Shown here one piece after another: positions 1 to 64,000 of a stretch of DNA of 64,000 nucleotides. Under the pieces are notes generated by a model. The model saw only the letters and a list, made by a program, of their open reading frames with translations, was not told where the DNA came from and searched no databases. A program made the position numbers and the translations under genes. Origin of the DNA: Platycnemis pennipes. Lineage: Eukaryota > Arthropoda > Insecta > Odonata > Platycnemididae. Each line of letters opens with the position of its first letter. The first letter of the stretch is position 1. The stretch covers positions 109,513,271 to 109,577,270 of the forward strand of contig OW121851.1 in assembly GCA_933228895.1 (NCBI GenBank), written 5' to 3'.

Positions 1-315
1 TGAAACGTTTAAATGCATTAATTGCCGTGCTTCGTAACTGGATATTTTCCCACCGCAGAAAATAAATCACAGTGATTGTCTTAGTACACGAACAACTTAT
101 AGTACTCTTTATGTCCGCTATTAATGGAGAAGTATCATTAAATCCCAACTTTTTAATGATGAAATCATTTTCCTTACCAGTTTGTTCTTCAAGTATCTTT
201 AAATCCCAACTTTTTCTTAGAATGGAATAAAATCTTTACTTATTTTGACCTAGGCCTGTAAATAAAGTCACATCGTTAACTGTTATTAGTTTCTCATTCG
301 AAAAGAAAAACGTTT

Positions 316-540
316 CGTCAATTGATTAAAACTGTCGCGGTCCATGTCTTCTGAGTGATGTAGTCTTTTTGGGGGTTTCTCCGCGATTACGTGGTAGTCC
401 ACCGACGTTTCCCTTCCGCTGCTGGAGGCCTCTTCAGGGTAATTAATAGACATTTCATCATCCTTCAGCAGCGGAGGGGAGACGTTGGTGGAAAACCACA
501 TAATCGCGGATAAACCCTCAAAAAAAACCACGTCACTCAG
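316..540. mobile_element. Hairpin element with ribozyme core, copy 1
   Basis: About 225 bp with two inverted arms (347-423 and 467-544, roughly 77 bp each, mostly complementary) around a 43-base loop. It is flanked by a near-perfect 13-bp direct repeat, AAGAAAAACGTTT at 303-315 and AAGAAAAACATTT at 541-553, which I read as a target-site duplication. The same element recurs at 62489-62691, including the opening AATTGATTAAAAC. On the minus strand the arm reads like the tail found downstream of the GIY-YIG domain in Penelope-like elements and carries a hammerhead core. I infer a non-autonomous PLE-dependent retroelement. The arms and repeats are seen directly; the mobilising enzyme is inferred. 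Confidence 0.7.
404..437 (-). ncRNA. Hammerhead-like ribozyme core (hairpin copy 1)
   Basis: Read on the minus strand: CTGAAGA, then an imperfect stem II (CCTCC against GGAAGG around AGCAGC), then GAAAC followed at once by GTC, the usual cleavage triplet. The three bases before CTGAAGA (ACC) pair with the bases after GTC (GGT), giving the start of stem I. Stem III is only the self-complementary ACGT, as in minimal hammerheads that work as dimers. Activity is inferred. Confidence 0.55.
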
Positions 541-599
541 AAGAAAAACATTTTAATCCTTTCCCAGGCCTCTAGAATCTCTGAATATTAAGGACTTGA

Positions 600-2590
600 A
601 AGCGTTGTTTTTTTTCTCCTGCCCACACTTTCTTCACCCACTAACTCAATACTCACAGCACTTACCAAATTTAAACCCCCCTCTTCCCATGAACCCAAGC
701 CTCTCCCCTCCAATCACCCTATTGAAATATTTTGTAACCTCCTTCTCTCGAAGATTTCCAATCCCACCTTCATCAACTCCCTTAAGCCTAAATCCAATCT
801 TTCTCCCGCTGAAATCTCAGCCCTTCATAACCTAACCTCTATTCCCAGCATTGTCATCACCCCCTCTGATAAAGGATCCACCGTTTTGGTCCTTAATTCC
901 TCCGATTACACTAATTAGGCTCTCAGACAACTTTCGAACACTTCTTCCTATAACCCTATACCCCATGATCCTAATCTACAATTCCTCAACGAAATTGACA
1001 CACTATTAAACGAGAAGGTCTCACCCAGCACGATATTTCCCTTCTCACCCCTCCCCATCCCCGCACCCCCCATGTCTACATCCAGAAATTCACAAGCCCA
1101 ATAATCCTGGCCGTCCTATAGTCTCCTCCTATTACTCACCCACCGAACGCATCTCCGCGTTTGTAGATTTTTACCTTCAACCTCTAGTCCATGGCCTCTC
1201 CTCCTACATCAAAGATACCTACCACTTCCTCGACCGCCTCAATTCCACCTTACTTCCTAATGATCAAAATAACATTAGGGCCGCCATTGACGTTACCTCT
1301 CTCTATACCTCTATTCCTCACTTGGAAGACCTCTCCTCTCTCCGCCATTTCATAAACCAACGTTCTACTATACACGCTCCTAGCACTAACTTCCTTCGTG
1401 ACCTTATGAACCTCATCCATACTCACAATTTCTTTTCCTTCAACTACCAATTCTACCTTCAGACTAGGGGCTGTGCCATGGGAAGTAGGTTTAGTCCCTC
1501 TTATTCCAACCCCTTCCTCGGCCTCCTTGAAGAATCCTTTCTATCCACATACCCCCTCAAGCCGCTCCTCTGGCTCCACTATAGTGATGATATTTTTCTC
1601 CTTTGGCCACACGACACCGATTCCCTTACCTCATACCTCGCCTCTCTCAACTCTTCCTCCTCAGTTTCCTTCACATCACATATTTCCTCTTCCAACATTA
1701 CCTTCCTTGATGTCGATATCTCCCTTTCCAATAACAAATTTCACACATCTGTTCACATCAAACCCACTAATAAACAACAATACCTCCACTATAATAGCTG
1801 CCATCCTTACTACACCAAAACATCCTTAACTTACTCCCTTTCCATTCGTGGCCACCGTATATGCAATAACCCAGACTCCCTTAACAGATTCCTCACTAAC
1901 CTACACCAGTCTCTCCTCCGAAGAGGATACCCTGAGCACCTTCTCAACGAAAAAATTTCCAATAAACCTTACTCCCCCATAGCCCCTCCTCGCAAAACCA
2001 AAGACAGCCTCTCCTTGTGCACAACCTACTTCCCTGGTATTCAGTCCCTTAAAAACATCCTCAAAGACCTATTCCCGATCCTGTCTGATAACCTTACCAC
2101 CACCAATATTTTCCCTAAATGCCCATCTCTTACCTTCAAACGTCCCCCCAACCTCTCGGGTATTCTGAGATCCACCAGACCTCTGTCCAAATCCCATCTC
2201 CCTCCCAAAACACCCCCTTCCCCCTGCAATCGCGCTATATTCAAACACTGTCCTATCCTTATCACCCAGCCTCTCCCCAAACAATTTCTCTCTTTTTCTC
2301 TTTCCTCCATGCCTTCAATTTCCTGCACCACTGAAAATACTGTCTACCTTCTACTCTGCCAATCTGTCCCTCTTTCTACATCGGCCTCTCCACCACCCCG
2401 CTATGCATTCGCATGAATGGTCATCGCTCTTCCTGCAATAATCCCTCCTTCCATTCTTATTCTCTCCGGTAGGCATACATGCCTCCTCCCACGAATCCAA
2501 CTTCAATAATTGTTTCAAGGGGGGCATACTGGCCTCTCCCTCCCACCTTCAGCGTCTCCCCTCCAACTTAAAACGGAATAATCTTTAATT
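600..2590 (+). pseudogene. Penelope-like element: RT plus GIY-YIG, decayed
   Basis: A broken reading frame recognisable as a PLE polyprotein. From about 690 to 1320 the translation includes a SDKGS block, an RPIVSS block and an SLYTSIPH block typical of PLE reverse transcriptase. A long open stretch (1322-2416) continues with TRGCAMGS, the catalytic-site equivalent YSDDIFLLW (usual Y-x-DD, with S before DD), FLDVDISL and IRGHRICNNPDSL. Near 2341 the frame shifts: VYLLLC in one frame is followed by FYIGLSTTPLCIRMNGHR in another, which is a GIY-YIG endonuclease. At least one in-frame stop (about 916) and several shifts disable it. Flanking ends were not located precisely. Confidence 0.85.
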
Positions 2591-2852
2591 TGGTTCTTCC
2601 ATGCTTTCCGCAAACCGGGAATTAACAGGGCTAATTAAAGGAACCTTCTGTCTTTCTCTCTTTTCCTCATACATTTTCTCATACCTTTTCCCTCTACACT
2701 CATCTTTACCCCTCTTACTTCTACCCTTCACTTGTTTCCTCGACCTGCCTTGCTCCCTCAGTCAGTTCTCTCCTCTCCTTCGAGAAAGGTGGTAATGGCC
2801 ACCTAAATATCCGAAAACTATCTTTGTGTCTTTTATTTATGTGCTTTTATAC

Positions 2853-3150
2853 TTGTCTGGTGGCCTAGTGGGTAGAGCACTGAGCTACTGACCGGAGGGT
2901 CCCGGTTCAAATCCCGGGCAAGAGCCTTTCTGGACATCCTCATCCTTGCGATTCGATTTTCTTCTTAGTACTTCGTAGTAAATCGCAGGTGGCCCAGGGA
3001 AAGGAACTGGCTCCCCTACCCTGAATGTGTGAATTTCACACGCCATTGGCATAGTATGGGGTGAGTTCTACTCTCACTTATCACTGTTGAATCAGTGAGT
3101 GACACCTTTGTCACGACTGTGACCAGCTTTATTGTTATTTGTATCTCACA
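2853..3150 (+). repeat. tRNA-derived SINE
   Basis: The head (2853-2930) has RNA polymerase III promoter boxes: an A box in TGGCCTAGTGGGTAGAGC and a B box in GGTTCAAATCC, spaced as in a tRNA. It does not fold as a complete tRNA and runs on into about 220 bases of non-tRNA sequence, so SINE is preferred over a tRNA gene. The 3' boundary is approximate. Confidence 0.6.
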
Positions 3151-3784
3151 CTGCGAATTTCCTGTGAATTCGTGATTTCCTTAGAAAAATTAAATCTGCA
3201 TTACTAACTTTTTGTCCTGAAGTCAGTATTTAATGCGTTTTTACGTTAATTCGATTTCGTCGGTCACAAAGAATGCCTTTGGACTTTCACATATCATTGT
3301 AATGAGTGATGAGCAATGTCTTTCACATCAATGGTAAATTCATTTTTAAAAATTCCCCGTTCGTCACTTTTCTTGACTCACTCTACCTTTTGCGGACGGA
3401 ACTCTCTTTCCATATTCGCTCAACTAATGTTAAGCAAATGGACATAAAGGGTAAGAAATGAGGAAATGGTATTCGAAAGAGGCGAAGAAGATGGGACACT
3501 GTGGAGCAGTACACGGAACAGGAGAACGCGATCGATTGGTCGTATCTTGGAGACGCAACGCTTTGGTAAATAACATTCTGATTGGAAGTCCATCGAAGGT
3601 AAATCCCCAGCTGAGGGACGACAAATACGCAGGGCAAACTAAGAGGATATTTGCAATGCCTCTTGCTTGCGGTCAAATATTTGTGTGAGAGTTGAATCAA
3701 ATTTTTTTGTAAAAAATTGATAAATCGTACAGAAAACACGCTTTCTTTCTCATGATTAAAATATTCATAAAACAGGAATTCATC
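3151..3784. other. No gene recognised
   Basis: AT-rich sequence with only short frames on both strands. I found no domain, splice-supported exon or element end. Confidence 0.5.
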
Positions 3785-4442
3785 TGAATCTACATGATAC
3801 CCCGCAAGCCACCATAAAGGTGTGGGGCAGGGGGTGAATTCTCACCAAACATGCACTAAATAATATGCACAAAAACGGATTAGTAATAATATACTACTCT
3901 AAACTTCACTATTAAAAAAGATAAAAATAGCAAAGCAAGCATGCAAAAACCTGCTGTTGGTTGGGTTACCTTCAAGTCCTTATACCAACATGCAGCTACC
4001 TATGCTATTCATTGATGCACTCGTGTTGGCTATATTTACCGTTGTTTATATCCCTAATTGTACGAGGAAAAAAGGACATTTTGAATCTGTCAGTTCGGCA
4101 ATCAATTTCTCTAATTTTGTGTTTATGGTCTAGTCTACCATGGTAAGTTTGGGTTCGCAAAACATGTTTAGCGTGAATTTTAAGCTGAAAATATTATTGT
4201 GGAATTTATTTAAGAGATTAAGTCTGAATTTCAACCTGCGATCTGATAATTATTTCCATTTTAATTCATTTAATAAACTGGTTACGCAAATATAGATATC
4301 GTACCGTCCCTTTACAAATCTTGCCGATCTTCGCTGCTGACGTTCAAGTTCATTATTTTTACCGATTTCGTAGGGATCCTTTATACTGGCAGCATATTCC
4401 AAATGAGGTCTAACAAAGGAAAAGTAGCTGATTTCTCGTGAA
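3785..4442 (-). mobile_element. CR1/Jockey-like LINE, 5'-truncated 3' end
   Basis: The minus strand from about 4442 to 4250 encodes the last ~65 residues of a non-LTR reverse transcriptase (ISYFSFVRPHLEYAAS, then DPYEIGKNNELERQQRRSAR). It is then followed by a 3' untranslated region reaching about 3785. The same protein segment occurs at 21950-22130, and the same 3' region, in opposite orientation, at 8793-9250, so three truncated copies of one LINE family lie in the window. Truncation at the 5' end is typical of incomplete reverse transcription. Confidence 0.75.
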
Positions 4443-5239
4443 AAGTGCGAAAATTGATCAATCTGCAATCTTTGGGATGTTTTGCGGACATTTTTTTTTT
4501 TTTTTTGACGTTTCTCTTCATCTTCACATCAGCTTGTGTAGTTGCAGGCCTCACATGCTGTAAATGTTTTGGTGATAGTTGTCCTCGCAGTTCTTCTTGC
4601 ATTTTTATATGACAGAGGGTGATTCCACAGCATTGAGACACTTGTGTTTTTATATGTATTCCTCCAATAACAAGGTATTGCCTTGATGTTACATGAGCAG
4701 CTTCCAGCCAAGCTTTTTTACTTTTTCTTTGTCTTTTTTTTCATAACTATCAACGGCTGCAGCACAAAACGATTTCATGGAAATGGAACTGATAGAACCG
4801 TGAAGCGTTATATAAAACCACGTTTTAGGAAAGGGTTTTATCGCGAGAAAGCTAATTTTTAAAAAAACGTTATTTCAGGAAATGTTTCTCCGAAAATTCC
4901 ACCGAGAGCAATCGGAATAAGAAGTATTACACGGAAATAGAAGAGCTGACGGGGAATAAGAAAAATGAATGGCTGCAATTGATCACTTTTCAGGTAAACG
5001 AGCTGATGATGATGAACTCCTAAGTATGCGTTATTTTTTAGTGCAACAGTCTGAGAGTGTGATGTCTTTGAACGAAACAAGGATCTTTGTTTCGTTGACA
5101 ATACTTGTTGCATTCCTTGTGTAGGCTTCCGCGGGTTGTCTTACTTGAAGATGCTTTTCTTTCGGGATTCCCACCGCGTTGGTCCATAGTTCCTGGGACA
5201 AAGTCCCAGTGCAATACTTATTGCAGTTTGTGTTATCGA
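4443..5239. other. No gene recognised; one short perfect hairpin
   Basis: Contains a T-run at 4489-4506 and otherwise unassigned sequence. CTGGGAC-AAA-GTCCCAG near 5191-5208 is a perfect 7-bp stem of unknown meaning. No protein domain recognised. Confidence 0.45.
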
Positions 5240-5795
5240 CCGTAACATGGTGGAAACGATTCATTATAATATAAATGAACACACTTGATTTTTACACAAT
5301 TTATTTCTCCTCCACTACCCAGTCTACCCTTACCTACTCAAACGATACTCCCGATCCCGCAAAACATCTTTTGGAAAAAAGACACGCGAGTGACATCACT
5401 CCTAAAGTTCTGCATGTAGAAAGGAAAGGCCTCCGCCTGGATGTTCTAGAACAGCTAGAGATTCTGAAAACCGTGGGTTCAAAGGGTGCAATCCTTATTG
5501 ACATGTTGTAAACCTCCCGTTCACCCCTCCTAGACCACCCACTATTCAGGGATACCCACCCACCATAACGACCTAATGCGTCACGTGACGCTAAACCTTT
5601 TCCCTCCACTACCACCTCCCCTCCAACGACCCTTTGACATTTTTTACCCCCACCCCCGATCCCAACCCGCCCCTCTTCACTATTTTGTGTACATATATTT
5701 GCTGAAAAATATTTTCTGTAGTACACCTGATGATGACTTAACAGTCGAAACCCTGTAAGCGGAGGGAAAATAAATTTGTGGTAGTTCATTTGTAT
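5240..5795 (+). mobile_element. Penelope-like element, 3' end fragment
   Basis: The frame at 5275-5511 (AKHLLEKRHASDITPKVLHVE and onward to a stop) resembles the C-terminal tail of a PLE protein rather than a host gene. It is followed by C-rich untranslated sequence and, at 5727-5757, a hammerhead core with the tail PDDDLTVETL in one frame. Sequence after it (GGAGGGAAAATAAATTTG) looks like an element end. No RT domain remains. Assignment rests on the tail and the ribozyme context, so it is moderately sure. Confidence 0.55.
5727..5757 (+). ncRNA. Hammerhead-like ribozyme core in PLE tail
   Basis: CTGATGA, then T, stem II GAC / loop TTAACA / GTC, then GAAAC, loop CCT and GTA (triplet NUH satisfied). 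Stem III is a minimal AC/GT pair. Outer pairing is possible between TATTTTCT at about 5710-5717 and AGGGAAAATA at about 5763-5772, but the bases touching the core do not pair well, so stem I may be damaged. Confidence 0.6.
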
Positions 5796-5924
5796 TATAA
5801 TACTTATTACAATATAGCAAGGCGATAATCTCCAGGATTTTGGTTAAGTTGTTGCGCAGAGTTTCTTCCGGGGTCAGGTTGGCATTGTGGGTCATGATGC
5901 CACCGATTCTCACAGCGATAGCCG

Positions 5925-6165
5925 CAGTTTAAATCTCGGATATCGTAGATTCTTCATCGGCTAACCTATCTCCCTACGTGAGTGCTGTGTGGAGAGTAGT
6001 TTTGCGAGTTCAGTACCCCGTCCGTCGGATGGGACGTTAAAACTCTGAACCTCTCGTTTCCTTCCGTCTAGTAGAACAAGCTAGTGCCGTCACCAGGTTT
6101 CTCTCCATCCTTTCTCTTTTTCCGGTCCCTCTTAGCACCTTCTCGTCCAATTTGGGGCGCTATAA
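5925..6165 (+). repeat. tRNA-SINE family body (CCGTCCGTCGGA core), partial
   Basis: Contains the CCGTCCGTCGGATGGGACGT block at 6019-6038 and the later CAGGTTTCTCTCCATCC block. The same blocks in the same order occur at 16470-16790 and 20268-20580, and reversed at 27000-27290. The tRNA-like head is degraded here. Confidence 0.6.
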
Positions 6166-6550
6166 GTTCAGACGACCTAGACGATCTAGACAAACACACA
6201 CTAGAGTTTTTCCACACCTCTATTTCCTTCAACAGTTTGCAAATGTTTGATTTTCCGTTGCGTTCTTTGTCGTTGAAGTTAGGCTGAAAAGAAATCCTTC
6301 CGAAGTTTTGTTGCCTGAAACTTCGGTCTACTTACTAAATCTGGGGTGGGCAAGCGCATTTCACAGAATGGAGACAATAGAGTAAAATTAAGTTTTAGGT
6401 GTTCCAACTGATAATGGCTAAATCGCGACACCTAACACAGCTTAATCCTATGTCATGCCCACAACATCCTGAGGCGTGGAACATAAAAGAATGAAACTTT
6501 GTTAGGTTCACTTTATATTTAAACAAGCACGACCCGGGTTTCATAACATA

Positions 6551-8047
6551 CAGTCAAACTTGTATCTAACGAGATCCAAGGGACCAAATGCTTTTGCTCG
6601 TAATATCCATTACTCGTTATATCCGTTACGATTAGCAGCATGTACTGTCACTCACTGTCTTTCCTCTCTCACGCACACAAGCGCGCTCACACACATATAA
6701 TTCTAATGCAGAGGTGATACAATAACAAAGATTAATATAAGATGATTTAATATACAAAATGAACAATTTATTCAGTAAACTATCCATCCACTAGGAATTG
6801 GAGTTTCCTACAATGATCGAAGAATTATCCACAGTTTGTATAAAAACCAAGTAGCTGTGATTAAATCGGGACCCAGCTGTGAAGAAGCGAGAATAAGGAA
6901 AGGAGTGAGACAAGGCTGTGCACTGTCTCCCGTAATTTTTAATGTTTACATTGAGAGAGTCATCAATGAAGTCAAGGAGAAGTGTTCTGGAGTGAACATC
7001 CACGGAGAAACAATCAGCATGCTACGATTCGCTGATGACATAGCTCTCATAGCAGAGACAGAGAAGGAGCTGAATAAGATACTAACAACCATGGAAAGGA
7101 CAATGACCAGACATCAGCTGAAGATCAATAAGAAGAAAACTAAGATATTGGTGTGCAGCAGAAGAGAAGAGGCCAAAACCAACGTTAAACTAGGAAAACA
7201 GAAACTGGAAGAGGTGAAAGAGTTCTGTTACCTGGGAAGCAGAGTAACCAACGATGGACGAAGCAAGAAAGAAATAGTGAGTAGAATAGCCCAGGCAAAG
7301 AGGGCATTCTATCAAAAGAAGAATCTACTAACAGCTGGAAATACAAGCTTGGAAGTAAGGAAGCAATTCATTAAAACGTATATCTGGAGCATGTTCCTTT
7401 ATGGCAGTGAGGCATGGACGATGACAGCAGCGGAGAAGAGAAGGGTGGAAGCATTCGAAATATGGTGCTATCGACGAATGATGAAGATAAAATGGATCGA
7501 CCGAGTGACAAATGAAGAAGTTCTAAGAAGAGTGGGAGAAAAGAGAAGTCTACTGAAAACTATAAAAAGAATGCGGGACAACCTAATCGGCCATATCTTA
7601 AGACACGATGGCCTGATGAAGACAATCGTCGAGGGAAAATTGAACGGGAAAAATGGAAGAGGCAGGCCTCGTATGAGTTACATGGAGCAGATCGTAAAGG
7701 ACGTGAAAGAGAGGAACTACGTTGGTATGAAGAGGTTGGCCGATAGAAGAATCGAGTGGAGGGCTGCGTCAAACCAATCCTATGATTGTTGACCCTTGAT
7801 GATGATGATGATGAAACTATCCATGCCAAATTTACAAGAAAAAGTCCTTGGTACGACAGTACAGCCACTGCCCGTTCATTTGGACTAAAGATTTGCTCGT
7901 TATAACCGTAAGGCTCTCTAATACAGTCTCGTATTAACCGTTATATATTGATCATAAAATGCATTATTTTACAAACAACCCATCTCTCTTTCCTCGCAAT
8001 AGCCGAGATCTCGTTTTAACCGTGCTCGTTATAAATGAGTTTGACTG
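6551..8047. mobile_element. pogo/Tigger-type MITE, carrying an RTE insertion
   Basis: Ends CAGTCAAACTTGTATCTAAC and, reversed, CAGTCAAACTCATTTATAAC, flanked on both sides by TA (6549-6550, 8048-8049). These ends and the TA duplication are those of pogo/Tigger-like Tc1-mariner relatives. Without the RTE and its duplication it is about 460 bp and has no transposase. A related right end is at 46385. Confidence 0.75.
6788..7813 (+). mobile_element. RTE/BovB-like LINE, 5'-truncated, open frame
   Basis: A clean reading frame from about 6797 to 7792 encodes the C-terminal part of an RTE reverse transcriptase: KGVRQGCALSPVIFNVY, then LRFADDIALIAE with the catalytic A-DD, YLGSRVT, LYGSEAWTM, LRHDGL, and the family-typical end RRIEWRAASNQ. 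It closes with a GATGAT-type microsatellite tail. Perfect 11-bp target duplications AAACTATCCAT flank it (6777-6787, 7814-7824). The intact frame and perfect duplication suggest a young insertion. It lacks the endonuclease and first RT blocks, so it is dead on arrival. Confidence 0.92.
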
Positions 8048-8128
8048 TAGTTACATTTTTCATGCATACAATTCATACATACATTCATACATGCATGCTA
8101 TAAAGATTATGTATGCATGAAAAATCAC

Positions 8129-8161
8129 CTGATGATGTAACTATGTTATGAAACCCGGGTC
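8129..8161 (+). ncRNA. Hammerhead-like ribozyme core (hairpin copy 3)
   Basis: CTGATGA, TG, stem II TAAC / CTAT-type loop / GTTA, T, GAAAC, loop CCGG, GTC. CAC just before CTGATGA pairs with GTG just after GTC, starting stem I. ACCCGGGT is fully self-complementary and could form stem III within or between molecules. All invariant core positions are present. Cleavage is inferred. Confidence 0.7.
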
Positions 8162-8261
8162 GTGCATATTTAAATATAAAGTGAACATAACAAAGTTTCT
8201 TTCTTTTATTTTCCATTATGGAAAGGTATCACATAGTCAAGCCTGAAGATATCAGCTATAT

Positions 8262-8340
8262 CCTGAGGCGTGATTCGAACCCATGACCTTCGGCTCTTAT
8301 GGCGAGTTCATTTACTGTCTATCTTCCACGGCCGTCTTAA
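8262..8340 (-). repeat. tRNA-derived SINE head
   Basis: On the minus strand a B box (GGTTCGAATC) follows an A-box-like stretch at tRNA spacing. No complete tRNA fold is apparent, and the hairpin insertion splits the repeat at its B-box side. Confidence 0.45.
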
Positions 8341-8792
8341 ACAGTGGGAGGAGGAATGAAATGTAAGATAAAAGGTCAAAATGTATTAATAAAAGATCCT
8401 AACATATCGTAACCATATGTTCTAATTAACTCTATCATCCAAGGATATTCAATGTCGAGGAGGAGTGAAAGGGGTACTCATAGAATTTGAACCCAACGCT
8501 CTATTCTCATGAACGGTGTCGTTTATATGTACTAATTGATGTCACTGCATTGAGTATTTCAATATGCCTTTTTAGGAGCCACTCATACATTAAGTAAGGT
8601 AAATTTTCCTATCCTCCCTCCTATAACGTTCCATAGCATTCAACATTCGTAATCGCCCACCCCCACCCTAAATTACGTCACGCTCTGCCAATAAACGTAT
8701 TATTTTTGGGAATGGTTAAAAAGAAACTTATACTTTATTTATTTCTCGATGCTATTATTTATTTATTATCATTGCGTGTGTCAAATGTATTT
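8341..8792. other. No gene recognised
   Basis: Unassigned AT-rich sequence with no open frame of interest. Confidence 0.45.
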
Positions 8793-9250
8793 GTAAAGGG
8801 ACGGTACGATAACTATTTTAGCGTAACCAGTCTATGAAATGAATTAAAATGGGAATCATTGTCAGATCCACGTCAGTTCGTAGGTTGAACTTTATGTGGT
8901 TGACTGGACAATTATCACAAAATTAGAGAAATTGATTGCCGAACTGAGAGATTCAAAATGTCCTTTTTTCTTCGTACAGTTAGGGATATGAATAGTGGTA
9001 AATATACCCAATGCCAGTGTATCAATAGATAGCATAGGTGCCTAGTTGCATGTTGGTATATGGATTTTAAGCTAACCAAACTAACAGCATGATATTGCAT
9101 GCTTGATTTGCTGTTTTTATCTTTTTTAAAAATTGAAGTTAGGACTAGTATGTTATTACTGATCCTTTTTTATGCATGGTGTGTAATGCGTGTTTGGTGT
9201 GAGTTCACCCCCTGCCACACAACCTTATGGTGACATGCAGATGTATCGTT
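8793..9250 (+). mobile_element. CR1/Jockey-like LINE 3' end
   Basis: Begins with remains of the last codons (VKGRYDNYF, then TSL, a stop, NELKW) and continues as the same 3' untranslated sequence seen reversed at 3785-4250. Shared landmarks are the CGGCAATCAATTTCTCTAAT block and the final TTTGGTGTGAGTTCACCCC. Strongly 5'-truncated. Confidence 0.7.
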
Positions 9251-9336
9251 TGATCAAACAATAAATATATCACGTATCCTTCTTCCGAAGGTATCAGAAG
9301 AATATTGGACCTCTCACCCTTCTAAATCGATTCGTA

Positions 9337-10002
9337 GTGATGGGAAAAGTGGCTCTTTTAGATGAGCGGACTCAAGACTTACCGTTCACATCAGCGAGCA
9401 GCTCGCTCAGAGTGACTCCCTTTGGAGTCATTTGGATAGGGAGGGGAGAGCCGGGAAAGTAAGGAGAGAGAGGGAGTCACTTGGAGTGAGTGGGTAGGAA
9501 AGGAAAGAGGGATTGGCAGCGACAATGAAAATGGATTTTTAGCAGTAATAGGAGCTAAAAACATTTATTTAGGAATAACAGCACAACATGCTTAGAAATC
9601 GTAACTTTATTTTACAAATTAGCATTTCAAAACAAAATCTGCATTACTTTTTTCCCTGCCAGTTTATTTCTCCTATCAGTAACAATTTGGCCTGCTTTAG
9701 AATTCATAAGCCATTCATTTTATTATTGTTCCAACATCAAATTCACAGTAGAACTCATGGAAACGTTTCACATTACTCGATCGCAAAGAACTTCCTTTAT
9801 ACTCTTACCACAGCCATGAAGACTACATGGGATGAAGCCTCATTAGAGCGGTGAGTTCGAAGACTCTTTCGAGATGGATTTGTGAGCTGTGTGTGGTGAT
9901 GGCAGAGGAAGTCGTGACTCACTTAATACGACTCTCATGACTCGTAACTCATTCTACAGAGGCGCTCTTTTGAGCTGACTCGCTCACACGTTGCCCATCA
10001 CT
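9337..10002. mobile_element. hAT-type MITE with GACTC-rich ends
   Basis: Ends AGTGATGGG and CCCATCACT are inverted and match the GATGGG core of the two better-defined hAT elements in this window. Both termini are dense in GAGTC/GACTC words (for example 9370-9490 and 9910-9985), like the subterminal arrays of the other hATs. The 8-bp target duplication is not clean. No transposase motif is visible in its 666 bp. hAT membership is inferred from the ends. Confidence 0.5.
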
Positions 10003-10404
10003 GGTCGTTAGTGCTTCGTTAACTGTTAGCCCGACCACCTCTCTCCTTGCGGTTACGTAATATACGAATAGCCTTCTATCACGAAGAGAGTAGCAAGATT
10101 TAATATCATTCAAATCCGAAGAGATTTCCACCATCTCACCTCATCGAAACGGGCATGTTTTTTTTCTCCAAACATTTGCTTGAAAAAGCACTGGCGGGCG
10201 AGGTAAAACCATATCTAAGCATTCCCAAGGAGACGTCTCCAAATATGATTCTGGTGCTTATACAGGTATTAACTACTCAATCCCCGTAAACCCCCTCTAC
10301 TTTTACGAACGGATTTCCCAATTCCAGAGAGGAACCTCGATCATTCTACCCAGTCTTGGAAGGTCATAAAATAATGAACGTAAGCAATCAACCATCATAA
10401 TCAT
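10003..10404. other. No gene recognised
   Basis: Unassigned spacer between a hAT-type MITE and an RTE copy. Confidence 0.45.
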
Positions 10405-11850
10405 CGGTCAACAATCCTAGGATTGGTTTGATGCAGCCCTCCATTCGATTCTTCTATCGACCAACCTCTTCATATTGACGTATCTCCTCTCTTTTACATC
10501 CTTCACAACTTGCTCCAAGTATCTCGTACAAGGCCTTTTCCATTCTTCCCGTTCACTTTTCCCTCGACGATTGTATTCATCAGGCCATCGTGTCTTAAGA
10601 TGTGGCATATTAAGTTGCCCCGTATTCTTTTTAATGTTTTCAGTAGACATCTCTTCTCTCCCACTCTTCTTAAGACTTCTTTGTTTGTCACTCGATCGAT
10701 CATTTTTATCTTCATCATTCTTCGGTAGCACCACATTTCAAATGCTCCCAGCCTTGATTCCTCCGCTCCTGCTATTGTCCATGCTTTGCTGCCATATAGT
10801 ATAATGCTCCAGATGTATGTTCTAATGAAATATTTCCTCACTTCCACGCTTGTATTTCCAGCTGTAAGCAGAATCTTCTTCTGGTAAAATGCCCTTTTCG
10901 CTTGGACAATTCTACTGGCAATTTCTCTTTTACTTCGTCCATCGCTAGTAACTCGGCTTTCCAGGTAACAGAACTCTTCCACCTACTCGATTTTTTGTTT
11001 TCCTAGTTTAACATTGGTCCTGGATTCCTGTCTTCTTCTACATACCAATACCTTACCTTTCTTTTTATTGATCTTCAGATGATACTTGTCATTGTTCTTT
11101 CCATATTTCCTAGTGTATTCTTTAAATCTCCTGCTATTTCTGCCATGACTGCTATGTCATCGGCAAATCGTAGCATGCTGCTTTTTTCCCCGTGGATATT
11201 CACTCCCGGAGACTTTTCTTTGAATTCTTGGATGGCTTTCTCGATAGAGACATTGAATAATACGGGAAACAGTGCACAGCCTTGCCTCACTCCTTTCTTT
11301 ATGCTTGCTTCTGTACTGCTGGGTCCTGATTTGATTATGGCCACCTGGTTTTTATACAAGGTGTGGATAACTCTTCGGGCATTGTATGACACTCCAATTT
11401 CTTTCACATTCTTTAGCATCATGTTCCAATCCACGTTGTCAAATGCCTTCTCCAAATCTACGAATTAACAAACGTCGGTATATTCTTCTCTATAAGTAGC
11501 CTGAGGGCCAAAATCGCTTCTCTTGTGCCCCTGTTTCTTCTGAACCCGAATTGGTCCTCATCCAGGAACTCCTCAGCTTTTCGTTCTATTCTTCTATAGA
11601 TGATTCTCGTCAATATCTTCGAGGCATGTGTCATCAGGCTTATTTTACTAAAATATTCACAGTTCTCAGCCCTCTTCTTTTTGGCAATAGGGAAGATGAT
11701 GTTTTTCTCAAAGTCCGTGGGTATCTCTCCTGTAGAGTACGTGTCGCAGATGGTTTTGTAGAGCTGAGTAAATGTCTTCGCATTTTCCATAATCCTTTTT
11801 ATAAATACTAGCTTCACATCTGCTTGACCTGATATTTCCCGGATGTTTGA
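10405..11850 (-). pseudogene. RTE/BovB-like LINE, RT domain, broken
   Basis: Reads from about 11850 down to 10405 as a 5'-truncated RTE. Segments in order: DEDQFGFRRNRGTREAILAL, EKAFDNVDW, KKGVRQGCALFPVLFNV, MLRFADDIAVMAE (catalytic A-DD kept), FCYLESRVT, LYGSKAWT, LRHDGLM, RRIEWRAASNQ. The pieces fall in different frames with stops between them (near 11456-11461, 11075, 10983 and 10550), so it is non-functional. It belongs to the same lineage as 6788-7813 and 35230-36996. Confidence 0.9.
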
Positions 11851-12591
11851 CCCACGATGGAGCTAAGGTTAAAGTATGACGTTAGAATATCTCCAATAAC
11901 AATATTTATAGGTGCGTCATCGCTGGACTGGTTAGGATTCTTGAAGAAGAAATGATTACGACTATAAAACCAGCTTGGCCCCAGCTTGGTCACTAAATTG
12001 GTTTAGGAAAACCAGGAATGGCCACAGTAGAAAATTCACGAATATAATACCAAATAAAAACAGTGTATTGGGTGTATTAAGTTAATTCTGATATTAGAAA
12101 GAGCTTTAAGCAATATTAATAAAATATTAAATAAGAGGCATTTTAACAACCGATACGCCGAACTCAACATAATGTTAGCTACCGCTTCTACCGAACCGGC
12201 CTACTCCCTACACTTGGGAAGCTGATTTTGCTCTTTAGGGTTCAAATTTGGTCATTTGCATCACTTTGGATATATGGGTAATTGGGAAGAGGAATAATTT
12301 TCATTGGGAAAGGTGGGAGAGATGAGAAAAACAGTCTTCGGCATTGCCTAAGCTTTCAATGAAATGGGATCCACGGCTTTAAATCACATTCAATGGACGC
12401 TGTACTGAACATGAAGTGCTCTCCAGCTTATGGCATTCATGTAGGGACCGAATTTCCCCTTACAAATCTGTGACTGTCGTCATCGAACCCGAACCCTAGG
12501 AATGGGATTATATGGCTCTAGCCGCCAGACAAACTTGATCCCTATTCGGTATACGGAGGATGTATGTCCGATGTTAACCATGTTGCCAGCG
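11851..12591. other. No gene recognised
   Basis: No domain, SINE box or terminal repeat identified. Confidence 0.4.
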
Positions 12592-14510
12592 AATGCCTAT
12601 CCTCCAGTGTGGAAAGCTGTGGTATCCAATTCTTTCCGAAAGCATCAGAAGTCAGAAACAATTATGACCCTGGTTATATTGAAATGGTGGTACCTAGATA
12701 ATATTCTTAGGGCTATTTTCGGAAGAGGTTCATTAGCATTAGGGATGGGTCGGTTCCACTTTTTTTCGGTTCCGGTTCCGGTTCGGTTCTTAACTTCGGT
12801 TCTCGGTTCCGATTCTCGGTTCCGGTTATTAATTTACCACTTACTTTGCATTGCTCAATGGTAAGATAAAGTAATCAATAATCATTTACAGAGACTGAAT
12901 TAGAATAATTCGCGACTTTGAAGCATCTAAGTACACTATTTCACCAGGTTTTAATGTGAAGCCTCCACTTGCGGAGTGTGAGTAGGTTTCAAACTGGTTT
13001 TCGCGCCAATTATTTCGGTACCGATTATTTTTGGCCTCGGTTCCGGTTCTAAGCTCAAGAACCGGTGGAACCGAGAACCGAAGAACCGAACCGACCCATC
13101 CCTAATTAGCATGTACAAATATAAGATGCTATCACGAGCAACGGCAAATCAGAAGAGTCTGGATATGTTGAAAAACAGGAAACATCAATATTCTAATCGG
13201 TCATTAAAACCTTAGAAATAATATCCTCCAGAAAGGGAAAATTTCCAAACCTCGTTGTCTTTGAATATCACACATGTGAGAAAACAAGATAACTATCGAC
13301 GAAGGCCGTGGCCTCACAGTTTTCACGGGATTCTTTTTTTTGCCTGCGTAAAAAAAACGGACTGTGGAAACTCCGTTGAGAACTTTTTCATAGCTTTTCT
13401 GTTAATCCTGTTTCCAAATTTAAAGTAAAAAAAAATTAACATGCACATCGTCAATGTTTTCCCAATCAAGTACTACTACCGCGGGGAGATAGGCTGAATC
13501 ATCTAAGACATGGCGAGAAGATTACATCCCGACGGGGTTCCACAAAAAATCTGATTCAATAAACGTCACGCTACCTTTGCGCAACGTCCCGCTATAAATT
13601 CTGGATGGTTTTGGCTTGGATCATCAATGATCGCGAGGAGGTGTTGTTGGCAGCAATTTTTACTTGGGTCTGGACAAAATCGTCAAACATGCACATCACA
13701 CATCAAACCCCAGTGAAGGTGAGTGAAAGGCGTAATTTTTCGGCAAATATCTCACTCTCAACGTTAATATCGTGTAGCCTACAGAATCGCACTGAGCCAT
13801 AAAAATGCTTTCAATAGTTACTCGAAATAGTTCCACAAATGCGGCGGAATCGTCCACTTACTCCCCTTTGATTGTGGATAAAAGATTCTGATTGTGAATC
13901 ATACTTTATTTTACGATGATAAATCAACAATTTATTAAACGCTGTTTGAATGACTTGTACCGAGTTACCCTAATGCTCCATACAGATCAATTTTTACTGT
14001 CCTGGTAATAGGTACTTTTCATGTTCCTCTTATTTATTAACCGTGTACATTTATGCATAAATAAATCATTCTTCATAATGCTGCTTTTGGCTAATAAATA
14101 ATGCCTATCCTCCAGTGTGAAAAGCTGTGGTATCCAATTCTTTCCGAAAGCATCAGAAGTCAGAAACAATTATGACCCTGGTTATATTGAAATGGTGGTA
14201 CCTAGATAATATTCTTAGGGCTATTTTCGGAAGAGGTTCATTAGCATTAGGGATGGGTCGGTTCCACTTTTTTTCGGTTCCGGTTCCGGTTCGGTTCTTA
14301 ACTTCGGTTCTCGGTTCCGATTCTCGGTTCCGGTTATTAATTTACAATTTATTAAACGCTGTTTGAATGACTTGTACCGAGTTACCCTAATGCTCCATAC
14401 AGATCAATTTTTACTGTCCTGGTAATAGGTACTTTTCATGTTCCTCTTATTTATTAACCGTGTACATTTATGCATAAATAAATCATTCTTCATAATGCTG
14501 CTTTTGGCTA
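12592..14510. repeat. Tandem duplication with an internal deletion
   Basis: Block A (12592-12837) recurs at 14100-14345 with one mismatch seen (GTGTGG versus GTGTGA). Block B (13927-14093) recurs at 14344-14510. The order is A, middle, B, A', B'. This fits a tandem copy of 12592-14093, joined through about six filler bases, in which the second copy lost the middle 1.1 kb. The A'-B' junction shares AC. The second copy keeps only the left part of the hAT MITE. Near-identity means a recent event or an assembly error. Confidence 0.85.
12740..13104. mobile_element. hAT-type MITE with CGGTTCC subterminal arrays
   Basis: Inverted ends TAGGGATGGGTCGGTTC and GAACCGACCCATCCCTA bound 365 bp, with perfect 8-bp target duplications ATTAGCAT at 12732-12739 and 13105-13112. 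Both are hallmarks of hAT transposons. Inside each end lie runs of CGGTTC / GAACCG words. The TAGGGATGGG end is identical to that of the full hAT at 56953, so the same transposase class could recognise both. No coding capacity. Confidence 0.92.
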
Positions 14511-15769
14511 TAATAATCGTCTTCAAGTAACTAAGCCGCGAATCATTTACGAGGCACGTACAAGGCTTATTCATCCAGAGCCTTAAACTTGGATCCCATG
14601 GCATTGGTCAAGGTTTTGAAAGTAAATGACGAAAGTCGACGCAAAGTGTGTTGATACATTTAGTGAAACGAAAAAAAACATTTTTCATACGAAGTATTTC
14701 TATTTTATTTAGGATCTTTATGGCGTACGGGATATATTTATTTAGTCATACTATATTCATATACTTTATTTATTGTTTAGGAAATTCAATTTTCAGGTTT
14801 TTATCACTGCCTTGGAAATTTCGCACCGTTTCACTCGTTGTTTAATTTAATCCATATTCTCAGCATTCAAACCTCAGCTAAATATTAAGATAAATACGGC
14901 AAACATATCCTAAGCTGTATGTGCAAAATGAGACGCAAGACGAGGATTGCAAGGATGACATTTAAATCGCACTTCACACCTTATCTGGCAGTAACCTCAG
15001 AAGGGGTAGTTTTTGGCTGGAGAGCATGAAGTACATGCCGATATAGTAAACTCGACAAACCGTTGGTTCTACTGCCATCTAGTGCAGTGCATTAAAGACG
15101 GGTAAAGTAAAATATAAAGTAGATAACAGGAGAGCCAAGGAAAATAGGGCCCTGAAAATATGGAACAATAAAATTGAGGAGAATCACATAATTCAGCCAC
15201 TCGGAGGTTCGAAAAGCAATAATTATGGCTGCGTGACAGAGATTAGAATCCACTTAACGGACCATGGCATATCGCTCCGGTAACAAAGTGCTATAGAGAT
15301 GGAACTTTGTTTGTGTGGGACCCAAATACTTTGAGAGCATTTGGAATCCATATGCTCAATATTTATCTCAGGAGTTAAATGCGTTACAAAAGAAAATAGT
15401 GCGCATCGTAAATGAATCTCCCATAGGTCAAGTGTCACTAGGCTTCTGAAACGATTCTACGTCTAATAATCCGATAATTGAAAAATTCCAGCCAAAGTCA
15501 AGTCACTGCATTTCAAATATATTATTAGTATATACTTTTAGTAGGCAACTGTGGTTGTATTTTAACCATAAGATACATTCCTTATGCTCCAACTTGAAGA
15601 TGAAGGAGAAAGAATAATGGATTATTCCTATGAGTATTCACACGAGCGGGCGAAGTAATTAGTTTAATAAAATATGCGAGGATATTATTTTTTGTATTTT
15701 TAAACAAAACATATCCCTATAAAAATTATTTGGGAAAGATTTTAAAGGGACGAAATTCGCAAATATGAA
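14511..15769. other. No gene recognised
   Basis: AT-rich; only short frames. No element end could be placed. Confidence 0.4.
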
Positions 15770-15830
15770 GAGTTTAGCCGATGGAAGAATTGATTGGAGA
15801 GCTGTGTCAAACCATTCTAAGGATTGAAAA
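15770..15830 (+). mobile_element. RTE LINE 3' scrap
   Basis: Translates as MKSLADGRIDWRAVSNHS, the diverged C-terminal end of the RTE proteins in this window. The rest of the element is gone. Confidence 0.65.
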
Positions 15831-16469
15831 TGTCCGAGGACAGGAATATGAGAACGACAATTGAAGTAGGGCCGAAAAACTGGTTTCGGAGATATAATTT
15901 CCCTACTTTAGTTGGCATTCTGATATTCCTGCCTTCGGATATTTTCACTCAAGCCCATTAGTAGCTCACTAAAGTTCATCTTATCTCAGAATTGTTGACT
16001 GATGATGATGAAGCAAACATCCTGGAACTCTCGGATGAATTCAAATGTGTTCTTTATTTTAAGGAAAATATTTTACAAAGGCCCAATGAAAACTAACTTT
16101 TTTGGATAGTTTTGTCTGCCGTTTTTATTAGCTTTACGTTTGAGGGCTGGCAACGGAATAAAATAGTCGGTAGTCTTCTGGAGTCGAAGCTACAGTGTTG
16201 GTTCAACAATATGCTTTCACTGAAAGAAAAACTTCGACCAATAAAATAAAAAATCGACCAGACGATGATGTCGCCTTGGCAAAGAAATCGGTCGTAAAAG
16301 GGTAAATGTTGTGGGAAAATGAAATGTTTTTTTCTATCTCAGTGAGCATAGATTTTGTGAATTATTTCTTCGTTCTCGTTCCCAAAATTACGGCTAAGGA
16401 CACATACAGTTTTAAAATAAGTATAAGTAAAATTTGATGCCTAACCCACCCCTATGTTGCAAAGGAAGG

Positions 16470-16800
16470 AATAAGGCAATCGGGTTGATGTGGTGGATAA
16501 ATTCCTTCCCATCCAGAGGTCTCGGGTTCGGATTCTGACAGTGGTAGAGACTTTTCATTTAAGTACCGGTATCTTCTGGGGAGTTTTGGGGAGGGCAGTT
16601 CGAGTACAGTCATCCGTCCGTCGGATAGGACGTTGAAACCATCGACCCCTTGCTGCCTTTCTTTAAGAACAGCATAACGCTGACGCCGGGTTTCTCTCTG
16701 CCCTTTCTCTTTTATCAGATAAATGCCTGCTTCCATCCAATCTCCCACCTATCCTAGATGACCTCATGCATATGACCTCAGCTGGTGGTCGCTTTTCCGT
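16470..16800 (+). repeat. tRNA-SINE, CCGTCCGTCGGA family
   Basis: Degraded tRNA-like head (GTTGATGTGGTGGATAAATT with a B box GGGTTCGGATTC) followed by the shared body: CATCCGTCCGTCGGATAGGA at 16610-16629 and CGGGTTTCTCTCTGCCC later. It ends about 140 bases before the chitin-binding gene's exon. Confidence 0.7.
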
Positions 16801-16938
16801 TGCATCTATCTTCAACAAGATTTTTTCACGTTAATTGAACTAAGTTCATGGCTGTGATTCTCTCAGTGAGCAGATATATGTATTAATATCGTTGTTATTG
16901 TCATAATGAGCTTTATTTTTCAAATTCGTCTCTTATAG

Positions 16939-17177
16939 TTACAGCTGGTCATCTTCATCTTCCTTCTACTCGGCTTCGAAGACAACGCATCGGCTAAATT
17001 TCCTCAGGTTCGATGTCGGAAGCCCGGAAAACAATGCCACGGATGCAAAGAGGTTTACAACTGCATCGAAATGGGTGGATTGCTGATCGCGGACAAGAGA
17101 GTGCAAGTATGCCAGGGAGCTCAAGTTTGCGACGCATCGAAAGAAACGGCAGCATGTCATCCAAACGCTATTTGCAG
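16939..17177 (+). CDS. Secreted chitin-binding protein, signal-peptide exon
   Basis: This exon opens after an acceptor (TCTTATAG at 16931-16938) with a hydrophobic run LQLVIFIFLLLGF and a likely cleavage after NASA, so it carries most of a signal peptide. A cysteine-rich segment follows (CHGCKEVYNC, CQGAQVC, CHPNAIC) and fits the start of a peritrophin-like extracellular protein. The tag just before TTA is an in-frame stop, so the start codon must lie in an earlier exon that I could not place. The exon ends TGCAG before GTGAGA at 17178; its last two bases AG join G of the next exon to give Arg. Intron phase and reading frame match the exon at 22159 exactly. Confidence 0.85.
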
Positions 17178-19514
17178 GTGAGACGGTCATACTTCATCAT
17201 CATTTATGTGCTTATAAATATTGTTGTCTCATGTGTCCACTGACTGGCTGACTGACTGCGAATATTTTGGTGACCACAGCTACGTTCTTCAGAAGAGAGG
17301 GAAGGAACTAATTGGGAAAAGGAAGGACGGAAGAATGAGGAGGGAGAGAAAATGAGATTTCCATTGAGTCACGTTTAAGCCCGGAGATTTGAGTGCGTTG
17401 AGGAGCCAAATACGAGAAAGTTCTAGGGTATGATGTTTAAGGAATGAATTTGTGGGAAGGAGAAAGAAAAGAGTAGACACCTTGAATAAACGTCCTCCCG
17501 ATCGCTGCAATATTTCTTTCCATTTGCACCACCAACTTCTCTGCCACCCTCAACCATACTTCAGGAGCTTCCCTCTATCCTTTCGGAGAGCTCAACCACA
17601 GCAGAGATATTTCCTGATTGGCCAACGCTCACACAACCAACCAACCTTAGGATCATTTTTAAACATTTCTAATCCTCTTATACCTTCAAAGGCCCTCCCA
17701 CTCCCTGCAAACGTGCGAGGTGTAAAAGATATCCCATTTTTACTTTTATCTGTACTTTTATGTCTATCCTACAGCGTCGTTTACCACCTTCAATGTTATT
17801 TCTGTTTCGCTTTTATATTGCCCACACCCCTTAAACATCAAAATTAATAATCACAGTTCTTCCTGTAACACACCTTCTTCACACTTCTCTCCCTCTCTCT
17901 TCCCAATACATGCTTCTTCGTATAATTCTTCTTTTTAAATTGCTTCAAAGTATTTATTTTTTGCTTTCTCCCTCCCATAGATTCGCCCCTAAACCTTGAG
18001 CTAGCCATTTAGCCATATTTAGCCATAACCCTAGAGCCCTCTTGTGTTTGACTCCTCAACGCGTCATATTAGCATATTAATTAATCCAGATGTATTTCAG
18101 CAAAATACGGAGATATTTATGATTTATCCCGTGCAGTCGGTTTAAAACGTCTCCGATATCCTCCGATTGTAGTCTAGTTCTCTATCATTCCAAATGGAAT
18201 CTCTTCTAAGCCTCTGGCTCGCATTTCCCTATCTACCCGCTCTTCCCAGATATTCCCTAATCTTTCTTATCGTCTTTCGTCTTGAGAGGCCAAATTAGAA
18301 ATCTTGGTCATATTCTGCACTTAGCCATCTAAACTGTATTGTCATTAAGTCATTTTTTTTTATCAAGGCTGATTCCCATAAACTGGCGTATCTTTTCTTT
18401 GGTGCCTCTTTCAATTTTGGATTGTGCACGCAGCCTACCTCCATAAGTCCACTTCCGTGTCTCTAAGTGTATTTACTGTTCGTTCCTTCAATTGCCATCC
18501 GTAGGTAATTACTCTGTATGAAATCAATTTCTTTGCCTTACATATTTGTTGGGCCATAAAATACTAAATAGTCATGTTACACCCAGTAATTTTCACTCTT
18601 ACATTAGATAAGTCTTAGAAGAGTCAATAATAATGAATCTACGCTGTTTTTTTCCTCGTTTTCTAAAACAAGGTTCAGACCCTACCAACCAAATATCATA
18701 CATTGTGTTTCTGGCATATTTCCCTCTATTTCACAGAAATACACTTTGCTACATTCTGCCCTTATATTGCACGATTACTCCAAATTCCAACAAGTCAACT
18801 CGCAGAATGTTGATTTTATGTTTACTTTAATCCCCCAATTCTTATTTACACTATTGGCTTTCGAGTCAAATATTTTTGGATCATCATAGCTCTATCTGAC
18901 TTATCTGGAAAGCTTAGAGAGTGCACTTGTCTGGAGGTATTGTCTCATATATCTGCATTTACATTTCCGGTCGAGTTCGGTCCGGTCCGCTTCAAGTTTT
19001 TTCTAAGTTCATGCTTTTAAATTGCTCATGATATACAGCACCTTTACCTCAGGTCTTCCTGGTGTTCGAAATTTTGATATCCGGTAGCGAATTTCAAACT
19101 GTGCTTTGCCCATTCTTCATTACATCTGGTTATAAAATCCAAGCATTAGTTTCATCCAGCCCAGTATTCGGTTCTTATATTGAGTATCATTGTATTGGCA
19201 CAAATCTCCACTTCTACAATGTATCATCGTACAGCATAATTTCTGCAGATATCCTGCCTTAATTAATGAAATAGTGTCGCGAATCATGGGATAATAGGAT
19301 ATTATCTTCGTTTTTTATGGTATCGATCTTACGTTTATTACCCCCGGAGTACGTATTTAGAACCGTTCGACTTTGAAATGACGTTAAGTATTTTTTCTCA
19401 TTAATTATAAAGTAAAAATTTTCAATAGCTTGAAAACGCTAAGTAGGTGATGCTCTCCGTGAAAGCTTATCAACAAGTATCTGAGCTTCATTGATTAAAT
19501 TAAGTTATTATCAT
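17178..19514. other. Intron sequence, no recognised element
   Basis: First half of the ~5 kb intron of the chitin-binding gene. It is T- and C-rich in places (17500-18000) and otherwise unassigned. I saw no clear transposon ends. Confidence 0.45.
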
Positions 19515-20062
19515 TTCATCATCATCATGGGTCAACAAACCTAGGATTGGTTTGACGCAGCTCTCCACTCTATTCTTCTATCGGCCAACCTCATCATACT
19601 GTCGAAATTCTTCTCTTTTACATCCTTCACAACCTGTTCCATGTATCTCATACGATGCCTGCCTTTTCCAATCTTCCCGTACACTTTTCCCTCGATGATT
19701 GTCTTCATCAGGCCATCTTGTCACAAGAAGTGGCCGATTACGTGGTCCCGTCCTCTTCTTAGGGTATTCGGAAGACTTCTCTTTTCTCCCACTCTTCTTA
19801 GGACTTCCTCGTTACTTTCTCGGTCGATCCATTTTATCTCCATCATTCTTCGGTAGCACCACATTTCAAATGCTTTCAGACTTGACTGTCCATGCTTCGC
19901 TGCCATCTAGTAAAATGCTTCAGATGTATGTTCTTATGAAATGTTTCCTCTCTTCCACGCTTGTATTTGCATCTGTAAGTAGAATCTTTTGGTAAAATGC
20001 CCTTTTCGTCTGGGTAATTCTAGTGACAATTTCTCTTTTACTTCGTCCATCGCTGGTTTATT
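19515..20062 (-). mobile_element. RTE LINE 3' fragment in intron
   Basis: The minus strand from 20062 to 19515 carries the RTE C-terminal region in pieces (FEMWCYRRMMEIKWIDRESN, NEEVLRRVGEKRSL and the SNQS-type end) and finishes at an ATC/GAT microsatellite at 19516-19528. It has internal small deletions and is antisense to the host gene. Confidence 0.8.
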
Positions 20063-20267
20063 ATGACTTACTTTTTTATATGATTAAAAAATATTTATTC
20101 AGTTTATTCTTTTATAAACAGGTATTTTTAACTACGCGTGGAATGAACTGTTCTGCTGTGCGAAACTCGGCTGTTTCACGAGGAACAGCTGTGCTACTCG
20201 GTAGCTGGGGACTCTACAAGCAGGAAGTGTAGGAGTTTAGAGGGAGGAAAATATCCAAGGGGGCCGG

Positions 20268-20580
20268 GTTGGTGTAGTGGTTAGAATACTGGCCTCTCAC
20301 CAGTAGGGCCCGGGTTCGTATTGCGGCCGCGTAAGATATTTTTCATTTGTAAACGGGTGCCTACTTGAGTCTTTTATGGAGAACATTACAGTTTACGATT
20401 CGATTACAGTACTCCGTCCGTCGGAAGGGACGTTAAGATGTAATCACCTTATGGCTTTCTTGCTAACAGCAGGTAAATGCCGACGTCGGGTTTCTTTCTA
20501 TCCATCATCCCTTCTTTCCCGTCCATTCCGGTCCTTGTATCTTTCCTCCCGGTCTTAAGCGCCTAATAGTGCGGAAGCAC
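20268..20580 (+). repeat. tRNA-SINE, CCGTCCGTCGGA family
   Basis: The best-preserved head of this family: GGTTGGTGTAGTGGTTAGAA (A box) and CCCGGGTTCGTATTG (B box), then the body with CTCCGTCCGTCGGAAGGGAC at 20412-20431 and CGTCGGGTTTCTTTCTATCC. Lies in the chitin-binding gene's intron in sense orientation. Confidence 0.75.
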
Positions 20581-21139
20581 AGATGATGTAGGAACTAAGA
20601 TAACGACTATTGGGTTCAGCGATGTTCAGTGATGGAGACGATCTTTGATTTTTATTGGATCTCGAATTTTCTCGGATGATTATTAATACCTAAAATTTCT
20701 CAAGAGCTTATGTGCTCTGAAATACAATTGTAAGTTCAGGCGATTGATATTTCCTACACCTCGCAATGTACCTACACTATGCGCCGGCTACGTCAGAAAC
20801 AAGGTTGCCTTAGTCCTTCCATTTCTAGGCTTTTTCAACCAAACTTTAAAACAAAACTTCCTTTTCTCTGGAATATCTCGATCCAAATTACTCACGTACA
20901 ATGAATACATTCGTAATGGGGCACGAATCGCAGTTGGTGAATTCTATTATCTTTGGCGAAGGAAACTATTCTATTAAAATTATAGTTCTTCCTCGCACAC
21001 TTGAGGATAGGGAACTATCCACCAGACATTCTCTCTCTTCTTCTTAGAAGAAGTAATAATACCCAGCTGTGAATGAATGTGTCCTCTCACAGATGAAGTG
21101 TATTTTCACCCGTTTTCCTAATAGACCGTATTTTGGTGC

Positions 21140-21420
21140 CATTTAATGCCACGCTGCAACCTGGAATTAGCTCTGGCCTTTTGTTCATGCCACTGCACCA
21201 CGATCTTATCTTTACTGCTTTCCTACATGTAGACGTTTCTTTCTTCAAAGCGATTAACATTCGGACTTTGATGCTGCTACATCCCTTCCTCCAGCATAGT
21301 ACCCAGATAGCCGAATTGCTCCAACTTCCCTATCTTCTGATATCCCAGTTTTAAATTTTAATCTTATTCTTTTCGTCCAGGAACATTGTACAATTTCGTT
21401 TTATATATTACTTCTTCGTT
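21140..21420 (-). mobile_element. Possible LINE RT scrap
   Basis: One minus-strand frame reads KLEQFGYLGTMLEE, resembling the YLGS block downstream of RTE catalytic motifs. Nothing else confirms it. Confidence 0.3.
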
Positions 21421-21439
21421 AGGGAGAAGGGTGTATCAC

Positions 21440-22130
21440 CTTATGTTATACACATCCACGGAATGAATCTTATCAGATTGATTAATGATTTTCTTCATGA
21501 TCGTGTGCAAAGGGTTGTTTTGGACGGTGTTACCTCACCGGCAATTAAAGTCACTTCGGGTGTCCCACAAGGTAGTGTGATAGGTCCACTCCTATTCCTT
21601 TTGTACATAAATGATATCCATAAGGTGGTAAAAAGTAAGCTTCGTCTATTTGCCGATGACGCAGTAGTGTACAGGGAAATTCTATGCCCTAATGATAAAG
21701 AATATTTAAATATTGACCTACAAGCAATTGAAACTTGGTGTGATACATGGCAGTTATAATTAAACTTTAAAAAATGTCTTCTAATGAATTTTTGGAAAAA
21801 GAATAGCTCTCCTCCTAGCACTACAAAATAAGTAATAATGAATTAACAAACGTGGAATCCATTAAATATCTTGGAATGAGACTGGCACATGATCTTTCCG
21901 GGGATAAACACATACGTGAAATAATGGGTCAAGCGAATCGTAAACTGGGATTCGTTAAAAGAGTACTGGGTAAATGTGACGATCATGTACGAAAAATCAG
22001 CTACTTTTCCCTTGTAAGACCTCATTTGGAATATGCTGCCAGTATATGGGATCCCTACGAAATCGGTCTAAATAACGAACTTGAACGTGTGCAGCGAAGA
22101 TCGGCAAGATATGTAAAGGGACGTTCGTTA
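21440..22130 (+). pseudogene. CR1/Jockey-like LINE, RT fragment next to an exon
   Basis: Encodes a non-LTR reverse transcriptase from its middle onward: SGVPQGSVIGPLLFLLYIND, LRLFADDAVVYRE (catalytic A-DD), then after a stop at about 21757 and a frameshift, ESIKYLGMRLAHDLSGDKHI and ISYFSLVRPHLEYAASIWDP, ending RRSARYVKGR. Its 5' half and its 3' untranslated region are missing. It ends about 30 bases before the acceptor of the exon at 22159, in sense orientation. Same family as 3785-4442. Confidence 0.85.
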
Positions 22131-22158
22131 ATCCACACCTTCGCTCGTTAATCCACAG

Positions 22159-23176
22159 GTACAAAGAATTCGAGTGTCCACCGCAGACTTCGGAAGAAGA
22201 AATTTTTCCCGACCCGTACTCCCACGGCGTGTATCACCTCTGCAGGAACGGCGAGAGACTAGACTTCGTTTGCGGCGAAGACGCACCGATCTTCGATCCG
22301 AAATCGAAGCAATGTGTCAGAAAAACGTCGAGGACAAATTATTTCGGAGACGCCCCCTTGCCTTGGTGCGCGGAGAAGGGAGAGACGGGAACAATTGATG
22401 GAACGGATTACGCGTACGAGTGCGCGGAAGAGAAGAGTCCGCACCGCGTCATCTATCCGAAACTGAGACTAAGAAAGGACGAAACGACCTCCACCTCCGA
22501 AGCTACAACGACAGAAGAGTCCACGACGACGGTCACCACGACCGAAAAAGAGTCCACGACGACAACCACAGAAGAACCGACTACCACACCTAAAGAGCAG
22601 TCGACGACCACGCCTAAGGAGCAGTCGACGACCACGCCTAAAGAGCAGTCAACGACCACGCCCAAGGAGCAGTCTACCACGACGCCTAGCGAGCAGTCGA
22701 CGACGACACCAAAAGAACAAACGACGACGGAGAAACCGTCACCTTGTACAAATGGCGTCGGTGCTTACCCCGTTCCCGGCGATTGCCGAAAGTATTACCT
22801 CTGCTACCTCCAACCGAACAGCTCCTTGAGCTACGTCGAGAAGATGTGTCGAAAGGGCTCACACTTCGACGGTTCCGCGGGAGTGTGCGTCGCTGGGGAC
22901 TGCAGCGAATACCCCTCGACGACCACCTCTGCCCCCACTCCCACCCCTGTCCACTGCGTAAACAACGGCGCACTGGAGGACACGGAGTGCTGCAAGTGCT
23001 ACTACGTCTGCTTCGACGACGGAACCGGGATGAAATACGCGCACAAGTGCTGCCGGAAGGGGTCGCACTTCGACCCCGGGAAGGCGGTTTGCGTGGCAGG
23101 GGATGAGTGCGACAACATGCAGAACTGCCCGAAAGTCGGCAATTGGTTGATCGACCCGTTGAACAAAGACATGTGA
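22159..23176 (+). CDS. Chitin-binding peritrophin-like protein, last exon
   Basis: 339 codons plus one leading base, from acceptor ATCCACAG at 22151-22158 to TGA at 23174-23176. Order: a CBM14 (type-2 chitin-binding) domain with IFPDPYSHGVYHLCRNG, VCG, IFDPKSKQCV; a Thr/Pro-rich linker (about 22480-22740) made of TTTPKEQS repeats and probably O-glycosylated; then two further Cys-rich CBM14-like units, each with CRKGSHFD and CVAGD near its end. Such proteins are secreted and bind chitin in the peritrophic matrix or cuticle. The exon is GC-rich compared with its AT-rich surroundings. Codon-level continuity with 16939-17177 (AG+G = Arg, then YKEFECPP) supports the join. Confidence 0.92.
22580..22733 (+). 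repeat. 24-bp coding tandem repeat (TTTPKEQS)
   Basis: About six units of 24 bases encoding TTTPKEQS with synonymous drift (cct aag/aaa, tcg/tca/tct). One unit reads PSEQ in place of PKEQ. The length keeps the frame, so copy number could vary between individuals without breaking the protein. Confidence 0.9.
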
Positions 23177-25498
23177 GAGATGGGCGGCGTCTGTCTCGGC
23201 AGAGTGCAAAAGCGGTCGGTGATAGGGTTGCCATCTTATTAATCTGTCATTGCCGAGCACGGAATGAACATGATATTACTTTCTCACATTGCAAAACCCA
23301 TCGTTTATTTGTTTTAAGAACTGAAAAAAGTATACTCCAAAGTGTCGCTGAACTTCACATCACAATAACACTTAAATATAGTGGTATATCGTGATTGAAG
23401 ATAACTCGTTCGGGAATCACAATCGTTAGCCGAAACGTACGCAACGTATCTTCGCTATTTTGCTCGAAAATTTTTAAAGTTTTGTATTGATTTTAGTTCC
23501 ACATACACAACAACAAATTCATCGCTCATTTTTTTAGCAACCAAAATAACATCATGCAGTAACAAAAGCTTATTGGTCGTTAGCAAAGTAAAAAAGCGAA
23601 AAAAACCTCGTTGGTCAAAGAATTAATTAGCCGAGATATCACTGTGTTTGAATAGTTGATTGTGAGCATAAGAAACACCACCTTTCATAATTCTACAAGC
23701 TTCAAAAAGATTATAGCAGAACAGTGGGATGACAGTACCAATCATTCTAGTTCATAGATTTTTAACCGTCAATTTAGATTAGAGTAGAAATTCAAAACGA
23801 TGCTATGCATCTCTTCTAGCTGTGTAACTCCACAACAGTTGTCAGTAAAAAAGATAACTTCCTAGTTATATTATGTACAAAGTTTGGTAAACTTCTGGTT
23901 AAAATTTTACTGAAAGTTTCAGTGTTGAGTGCAGAAAAAAAATAATTTGAATGGTTCGGCCGAAAACCAAATCGGTTGCAACCACAGATAGCGGCAACTC
24001 TGTACAAGGTCTCGATCTGGATGTCCTAAGTGAATGCGGAAATTATTTCGCTTCCTGATGATCGTACCAAGTGGGTGCAAGACCGCTTTCGAGTGATAAT
24101 ATGTTGGTACGAGTGAGAAACTTAAAACGGCGCACTTGAGGATGGAGTTGTGAGCACTTCGATGTTCGTCAAATATGTTTATCAAAGATCGTAAATCACT
24201 CGGTTGCTAAGTGAATCTGAACTCAATCGCGGCCACCCACAGATTTCTTATCTGTTATTATCTGACGGACGTTTCTTTGGAATACATGATAATAATCAAT
24301 TATTTTGTCCGCCAACAAAACAGGTGGGAAGGTATAATCTAATATGAAATTTTTTTTCTTTGAATGTTAATAGTTTTGTTTTCAAGTCTTTTTTGACTTA
24401 GTGGAAAAAGTACTTTTTCATCGGTCGCTTTATATTTAAAACTTATTACCGTGGTCACATATATTTTGGCCTTTTATTTAATATTCAAAGTAGGTAAAAT
24501 ATTTGGTGAATATCTATTGTGGATTGAGGTTCGTTGAAGTGAAGTATTTTTCGGCATTTAAATTTTCACCCAGTTTTTCGGTACTTTTATTATTGGCATC
24601 ATGTTCGCAATTTGTTTGCCAAAACGTTGAATGCATCCTTCATTCTTTTTTGACCAACAATCTTTTAAAAGAGATCAGACAATTCCAGGGATGGAAAATA
24701 TTTTGTGTGATCAATCCCTGAAAAATGTATATTTTGTAAATAAAATCGTTAAGTCGCAGTGGTTTTTCTTTTTATCTCATATTCGCACCTAAGGAAGATT
24801 TAATTAACTAAAGCTTTTATAAAAATATTAATTTTTTCTCATGTTTAAAACAATCTGGTTTTTGGTGAATGAGCAATCCTGTAGTGATTGAAAACTATAC
24901 TAGTATTAATGCCAGTATGGTTTTCAATCACTAAAATATAATCACTCTGATATAATCACTTAAATAATAATCGAAAAATCGACAATATGGAGCAAAGTAT
25001 TTTCAGCACATTTCCGATACTAGATACATATTGTATTATTTTTCCAAACACAAGCACGTCCGATTCGTTCGTTTGAGATACTAAAACATATTCAACAAGT
25101 TTATTGTAGATATTAGGAGAAAACTGTCAACTAAGGTAATATTCATTACCGTCGAAAATTCTGTATTGCCGTTTACTTAAGTGGCAGTACCATTACATTG
25201 TAATTTCGGTATTTGCATTATAAGTAAGGAAAATGTTTGAGCTTTATTTATTGGCAAGAGCTGGCTGTTTTAAATAGCCTCTTATTGTTAGTGCAAACCA
25301 AGCGAATTTAACACGATCCGCATTTTAATTTTGTTATACGGCGGATCGTAGGCGTTAGAAAATTGGCATTTTTTCAAAAAGATATCCATTTAAAGAATTT
25401 TATTAACAAATATAATAATATTGACGACAAATATGTATATTTCCGACATCTTCTAATATTTTCGACAAATACCTACACCACCTATACTAATATATTCA
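23177..25498. other. 3' untranslated/flanking region, no further gene
   Basis: AT-rich DNA after the stop codon. AATAAA at 24739-24744 is the first sense-strand candidate I noted for a polyadenylation signal, which would give a 3' UTR near 1.6 kb; this is weak. CTGATGATCG at 24055 lacks a downstream GAAAC and is not counted as a ribozyme. Confidence 0.35.
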
Positions 25499-26803
25499 GT
25501 ATATCAGCAAATCCATGAATTATGCACCGATACAGCGACCGGATTTTGATTTAAAAAAATCGAGCAGCACACCCTCCCAAGTTGATTCTTCCTTTAGTTT
25601 GGACCCTTAGGAAACACCTCAAGCCAATGAACCAAGAAAAACGCACTATTAGAATAGTTTTTTCAGCCTTTTTTGTCCAAAAAACGAACTACAGGGTGGA
25701 TTTAAATCTTGGTCACATTTTGGTAATTTTGAAATTGGCAATTGTTTCCATTTTTAATGCGCACACAACACTTTGAAAAGCTCGAAAAGACTTGTACAAG
25801 TACCCGTGATGATCTTGAAGACCATTGAAACCAAAAATGCGTCCAAGGATGGCCATTTTGGGCTGCGCGGGTGGGAAACGGCAATTTTCCGCCTCGATTC
25901 TAGTGAAGATCATCTACGGTAATCGTATGATTGTTTGCTGAATTCCTTCAAGCCCTCTCGTTTTCATAAAAATGTCCTTTTCTGTACTCCTTGGTGACCA
26001 AAAATGGACATACTGATCGAGAACTTTTGGTCTAGATCCTATAGGGGGCCAGCCCAGGAACTGGCACAATTTTTTCCGAATTTTTCTCGCGATCCCCTTT
26101 GTGGGTTGAAAATGGCCATTTTTGACCACTCCAGACCAAAGTGGGCCCCCTACGGACATGTTTTTGGTTTGAATCCTCTTCAAGATCATCACGCGCACTT
26201 GTACAAGTATTTTCGAGCTTTCCGAAGTGTTGCGTGCTAATTAAAAAAAATGGCCAATTTCAAAATGACCAAAATATGACCAAAATTTCCGGAACAAATC
26301 TGGCGTCCTCTTTGAAGAATTTTGAACACTCTTTGTTCCTTGAATTTTTCGTCTAGATCCCATACAACTCGAGTAAAAAAATCATGAAGACTTTGCCTGG
26401 TCCCATCCTGTTTCGGTATCCAACTTGGTTATCTAACCACTGAATTGATTTTTTCAAAGTGCAGAACTTTTAATTACAACTATTTAATGCACTTTTCTAG
26501 TACTTTTCAGTTTGTAGAAAAATTTGTTCTCAATAAAAAATCAGGTTCCAAAAAAATTGACCTAAAAAATAGTGCATTTTCCAAGTTGAATGGTCAAAAT
26601 AAAGGTCAAGGGTCGTTTTTTTGGACAAAAAAGGCTGAAAAAACTATTCTAAAAGTGCGTTTTTCTTGGTTCATTGGCTTGAGGTGTTTCCTAAGGGTCC
26701 AAACTAAAGGAAGAATCAACTTGGGAGGGTGTGCTGCTCGATTTTTTTAAAATCAAAATCCGGTCGCTGTATCGGTGCATAATTCATGGATTTGCTGATA
26801 TAC
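25499..26803. mobile_element. Long foldback element, ~190-bp inverted termini
   Basis: Arms 25499-25687 and 26614-26803 are inverted copies with only about three differences over ~190 bp. Further in, 25695-25795 pairs with about 26200-26295 with more differences, so much of the 1.3 kb is one imperfect palindrome; the right side carries about 300 extra bases. No transposase motif found. AATATTTTCGAC occurs at both sides (about 25456 and 26805) in the same orientation, but the left copy is ~30 bases from the arm, so a target duplication is not proven. Class unknown. Confidence 0.85.
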
Positions 26804-26999
26804 CAATATTTTCGACTAATATGCATACAAATTCATCTAGCACTTCAGTTCGGCATGTTAAATGTCCGTGGTTTGATTCCGGTCTCTGTCGAACTTTTTT
26901 ATGTTGTGACTTGTCCTGATTCCATCCTCCTCTCCCACTCTGAGTTCGTCCGTTTATGTGTCTCATATGTGGCATAAAGCGTCTATCCACACTTAATAG

Positions 27000-27290
27000 C
27001 CAATCGGGCCTAAAGGGAGGTTACACGGATTGTAATGGACGGGTAAGGAGGAAGGGTGGATAGAAACCCGGCGTCGGCATCAGCCTGCTCTTCGAGAAAG
27101 GCGCCAAGGGGATCACGGCTTAACGTCTCATCCGACGGACGGGATACTGAACAAGAAGTGCTCTTCACATGAGACTGACATAGAGTACTGTTTATTGATG
27201 AAGAATATCTGCCACCAGCGGGGTTTTAACGCGTGCTCTCGGGATTGGAGGCCAGTACTCTAGCCACTCGTTTGTTCCGTGCCCCTTTTT
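27000..27290 (-). repeat. tRNA-SINE, CCGTCCGTCGGA family
   Basis: Reverse-strand copy: the CCGACGGACGGGATACTGAA block (27132-27151) and GAAACCCGGCGTCGGCATCA (27064-27083) are the reverse of the family body. The head near 27240-27290 retains only a weak A-box-like stretch. Confidence 0.65.
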
Positions 27291-27769
27291 CCAACCCTAT
27301 CCCCAGTGTATGCGTGTGTGAAGGGAAAGAGAGAGCAGAGGAAGCATGCAGAGTCAATGTCAGATAAATAATCACTACCTGCCCTCTAAATACCGATCCT
27401 CCATTCTTTTCTCTCCTCCTTCGCGTGAAGACACGCTATTGTTTGGTGGCTGCTAGTCAATCTCAATCATACACGCTACGTCCCCCGAAACAGCCTCTAT
27501 TGAAGTCCGAACGGCAGAATTAGCCACTACAGGGACTGTTAAATCCGTAAGTCATCTCAGCTAAAATATTTCCCGAGAATTATATTTCACTTTTCTCCTT
27601 CCCTTTTTTCCGTAGCGCCCTTCTTCCCTCCCCATTTTTCCTTAAGAAGTCCTCACCGTGGAGATGTCACTCGCTTGGACCCTGAATGTCCTAACCCCTC
27701 TTGGTCTCAGCAGCAACCAGTAGGCGCGCTCATCTTTATCAAACCCCTCAATCCTTTCCTTTATTCAAC

Positions 27770-29960
27770 AGTGCGGAAAAGAAAAGGGCCATGTATGTAT
27801 ATTGAAACGAAGCGTGAAATAAATGAAAAACACGAGCGGTGTGTGTGTAGTCGACCAGGCAAGGCGGTACGAGCGTAGTGCTTCTACAATATGTACCACA
27901 CTGAGGCAGAAGGAGTCCATAAATGCTGTAACTCGAGCCAAGAGTGTTAAAATGATGTCTAAGCTGCGGGATTCTGTCCGTAAAAAGATGAAGAAGATGC
28001 TGACGGCGTTGTTGTCAGAGAAGCAGCTCACAGGAGATACCGTGATAGAGAGTATTATATGCGAGAAGGCCCGAGGTATTTACGCTGTTTTTTGCAGCAG
28101 TCCCCAGGAACTTCAACAAACGAGGGATCAGAAGAGACATTTAAAGCTAGTCGGAGCTGTTTTGACAATTTTAAAAGGAGTACCGTAATGGGGGAATTAA
28201 CTCGGAACCGAAATCGCTATTTTGCACACGAAATCGTTAGATGGCAACTAAAAATGATTTTTGTGAAAAAATTAATATTCCAACCAGAGCCATTCGCTCA
28301 TAAATCAAAAATTAAAGTAAGTACAAGGTGACGCCCGCCGAACGAGCTGCGTTAAAGATATCTACGTCATCCACCTCCCGTCTTTGACTGTATTGAGGAA
28401 GAACGGGAGAGGAGCGGAGGTGGTGAGGAGAGGTTTGCCTAAAGAGATCCTGTCGCATCCAGCAAATAAACCGAAACAATTTAACAAAAAATATTTTCTT
28501 ATGCATTTTGTGTGACTACAAGCGTGCTGAAGTTTATTTGCTTATTCACAAATTACGATGTAGTCGAAAATGCAATGCCTTTCGAAATAATCCGAATAGA
28601 GTCTAACAACCACTTCCATTGGCCTAGTCAGATTTGTATCCCCCATTGTGATTGAGCGAAGGAGCTGCGCAGTCTCAGTTGTGATTGGAGGATGTGGATG
28701 ACGTACGAGTCCTCCGCACGCCCACTTTTCCGAAAGAGTTAAACACATCAGTTTTTCGCTGCTTATAGTATGAGAACGACTCGATGGATCGAAGAACGAA
28801 AAAATACGAGTCTTTCTATTTTACAAACTCTATTAGATTCGGCAATAAAATAAATATGGTAAACGACCCCATTCACTGGTATCATGGTGAGGCAGCAAGC
28901 TCGGATATGATGTCAGCTGGAGATTTTCTCAAAACGTTCGCAGAAGTGATAGCACCAGAAGTTCACATCCCCCAGAAAGTCGTAAATGTGACTAGACGGG
29001 GACCTTCTGGAAGAAGATGCCAAATAGATCTTACATAACTGCAGTGGAGAAGATGTCAGGCCACAAACCCATGAAGGATATAGGTTAACCCTCGCATTTT
29101 GCACCAATGCGAGCGGCGACTGCAAGATCAAGTCGCTGCTTGTATATCATTTGGAAATCCCCTGAGTCTTGAAATCGCGTAAGGTTATGAAAGAAAAGCT
29201 TCAAGTCATGTGAAGGTCAAATCCAAAGGCGTGGGTTACCAGGCAGTTCTTTGAGGAGTCCATTATATTGGTCTTTGGTCCTGCTATTAAGAAATATTTT
29301 CAAGTAAATAAACTACCTACGCTAGCACTTCTCGTCCTGGATAATACATCTGCTCACCCTCAGAACATCGAAGACAACTTCTGTGAAGAGTTGAAACTTA
29401 TAAAGGTTCTCTTCACGCAGCATCTCTCCTATTTGGCAGCCTATGGACCAGCAGGTGATTTCTAATTTCAAACACTTCGCGAAGCACCCACCTGTTTTGC
29501 CCCTGCTTTGAGGTAATGGACAATCCTTACCCTTTGACAATTCCAGAAGGACTACTACAACATCGTGGTACGTATCAGAATTTTAGATCGGGAAGGTTCA
29601 TTCTCAAAAAAAATTGTCGAAACCTAGGTCGGTTATTAAAAAAGTGTGGAATAGATTAAAAGAGTTATTTTATTCGTTGCCATGAATACCGTAACAAAAT
29701 TCCACAAAGTGACGCCTTCAGTCCTCTCTGACATCGGTATGTAATTTAATGGGCTTGGAGGTGGATGAAGTAGATGTGAACGATCACCAAGAGGAACTGA
29801 CAATGGAGTTAGAGGAGCTATGGTTACGGCAGCATTAAGCCATTTTGCAGGATATTAGTGCCGCGGAGCCAGATGTGGAGGAGGTTATCTCTACAAGTGA
29901 GATAAAGGAAACGGAAATCTGAGAGGTGTTTGTTGAATGACGACACTCAGATAAAGCGGC
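27770..29960 (+). pseudogene. Tigger/pogo transposase pseudogene
   Basis: Pieces read in Tigger (CENP-B-like) order. About 27823-28180: a helix-turn-helix region (YERSASTICTTL) and EKQLTGDTVIESIICEKARG. A frameshift near 28090 leads to FKASRSCFDNFKRS. After about 690 unrelated bases, 28880-29035 gives HGEAASSD and FAEVIA, then KKMPNRSYITA in another frame. About 29268-29450 gives FGPAIKKYF and LLVLDNTSAHP, the DDE-domain DN-x-x-x-HP block. The C-terminal acidic tail (EELTMELEELW, EEVISTSEIKETE) ends near 29930. Many stops and shifts make it dead. Terminal repeats were not found. Confidence 0.85.
28190..28875. other. Insertion inside the Tigger pseudogene
   Basis: This stretch separates FDNFKRS from HGEAASSD, which lie close together in Tigger proteins, so about 690 bases were inserted later. 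Its edges show short ATGGGG/CCCCAT complementarity. No coding or element identity recognised. Confidence 0.5.
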
Positions 29961-30334
29961 AACTGGTTTTGCGTCGGAGTTATTTAATGCGTTATTTATA
30001 TAACATATTTCTGAAATACCTACTTTGAAAGGAAGGACGAAACAAATCTTGTTGAAATTTTTGCTAAAATATGGCGAAAAAAGGGAGACTCAGTGGTGTA
30101 TCTTTTATTATATTTTATATAAATAATACGTTTGTCATTTACTAACATGCATATGCTTTCTTATTTTTTACTTATTCTCAAAAACCCGTCAACAAGACGG
30201 TGGTTTTTGGGCAGCAACGGGTTAATGGAATTTAAATTATTTTCAGTAGAGAAAAATTATTTGACATACCTACGAGCAATTTGAGTTACGATCTCAGTCA
30301 TGGAAAAAATTAAACTCGTAAGTCAAAGTATTTT

Positions 30335-33300
30335 GGATCATTCCACGTAATTTCAACCAAAAAAATTGGCAAAAATGACCCTTAGAGAAACCGATTTTAA
30401 CCAAATTTGACAAAACGTCATGATTTGATAGGAAAATGAAAACTCCTAAGCCGTTTTACAATACATGCAACTATTTACGATAAATGGCAACGTTGAAAAA
30501 TTCGAAATTTGCATAAGTGACTACACATTTTACGGTACATCTCTGAGACTGTTAAAGGTATAGATGTGCAAAAGCGCTCATTGTAAAGATCTGGAATTGG
30601 ACTAATACAAAAACTGAATGTATCATAAAATATAAACAATTTATGAAGTTCAGAACAACTTTCAAATCAATTGAAATCAACGATGTACCTTTATCTTCGA
30701 TTTTGCTAATTCTTTTTTATGTTGTCCCCTTCTCTACAAATTAAAAAATTTTGGTGGAGGTAATATTTAATTATTTTTGGATGGAGGCGAAACTCCCGCC
30801 AACGGTCCGGTTCGCCTCACGGGTCTCTGCTGCCTTCAGACCTCAGTACACTGTCTCTTTCATCTACTTCTCACAACCGTACACTAACTCTTAAATGCCC
30901 TTTGCTTCCCGCATACTTGACCACCGCCCTAGAATACACGAGGAACGGCACCAGGCCTTAGAGAACAACAAACAAACTTAATCTTCTCTTTGGCTTCCGA
31001 CGCTACTGGCTTTCATTTTTTTAAAACTGATATTCAGATAAACTATGGAACTTACGTTATAAATATCAGGTGTTTTCTTCTATGATTTCAAAGTCTCCTT
31101 CCAACTGCTTTATTTCCTGGGAGTACTTACTCCCAGTTTTCCTTTCATGGTTTCATGTTTGCACGTTATTCTTGCTCAATATATTTTACCATCTATCTAG
31201 TCCTTCATAGTATGAAAGTTGTAGATAAATACAATAGTAATTAGTGCGGTAAAAATCGAAGGGAAATAAAAAAAATCAATTTCGTATCTGTTTTTCCTGA
31301 TTGAAGATTGGTTTACCGAGGTTGGTAAACCAATTTTGAATCAACCAAAAGCAGACCAAATTTGAAAGTTGAAGAAAGAGGCGTAAAATAATGTTTCCCA
31401 ATATATTTTCGCATCGGGAATACACTCACGTTCGTTATTGGCCTACAAAAACTTACATGTTCTCCTCCAAATTTCTGCCACAAAAGTGGAAATTTGTACC
31501 TTCGGATGCCTGGCAACGGCTTTTTTTTTTAACAGCAAGTCTTTCTTGTATTGTGTAATATTGTATTGTAAAATTCGAATTTTGAAACGTTGCAATTTCT
31601 CGTAAACGATTGCATGTACATTAGGGTGGGCCGAAAAAAGGTTTTTTTTCCGGATCAAATTTGCCCTATGCGGAAAAGTTGTGTATTGATATCAGGATCT
31701 TGCATGCAAATTTTTTTCGAAATCGGATAATATTAACCACTGCCGCCCGAGCTCTAAAGTTTAAAATTTTGCGAAAATTCAGGCTGAAATGGGAAACAAA
31801 CGGTTATGGAGAATTATTTGTTGCTAATACTGGGATATTGGTAAACATCAACGATAGATACATATTTCCAAATTACAACACTGAAATTTGAAGTTTATTT
31901 GACAAAATCTATGGCATATACGATGCCTAAGAATAAACAACAAATTTAGAGTAAATGCAACCCGCACAACACAAGAAATTTTACAGGCTCCAAGCATCAC
32001 TTCAAATAGGTCACTTTTGGGAGCCGTATTTGGGATAAATTAATATTTTTTCGAATGCAGTATCCTTGTAAATATCTCATACTTCATTTGGCTATAAATA
32101 ATACTTTAAAACAGACGAAAAAGCGGTACGTTTTGAAATTAACATAAAGCGCAGAATCACGGCCTGATATTCATCACAAAGGTGATTCAGACATTTAATT
32201 TCCTCGAAATATACTGCAATATCCAATTACTAGTTCTTGCCCCACCTGAGCTGCAGATATTCTTCGCAAATCTAACGAATTCGTGTGTCGTAAATGCTCG
32301 TAAATTAGATTGCATAAGGAGTGGGTGTTCACTCGGAGGGTAAGCGGGCTGCGCGCTGGGAAAGATACTACGAATCAGACATTTTAATACACTAGTGGAA
32401 TCTAAACTAATTCTTTTGTTGAAAAAGACTGATATAGCTACGATTTAATCATCAGAATATAGTAGCTTTTTCTAAGAACTTTGATAAATAGTAGTGGTTC
32501 ACTGTAGGAAATGATAAACCGATAAGTCCCATAATGAACGGATTATCTCTGTGTACGGTATATAAATGCTCCTCCAACCGTCACTTTCTTGAAAAACTGG
32601 GAGTTAACTATTCCCTAAGCGATTGTAGGTACAGCTAGTTCGACGTGAGTCAGGTATTATAAATATGGCCAGTGGTAGAGCTAAGGAGAGTATGGATGAG
32701 ACGGAGGACGGAGGTTTTCCTTATCTGGCCCCAGCGATGAGTTGATCGTGAATACTTTGGTGATAAAATGGCAGAGAATTCTCAGACAGGCAATATCCCA
32801 TTGAAAACCCTCGTAAATGATGTTTAAACTCCCTTATCTCAGGCTGTTACTATCATTACTTATTAACTCACCATATTCGTTGCAATATTTTATTTCACTT
32901 GGGGATTCCCATCCGTTGTCGGGCAAGATGCGTATTTCACTTCATAAGCTTGAGGTCAGATGGTATTCATTGCTGTGAGTGAATAACTACATTGCGCAGA
33001 GTACTGTTGTTTTGTATGCAAGAAGATTAACGCAATAGCGAAAATACCGAAAAAGCTTACAAGATGTGGAGTGGAGTGCCTGATATTTAGAGCACCCGAA
33101 AATTTCGCGGGTAATGTTTTGCCTACTTATGAGGAGATTATGAAATTGTTTTTGTACTCTCGGTACATTCAAGAAGAAAGTGGAAATACCGATACATCTG
33201 TGCTGGGAATCGCGGAGACGGTGGCTTATGTCATTGAAGATATCTGGAATAGATCCTCTATGCCGGTTGTAGGACATAGGCAAATTGTGAGACGAATTAT

Positions 33301-34260
33301 TCAATACCATGGAAAATACCGCAATATTCTTCGATCTGTCAACAAGAAGACTTTGTTTGGCCTGAAGCAAGACTTTCTTCGTCACGCGTGTCAGCTTTTT
33401 GATGTTGCGGCATGTAAATTCTCTAGTGGAACTGATTGTATTCGTGATAATACCACTAAAGTGTCATTTTTAGAACGTGAATTCCCTCAGGACCCGATAA
33501 GTGATAGAAAACTGATTATCAGTGACATTGATGTCCAGGAAACTAAAGAGGAAATGGAATAGGTTAGAAATAAAAAGATCATCAAAATGTTCTACGTTAA
33601 CTGAGCAAGAAGTTTCTGAGATTTGGAAAGACTCAAGGGAAGAAACGTCTGCAAGTGATGCTGATGATTTTTGCAAAAAAATGTGGGTGTAAATAATTTA
33701 AATTTGTCTAGATTTGCGTCTGCCTGTGAAATATTCTGTATATCAAAACGAACTGCTACAGCACTCGCATCAGCGATTCAAGTTGATATCGGGATGATTT
33801 CTCTAGGAGATCACGTGCTTTTTCAAGTGGAGAATGCCTGGAGAGTCTTACAGCGAGAAGTCCGGGGAAAATGGTTTATTCCAGGGGGACCACTACAGCA
33901 AATCGCATTCTTCGATTCTATGTTTCAACCGAAACTCCTTCAAAAGAGCAGATGACATTGACAACTTTTGTGATGAAAGTATAAACTCCTATGTGGTTCG
34001 CGATAAAATTGAGACCAATATGCACGGATGGTCCGAAGCATATCACGAACATGATACATTTCATGAAATATATGGATCAAGACATCAAATTACTCCTTTA
34101 CTCAATAATTCAGGGAAACGCTCTTTTTGCTCACCGAGAGAATATTGCAAAACGGCTTCAGAGTTTTCATTTTCCTATCAAATGATGACGTTTTGCCAAG
34201 TTTGGTCAAAATGGGTTACCCTAAGGGCAATTACCTGGTCGAATTGACATGGTATGACCC
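30335..34260. mobile_element. Inverted-repeat-bounded segment, unclassified
   Basis: The left edge (30335-30475) and right edge (about 34125-34260) are diverged inverted copies of about 135 bp; the clearest shared run is CGTCATGATTTGATAGG on the left against the reverse of 34168-34190. The outer ends begin GGATCATTCCACGT and, reversed, GGGTCATACCATGT. In between lies a broken reading frame (see 33056-33955) that I cannot assign to a transposase superfamily. A non-host unit is inferred from the matching ends; no target duplication is evident. Confidence 0.55.
33056..33955 (+). pseudogene. Uncharacterised element-borne protein, broken
   Basis: An open stretch to 33562 translates as about 165 residues including FRAPENFAGNVLPTYEEIMK, SVLGIAETVAYVIEDIWNRS, PVVGHRQIV and HACQLFDVAACKFSS. 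After stops near 33560-33665 a second frame continues with FCISKRTATALASAIQVDIG and a third resumes near 33960 (NSYVVRDKIETNMHGWSEA). The residue pattern looks coding, and from memory resembles a family of uncharacterised invertebrate proteins found in repeats; I cannot name a function. I see no clear DDE or zinc-finger motif. No start codon is evident. Confidence 0.45.
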
Positions 34261-35229
34261 ATATTTATCAGCTTTAAATTTCTGCTGTGGGTTTAGTCTG
34301 TATTTTACGAGACGCTCAGGAACACCTCGTAGAATATCACCCAGGTTTACCAAGAATTATATAGTCGGTAGCACATAGTCCGATGTTTCCCACATTCCGC
34401 CAGAAGATGTTTTGCCCTCGGAACAGAACCAAATGTGGAGATAAAAGCGGGGAGATATATGTGTATAACCTCTGTTAGGAAAAGAGGTATGCTAGCAGTC
34501 AAGGCGCAGTGTTTTATGCGATAACGACTACTTCCTGCGGAAACCCGTCGCGGTCGTTTCTTTCGCCCATACTCCCCTATTTCACATCCTTCCCTCTCTT
34601 CCTCGACTTTGTCGTTAGATTCTTCCATTTACTTTCCCGAAAATTTCTTCCAGCCGAACAAGCAATATGTCTATTTCATCCTCTTTATGTGCCCCAGTTG
34701 GTATGTTGCTAAGCAACTAGGTCCATTGGCACCGATTTTATTTCTTTAACCAATATTCTATCACTCGCCTCCTCCATACTCACTACCCTTTTCCCTAATG
34801 TTGCGTTTAATAGTTACTAATATTACTCCCTGCCTACTCCCTTTCACTCTACTGCACGTCATACTCCAACTTTCACTCCGGAAGTCACTATGGTTGTTTC
34901 ATTTTACTTCGCCTATCCCTACAGATCCATTTTTCCCCTGTTATTTCATGCTTAACATTGTTCTAACGTCATAATTCATCATTCCATGTCCCGAGACCGA
35001 AATTTGTTCCTCTCAGCTCTTATTTCTTCTTTGCTGCTGTTGTCTCTCTTTCTGTGCAAGGATTTTGTGAGATGGTGACTAGGCACACTACTGCCCTATT
35101 TAAATGCAAGTTATTTTGACATTTCAGACCAAGGCCTTCGCATGGATGAGTGACAGTTTGGTGCATATTACATTCCAGCACTCTAATTCCTATGAACAAA
35201 TTGAGAGATAAAAAAAGTTAATTTCTTTC
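34261..35229. other. No gene recognised
   Basis: Unassigned; T/C-rich at 34550-34900. Confidence 0.4.
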
Positions 35230-36996
35230 GTTAAATAAAATATCTCGCGGCTGAGCTTAAAGCCACCGAATGCGACCACCGGGTTGCGGACGGTGGGTCG
35301 ATATCTAGATATAGAGGTTAGCTGCGAGATAAGCGAGTTTACTCGTCGAATAAGCAGTCGTGGACAAAAAGCGACGGATTTCCGAGGGGGTATTTGGTCT
35401 ATCCCTGGGTAAGGTAGGCCACTAAATAATACAGAACCTGTGAAGATGCCGTGACTTGACGACAGAAGGCCGCCAACAATTACGCTTCCCATCACCCGGA
35501 GGAGAGGGCAGCAATTCTTCTTCACATAAGTGAAGGTGGAGACCGCAGAGGTCGGCACAGTGACAGTCATTTCACTACAGGCTTGGTAACATTTACTTAA
35601 ACGGCTGTAGTAATGCGATGTGGAATGCAAGGGGAAACCGCCACATTATTATCCCGTGGAGTCGCAGATACTGCACTCCTTTCTTTATATCAAGGCGTAA
35701 TGGAACCCTCTCGAGTAAAATATTCCGGAGGTAAAATAGTCCCCCATTCGGATCTCCGGGCGGGGACTACCCGAGAGAGTACATCAGTCAAGTGCGATAG
35801 CCATTTTAGGGTGGGAACTTGGAATGTGCGATCACTTCGGACCTGCGGGTGATTTGAGAACCTTAAGGTGGAAATGTGAAGAATGGACCTCGAAATATTA
35901 GGAATCAGTGAAATGAGATGGCCCGAAGGAGACTTCTGGAGTGGAAGTTATGGAATTACTCACACTGGATCAAAAAATGGTAACGCTGGAGTAGGCATAA
36001 TGCTCAGGAAGAGTGCTAGACTGTGTTCAAAGAGCTTCCTGCAGTACAGTGAGAGGATTATGATCGTTAAAATTGAAACTAAGCCTACAGATAACATTGT
36101 GGTGCAAGTTTACATGCCTACGTCGGACTACGAAGATGAAGAAGTGGAAGACGTCTACGAAAATATTACGGAAGTAATAAAACAGGTAAGAGGAGAAGAA
36201 AACCTAATAATTATTTTAGTAGACTGGAACGCTATCGCCAGCGAAGGTCAAGATGAAAGAATGACTAGAAAGTAGTGATTGGCCAACCGAAACGAAAGAG
36301 GAGAAAGACTGCTGGAGTTCTGCACACAACATAAGTTAGTGGTTACTGTTTAAAAATCACAACCGAAGAAAATACACGTGGAAGATGCCAGGAGACAGAG
36401 GAAGATTTCAAATAGATTACATTTTAGTTAAGCAGAGGTTCAGGAATCAGGTGAAGGACTGCAAAATCTACCCACGTGTAGACATCGACAACGACCATAA
36501 TTGATGATGATGAAATGCCATCTAAAATTCAAGAAGTTGAATAAAACAGTAAAGAAAATTTGGCAAGTAGAAAAACTGAAGGAGGCTCAACATCAACTGG
36601 CATTTCAGAAAGCAGTAGGAATCTACATAGGAGAGAACCTGACTGAGAAACCAGTAGAAGAGCTTTGGGAAAACATTAAATATGGACTACAGGAAGCCGC
36701 AAAAGAAGTTCTTGGAAGAAGAAAAGTAGCCAAGAAGAAGACATGGATCACGGATTAGAAGACGGGATAACCTAATCGGCCATATCTTAAGACACGATGG
36801 CTTGATGAAGACAATCGTCGAGGGAAGAGTGAACGGGAAGAATGGAAAAGGCAGGCCTTGTATGAGTTATATAGAACAGGTCGTAAAGGGCGTGAAAGAG
36901 AGGAGCTACGTTAATATGAGGAGGTTAGCCAATAGAAGAATGGAGTGGAGGACTGCGTCAAACCAATCCTAGGATAGTTGACCCATGATGATGATG
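35230..36996 (+). pseudogene. RTE/BovB-like LINE with 5' end, RT deleted
   Basis: Unlike the other copies this keeps the 5' region (about 35230-35760, untranslated). It also keeps an AP-type endonuclease: VGTWNVRSL, ISEMRWPEGDFWSG, GVGIML, VQVYMPTSDYEDEEVE, a DWNA block (preceded by ILV, with the usual GDWN altered), FQIDYILVKQRF and DIDNDHN in shifted frames. It continues into the linker before RT (QKAVGIYIGENLTEKPVEEL, KKTWITD). At about 36760 it jumps straight to the 3' end (NLIGHILRHDGLMKTIVEG through the SNQS end) and the GATGAT tail. The whole RT core is missing, and stops at about 35850, 36275 and 36350 add to the damage. Confidence 0.9.
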
Positions 36997-37879
36997 AAAT
37001 AAAATATAATTTTATTTAACAAAAAGACATAGAAACAATACTATTAAAACTAATACATTCATTTACTGTACCACATATATTGGTTTCGTAATTGCTGCTA
37101 TTATGGTGGACAACCAGCAACTAAGGTCATTTGTTATGTTAAGGATGGCTGGGTTATTTGGAAAACCTAAGTAGAAATTAATAGAATAGAGCAAGGATGA
37201 AGAGAAACCCAGCATTGGAATTAGGTAGTCTACGGTAAACTAAAGGTGCCCAAGAGCCTGTAGGTTAACATATGTATAAGTGATTGATGGAATACTGAAC
37301 TTAACACTAGAACGCCCAGAGGGGTCATTTTGACCCCATCGTGTTTTTAAATTTATTTTTTAATCTCATTTTTTAAGAGAACAGAATTTCTTCTCGTGAC
37401 TTTTAATATTTTTAATAGGTGTTCACTTGCATAAATTTTTACCTTCCTAAAATAATCCATCGAGGAGTTAAATCATATTTTACCTTGAACGCCCAAGTGG
37501 GGTCATTTTGACCCAAGCGTTCATTTGCGCGCTTTATCTCAGCTAAAGGTCCTTTTTTATTTCCATTTTTATATAATTCTGCTGCATATGTGTTCACTGC
37601 TCTCTCGTTTTATCTTTTTCATTCGGTTACTTATCTTCCAAGTTCGTATCAGTTTACAAAAAAGTTTTGTTTCCTTTCCCCATCACAACCTCACTTTTCG
37701 TTTTGCTTACATGTGGATTATTTAGTAATTACTTTGTTGATATCATCATACATCGTCAATCTCTGTGGTGTGAGGAGAATGCAATTTTGTTTACCTGTTT
37801 CGCACGAATTTATCAACTTAGTTGACTCCAAATCTAATTATTTCTCTTCGGATGACGAGTGAAGAATAAAACTCGTTCT

Positions 37880-38077
37880 TTTATTGGAAAAGAAAAACCA
37901 CTTTGCACATTCCACACAAAGGTTTTATTGGTTTCTCTCATAGTTTAGACAACATATATCATTATCAAAATCGATAATGACATATATTGAAGAAACTAAC
38001 AAAACCTTTGTGTGGAATGTAAAAAGTGGTTTTTCTTTTCTAATCATGTGGTTCCACAAAGTAAAGCCTCAAACTTT
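37880..38077. mobile_element. Hairpin element, copy 4 (decayed ribozyme tails)
   Basis: Arms 37887-37966 and 37973-38040 fold over each other, the left arm having about 12 extra bases; the tip is AAAATC. It is flanked by 11-bp direct repeats AAACTCGTTCT at 37869-37879 and 38078-38088. Each arm, read outward, has GATAATGA, about 12 bases, then GAAAC (right arm) or TAAAC (left arm), which looks like a mutated hammerhead core. It sits inside the piggyBac-like element, so it came later. Confidence 0.7.
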
Positions 38078-38087
38078 AAACTCGTTC

Positions 38088-38411
38088 TCACAGTGACAGC
38101 AAGTGAAGTTCGTGTATTTCTTGTCCATTGTTCGTGGCTTCGCGGGATGAATTTGTGATCGGTATTTTGAAGATGGCTGTGATTAAAAATTTATCAAAGA
38201 ACAGCATAATGTTCTGGTGACATTCTTGTTGAGCTGCATAAGATTCAATAAGATGAGTCAATGGTGGAGAGTGTTCATTTGACAAATCCAACGGCAAGCT
38301 GACATTTGAAACTTGTGAACAATAAACAGAATCCTCAGAATGTGACGATAAGTACCCATTTGATGAACTCAGTAGAGACACTAGGAAGGGTGGATCTAAA
38401 AGTAAGCTCAT
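38088..38411 (-). other. Unidentified minus-strand open frame
   Basis: 107 codons without a stop (from MSLLLDPPFLVSLLSS to HELHLLSL). Ser-rich N-terminal part, no motif recognised. Lies between the hairpin and the RTE copy inside the piggyBac-like element. May be a chance frame or captured sequence. Confidence 0.2.
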
Positions 38412-38435
38412 TATTTGTTACAATATTCATTCACT

Positions 38436-39775
38436 ATTTTCAAGGCACTCGGGGTCAAAGCAAAAGATACCCTCCTTGGCATAATCAGAGATAGCTATGA
38501 CAGTGGAAGGCCACCAGAGAATTTCCAGAAGAGTGAAATTAGCAGGAAATGCGAAGAACACAGAACATTTAGCCTGGTGTTACACACATCGAAAATACTT
38601 ACTAAGATTATTAGCAGAAAAATGGATGGGAATATCGAAGGGAATCTTTCGGAAAATCAATTCGGATTCAGGAAAAACAAAGGAGCTAGGCAGGCAATAC
38701 TCAGCTGAAGGGTACTGGCCGAGAAAATGATACACGTAAACAAGCTGTTGTATGTGGCATTCGTGGACTTGGAATAGGCCTTTGACAACGTGGAATAGAA
38801 CAAGATATTCAAGATACTGGAAGCCATTGGAATGGATTACAAGGATAGAAGAAAAATCTACTGGCTCTACAAGAACCAGGTCACCACAATGCAAATAAAA
38901 GACGGAAGGAAGATAGAAGCCAAAATAAATGAAGGAGTCGGAGAATGATTCAAACCTCTCCCCAGTGTTATTCAATATATATATATATCTGGGAGAAGCA
39001 ATAAGAGACGCAGAGGAAATTGGTATCAAGGGCATCAAGGTGAATGGCGAAGAAATATACATGCTCTGGTTAGCTGATGACATCGCAGTTGTAGCAGAAA
39101 GTCGAGGGAACTTACAAGCATCCATGGCTAAGTACTTCAATAATATAATGAGAGTAATACTAAGAGGAAACTAAAACCCTAGTGTGCGGAAGAGAGAATC
39201 AAGGGAAAATACCACAATTGGGGGAGTGACTTTGGAACAAGTGGAGTACTTCACGTACCTCGGTAGCACTATCACTTGGGATGGAAGAAGCTCAATGGAC
39301 ATCAAGCGCAGAATAGCACAAGATAAGGGGGCGTTTATGAAGAAGAGACAGCTACTATGCTCAAAGAACCTATGGCTGCAAACAAGGAAGCACTTCATCG
39401 TATGGAGCGTAGTACTCTATGGATCAGAGACATGGAAAATCGGGAAAGCAGGCCAGCGAAGAATTGAAGCCTTCGAAACATGGTGCTGGAGGATAATATT
39501 GAAGATTAAATTGACTGATATAGTGAGGAATGAAGAGGTGTGCAGAAGAGCAAATGAAGATGGACATACCTTGAGGCACAATGAATTAGTTAGAAATATA
39601 ATTGAGGGGAAGATTGAAGGGAAGGTCCCACAAGGAAGACCAAGGGGCAAGTATCTAGAGCAAATAAAGCAGGACGTGAAAGAGAAAACATACCAGGGCG
39701 TTAGGCAATTAACACTAAATAGGGCGTAATGGAGGGCTGCAGTAAACCAATCATAGGATTGAAATACTGACGATG
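38436..39775 (+). pseudogene. Second RTE-like LINE lineage, RT fragment
   Basis: Truncated RT of a different lineage from 6788-7813: LLGIIRDSYDSGRPPENFQK, NQFGFRKNKGARQAILS, LYVAFVDLE, then LWLADDIAVVAE (A-DD kept), YFTYLGSTITWDGRSSMDIK, VVLYGSETW, LRHNELVRNIIEGKIEGKVP and an end RAxWRAAVNQS. Several frameshifts (about 38710, 38945, 39175) and stops. A TATATATATAT run at 38977-38987 lies where SPVLFNIY should run on. It ends near ACTGACGATGAAG. Inserted in the piggyBac-like element. Confidence 0.88.
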
Positions 39776-40357
39776 AAGAAAACTATTTTCATTAGGCTAC
39801 TCAATATTTTTTTTACATTTTTTCAGATGGTATTTTTAATTTTGGCAGGACAAATCATTCATCATAAAACAGTGCACATTGCAAAAACAACAAATAAATA
39901 CGTTTAAATAAAGTAAGTGACATTTTTGTTTACTGAGTGTCAACATTTTAGGCAAGAAAAAATGAAATTGAAGAAAAACGAGAAAATGATTCCAACTCTC
40001 AAAGTTGATATTTCAATAACTAGTTATATTGAGAAAAACATTGCTGTAATGAACTGATAAAATCGATAAATGTGAAGAACTAGGGCATTATTTAATGAAA
40101 AAACACTAAAAATGTAAACATATAAATGCCTTGTGAAAAAGTAACTTATTAATTACCGGGGGTCAAAATGACCCCATTTGGGCGTTGAATGATGTCGAGA
40201 AGTCCGGGCGTCCTAGTGTTAAAGTGCCCTTAATTAACACTACCTATATTAGGTATGTCTCTCAGAGCACTGGAGTAGACATCTCACAACACATATGTAG
40301 ACACCAGATACTAAATAAAAGTGGGATTTGAATTTAAATTAAATTAGATTTAAAAAA

Positions 40358-40437
40358 AAGCACCCCAGGATTTGAACCCAAATCTCAGAATGAGAAGCAA
40401 TTAGCCTATCCACTACACCAATCTGATCACAGTCTGG
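40358..40437 (-). repeat. tRNA-like SINE head
   Basis: On the minus strand, TTGGTGTAGTGGATAGGC (A box) and GGGTTCAAATCC (B box) at tRNA spacing. The sequence around it does not make a complete acceptor stem, so a SINE or tRNA relic is likelier than a working tRNA. Confidence 0.5.
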
Positions 40438-43400
40438 TTATCTGCCTTGTAAAATTGCAGAATGGTTGCATCCCAGATAGCATGAGGGCTTATGGCAAAC
40501 TTGTCATAGGTTTGTCACGGCAAATTTGCATCAAAATTGCTGTGGCAAACTTTTACTATAACTAGAGGCTGTATTCAGGATATTCTCTCAAAGAGGAAAA
40601 TGACCAGTTGACGTAATGTAGGTAGTTTTTTTTACTCAATAATGCCTTATTTATACTTCACATATTCCCATTGTTTCTCACGTTGAGCTTACTGGATGGG
40701 GCATAAGCTCTCTGTGGTAAAGCATACATCGGTGACCTTGCACATTTAGCCATGTCATGGATGTCACACTACCCTTCGTGAATCTGCCATGAGCATACGT
40801 GCTAAGAAAATATCAAGTTTTTCTGAAGCATGTGACTGCTGAGGTATTCTAAGGGCATGTAAATACTTGTGTTTGTATTTTTCTGAAAATTCGGTACCAT
40901 ATTTCTACCATATGAAGCTTAAAAAGTATAGTAAATGCTTATTTCCACCTTGGAAATGGCACAGTGTTATAACCAGAAAAAATTCAGACCTAAACCCCAC
41001 CCTGCAGAATATTCAATTGTTGCAGAAGCCCACACTTCAATTTCAATGACTCTGCTATATAACCTTTTCATGGCCCATGGAATATTGCTACTACAGAAAA
41101 ACTGCCACGTCCCAATGGGTGTCAAGAGGTAGACAGAGAAGAGAAAGGCAGATTTAAATTTATGGTTCACCATTCTATAAGTAAATAATGAAATGGAAGG
41201 AAATTCATTTGGGAAAAGCTGTTTAGTCATGTTTTTAGAAAACATGATTTTAACATGAGATTGCCAGATCAATCCTTGGTGGAAAGGGAGAATGCCAGAG
41301 AGGCCCTTCGCTGCTCGCTGTATGTCATTCAGGAATTGTTTCACAAGTGGAGAACCTATGTCAAGATCATGAATTTAAAATCAAAATCGTATATTAATTC
41401 AGGTTATAATCAACTTTACATTACCATTATACATTTTGTTTATTTTTTGACTTCCTGAACAAATATTATTCTCCACTTTATTATCACTTCAAAGTTTTAT
41501 CAGGGTGGACACAAGTTCGTGATGAGTAGACAATAAAAACCACAAACAGAGTAGCCTAACCTCAAGCACACTACTCAGGTAGCTAAATTTCTCTACCTAA
41601 TCTGGCTTGTTTTGTTATGGTATATCTTAATTCCATATCTTTCCCACTACTTTTGTAGTTCATTTAGAATTTATGTAAGTCCTTGGCTGACTAGTGAAAC
41701 TATCATAACTAAAATGGTGAAATCCATCCTAATGTAAAATTGACACTGCAGAAACGTACGATTGAAGTCTGATTTACATTTATTAATATTACTGACTCAT
41801 GTTCTGATTATAAGAGTACAGTATGTTCTGGAGGGCAAAATGACCTTGTTTCTACACCAAGCATAAATGTCACTTTCTCGGATTGCTAGTCCTCAGACTT
41901 GTTGTCATAACTGATCGAAGGACCCACAAATTTAAAATGTTTCACTTCACCTGCATGCAGATCTTCCAGAGTGATCCAAAAGTTATTTGTAGGCTAAACT
42001 GGGCTGTCATTCTGTGTCCATAAAGTCATGCTACCAAAAAATCACATAAATTGTTCTCTGTAGAACATTTTCACATCTCTCACAAGAAAGATTCTGCACT
42101 TAAAATTAGTGACTGGTCAGCAGCTCTATCTTCTACCTATTCAGCATTCGATTATATATGAGAAGTACTTGGCTGGAGAAATAGAGACTTTTCGCACAAG
42201 CATGGCCTCATTCATATATTACTTTTGTGTTAAATCCCAAAGCAGAATGGATTCAAGAACATCTTACAGTAAAACGATTCATTATGGGTTTCAACTATCA
42301 AACAAACATTGAACATAAAAAAGGGCATTAAAAGGTAAAATAAATAATAAATTAGGTACAATCAGCAGTAGTGATGAATGTCAGAAGTTGAACATTCCAC
42401 ATCTGTTGACATTCTTATTACCTTCACAGGGTGAAAGATGTTGTAACCATTTGTAACACTTAATCCACACCATTTTTTCCATACACCACTCAATGAAAAT
42501 TTATCTTGAGAAAACATTAAGTAAGTGATGAATTAGTGCATGAATAAATGGAAATAAATGTTAAAGAAATGGGTGCAGTCATGAGGAAATATTATTGAGA
42601 AATTTCAGGACAAGACAGGGTAGGAAGGTGATCTAATAACAAGAGCTGATAGGATAATATCGCAAACATTACTGGGAAAGAATGAAATAGGAAAAATGTT
42701 AGAATGAAATGGTAAAAACATTACAATGAAGGAATGTAGAATGCATACCCAAACTGAATAGAGTAAAAGTGTTAAAAAATATGTGTATAAGGATTAAAAG
42801 AACATAAAATGATCCATATAAACTTACCCTGACTAGTGGAATACCACTTATCAATAGCCCTATAAATCTATGCTCTCAAAACTGACAGGAAAACCATTAT
42901 GTGACGAATCTGGTAAAATACATCTTGGTACATCTACTCCTCACAAGTTAACCAATAAAATTGTCAACGGCCACTCCAAAACATAGTTTTATTTCAACAT
43001 ATAACAAAACTATTAAATTCAATAACACTAAAGTTTCACAAATTTAAACAAGGAAATACTTGAAATGCAATACTATTTGTTCATCCCATGCTTAATTATA
43101 TATAATCCAGCAGGTTGAACGTAACTTATTAGATAGTCCTAGTCATTACAAAATTTGAAATATTTCCAAAAACATAACATATGGAGTCTATTTAAGGAGT
43201 ACGTAAATGCATGTATTGTATGTTCAAATTCACACATAGACGTTCCATTCACTCAATATGTGATTACAGATCCCCAAGAGAGCATATCAAGAACCCTAAG
43301 CTCAGCTAGGTACATACTTGACACCACAAAAGTGATTACTGCCCTACAATATCACTGTTTACTTCCAATTTGATGGTGAAAACAGCAGCTCAGCAAAACT

Positions 43401-44676
43401 TATACAAGACACTGCAACATTTCTATGCTCCAAATTATTGTCACACTCACACTGAAATGTTGGTCATGTTTCCTCATCCATGTTGGTCACCATTAAAATA
43501 AAGTCCCATTTATTTTCAAAGTAAGCACATACGAGTAGGCATAATTATTTACTCCACAAAATAATTTACAAATAAAAATTATTAACAGCCGTAGCACAGA
43601 AATAGTGCTGTTCTCACATAACATTTTGTGCCCAATAGCACATCCTTGAATAAATAGATAATCACAGGATAGTATTTTTACAAACTGAACCCTGTACACA
43701 AAATAAATTGCAGATATCCAAAGCAATAGAGCAACAACATAATATTCACGAGGAGTTAACATTCCATAGCACTGTAACAAAATATTTAGCCATTAAAGTT
43801 AGTGGTATAACTATCAAAGAATTACGGTATGAACCCTCAAAACTGAAGGAAAACGACTTTCATTCAATTCCAAATTGTTCTTAATTCAGTAAGCACACTC
43901 ACTTTCGTTTAATTGGAAACTTTCATTTGACATCTACGATTACATTCAACTTAATTTAAAATAGCATTAACAGTGGTCACCAACAAAGGGGACCTCATTC
44001 ATTACAAGACTTTACTTTCCACTCATTAAAAATAGTGACATACCTCTCCCTTAAGTTTATTTACACACCTCTGACAATATTTTCAATTCAGATGCCAATG
44101 GCTAAAAATAAAAATTAACCTCCGTCTATAATTTAATTCATGAAATTTCCTTATTTAGTCAATTTTGCATGAATTAAAATTAAAACATAACAATCTGAAA
44201 ACAATCAACTATGCACTTTTTATGGGCACAAAACAATGAATAAATAGAGGGGTTTTAGTGGCAGACATATAGGTCATGTTTTTATCCAGTGTCAGAAATA
44301 ATCCTTAGACTAGGCCATACAGTCACTTCATTAACTTTGTTCCATAAATTTTTCTACCTAACAATTTCACTGTAATCATCAACAAGGAGTGCAAACCAGC
44401 ATGTTTCCTAGAAAATGTGCGAATGTATACAAAATACATTTTCCATAAAAATGTAGCAAAAGTTCCTTCTAAACAAAACCGTTTAGTACAATACAAAAGT
44501 GAGATTTGCCAGCAAAGGTCATTTTAAGTATAAACACTCCTGAGACTACCGATGGAAATGCTTCTGTGTTTAATGCTACACTTAGAAAATGGTTGTCATT
44601 TTTTGTTTCCCTAAACAGAAAAACTGTCACGATTAAAAATATTTCTTATCATGATATATGAATCTTCGACATGCTT
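40438..44676. other. AT-rich region downstream of SLC33A1, no gene seen
   Basis: 4.2 kb without a recognisable coding exon, RNA gene or terminal repeat on either strand. It follows the transporter's stop codon (gene on minus strand), so part may be its 3' UTR. AATAAA-type words on the minus strand are too common here to choose one. Confidence 0.4.
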
Positions 44677-44853
44677 CTAACTAAACCTCGACCTGCCAAA
44701 CACCAACCAGGCAGAATGGTCCTTCGACTGAAGTGAGTTTATCACAGGACGTCCCCAATACAACCACATAAGTCCAATAATAGTGCACACAAATACCTCA
44801 ATGAAGTAACCATCAATTAGTGTAGAGCAGACTCCTGATGATCTCTCACAAAC
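44677..44853 (-). CDS. SLC33A1: Acetyl-CoA transporter, terminal exon
   Basis: Minus-strand exon beginning after acceptor TTTTCTGTTTTCTAG (its last base at 44854) and ending at TAG (44677-44679). 58 codons: a short luminal segment with VCERSSGVCSTLIDGYFIE, a final membrane helix (VFVCTIIGLMWLYWG), and a C-terminal tail rich in polar residues (SLQSKDHSAW). This matches the end of SLC33A1, the ER/Golgi multispanning carrier that imports cytosolic acetyl-CoA for acetylation of gangliosides and proteins. Phase 0 join to 50283-50513 (A followed by VCER). Too short for the six-frame track and found from splice signals and homology. Confidence 0.9.
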   Translation of the reverse strand, partial: VCERSSGVCSTLIDGYFIEVFVCTIIGLMWLYWGRPVINSLQSKDHSAWLVFGRSRFS

Positions 44854-46204
44854 CTAGAAAACAGAAAAAAATCAACTTTACACATTCCTATAATTCAGTT
44901 TATGGAGTACATATACTCTAAAGCAACTTCAACACCTTCTCTGCAGAGGATATCTACTGACATCTATTAATTTCTTCCGAAAAAATGTACAAGACATCAA
45001 TTAGTCTCGTCAATGAACTTATTTTTTTACCAAGGGCATCAATTGACGGTTTAAGCTTTACACTGAAGCCTAGCTAGGTCCTTCTAATTTATAAAAAAAA
45101 GTCATAAGATGAAGCATAACTGAAACTAGTAGCGTGATGTTGGGTACTTTGCAAACAGCCTTGTTTCCAATTATTTTAGTCATGGAAAAATTGCAAAACC
45201 TAATTTGTGTTTAATATTTAACGAGAAATTAGGATTATTTATTTCATATCCCACATTGCAAACCATTGTATGCATTATGCTTCATAAATTGGGAAGATTC
45301 ACAAAATAAATATAGGTGGTAAAAATTTTTTCAATTTCCTAATATTGTTAAGAAACATAAAAATCCATTAACTTTTATTTGTTAAAATGCTGTATTTTAA
45401 TCAAATAAGAATGATAGACCTTTCCACTCATATCTAAAACATATTTTAACCTAATATGAAACTTCTGTAAAAAAAAGTTTCGAAAATGTCAAAAAAACAG
45501 CATTCTTACCGAGTCATTTATACAAGCCAGCAGTGTAAGTGTTAAACAGAAACACATTAAATGCAATCGAGAAGCTCCAGTGTAACTAGAAGAGTTTGGT
45601 CATTGATGAGTCATTTAATAAAAACTGTGAATAGAGTTGGGATAATCTTTGATGAAATCCAATACCACTAGTGAAAATCTGGTAACTAAGCAAAACTGCA
45701 GCTCACTCTACACAAATACTTCCTTAAAGCAACAGCTGAAATTGGCACACCACAGAATTTGGAACTTACAACTGTTTGTGTGTGGCCTTGCTTTATGCAA
45801 TTATAATTTTGAAAAATCTAGAGAGTATTCCACATATAGTTATTGCTGTCAATAACTATAATGATTACTATCATATGCACACATGTTAATGTGGATGATA
45901 TTGACTTACGATTCCGACTGCAGTACTACTAGTAGTAACATGATTCCTCTAACTTTAGGTCAGCTCTTTTCTCAGGTGAACTTATATGTATGTAGCAATT
46001 GAAAGTGGCCTCTTTCTGCCTCTATGCTGGGGAAGGGTACCTGTAAGGTGCTTGTACGGAACTAAATCCTGCTGGGATATATCGTGGGCACTCCATTACT
46101 TAGAATTCTAGCAAATTGTAATAAATAGTTTTTCTCTGAACCATTTATAAATTTTTATGCATATTGTGAGCAGTATGACAATTTTTCTGGTTTCTGCAAT
46201 TTTT
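44854..46204. other. SLC33A1 intron, no recognised element
   Basis: First part of the 5.4 kb intron between the last two coding exons (44854-50282). AT-rich, no open frame of note. Confidence 0.45.
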
Positions 46205-46385
46205 CTCTATACATTCACGCCCGTTTATACCAAAGTTGAAGGGGCCGAATATTTACTTTGTAATAACCGAACTTCATTATATGTGGACAAGTTTTTCAGA
46301 GCCTCTCTTTTGACGGGGAATAGCCTTCACTTCGTTATAACTGGAACTTCGTTATAAATGAGTTTGATATACGCGGGTTTGACTG
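46205..46385. mobile_element. Tigger-type MITE, right end
   Basis: Ends CGGGTTTGACTG followed by TA, with CTTCGTTATAAATGAGTTTG inside, nearly the right end of the MITE at 6551-8047. The left end is not found; the copy appears truncated. Confidence 0.5.
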
Positions 46386-46761
46386 TAGTAGTCCATCACA
46401 TTGATACACATATTATTTGCTCTCGTGACACAATAGGAACTCCAGACAGTATGGTAATGCGTGGGGAAGTTTGTAAAATCAACATTGTGCATTCAAAATA
46501 ATTATATACGACATGAAATTTAATGCCTCTAAATTCTATATCCAGAGCAGCATCTAGTTGCAAATGATCACGCAAATCGCACAATTTCATAGTGTATGCA
46601 TGCATCAATACTAGCTTAAAAATATAAATATATCGCTCAGGCTTACGTTATAAGTTTTTCAGTAAAGATTTAAGTAATACAGAAAAATGCACTAATGGAG
46701 CTTCAAAGGCCCAGGCCAAACTGCAAAAAATAATTAGTAAGATGCTTAAGCGAGGACTTAA

Positions 46762-46945
46762 CCCTGCCGGCCTCGGTGGCAGCTGGTTTAAGTCCTCGCC
46801 TGCCAAACCGAAGGTCGCAGGTTCGAGTCCCGCCTGGGTAAAACGTACTTGTCCAGGGCATGGGTGTTTTTAAATGTGTTGTCCAAATATAATAAAATGA
46901 TCGTAATTGGGGGCACCTGAGATCATTAGAGAAATTATTATTATT
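46762..46945 (+). repeat. tRNA-derived SINE with (TTA)n tail
   Basis: Head GCCGGCCTCGGTGGCAGCTG with B box GGTTCGAGTCC at 46820-46830, a short body, and a (ATT)n tail at about 46932-46947. GCGAGGACTTAA just upstream (46750-46761) is the exact reverse complement of 46788-46799 inside the head, making a 12-bp hairpin across the SINE's 5' border. Confidence 0.7.
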
Positions 46946-47849
46946 ATTACCTAATATCTGACGCATTGGACAAAGGAACAAGTTAGTTATGTTTAACTTT
47001 ATGAACCCTGTTGGCATGAATACACATTTAAAGGTATATTCATGAATAATGAATATACCTTTGCGTTGTGTCGCAGTAGTGCATATATTTCAGGAGAAAA
47101 AAAAAATAGTTTCATCACGATGTTGATTAAGAATACTCGTTCATACGATATTTGATATTACAAAGTGTTGATTTTTCTTGTCCTGTTGACTTCCGAATTT
47201 TGAGTTTCTACAGTATAAACATGGGTCAATGAAGTGAGGGAAAACATTTTTAATCGGTCACTTAATTAGAGATGGGCAATTATAAAAAAATAATCGATAT
47301 TTTGCTTTTATTAATCAATACATCAATTAATCGAGTCCATTATGACAAAATAAAAATCAAACTCCCAAGGTTATGGTCCCCCCATAAATAAAGTAAAATA
47401 ATTTGTTTTACATTTTATAGGGATAATGTTATCATGAGTACAAATTGTAAAATCTATCTAAAATTTCTTAATTCAATTTAAATTATTTAAATTTTGGACA
47501 ATAGCCAAATGTTTACAGGAACTGAAGCTAAAAATTGTAATTTTGATAAGCGGTTATTGGTAAGGCGGCTTTTCAAGTCAGACTGAATTCCCATCTGTAC
47601 ACTGCCTGTGGTTTCCCAGAAAGATCTAAGAACCAATCATTGACCTTCTTAAATGCTCATGACAAAGTAATCTTTATTTTTTAATAGTGTTAAGGAAAGT
47701 GGAAATCTTATCCTCTTTCTTAGACTTTATCTGGACACTTTCAATCAACAATCTTCACTGGTAAATCACGTCAATGGGTCAGTAATTGTGAGTGTGCTTC
47801 ATGTAATTGATAATAATGGATACAATATAAAAGATGGAACTATGATTGT

Positions 47850-49133
47850 CATGAAGGTTTCTCGGGTTCTCCACTGGGTTAATTCGTCCATATCCGCCGA
47901 CGTTTCGATTCCCGACTCGGCAATCGTCTTCAGGGTTTCTGAATGCCGTACGCAAAAATTGTCCACCTTATATACCCTTTTCCTGGGGTCAGGTGTCTCC
48001 TGATTGGTCCATCGACCAACCTTCAGAAGGGCGCCTCATGATTGGTCGAGAGTTTCCCCTTTCCTCTTGTATGCATTTGAGGATCGGTCTCCATGTGTTG
48101 CTTAGCTGGAAGCCTGTGTCCCTGTTCAAATTCTTCTTTTTGAGGCGGATTTCAATGGCCTCCTTGACAATCCGATCCCAATAGCCGTGTGATCAGCAAA
48201 GACGTTTTGTCTCATCCCACTTAATGGTGTGATCACGGCTAACGCTGTGTTCCGCGATGGCTGACTTTTCCAATTGCCCCAACCTAAGGTGCCTTCTGTG
48301 CTCCTTCATCCTGGTCTCAATAGTGCGACCTGTTTCTCCGACGTACACCACGCCACACTCGCACGGTATCTGGTAAACTCCAGGAGTCTTGAGGCCAATT
48401 GGGTCCTACGCGTTGGCTAGTTGGTGTCTTAACTTAGCCGGTGGTTCATGAGTTGTGGCGATGTTGAACCTTCGGAGTATTCTGGATATTTTTCCCGATA
48501 CCATGGAGACGTATGGCAGGCAGGCTGTTGCGATAGGTTTTTTGTCCGTGTCCCGTGTCCGTCCTTTTCGTGGCTCCATGGTCCTTTTCAGGGCACGGGA
48601 GATTTGCCGCTCACTGTATCCGTTTTGAAGAAAGGTCTTCTTTAGCCGTTGAAATTCTCCTGGTAAGCTCTCCTCATCGGAAATGGACTTGGCCCTGTGT
48701 ATAAGGGAGGGTAGAACGGCGAAGCGTTGGGAAGGGTGGTGGTGGCTGCTGCCGTTAAGGTAGAGGTCTGTATGGGTCGGTTTGCGATAGACTCTGTGGC
48801 CCAAACTTCCGTCTTTTGTTCTATGGATTAGGATGTCTAAGAACGGGAGCTTGCTGTTGTTTTCCATCTCCATTGTGAAACGGATATTCGGATGCTGAAT
48901 ATTCATGTGCTCTAGGAAGGAATTCAAGGCGTGGGATCCATGTGGCCAAATGATGAAAGTATCGTCTATGTATCTGAAAAAGCACTTTGGCCGCAGTGGA
49001 GCCGAGTTGAGTGCCTTTTCTTCAAAGTCCCCCATGAAAAAGTTCACGATGGCCGGTGAAAGTGGCGACCCCATGGTGACGCCATTCGCCTGCTCATAGA
49101 ATTTCCCGTCGTAAAGGAAATATGTGGACGTTA
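47850..49133 (-). pseudogene. Penelope-like element, RT end plus GIY-YIG
   Basis: Minus strand from 49133. RT: YFLYDGKFYEQANG, VTMGSPLSPAIVNFF, CFFRYIDDTFIIWPHG (catalytic Y-x-DD), LPFLDILI, GHRVYRKPTHTDLYLNGSSH, EFQRLKKTFLQNGYS. After a TAG at 48406-48408 the GIY-YIG domain follows (GVYQIPCECGVVYVGETGRT, then RMKEHRRHLR, KSAIAEH), and a second stop interrupts ETKRLC/SHGYWDR near 48190. The tail ends in a hammerhead core (47899-47933). The first RT blocks are missing. A different PLE lineage from 600-2590. It lies in the SLC33A1 intron in sense with the gene. Confidence 0.92.
47899..47933 (-). ncRNA. Hammerhead-like ribozyme core, PLE left copy
   Basis: Minus strand: CTGAAGA, C, stem II GATT / loop GCCGAGTCGGG / AATC, GAAAC, GTC. 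Stem II pairs perfectly over four bases. Stem III is the palindromic ACGT, which favours a dimeric form. The bases before CTGAAGA (ACC) pair two of three with GGC after GTC. Confidence 0.65.
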
Positions 49134-49137
49134 AGAC

Positions 49138-49560
49138 ATGATGAAAAAGCTTGACAGTATTGCTTTCGAATCTTCTTTCCCGGACGAGGCAAAACGTCTT
49201 TGCCGATCACACGGCTATTGGGATCGGATTGTCAAGGAGGCCATTGAAATCCTCCTCAAAAAGAAGAATTTGAACAGGGACACAGGCTTCCAGCTAAGCA
49301 ACACATGGAGACTGATCCTCAAATGCATACAAGAGGAAAGGGGAAACTCTCGACCAATCATGAGGCGCCCTTCTGAAGGTTGGTTGATGGACCAATCAGG
49401 AGACACCTGACCCCAGGAGAAGGGTATATAAGGAGGACAATTTTTGCAGACGGCATTCAGAAGCCCTGAAGACGATTGCCGAGTCGGGAATTGAAACGTC
49501 GGCAGACATGGACGAATTAACCCAGTGGAGGACCCGAGAAACCTTCACGCAGCAGATACG
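49138..49560 (+). mobile_element. Inverted partial PLE copy (pLTR-like)
   Basis: The plus strand repeats the PLE 3' end of 47850-48216 in opposite orientation: KRLCRSHGYWDRIVKEAIEI, then FQLSNTWRLILKCIQEERGN, through a hammerhead core and on to about 49548. Here SHGYWDR is uninterrupted, unlike the left copy. The arrangement gives a PLE body bounded by inverted 3' ends, a known PLE habit. Confidence 0.85.
49466..49500 (+). ncRNA. Hammerhead-like ribozyme core, PLE right copy
   Basis: CTGAAGA, C, stem II GATT / loop / AATT (one G-T wobble), GAAAC, GTC. GCC before the core pairs with GGC after GTC. Mirror partner of 47899-47933. Confidence 0.65.
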
Positions 49561-50282
49561 CCGGGAAAGCACCAGATCTTTCTTTATGATTGTCATAGTA
49601 CCCAGAAAGCCACATAGATTCAGTTAGGATGGACACATCCATAGGCCTCTCCTTGATTTGAACTAGCCCGTGGTTATAGCCCAATGCTTCTACCCACAGG
49701 GTTACGATAATGAAACCCACACAAACTGCATGAAATATGTTCCAATTAGGTTAGCAAGGATATCATTGAGGATCATTGCACCATATGGTTTAGAAACTGG
49801 GACTGTGGGCAAAGAAGATGAGAAAAGATTTGAGGCATTTGAGATGCAGGCTAAAGAAGAACTGAGAAAGTAAGACAAAATAAAGGAGGACATATGAGGA
49901 AGCAATATGCATGGACAAGAGGAAAGAACACTGCAGGAGAAATTAAGTGGCAAGAAAAGGAAAAAGACCCAATAATTATACATGATAATATAAAGGCAAG
50001 ACTTTTCATGTGGAATGAAGCAAAATAGGTAACATACTCACATGAAGAAAGGCATGGAGAGTTAAGAAATGTTCAAACAAGGCAACAAGAAGTAGATATG
50101 GTCTTATCATGACAAATGTAACAACATTAATTTTCCACATTGATTATAAAAGAGGGAGCCTATAGGTACACTGACATAAAAGAAATTGAATTTTCATACT
50201 CATTGAATATCACTCTAAAATGAGGATATTATCACAGGAAATTACCTCCATCAACACTCAGCCAAAGTAGTCAGACACTTAC
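49561..50282. other. SLC33A1 intron remainder
   Basis: A/G-rich stretch from about 49850 to 50050 with no recognised element. Confidence 0.4.
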
Positions 50283-50513
50283 CGCTACTTCGTCAACAGA
50301 GCTACAGTCCACACCTAGAAGGGAAGTCCCATCTGGTAGGTTACACGCTTTCCATGTGAGTGAATCAACCATCCATAAGGCCAAAGTAGAAGGCCAGTTG
50401 CCTCCTAGGTTTGATAAGGTGTTGAGCAGAGTCATATATGTCCCGCCAACAGCAGGATCACTGACACGTGCAAAAAATGCCATCACTGCTACAAACATGC
50501 TGTAAACAGTTAC
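50283..50513 (-). CDS. SLC33A1: Acetyl-CoA transporter, penultimate exon
   Basis: 77 codons between acceptor CTCTCTTCAG (ending 50514) and donor GTAAGT (50277-50282). It contains the most conserved stretch of the family: VAVMAFFARVSDPAVGGTYM, TLLNTLSNLGGNWPST, LALWMVDSLTWKAC. These lie in and around the late transmembrane helices of this major-facilitator-type carrier. Phase 0 at both ends, joining 62248-62365 (SFHQ) upstream and 44677-44853 downstream. No frameshift or stop, so the gene looks functional here. Confidence 0.96.
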
Positions 50514-52084
50514 CTGAAGAGAGAATGTTGAAATGATTAATAATACCATCATTAAATCAACTGCTGCCAGAACTTCATTCACATCCCAAGTACGGCTTAT
50601 AGCAAACAACAATGTTTCAGGGCAGATGTGACTTTTACATGGTAAATACAAAACTACATAAACAAAATTAAGCATATTTTCCCTTTTTTCTTTTAGATCT
50701 TTGTACTCAGGGCTGGCAATGATGCAGAAACCTTTAAACCAGTCAAAATAAATATCCTGGCAAAGGGTAACAATCAAATAATTTAAGAAACCGGCTCCAC
50801 TGAGGGGTAATGCTGTATTTTCACATTTCTTAAGGGCAGTATGCACAGAGAACTAAGCATTATTTTGCAGTCTCTCCACAAAAATATTTCCAATTTTGTA
50901 AGACCAATCATTGAAAAATGTTACTTTGGTTCACTTGAAGTCTGTAGAGAGAGGAAGAGAGAGAGAGATATGTGGATAACAAGATTGTTAGTTTTCCCAG
51001 TTATTACTGCAATAGTTTAATAATAAACATTATCATAGCCATTGGTAGACAGTAATGTATAATAATATTGACTTTCTAGCCAAACTTCACCAGGGATTAG
51101 GGAATAGGGCTACAGCAATAAATCACTGATAAGGAGACATCGTGAGACTGCTGCTCAGGATCCAAATGTTGTAATTATTTTCTGAAACTATAGAGGAAAT
51201 GCAGGAAAAGTGTCATGACTTTCTTCCACGTAGGCCTGGTTCATGAAAAAAACTGAACTAAAGAATTTTCATTACTATAAATCCTTTGTATGGCACGCAT
51301 TCACTAATAATAGCTGTGACCGAGTGGGTTAAGGTGCTGAAAATAGCTAAAAACACAATATGGTACAGATACGAATCCCAATAGGTGCAGAAGTTTTCCT
51401 GTTGAATATTTTGTGGAATCACTGTAAAATGCCCAATTCCATGTACACCAAACATTATATTTATATTATGTCTGTAACAACAATATTTTTTAAATTTTAA
51501 ATTATTTGCAGGATTTTCCATCAACCCCCTTGGGAGACTTTCAAAGCAAATTTCAGGAATCTATATTTGTCCCAAAAGAGGCTTCACATGCTGAAAGGCC
51601 TAATACATTTAACTTTTAAAAATACAAGGCTACTTCTGTGAATAGGGTGGGCTTCTAAAAATTCTATACTGCTATTGTTAATGAATGCATGCCCTACAAA
51701 GGATTTATAGGAAGGAAAATTCTGTAGTTGCATTTTTTCACGAACCTGGGCCTATGTGGATGAAAGCTGAAACACTTTTCCTGCATTCCCTCTATAGTAT
51801 CAGAAAATAATTGTGTCATTTGGATCCCGAGCAATATAGCCAATTTATTAAGGCTATTTTACATGGCAAATGATAATGAAAATGATATCATGTGCATTAT
51901 GTTTATGCATCATATAAAACTGACACAGGCGCTCGACATCCGTCTTTGTTTTTTGAGCGGTAGAAGAGGATTCAAATTAAACAAGTGTAGGATGAGATTA
52001 AATTAGCTGTTATTTTGAACTTATCTAAACTTATTGGCATGCCCATGGAGTACATACAATTTTATGTCATTCTTAAAGGTAATA
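50514..52084. other. SLC33A1 intron, no recognised element
   Basis: Intronic; includes a short GAGA run at 50950-50968. No exon of another gene seen. Confidence 0.45.
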
Positions 52085-53379
52085 CCGTATTTACTCATGT
52101 AAGCCGCGCCCTCGTGTATCCCGCACACCCCTATTTTCGGGAAGGCTCATGAGGAAAAAAATTATTTGTCAAAAATTATTTTTTTTGCTCTTGAATCGGC
52201 ATCATTTTGTCTTAACATGAATGAACGTTCTTTAAGAGAATGCTGTGCCTATATTACATGTACGTCTTTCTCATTAATTGATGTAATTACGTGTTAATAT
52301 CGTCACGATCGTCATCGCGTCGTGCATCGATGCAGGGCCTCCACGGCCTCTTTTACTGTGCATCTTTTTCTCGCAGCATCTCACAGTAATCACAGTTACA
52401 TACGACACATCATCTAGCTATAAAAATGGCATCTTTTCAAAATAACATCTAACTGGAATAATTGCAGAAATATGTACAATTTCAACCCGTGATTACTTTA
52501 TTATTACGGAAATCCGTTGGCATATCAACAAATAAAAGCAGAACGCCATCCGTACCATAGCGGGGGTCTCGTCTGCTCTCTGAGCAGTAGCCGTGGACTT
52601 GGACGATTTAACAACACCGGAAAGTCTTGGGAACACACGGAAACAACTAAACTCAATTTAATAACAATTATAATTCTTATAAAACTAAAGAAAAACATAT
52701 TCGCGGAAATAGAATCGTAAATCACTAATGAATATTCATATCATAATATCCCATTTTTAGTTTTCGTCAGATTTCTGCTAGATTCAGATACACCATATTT
52801 CCTTCCTGCAGCTCGATTTTCAACTTTTTCGGCATCGCTTATAATATGTTGTTTTGTACTCACAGGAAACGATCGCAATTTCACAAGTGAATTCATTTTT
52901 AGGGTGATTTTTTAATGTGTACACAAAAGGAGCTATCTATTGCTACAGATACATGATACTGGAACAAACTCCGCTTTAGACTTTGAAAAGACATAAAGAT
53001 GCCGTTGTCCTAAGTACGATCTATACACGATAAATCTATTAATTTGTCAAGTGGTGTTTCGGATCTAGCGTTTCTTCGGATCTAGCATTTTCAAGTACCG
53101 TCGTACGCTCAGACTTTTGGATTTTTATTACAAATTACTTCGAAATTTCGGAATACTTTACATTGTACGATTTACTACTAGACCATACTTACCAATTAAC
53201 GTCGATATGTTTACAGAATGCGAAACTTGAATCGGAACGGAGAAAAAAACAACAGGAATATGAGGAAAAATAGTGCGCGGTTTAAACGAAAATCTGGAGG
53301 ATTTGTGTAAGCCGCGCACCCCTATTTTTTCACCGGTGTTTCGGGAAAAAAGGTGCGCGGCTTACACGAGTAAATACGG
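52085..53379. mobile_element. DNA transposon with CCGTATTTACTC ends
   Basis: Inverted ends CCGTATTTACTCATGTAAGC and, reversed, CCGTATTTACTCGTGTAAGC (about 24 bp, one mismatch), with TA on each side (52083-52084, 53380-53381). A second repeated stretch, CGCACACCCCTATTTT near 52121 and CGCACCCCTATTTTTT near 53315, lies inside. No transposase recognised in 1.3 kb, so non-autonomous; TA target suggests a Tc1/mariner-type relative. Superfamily not certain. Confidence 0.8.
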
Positions 53380-54060
53380 TATCATTCACTGCATAAAGCG
53401 CTCAGAAGAGGAAGCAATTTCAGGTCATCACTTAAGTTCATTCATAAGCATGATCATTCGCCATATAAAACAGCTTTTAAGAATAGGTAGTAATACCTCA
53501 AATAACTTGTAAGATAGATGGACTTAACAGCTTGCATTATATGGTAGGTATGTTTGAAATGATGGAGTACCTTGAAATTAGGTACAACACTGGAGTAATA
53601 TGTGTTTGAAAGATTTGGGGAATATGTAATTATAAGATTGGAGAAAATAGTGAAAGTATAGCTACCTTATTATGAGTTTGCTAATAAAAATCAATTAAAT
53701 AATAATAATGTTGATTAGTAGAAAGGCTCTATGCCTGGGCAAATTGTTTCAGGATTGGTTCACTGCAATCATCATTTTTATCACTAAGTCCCAGTTTTAC
53801 AATATCTGGTAAGCACTAACTATCAGTTTATGTAGATGTTTAAATACATTGATGATTCGTAGAGCTTATGGTTACAAAACCCACATCAGATGAAATTAGT
53901 TATTTATTAAAAATAACACTGCAAGTATGTGATTTCCTGGTGGCAATGACATAAGACGTTGTAACCCTTTCCCCCTCGTGGTTCTGGTTACCTTACCTTG
54001 TTAATCGTCTGGCTAGCTTATTTCTGCTTTACCTCCTACACACAATCTTATATACATATA

Positions 54061-55342
54061 CAGTAAAACCTCGCTTTTACGTCCCCGCAATATACGTTTT
54101 CCCGCCATTAGCGACTTTTTCTTCATGTCCTAATAATTTTTCTATATCCACAATGTAACGGTTTCCCTTTATTCACGCTAGCAAATTTTTGAATAGTTCG
54201 CCAATTACGTTTTATGAGACGATTTTGCCGTGAATGTCGTCCTGGTTGCAAAACTAGTGGTTGGACTCAACGCTCCGTGAAAGACAAAGTAAAAACTCAT
54301 GCAGTAAGTTACCAAGAGAAATAAAATTTACCCAGATATACCACCATTTATCGTGACCTCGCTCATCTGTGCAATTGTAATGCCGCGAGGGATTACAGTA
54401 CACGTACGTCGTTTTTCTCGCGATTGTTGTTCGGGTTGCATAACTCGCGGGATGGCTGATGCTTTCGCATTGGTGATGAAATTTTTCATTTACTTAAGAA
54501 GTGCATGCTTTTCAGCATTTGCGGCCTTATCTTTCTTTTTTGGAGGAATTAATACAGATTTTAAAAAATCCTCCAGCCAAATTTCATCCTCGAAATTATA
54601 TCCTACGAACACACCCGTAAAATCATCTCATTCTTCTCTAGCTCGATTCTTAAGTAGCTTTGATAGGATATCACTATAGTCTCCACACCTTCTTTTCTCA
54701 TAATATTTACCCTAACTTACTAGCATGGTTGGATCAAGACTCCTGGCCTCAGTTCATCCTTATCTATGTCATTCTCCTCTTCTATTCCCAAGTTGCCTTG
54801 CCTATCATTAATGCCATGCAGTTCTTTTCACATTTTCCTTACCCCTATGCTGGATCTCTTGTAAGTTCTATCAGCAGCTCTCCTGACTTAACAGTAATGT
54901 ACAGTGTCTTGACCACTCTAGTGTCTACTACACCATCCCCCCCCCTCCATCCTTTCTCAACTGCTTGCTGTTCTGCATCTTCCCTCATGCATCTGTAAAC
55001 TAATTCCTGATATTCTCTCCAATTTACAAGTGTACAATTTTTTCACACTCTTCCTGATCATGGCCCAACCATATGTAATCTAGTTAATATATCTCTCTGT
55101 GTCCCCATGCATTTCAAATAAGAGATTTTGGCATTATTAAAGAGGTTTTGTTGGAACTATATTTCAATTTTAAACTTATCATTCAATGAAAGCAAGAATT
55201 AGGCAGGCGAAATCAAGAAGCAAGGAGTTATTCTTTCAGGCATAACTTTCATATAAAACTGCATACCCTCAAATTACACTTTCCCGCAATTTACACTTTT
55301 TTCTCTTGTTCCCCTCAAAAGTGTAAAAGAGGGGTTTTACTG
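54061..55342. mobile_element. Tigger/pogo-type element, remnant
   Basis: Ends CAGTAAAACCTCGCTTTTAC and, reversed, CAGTAAAACCCCTCTTTTAC with flanking TA (54059-54060, 55343-55344). The ends and target are pogo/Tigger-like. A minus-strand stretch near 54480-54660 looks coding (DEIWLEDFLKSVLIPPKKKD) but is short and not firmly a transposase. Confidence 0.78.
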
Positions 55343-55440
55343 TATATTACATACATACATCAATGCACTTCATTCAATGGTCAGTTGAGGACAAATTAAA
55401 CAAATCACTATTTATATTATTCATGCATAAAACATATATA

Positions 55441-56794
55441 CAGTGGAATCCCAGTATAACGAGTGCTCATAATCCCCCGGAAATCACTCGCTAATTCGAG
55501 CGCTCGTTATATCCGAAGGTGTTGAAAAAACCCACCTAATTCTCATAGTCGTTCGTATTTACAGTTTTTCTGTGGTAGCGTTTTGTTTCCGTGGTATTTG
55601 ACGAAGGTAAACAGGAAAAAAGTCATTTCAGGCACAATCTGGTAGAATATCAACATATTTCAAAAAAGAAATCATCAAGGACATTAATTAATCAGGATAT
55701 TTTCCATTATATAAAATATTAATTCCCCTAGTTTCGGTGTATTTCTTCCAGTTCTTCTATTTTTCGATCGCCGAAGAAAGCTCTAAAGACAGCGTAACTA
55801 GTCGGAATTAAAATATTAGGTATACTGTGGAAGTTTTTGGATAATTTTGCGAATATGTCATGACGATAATATCAGCTTTGTCGAGTCTTCGAATGTTATC
55901 CAGTACGTCCATCAATTGGGAAAATTGGCCTGAAGGTTCACTGAAATACGGCATGTTTCGGGGGTCGAAGATATTTTTCAAGCTTAAGCGAAGGCCAACC
56001 CAACGGCTGTCTTTTTCCGACACGATTAACCAGCTCAATATCACGATAACTCATCAGGCGCAAACTCACCATGCTTGAACGAGCGCAATATCACGATCTT
56101 TTATCGCGATATTTATCGTGATAATATATCGTGATATTTTATCGGGGTGCGATATCGTGATATTTTATCGGGACGCTTTATAATGATATTTTATCGCGAT
56201 ATTTATAATGGTCACGATATTTATCGTGATAGTTATCGCGATACCTATTTATAGCGATATTTATCGCACCCCGGTATCTTATCGTGCCCCGATATGTTAT
56301 CAGGGCACGATAAGAAGATGTTTATCGTCACGCTATGAGTTATCGTTATCGCCACCTTACGATATGCTAAAATTATCGTATCCCGATATTGAATTATCAA
56401 TATCATCTTGCTCGTCGTCCGCCCACTTCCACTGATGACTGGGCCTAACAAAAGAAAAACGTAAAATGGGAATGCGCAGAGCGTACTGAAGGCCATAAAT
56501 CGCTAATGTTTGGAAATAAATGGCTTTAGGTGTTGTAGATATGGCACACATTGTATTTTTAGTTTAATTAGCAGATAATACAAAACACAATAGTTTATTT
56601 TTGCTAGGCGGTGCATCGCCCTCGAGAGATATCTGTCGTAATACCGAGCGTATACCGTGGAAGGAACTATTTGGCCTCGCTATATCTGCTTTATTTTACA
56701 TGTAAAACATAGGCCTATTGGCGGTACAAAGACAATCACTCGCTATAACGCGATTCTTGCAATAAGCCGTACTCACCAAACCGGGCTTCTACTG
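55441..56794. mobile_element. Tigger/pogo-type element with CGATA-rich interior
   Basis: Ends CAGTGGAATCCCAGTATAAC and, reversed, CAGTAGAAGCCCGGTTTG, with TA on both sides (55439-55440, 56795-56796). No intact transposase. It contains the CGATA/TATCG cluster at 56090-56400. Only about 100 bases separate it from the previous element. Confidence 0.7.
56090..56400. repeat. Dense CGATA/TATCG word cluster
   Basis: About 25 occurrences of CGATA or TATCG in roughly 310 bases, many as near-palindromes TATCGCGATA or TATCGTGATA, some as an imperfect 24-base tandem (56125-56170). The words resemble insect promoter sites such as TATCGATA but differ in the middle, so binding is only a possibility. Confidence 0.75.
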
Positions 56795-57064
56795 TATATT
56801 TGATTCCTTTGAATTAAGAGATTGGGCCCAATTTACAAAGTTCTTATGCATACTTATTATAGCCAATAGTCTAAAAGAAATAATTGGATGTTATTAGGCA
56901 ATGGGCTTAGTTTCCTTAAATAAATTCTGAAAATGTTCCAATTGATTCCCACTAGGGATGGGACGTTCGAATCTTCGAATCCTCGAATCCCTCGAATAAT
57001 GGCTCTTTTCTCGAATCTTCGAATCCTCGAATCCATTGTGTTTCACCTCGAATCCGAATCCTTA

Positions 57065-57833
57065 AGGGGGGCTTTATAGCTCGGCGGCGGCGGCACTTAC
57101 GATGGATTTCGCCGCGGAAGGAAATCGGTGGACCTTCATAGCTCTGCGGCGCGGCATGAAAAAAGAAGATCGCAATGCGTTGCAAGGCACTGGAACTTGT
57201 CGCCTTGTGCTTCTGTTCACAGTTGAATCCGGCTTTTTGAGTTTCGTCTCCTTTTTGCGTCGTGCGTAGTTCATTTTGGTTAGCAGTAGTATATTTTAGT
57301 TGGGCATAGTATAGTTAAATTTAGTATGGGAATAGTTTAGTTCATTTCAGTTTTTAAAAACCAGGACCTTCAGCAATATATTAATAATTTGCGGTGTATT
57401 ACTTATAAAACTTTGAGATGGGATGCATACTGCAACGAAACATTAAACGACTATGAGATACTATTCCATGTGTGTACGCGCAATGCAATAGTTACATTTT
57501 CACTAAACTCTTATTTCTGGGATAGCTGTGACTTCTCTTCTTCGGTTATAAATTTAACACTTCATAACAACCTTTATATTCATAATACATCTCATACGCG
57601 CTCATGAAAGAGCCCAATAGAAGACATTCAAGAATGCTGGGCAATTCGAATTAACCGGGCCTCCCTCTTCTTGCCGCTGGGATTCAGCAAGGCTGAATAT
57701 TTGCGGCAGCCGCTAGCCGTTTAAGCGCTAGTCAGCGACGCTCAACGGTCTGACGTCATGATTTCCAAAGGCGTGTTCTCATTGGCTGATTTCTGCTGCT
57801 GGAGCTCTGCCGCCGAGCTATAAAAGCCTCCCT
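57065..57833. mobile_element. Nested inverted-repeat element within the hAT
   Basis: Ends AGGGGGGCTTTATAGCTCGG and, reversed, AGGGAGGCTTTTATAGCTCG, continuing as GGCGGC. Its interior is unrelated to hAT and has no transposase. Flanks CCTTA and AAAAA do not match, so the target duplication is unclear. GC-rich ends contrast with an AT-rich middle. Confidence 0.65.
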
Positions 57834-58090
57834 AAAAATCTAAGTCACTTACATCCTCAGCAGATGAAAATCCTTGCGTTTATTTCAACCAACCAACAAT
57901 TTGAACATTACCGCCATTACCATGAGTGCAATCGAAAGCAATGATAGAATCGATTCTTCGAGAGTGATAAAATCGATAAATTCCTATTTCCTGAGCGGGT
58001 AAAATCAGAATATGCGCTTTCATCCAGTCTTCTAGCAAGCTTCAATGAGTGTAGTGCTGTGTTGTAGAAAATACGAAATAATACCTGAAT

Positions 58091-58275
58091 ATGTCTAGTG
58101 AAGTGTGGAAGCATTTCACAATATCAGATACAAACTCTAGTTTTGCCATTTGCAAGTATTGTAAGACATCCATATCACGCGGTGGGAAATCGCATAGAAC
58201 GAGCGCAATGAAGAAACACATGAGGAAGCATTGCTTGCAAATGTTTGCCGCTAAAAGTGATGAGGAGGGAGAAAG
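58091..58275 (+). CDS. hAT transposase exon 1 (BED zinc finger)
   Basis: Begins at ATG 58091: MSSEVWKHFTISDTNSSFAI. It contains CKYC followed by H-x3-H spacing (HMRKH), the zinc ligands of a BED finger that binds transposon ends in ZBED1-like hAT proteins. Donor GAAAG/GTAAGT at 58275/58276; the split codon AG+T gives Ser at the join to 59222. Confidence 0.88.
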
Positions 58276-59221
58276 GTAAGTAAAAATAAAACACATCTGT
58301 TCATACTTTAAATTAATGTAATATTTATTCAGCCCGAGCCTTTATAATCCAATCCTCACCTATATGCGTATGAGAGCACGCATTATTTTCCCACACTCCA
58401 TATTTATATGCATTTTATATCTATTATTAAAGAAATCATTGGTAGAATTCAAATAATTGCACATTGGTACACTAAAATAAGCATGCCAATGAAATGATCA
58501 AGCTAATAACCGGAATGGCAGTCTATTTCGTGGAACTGATATTCCGATCCAGCGTATTAAATCGTGCACGTGATACGTATTCTTGCCCTTGCACATTGAG
58601 CTATACTGACATCGAGATTCTCGAGAATAATCTGTTTCTTGTATTTGTGCTTTTTTAGTTTTAATCGCATTTTGATCTAAGCTTCACGTTCCTTACTCAA
58701 TTATTTCGTTCCTGAAGTAGTATATGAGAAACATTGTGCACCGGCTAGAAATAGAAGTTACTTGCAAATCAAATTGTAAAAGTTTGGTATGTTTCACACT
58801 GACTCCAGGTTTCCTACATTGATATCCTAAAAGCAATGGGAATAAACTTATTATTTGTAACACCAGCAAATTTCATATCAATATCATGAGTAGTTTCTCC
58901 TCTAGAAAGTTTTTATGTTGGACCCGGGGCACTTTAATGGAATGTTGAGTTTTTCTTGTGGTTTCTCGTTAGTGCCTATTACTCCTAAAAGTTAAAAATT
59001 TCCTGGCAATTTAGACAGTGAATTTGTATTCTCGTATTATTATTGCTTATGCCCTGGTAGTTTTAATAGATGTTGCATGGTACATATTTAACTCATGTTT
59101 TTGATGATATGTTAGCTTTGAACTTACAAACCATTTATGTTGATTATTTATCGAAGTAGCAAATTTCCCATGGGAATACCATCTTTTCAGTTTTTCAATA
59201 GTATTTACCTTATATTTCTAG

Positions 59222-60581
59222 TGATTTACCAGAGTCACCATCCCTTGATTCCAATGCAGAGGAGACAATGCTCTCTGCTTCCTCAAGTTTCTCTGTTGTA
59301 ATGGACAGCCCTTCACGTGACTTGAGCCCTAATTACCCTTTGCCGAAGAGGAAGAACTCTGGGCCATCACAATTGACATTGAAAGGTTTCATGGAGAAAA
59401 AGGGAAAATTCAAGCCAGGTGATCAACGAAGTAAAGAAATCACAAGATTAATTGCTGAGATGGTGTGCCTGGATAATCAGCCCCTGTCAGTTGTAGAGAA
59501 TAAAGGTTTTCAGGCTCTGGTTCTCCATTTAGAGCCAAGATACACAATGGCATCTAGGAAGCATATTGGAAATAAATTAATTCCAGAAATGTATGATGAA
59601 ACAAAAACAAAAGTCGGGGCTATTCTCAGCAAAGCAGAGAGTATTTCCATTACAACAGATATGTGGACATCAACGAGTAATGATGATTACCTCAGTATAA
59701 CTGCTCACTTCATTGATGCTGACTTTAAATCTCACCATTTGTGTTTAGAGGTAGTGCCTTTTCCTGAAGTGTCACACACTGGTCAAAACTTGAGGGTATT
59801 TATTTGTGAAACTCTTAAAAGCTGGGACATAGAAGACAAAATATTTTTGATTGTGCGTGATAATGGGAGGAACATATGCTGTGCTCTTAATGAGTCTGAT
59901 TTCAGCCATATTCCATGTCTTGCTCACACACTGCAGTTGGTGGTCAAAGATGGACTTCTTAATAATAAGATGGTGAGTGGTTTGATTGCTACATGTCGGC
60001 GTCTTGTAGGTCATTTTAAACACTCTTCCAAAGCTACCAAAGTTTTAAAAAAAGCCCAAGTGACTGTGGGAGTTAAGCAACACAGGCTACTGCAGGATGA
60101 GCCCACCAGATGGAACTCCTCATTGCATATGCTTACAAGGTTGCTTGAACAAAAGGCAGCAGTTACACTGGCAGCGACATATCTTACTGTTCCTGTTGAA
60201 TTAACTTCTCATCATTGGGAGCAGATTGTAAGTGTTGCAGGCATTGCAAACATTTTTAATCAAGCAACGTTTGCCGTGAGTTCAGCTGATGTAACCATAT
60301 CAGAAGTTATCCCCATCATTAACAGTGCAATGCATGAATTGAAGAAACCTGCACCAGTCTCTTCTGGCTTACAAGGTGTGAAAAACGACTTATTGACTGC
60401 ACTGAAGTGCCGATACCCATCAGTGGAAAGTAATGAATTCTACGCTGTTGCAACTCTCCTTGATCCAAGGTTCAAAGGAAGTGTTTTCCAAAGTAAGGAG
60501 CTTTTGCAACAAGCCAAAACCCAGCTAATTCAGGAGGTTAAAAGCATAAGTGGCACATATCCTGAGGAAAGGAGAGAACTG
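59222..60581 (+). CDS. hAT transposase exon 2 (catalytic core)
   Basis: 453 codons after acceptor TATTTCTAG. A Ser-rich linker is followed by the RNase H-like domain: ITTDMWTS (first Asp), IFLIVRDNGRNICCAL (where second-Asp TDNA-type is usual), CLAHTLQLVVKDGL (hAT C-x-x-H), DEPTRWNSSLHMLTRL, and FYAVATLLDPRFKG. It closes with donor CTG/GTAAGT at 60581/60582 in phase 0. The frame is uninterrupted over the whole exon, so the insertion is fairly young. Similar length and order to ZBED1-type transposases. Confidence 0.93.
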
Positions 60582-60679
60582 GTAAGTAGGCTAGCGTAAG
60601 AAATTTATCATTTGATTGCTTCTTATTTCATGGTTTATGTAGACATGTTAAAATCTTTCCATTTTCTTTCTTATCATAG

Positions 60680-61031
60680 GCTCCCACATCAGATGTTAAG
60701 ACGTCGATGCATGGAATGTGGTCATTTTATAGTCGTATTATGAGCCCTGTAATCTAATCATTCTGCTACTGCTGAGGAAGAAGTGGAAAGGTATTTGCAA
60801 GAAGAGCTTCTTCCTCCTGAAAACAATGCCTTAGAATACTGGAAAAGAGTTGTACATCAGTTTTCAGTGCTACCAAAACTGGCTAGGAAGTACCTTTCAG
60901 CACCACCCTCAACAGTGCAATCAGAGAGACTGTTCAGCACGGCTGGCATTATATGTGATAAGAAGAGGAATCGGCTTGATCCTGAACGTGTTAAAATGCT
61001 CATTTTTTTAAATAAAAACTTAAAGCATTAA
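60680..61031 (+). pseudogene. hAT transposase exon 3, one frameshift
   Basis: After acceptor TTATCATAG the frame reads APTSDVKTSMHGMWSFYSRI then meets TAA at 60755-60757. One base further the sequence continues as a normal hAT C-terminus: EEEVERYLQEELL, the dimerisation block SAPPSTVQSERLFSTAG, and DPERVKMLIFLNKN, to TAA at 61029-61031. So a one-base insertion near 60755 is the only break I see in an otherwise complete gene; it could also be a sequencing error. Confidence 0.85.
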
Positions 61032-61279
61032 AGTTTTTATATGCTTGCAGTTGGAGTGTTTAATTCTATAGTGTGGAAAATTAATATTAGAATTCAAAAT
61101 AAATACAAGCTTATGTAAAAATGACAAGGCAACATTTAGATTCTTGATAAAATTTACGATTCAAGGTAAAGTTAAGATTTGGATTCGAAATAAGATTCGA
61201 GATTCGAGGGTGAATTTAAGATTCGGATTCGAGATTCGGATTCGAGAAAAACTGGATTCGACCCATCTCTAATTCCCAC

Positions 61280-62247
61280 TTATCGTGGCTAACGCGTCTC
61301 GTCCTCCCTCCGTGACACTGGGCTGGAGTGCGCCTTCCTGTATGATATTCTCGCCGACGCCTCCTCAATCCCGCTCCTTACTCTGCTGAAGTCCTTTTCT
61401 CGGGCACCTGCCGTAGGATCAGCATTACTTCACTGATGGGTCCTCTTCAAGGGTTCCCGGGCCTATTCTCCTGACGCATACGTCTCGTTCACCTTCACTT
61501 CCGACTCTCCCCGTGCCTTTTCACTACCGTTCCGTGTCGCGTCCTCCTGACTATATCCGTTCATGGTCGCGTCACTACTCACGCTCTTGTTGTTTCCATT
61601 CTTGCCCATTCTTACGCTCGTTTTTCCTAACCTATTATTTGGCCGAGTGTACTGCCAACCCCCAGCGTTTAACTGATAGCCCCTATTGTTGTCCGCGCCG
61701 CGGGTACTGCCAACCCGTGGCGTTTATCCTGAAGGTTTACAACGTGTTTATAAAACAATAGGTCTGACACAGTTGAAAGATATTAATAGTATATGTAAAT
61801 ATTAAATGTAGGAGAGCATAATCTCAACCTTCAACTACTAAAATAGTGATACAGACATTATAAATATAGGCCTTAATGTTGAAAGAAACTGCCTCCATTG
61901 TTGACACTGCATAAAACTGATCATTAACATATGCATAAGGAAACTCCAACTTACAATTGGATGGTAGAGTAATCAAAGACGGTTTACTAATAAATTCTAT
62001 GTATCTATTAAAAATCCAATATGAATATTTTAAAAGTTACAAAATATAATGTTTGATTTGCATGATAGGCAGCAGAGCAAAAGAAAAAAATAAAAAATAC
62101 CACAAATTTTTACACACAATAAACACTTTTCTCGGTTTCCAAATAAAATTGAATCAGCATGAGCAAATACTGTTTAGCTATGCTGGCACTTTTAACAAAT
62201 CGAATTGTTTCAGGGGTAATAAATACAGTTAAAATGTGTACACTCAC
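61280..62247. other. SLC33A1 intron, GC-richer then AT-rich
   Basis: 61290-61760 is GC-richer than its surroundings without a recognised product; 61760-62247 is AT-rich. No element end found. Confidence 0.4.
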
Positions 62248-62365
62248 CTGGTGGAATGAGTAGCTAGCAAGTAGAAGGATATAATAATATGAGGGAACAG
62301 ATCCATGGTTTATGAGTGATGGGGTGATCCATACAATAAATGCTGCAATAAGACCAAAGGCCAAT
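62248..62365 (-). CDS. SLC33A1: Acetyl-CoA transporter, internal exon
   Basis: One leading base plus 39 codons, acceptor CTGTTTTTAG (ending 62366) and donor CAG/GTGAGT (62247-62242). Encodes LAFGLIAAFIVWITPSLINH, a short loop and YYYILLLASYSFHQ: two membrane helices around the luminal turn typical of SLC33A1, just before the VTVYSM stretch of the next exon. The preceding exon must lie beyond 64000. Together the three exons give about 174 residues of the C-terminal third of a protein that is about 550 residues in vertebrates. Confidence 0.92.
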
Positions 62366-62488
62366 CTAAAAACAGAATAAAAAAAGCATCAACATGTGCA
62401 CGACTAATAATGTTCACAACAAACCAAATTGAAATAGCAAATAATTTCAAAATTATAAATTAGGTATTATTTAATCAAAAGGTTAGTC

Positions 62489-62691
62489 AATTGATTAAAA
62501 CTTTCGCAGTCCGTGTCTGAGTGATGGGATTTTTTTTGGGGGTTTCTACCCGATTACGTGGTTGTCCACCAACATTTCCCCTCCGCCGCTGGAGGGGAAT
62601 GCTGCTCATTCTACCCTGATGAGGCCTCCAGCAGCAGAGGGGAAACGGTGACCAACCACGTAATCTCAGAGAAACCCCCCAAAAAAACCAC
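62489..62691. mobile_element. Hairpin element with ribozyme core, copy 2
   Basis: About 203 bp, between perfect 14-bp direct repeats TCAAAAGGTTAGTC at 62475-62488 and 62692-62705. Arms about 62515-62592 and 62631-62690 are inverted. It opens with AATTGATTAAAACT as in copy 1 and shares its arm sequence. The right arm contains a hammerhead-like core. Inserted in an intron upstream of exon 62248-62365. Confidence 0.85.
62616..62650 (+). ncRNA. Hammerhead-like core, cleavage triplet lost
   Basis: CTGATGA, GG, stem II CCTC / loop CAGCAGCA / GAGG (perfect), G, GAAAC, then GGTG where copy 1 has GTCGGTGG. Two bases (TC of the triplet) are missing, so this copy should not cleave. ACC before the core still pairs with GGT. 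Confidence 0.55.
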
Positions 62692-62705
62692 TCAAAAGGT
62701 TAGTC

Positions 62706-64000
62706 TCAAAGTGTAGCAAATTACTGCTTATTACTAGGTCAGACTGCAAATTAAATTTGTAAATTAAAATTTCTGATTAGACTTGTTGCTTACTTGATAT
62801 TATTCACTTATTTACATACTGTCCATATTGGGAGACTGGATGATGGAACTGTTAGTGTACTCAACTTCAGTTTTTAGCCACTGCAGTTTCTACGTAGGGT
62901 ATTTCCCGGTGTGCAATTGAGTGTTATGTTGAGAACATTTGGAGTAGAGATCTTAGGCAGTAAAGAGTGTTACCCCATGGTATTATTTGTTTAGAGCAGG
63001 ATAATGTGATATTGCTTGTACTGGGTTTTTCCTCATCTTTCTGTGAGAATATGTGAGCAAGAGTATTTATAGAATATGTAGATGGTTCATTAATCTGCAT
63101 GTTATTGGGGTAACTAGTATGTGTAGAGAAGTTATTATCAATATTACTTATGGCAAATAACAGTATCTCAAGATGTTATACACAGCATCACAATGACTCA
63201 ACCAACTATTCCTGGAGTTAATAATTACTGCCCCATGAACAATATTTAGCCAAAAATGCATATGTTTAGGAATGGAGAGCACCCAGGAAAACGAAACATT
63301 TCCCCTGGAAAACTCAGGGAATTTCTAAATGGCTTCACAGTGGACACCCCGACTTGGCTCTCTTGGTCATACTGATCTTATTTTTTGTATGGCATCATTA
63401 CCCCTGTTGTGACAAATCTTGGACATGGAGCAGCTATCTAACTCTATTACATGGAGTACATCAGCCAAATGGTGCAGAGCATGAAAACAAGAACTAATGA
63501 AATCAAAAAGTAATTGATGAGAGGTTACGAAAGCTACGACTTTGCAAAACACCTGATAAAAATGGGGCTTAAAGTGATTTCATGCCAGATGTCTTGAACA
63601 ACAAATGTGAAAGATGTAAACTAGACTTTCTGCTTAAGTTTGAAGCTGACAATTACTCAAATAATGGGGAGAGTTTCAGAAAATACCTTATACACTACCC
63701 TCTATCCATCTCTGTTATTTTCCCCACCCTTCTTTAATTATGAGTATGCAGGCTTCATACATCTTACCCAGATATTCTGCTGTGTTGAGTACTTGGAATA
63801 GATCATAGGGCATATCATTCCTGGAGCCCAGAGAAACACCCATATGGGACCAGTATGCCTTAGGCAACTGACCTCCATTGGTAGGGTGTAGGGTGATTGG
63901 CACCAAGGAGGCTAGAATGCACTGGAGGAGGAGGCGTTGCAGCTGATTTGATAGGCCAGTGGCCATTATGGTAGGTACTGTGATATGGGCTGGCTACTTG
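62706..64000. other. SLC33A1 intron to window edge
   Basis: No further transporter exon recognised. A minus-strand open frame at 63715-63966 (83 codons, from MATGLSNQLQRLLLQC to IIKEGWGK) does not match SLC33A1 or a repeat I know. It could be a repeat-derived frame. Confidence 0.4.

Follow-up and report, generated by a model that had tools for sequence, protein, structure and literature searches.

What process leaves short hairpins with hammerhead-like motifs between direct repeats in an animal genome? The question is raised by a window of 64,000 nt (the whole stretch of DNA analysed) from Platycnemis pennipes (GCA_933228895.1, OW121851.1:109,513,271-109,577,270, forward strand), which holds four such hairpins, named here el1 to el4. 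An earlier note had read them as a non-autonomous family depending on Penelope-like elements (PLEs). The link to PLEs and their minimal hammerhead motifs was retained in our analysis and the separate non-autonomous family was not: el1-el4 probably represent PLE insertions with truncation of both arms, rather than a new element family.

Hairpins, direct repeats and sequence kinship

The four inverted-repeat hairpins and their flanking direct repeats of 13 (one mismatch), 13, 11 and 14 bp were found as previously described (Table 1), and the foldback was visible in all of them when each was compared with its own reverse complement. Within the window, random flank pairs matched as well as the direct repeats in 6 (el1), 1 (el2), 3 (el3) and 1 (el4) of 600 cases; the exact 9-bp core of the el1 repeat is weaker by itself, with 19/600 random flank pairs as good. 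The el4 fold had an energy of -96 kcal/mol (z -8.57), with 0/200 shuffles equally stable; this shuffle test covered el4 alone, el1, el2 and el3 being folded without shuffles. The el2 hairpin is large because nested insertions interrupt its centre. Near-palindromic centres were seen in el2, el3 and el4. A match of el3 to a plant microRNA model in Rfam (36.1 bits, cut-off 100) was dismissed as that of a long hairpin.

Table 1. Coordinates of the hairpins, the PLE copy and their parts in the window
Feature	Positions	Strand	Description
el1 target-site duplication	303-315 left / 541-553 right		13 bp, 1 mismatch
el1 hairpin	316-540		left arm sense on minus strand, with 35-nt tail (316-350) and full core; right arm without tail and without CTGANGA strand
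el1 core	407-437	-	CTGAAGA..GAAAC
el2 target-site duplication	6466-6478 left / 8260-8272 right		13 bp
el2 hairpin	6479-8259		right arm with core and 44-nt tail (8216-8259); left arm missing 11 nt that contain the CTGATGA strand
el2 core	8129-8154	+	CTGATGA..GAAAC
Element nested in el2	6551-8047		TA-flanked, terminal-inverted-repeat; contains LINE RT fragment (ORF 6836-7792)
el3 target-site duplication	37869-37879 left / 38078-38088 right		11 bp
el3 hairpin	37880-38077		right arm with 33-nt tail (38045-38077)
PLE target-site duplication	47841-47852 left / 49585-49596 right		12 bp
PLE	47853-49584	-	5'-truncated, unequal foldback; long arm on minus strand with RT piece and GIY-YIG
PLE long-arm core, hammerhead-like	47902-47933	-	stem I 2/3 bp, stem II 4 bp, GTC site
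PLE inverted arm	49182-49547		366 nt
PLE inverted-arm core, hammerhead-like	49466-49497	+	stem I 3 bp, stem II 4 bp, GTC site
PLE tail	49548-49584		37 nt
el4 target-site duplication	62475-62488 left / 62692-62705 right		14 bp
el4 hairpin	62489-62691		left arm with 34-nt tail (62489-62522), without CTGATGA strand; right arm with core, no tail
el4 core	62616-62646	+	CTGATGA..GAAAC

Arm alignments, judged against first-order Markov shuffles, placed el1 and el4 in one sequence family, and neither el2 nor el3 aligned with el1/el4 above shuffle level. The el2-el3 comparison (3/500 shuffles as good) is suggestive only, since it is one of 21 pairwise comparisons, and that of el3 with the core at 5727 likewise gave 3/500. 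The ends of el1 and el4 lie at near-matching positions, the tails 4 nt apart and the short arms 9 nt apart. Arm identity (84% within el1, 81% within el4 and 79-87% between the two) decides nothing. The tail arm of el1 keeps the core and that of el4 has lost it; because tail and core-less arms are thus combined in opposite ways, el1 and el4 are not copies of one hairpin.

A Penelope-like element and one-sided tails

The window contains a PLE that shares the anatomy of the hairpins, with inverted arms, a direct repeat and a core in both arms. This longer foldback had been overlooked in the earlier note. Its arms are unequal, about 1.3 kb against 366 nt plus the tail. The GIY-YIG domain (PF01541) scored 23.3 bits for a cut-off of 22.6, whereas the RVT_1 match (1.4e-4) was under Pfam's cut-off; a search of the PLE piece against the PDB gave five matches (E 0.12-0.78), 4/5 of them to other reverse transcriptases. 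The PLE body (RT and GIY-YIG) is absent from el1-el4. Elsewhere in the window, ORFs 1322-2416 and 59268-60599 returned no Pfam family at 0.001, and a piece of the former later gave an RVT_1 match. Searches of viral contigs and prokaryote contigs returned nothing, as expected for an animal element.

The link to PLEs was further supported by the tail-bearing arm of el1, which aligned to the PLE arm better than all 500 shuffles, the shared core itself contributing part of the score. The el4 alignment to the PLE arm was weak (8/500 shuffles as good), and those of el2 (256/500) and el3 (377/500) were at shuffle level.

Exactly one arm overhangs in each of the five elements (el1-el4 and the PLE), forming the tail, and the other arm stops at most 4 nt from the direct repeat in 5/5. 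Such overhangs of 33-44 nt resemble the PLE "tail" of 30-40 bp between two RT start sites in the available part of PMC11167929, a range that el2, at 44 nt, exceeds. We have also inspected a table of 24 inverted-repeat rows from the window, counting as direct repeats exact matches of 11 bp or longer and 13-bp matches with a single mismatch. A direct repeat, one end within 4 nt of it and an overhang of 32-44 nt at the other were found together in 6/24, namely the five elements and 25467-26804; the el4 ends stood at 41/4 in that table, before the arm end was refined by self-comparison. The 25467-26804 repeat, likewise overlooked in the earlier note, is a possible sixth case of the same layout. 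In the PLE, el1, el2 and el3 an ATG opens a frame that runs to the tail end, although frames so short easily arise by chance; el3 has an additional earlier ATG followed by stops, el4 has no such ATG, and that of 25467-26804 is followed by stops.

Hammerhead-like cores

The minimal hammerhead of PLE type consists of CUGANGA, stem II, GAAA, a UH cleavage site and stem I. The CTGANGA...GAAAC core was indeed present in three of the four hairpins (Table 1). All consensus parts are found in el2 and in the inverted PLE arm. The parts are also present in el1, with a stem II of 3 bp, while el4 has no intact site. Stem II is flanked by extra unpaired bases. Both el3 arms have GAAAC and no recognisable CTGANGA, so that the decayed cores once proposed for both of its arms could not be demonstrated.

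A bare regular expression for the core matched 8 times in the window, as compared with 1.4 in 40 first-order Markov sequences. For the core with a 4-bp stem II, the descriptor without helix III gave five matches (el2, el4, both PLE arms and 5727) against 0.05 in Markov sequence, an excess that is optimistic since the descriptor was composed after viewing the sequences. When the descriptor was relaxed, the cores at 8129 and 49466 were the only matches. The hammerhead covariance models of Rfam had no match in the window at gathering score or at E up to 10, and none in separate short stretches of the PLE right arm, the el2 right arm and 5727. The lack of a model match is an outcome that the earlier note had named as contrary to its own reading. 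These misses may reflect that PLE hammerheads are without helix III, as stated in the available parts of two reviews (PMC7761336, PMC6155905).

As for folding, the minimum-energy fold was a complete hammerhead in 0/6 single-arm stretches, and a stem II of at least 4 bp formed in 2/6 (PLE left arm and el2). In el1, el2 and el4, GAAAC was unpaired at 0.0-0.26 in the hairpin folds versus 0.40-0.71 in the single arm. The hairpin did not conceal the CTGANGA strand any further, the unpaired values being 0.59-0.60 there and 0.38-0.59 in single arms. A hammerhead formed by one copy alone, with a long helix III, was weighed by visual inspection for el1 and el4 and rejected, as its stem I would remain unpaired.

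Origin of the inverted arms and known systems

We consider it reasonably probable that the hairpins were made by PLEs, from cDNA primed on both target strands and joined head to head, with both copies cut short near the hammerhead motif. The GIY-YIG endonuclease would cut the two target strands 11-14 bp apart, and each freed end would prime reverse transcription of a sense PLE transcript, with one reaction beginning at the "tail" start site and the second 33-44 nt inside it. The two antisense cDNAs would extend inwards and be joined, probably where they anneal at a short palindrome lying immediately upstream of the ribozyme motif, and filling in of the staggered cut would yield the direct repeats. 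The hammerhead cores would be inherited from the PLE terminal repeat. Pairing between the arms should mask the GAAAC strand, leaving the ribozyme silent, which would make the hairpins dead-end by-products and not a self-spreading foldback element. Such a scheme is compatible with the purified PLE protein cleaving and extending both strands in vitro (PMC11167929, available part). Against it, the RT start site was the same on both strands in that work, the scheme does not explain why one arm is without the CTGANGA strand, el3 is coreless, the Rfam hammerhead models are silent, no single arm folds into a whole hammerhead, and the CTGANGA strand is as exposed in the hairpin as in single arms. Alignment with the PLE arm is at shuffle level for el2 and el3 and weak for el4, and the window yielded no PLE body belonging to the lineage of el1/el4, of el2 or of el3.

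The near-palindromic centres of el2, el3 and el4 also count against two-sided priming and in favour of an account with a distinctly smaller, still appreciable chance of being right: the elements would be PLE-derived, and the second arm would come from self-priming, with the antisense template or the first cDNA folding at a palindrome and copying itself. An antisense-template model of this kind, and palindromes at inverted junctions, are given for Penelope elements of A. vaga in the available part of PMC3846280. A copied arm should, however, end with its template or enter the flank, whereas the arm ends are 33-44 nt apart in 5/5 elements and adjoin intact direct repeats; the very unequal PLE arms also speak against self-copying. 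The self-standing foldback family of the earlier note, carrying hammerhead cores and copied as a unit by PLE enzymes, appears improbable. In its favour, el1 and el4 are of one sequence family, and in each of them one arm is without the CTGANGA strand. Against it, their tails and cores are combined oppositely, their centres differ, neither el2 nor el3 aligned with either of them beyond shuffle level, and the PLE has the same layout. Slightly less credit still is due to a cut-and-paste origin, as MITEs or foldback DNA transposons, with the hammerhead-like strings present by chance or of no importance. MITEs, too, can be short hairpins between direct repeats, and in line with this reading el3 is coreless, Rfam gave no hammerhead match and no PLE body of the hairpin lineages turned up in the window; the variable length of the direct repeats (11-14 bp), the one-sided overhangs and the excess of cores with a 4-bp stem II argue against it.

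We would propose, considerably more tentatively, a two-sided, asymmetric machine that at each insertion of this kind uses the tail start site for one strand and the inner site for the other, exactly one each. Body-less hairpins would then be its simplest record, and might account for many "dispersed" minimal hammerheads in animal genomes. Most of what el1-el4 offer is ordinary, yet they make a neat test of PLE insertion, the mode of which is unsettled, since a short hairpin preserves the two ends of an insertion in some 200 bp; the one-tail-per-insertion rule is of interest here. Many such hairpins in the genome would reveal whether priming takes place on both strands, which start sites it uses and in what way the cDNAs join, as well as the fate of a tandem-dimer hammerhead once its partner copy is inverted.

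The systems compared below are taken from the available parts of the cited papers. Non-LTR retrozymes of animals are small elements with type I hammerheads; their repeats, of about 150-450 bp, are arranged directly in tandem and their hammerheads are canonical (PMC7229834), and PLEs are named as their likely mobilisers (PMC7761336). The copies here are instead inverted and gave no Rfam hammerhead match. The minimal type I hammerheads of PLEs have no helix III and occur in tandem, possibly cleaving as dimers (PMC7761336, PMC6155905); as our copies are inverted, that dimer cannot form in the same way. PAc, a Poseidon element of Anolis carolinensis whose hammerhead, with stems I and II, lies close to the start of the ORF, is a tandem PLE studied in vitro, and inverted products, as found here, are not among the results described in the available text (PMC11167929).

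A close likeness is also seen with the endonuclease-containing Pen families of A. vaga (PMC3846280), which have inverted pLTRs with mostly head-to-head junctions, TSDs of 8-10 bp where present, palindromes at the junctions, a 31-bp tail on one inverted pLTR and an ORF start inside the pLTR/tail. They differ in holding a body (ORF or captured sequence) between the repeats, whereas el1, el3 and el4 contain neither an insert nor a PLE body, and what interrupts el2 is a later transposon; the direct repeats here, at 11-14 bp, are also longer. The earlier note knew of no description of the hairpin architecture, but that paper already reports PLE repeats in inverted orientation with a tail on one side only, and the A. 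vaga Pen families share with the elements of the window inverted terminal repeats, a TSD and the one-sided tail.

Hairpin insertions and their one-sided tails

The earlier note had described four hairpin insertions between short direct repeats (el1 to el4). All four were present, the foldback being visible when each element was aligned with its own reverse complement, and the direct repeats were confirmed as 13 (one mismatch), 13, 11 and 14 bp for el1, el2, el3 and el4, respectively. Random flank pairs from the same window matched as well in 6, 1, 3 and 1 of 600 cases, respectively, where el1 was scored by its one-mismatch length and the remaining elements by exact length; taken by itself, the perfect 9-bp stretch of el1 was weaker (equalled by 19/600). 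The el4 fold had a z of -8.57. The length of el2 was due solely to a terminal-inverted-repeat element at its centre, which we take to be pogo/mariner-like and which contains a LINE reverse transcriptase (RT) fragment (6793-7807) with 82% identity to 10393-11402 on the opposite strand. We regard the hairpin observation as sound and its explanation as largely known.

The window also contains a 5'-truncated Penelope-like element (PLE) in minus orientation (47853-49584), with a GIY-YIG domain over Pfam's cut-off (PF01541, 8e-5) and an RT remnant under it (RVT_1, 1.4e-4). The copy carries TATGATTGTCAT on each side as a direct repeat, and 366 nt near its left end recur inverted at 49182-49547 with 96% identity, each arm containing one hammerhead-like core. 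On the sense strand, the core is followed by ATG GAC GAA TTA ACC (MDELTQ...) in a frame open to the tail end, suggesting that the PLE ORF starts directly downstream of the core.

In the four hairpins and the PLE copy alike (5/5), one arm stopped at most 4 nt from the direct repeat and the other was longer, with tails of 35, 44, 33, 34 and 37 nt for el1, el2, el3, el4 and the PLE, respectively. For comparison, the same scoring was applied as a control to 24 rows of inverted repeats from the window (22 rows for 23 of 24 repeat pairs, with I6 merged into I2 and I21 omitted, plus two further pairs). Six rows combined a direct repeat with one arm ending no more than 4 nt away and the other overhanging by 32-44 nt, namely the five elements and 25467-26804; the el4 row was scored with a looser arm end (41/4), refined by the own-reverse-complement alignment. 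Rows I14 and I22 had long direct repeats in simple CGGTTC-type repeat, without the tail pattern. Were each arm to gain a tail independently of the other, a single tail in every one of the five elements would have a probability of at most 0.03, for a small sample picked without a tail criterion.

A further foldback insertion, possibly a sixth member, lies at 25455-26816; its arms begin at 25499 and end at 26803, with 97% identity in the main arm pair. It resembles the PLE hairpins in having a 12-bp direct repeat and an overhang of 32 nt on one side only, but no hammerhead core was found in it.

Features of the window discussed in the text
Feature	Position	Strand	Remark
el1	316-540		
el2	6479-8259		
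el3	37880-38077		
el4	62489-62691		
Descriptor 2 match, el1	407-437	minus	
Descriptor 2 match, el2	8129-8154		
Descriptor 2 match, PLE arm	49466-49497		
Core with 4-bp stem II	5727-5751		no inverted partner among the window's listed repeats
Region with one-sided gaps, el1	440-465		
Region with one-sided gaps, el2	6540-8140		
Region with one-sided gaps, el3	37940-37990		
Region with one-sided gaps, el4	62596-62616		
TA-flanked terminal-inverted-repeat element	6551-8047		nested in el2 centre; 25-nt terminal inverted repeats, TA included
PLE-like RT ORF, second	1322-2416		downstream of el1; 249-aa piece vs RVT_1, 1.8e-7; presumably PLE
ORF	22229-23176		cysteine-rich blocks and TTTPKEQS repeat; presumably chitin-binding peritrophin-type
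ORF	59268-60599		443 aa; no Pfam family at 0.001; presumably hAT/ZBED-type transposase

Hammerhead-like cores and their expected state

Searches applied the hammerhead consensus. The bare pattern CTGANGA-N6..40-GAAAC gave 8 matches in the window against 1.4 ± 1.1 expected from 40 Markov sequences. The covariance check proposed in the earlier note gave no backing, Rfam reporting no hammerhead in the window or in three short stretches (PLE right arm, el2 right arm and 5727). Two descriptors, shaped after the sequences were seen, which makes their excess over Markov sequence optimistic, gave 5 matches against 0.047 expected in 300 Markov sequences (descriptor 1: core and a 4-bp or longer stem II, allowing at most two unpaired bases on one of its sides and one on the opposite side) and 3 against 0.013 (descriptor 2: core, GTH site, 3-bp stem I and a stem II of 3 bp or more). 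Descriptor 1 matched el2, el4, both PLE arms and 5727-5751, a core presumably downstream of the apparent end of a PLE coding region. A core and stem II without an intact site were present in el4, and neither pattern nor descriptors found a core in el3. The site context was ACGTC in el1 and the PLE, and the palindrome-bearing ACCCGGGTC in el2; judged by sequence, both would suit a stem III between two copies. According to passages of two reviews, helix III is missing from PLE hammerheads, and cleavage may take place in dimers (PMC6155905, PMC7761336).

In whole-hairpin folds of el1, el2 and el4, the GAAAC strand was 0.0-0.26 unpaired, versus 0.40-0.71 in the single arm, with no such change for the CTGANGA strand; a whole hammerhead was the minimum-energy fold in none of six single-arm stretches. 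Thus, the folding models lead us to expect ribozyme-inactive hairpins. The CTGATGA strand was lost from one arm and retained in the other in el2 (11 nt missing) and el4 (14 nt, as 10+2+2), less cleanly so in el1, and el3 had a 12-nt gap (11+1) at the corresponding place.

Alignment of the el1 tail arm with the PLE arm scored above all 500 shuffles, a similarity coming partly from the core itself. The el4 tail arm was weaker (8/500 shuffles as good), and el2 and el3 were not above shuffles (256/500 and 377/500). A weak likeness linked el2 to el3 (3/500, one of 21 pairs compared), and el3 scored the same against 5727 (3/500). The elements thus belong to more than one sequence family.

Formation of the insertions

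The explanation we favour, as reasonably probable from the sequence features, is that both target strands were primed, each at one of two start sites, and that the cDNAs would then have been joined head-to-head. Since cDNAs of the same polarity could anneal only at a palindrome, this would fit both the unequal outer ends and the near-palindromic centres seen in el2, el3 and el4. Self-priming, in which the first arm would give rise to the second, accounts for such centres but not for unequal outer ends beside intact direct repeats, and we consider it unlikely; mobilization as cut-and-paste DNA transposons seems very improbable.

The outer ends of el1 and el4 were close, with tails 4 nt apart (el1 continues past TTTTAATCAATT) and short arms 9 nt apart. 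Their arm combinations were opposite, the tail arm carrying the core in el1 and lacking it in el4, which argues that neither was copied from the other. Arm identity within el1 and el4 (84% and 81%) was not above that between elements (79-87%), so these identities do not distinguish one template from two.

Comparison with published PLEs

In a purified system, both strands are reported to be cleaved and extended by a PLE protein, with reverse transcription beginning inside the early ORF at sites that did not differ between strands; the optional tail of 30-40 bp corresponds to the sequence separating two such sites, and ribozyme mutants still insert (PMC11167929). Passages of a further study describe inverted pLTRs, one with a 31-bp tail, TSDs of 8-10 bp where present, ORF codons that lie in the pLTR and the tail, and junctions with palindromes (PMC3846280). 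As far as these passages go, the hairpins match the listed features, the ORF codons being the least certain (an ATG with a frame open to the tail end in el1, el2 and el3 and none in el4, such short frames arising easily by chance), whereas their direct repeats are longer and they have no PLE body between the arms. Within the limited PLE literature passages covered, no body-less hairpin was found described, which is no claim that it is unpublished. Compared with the known PLEs, the body-less form and the rule of one tail per insertion may be new.
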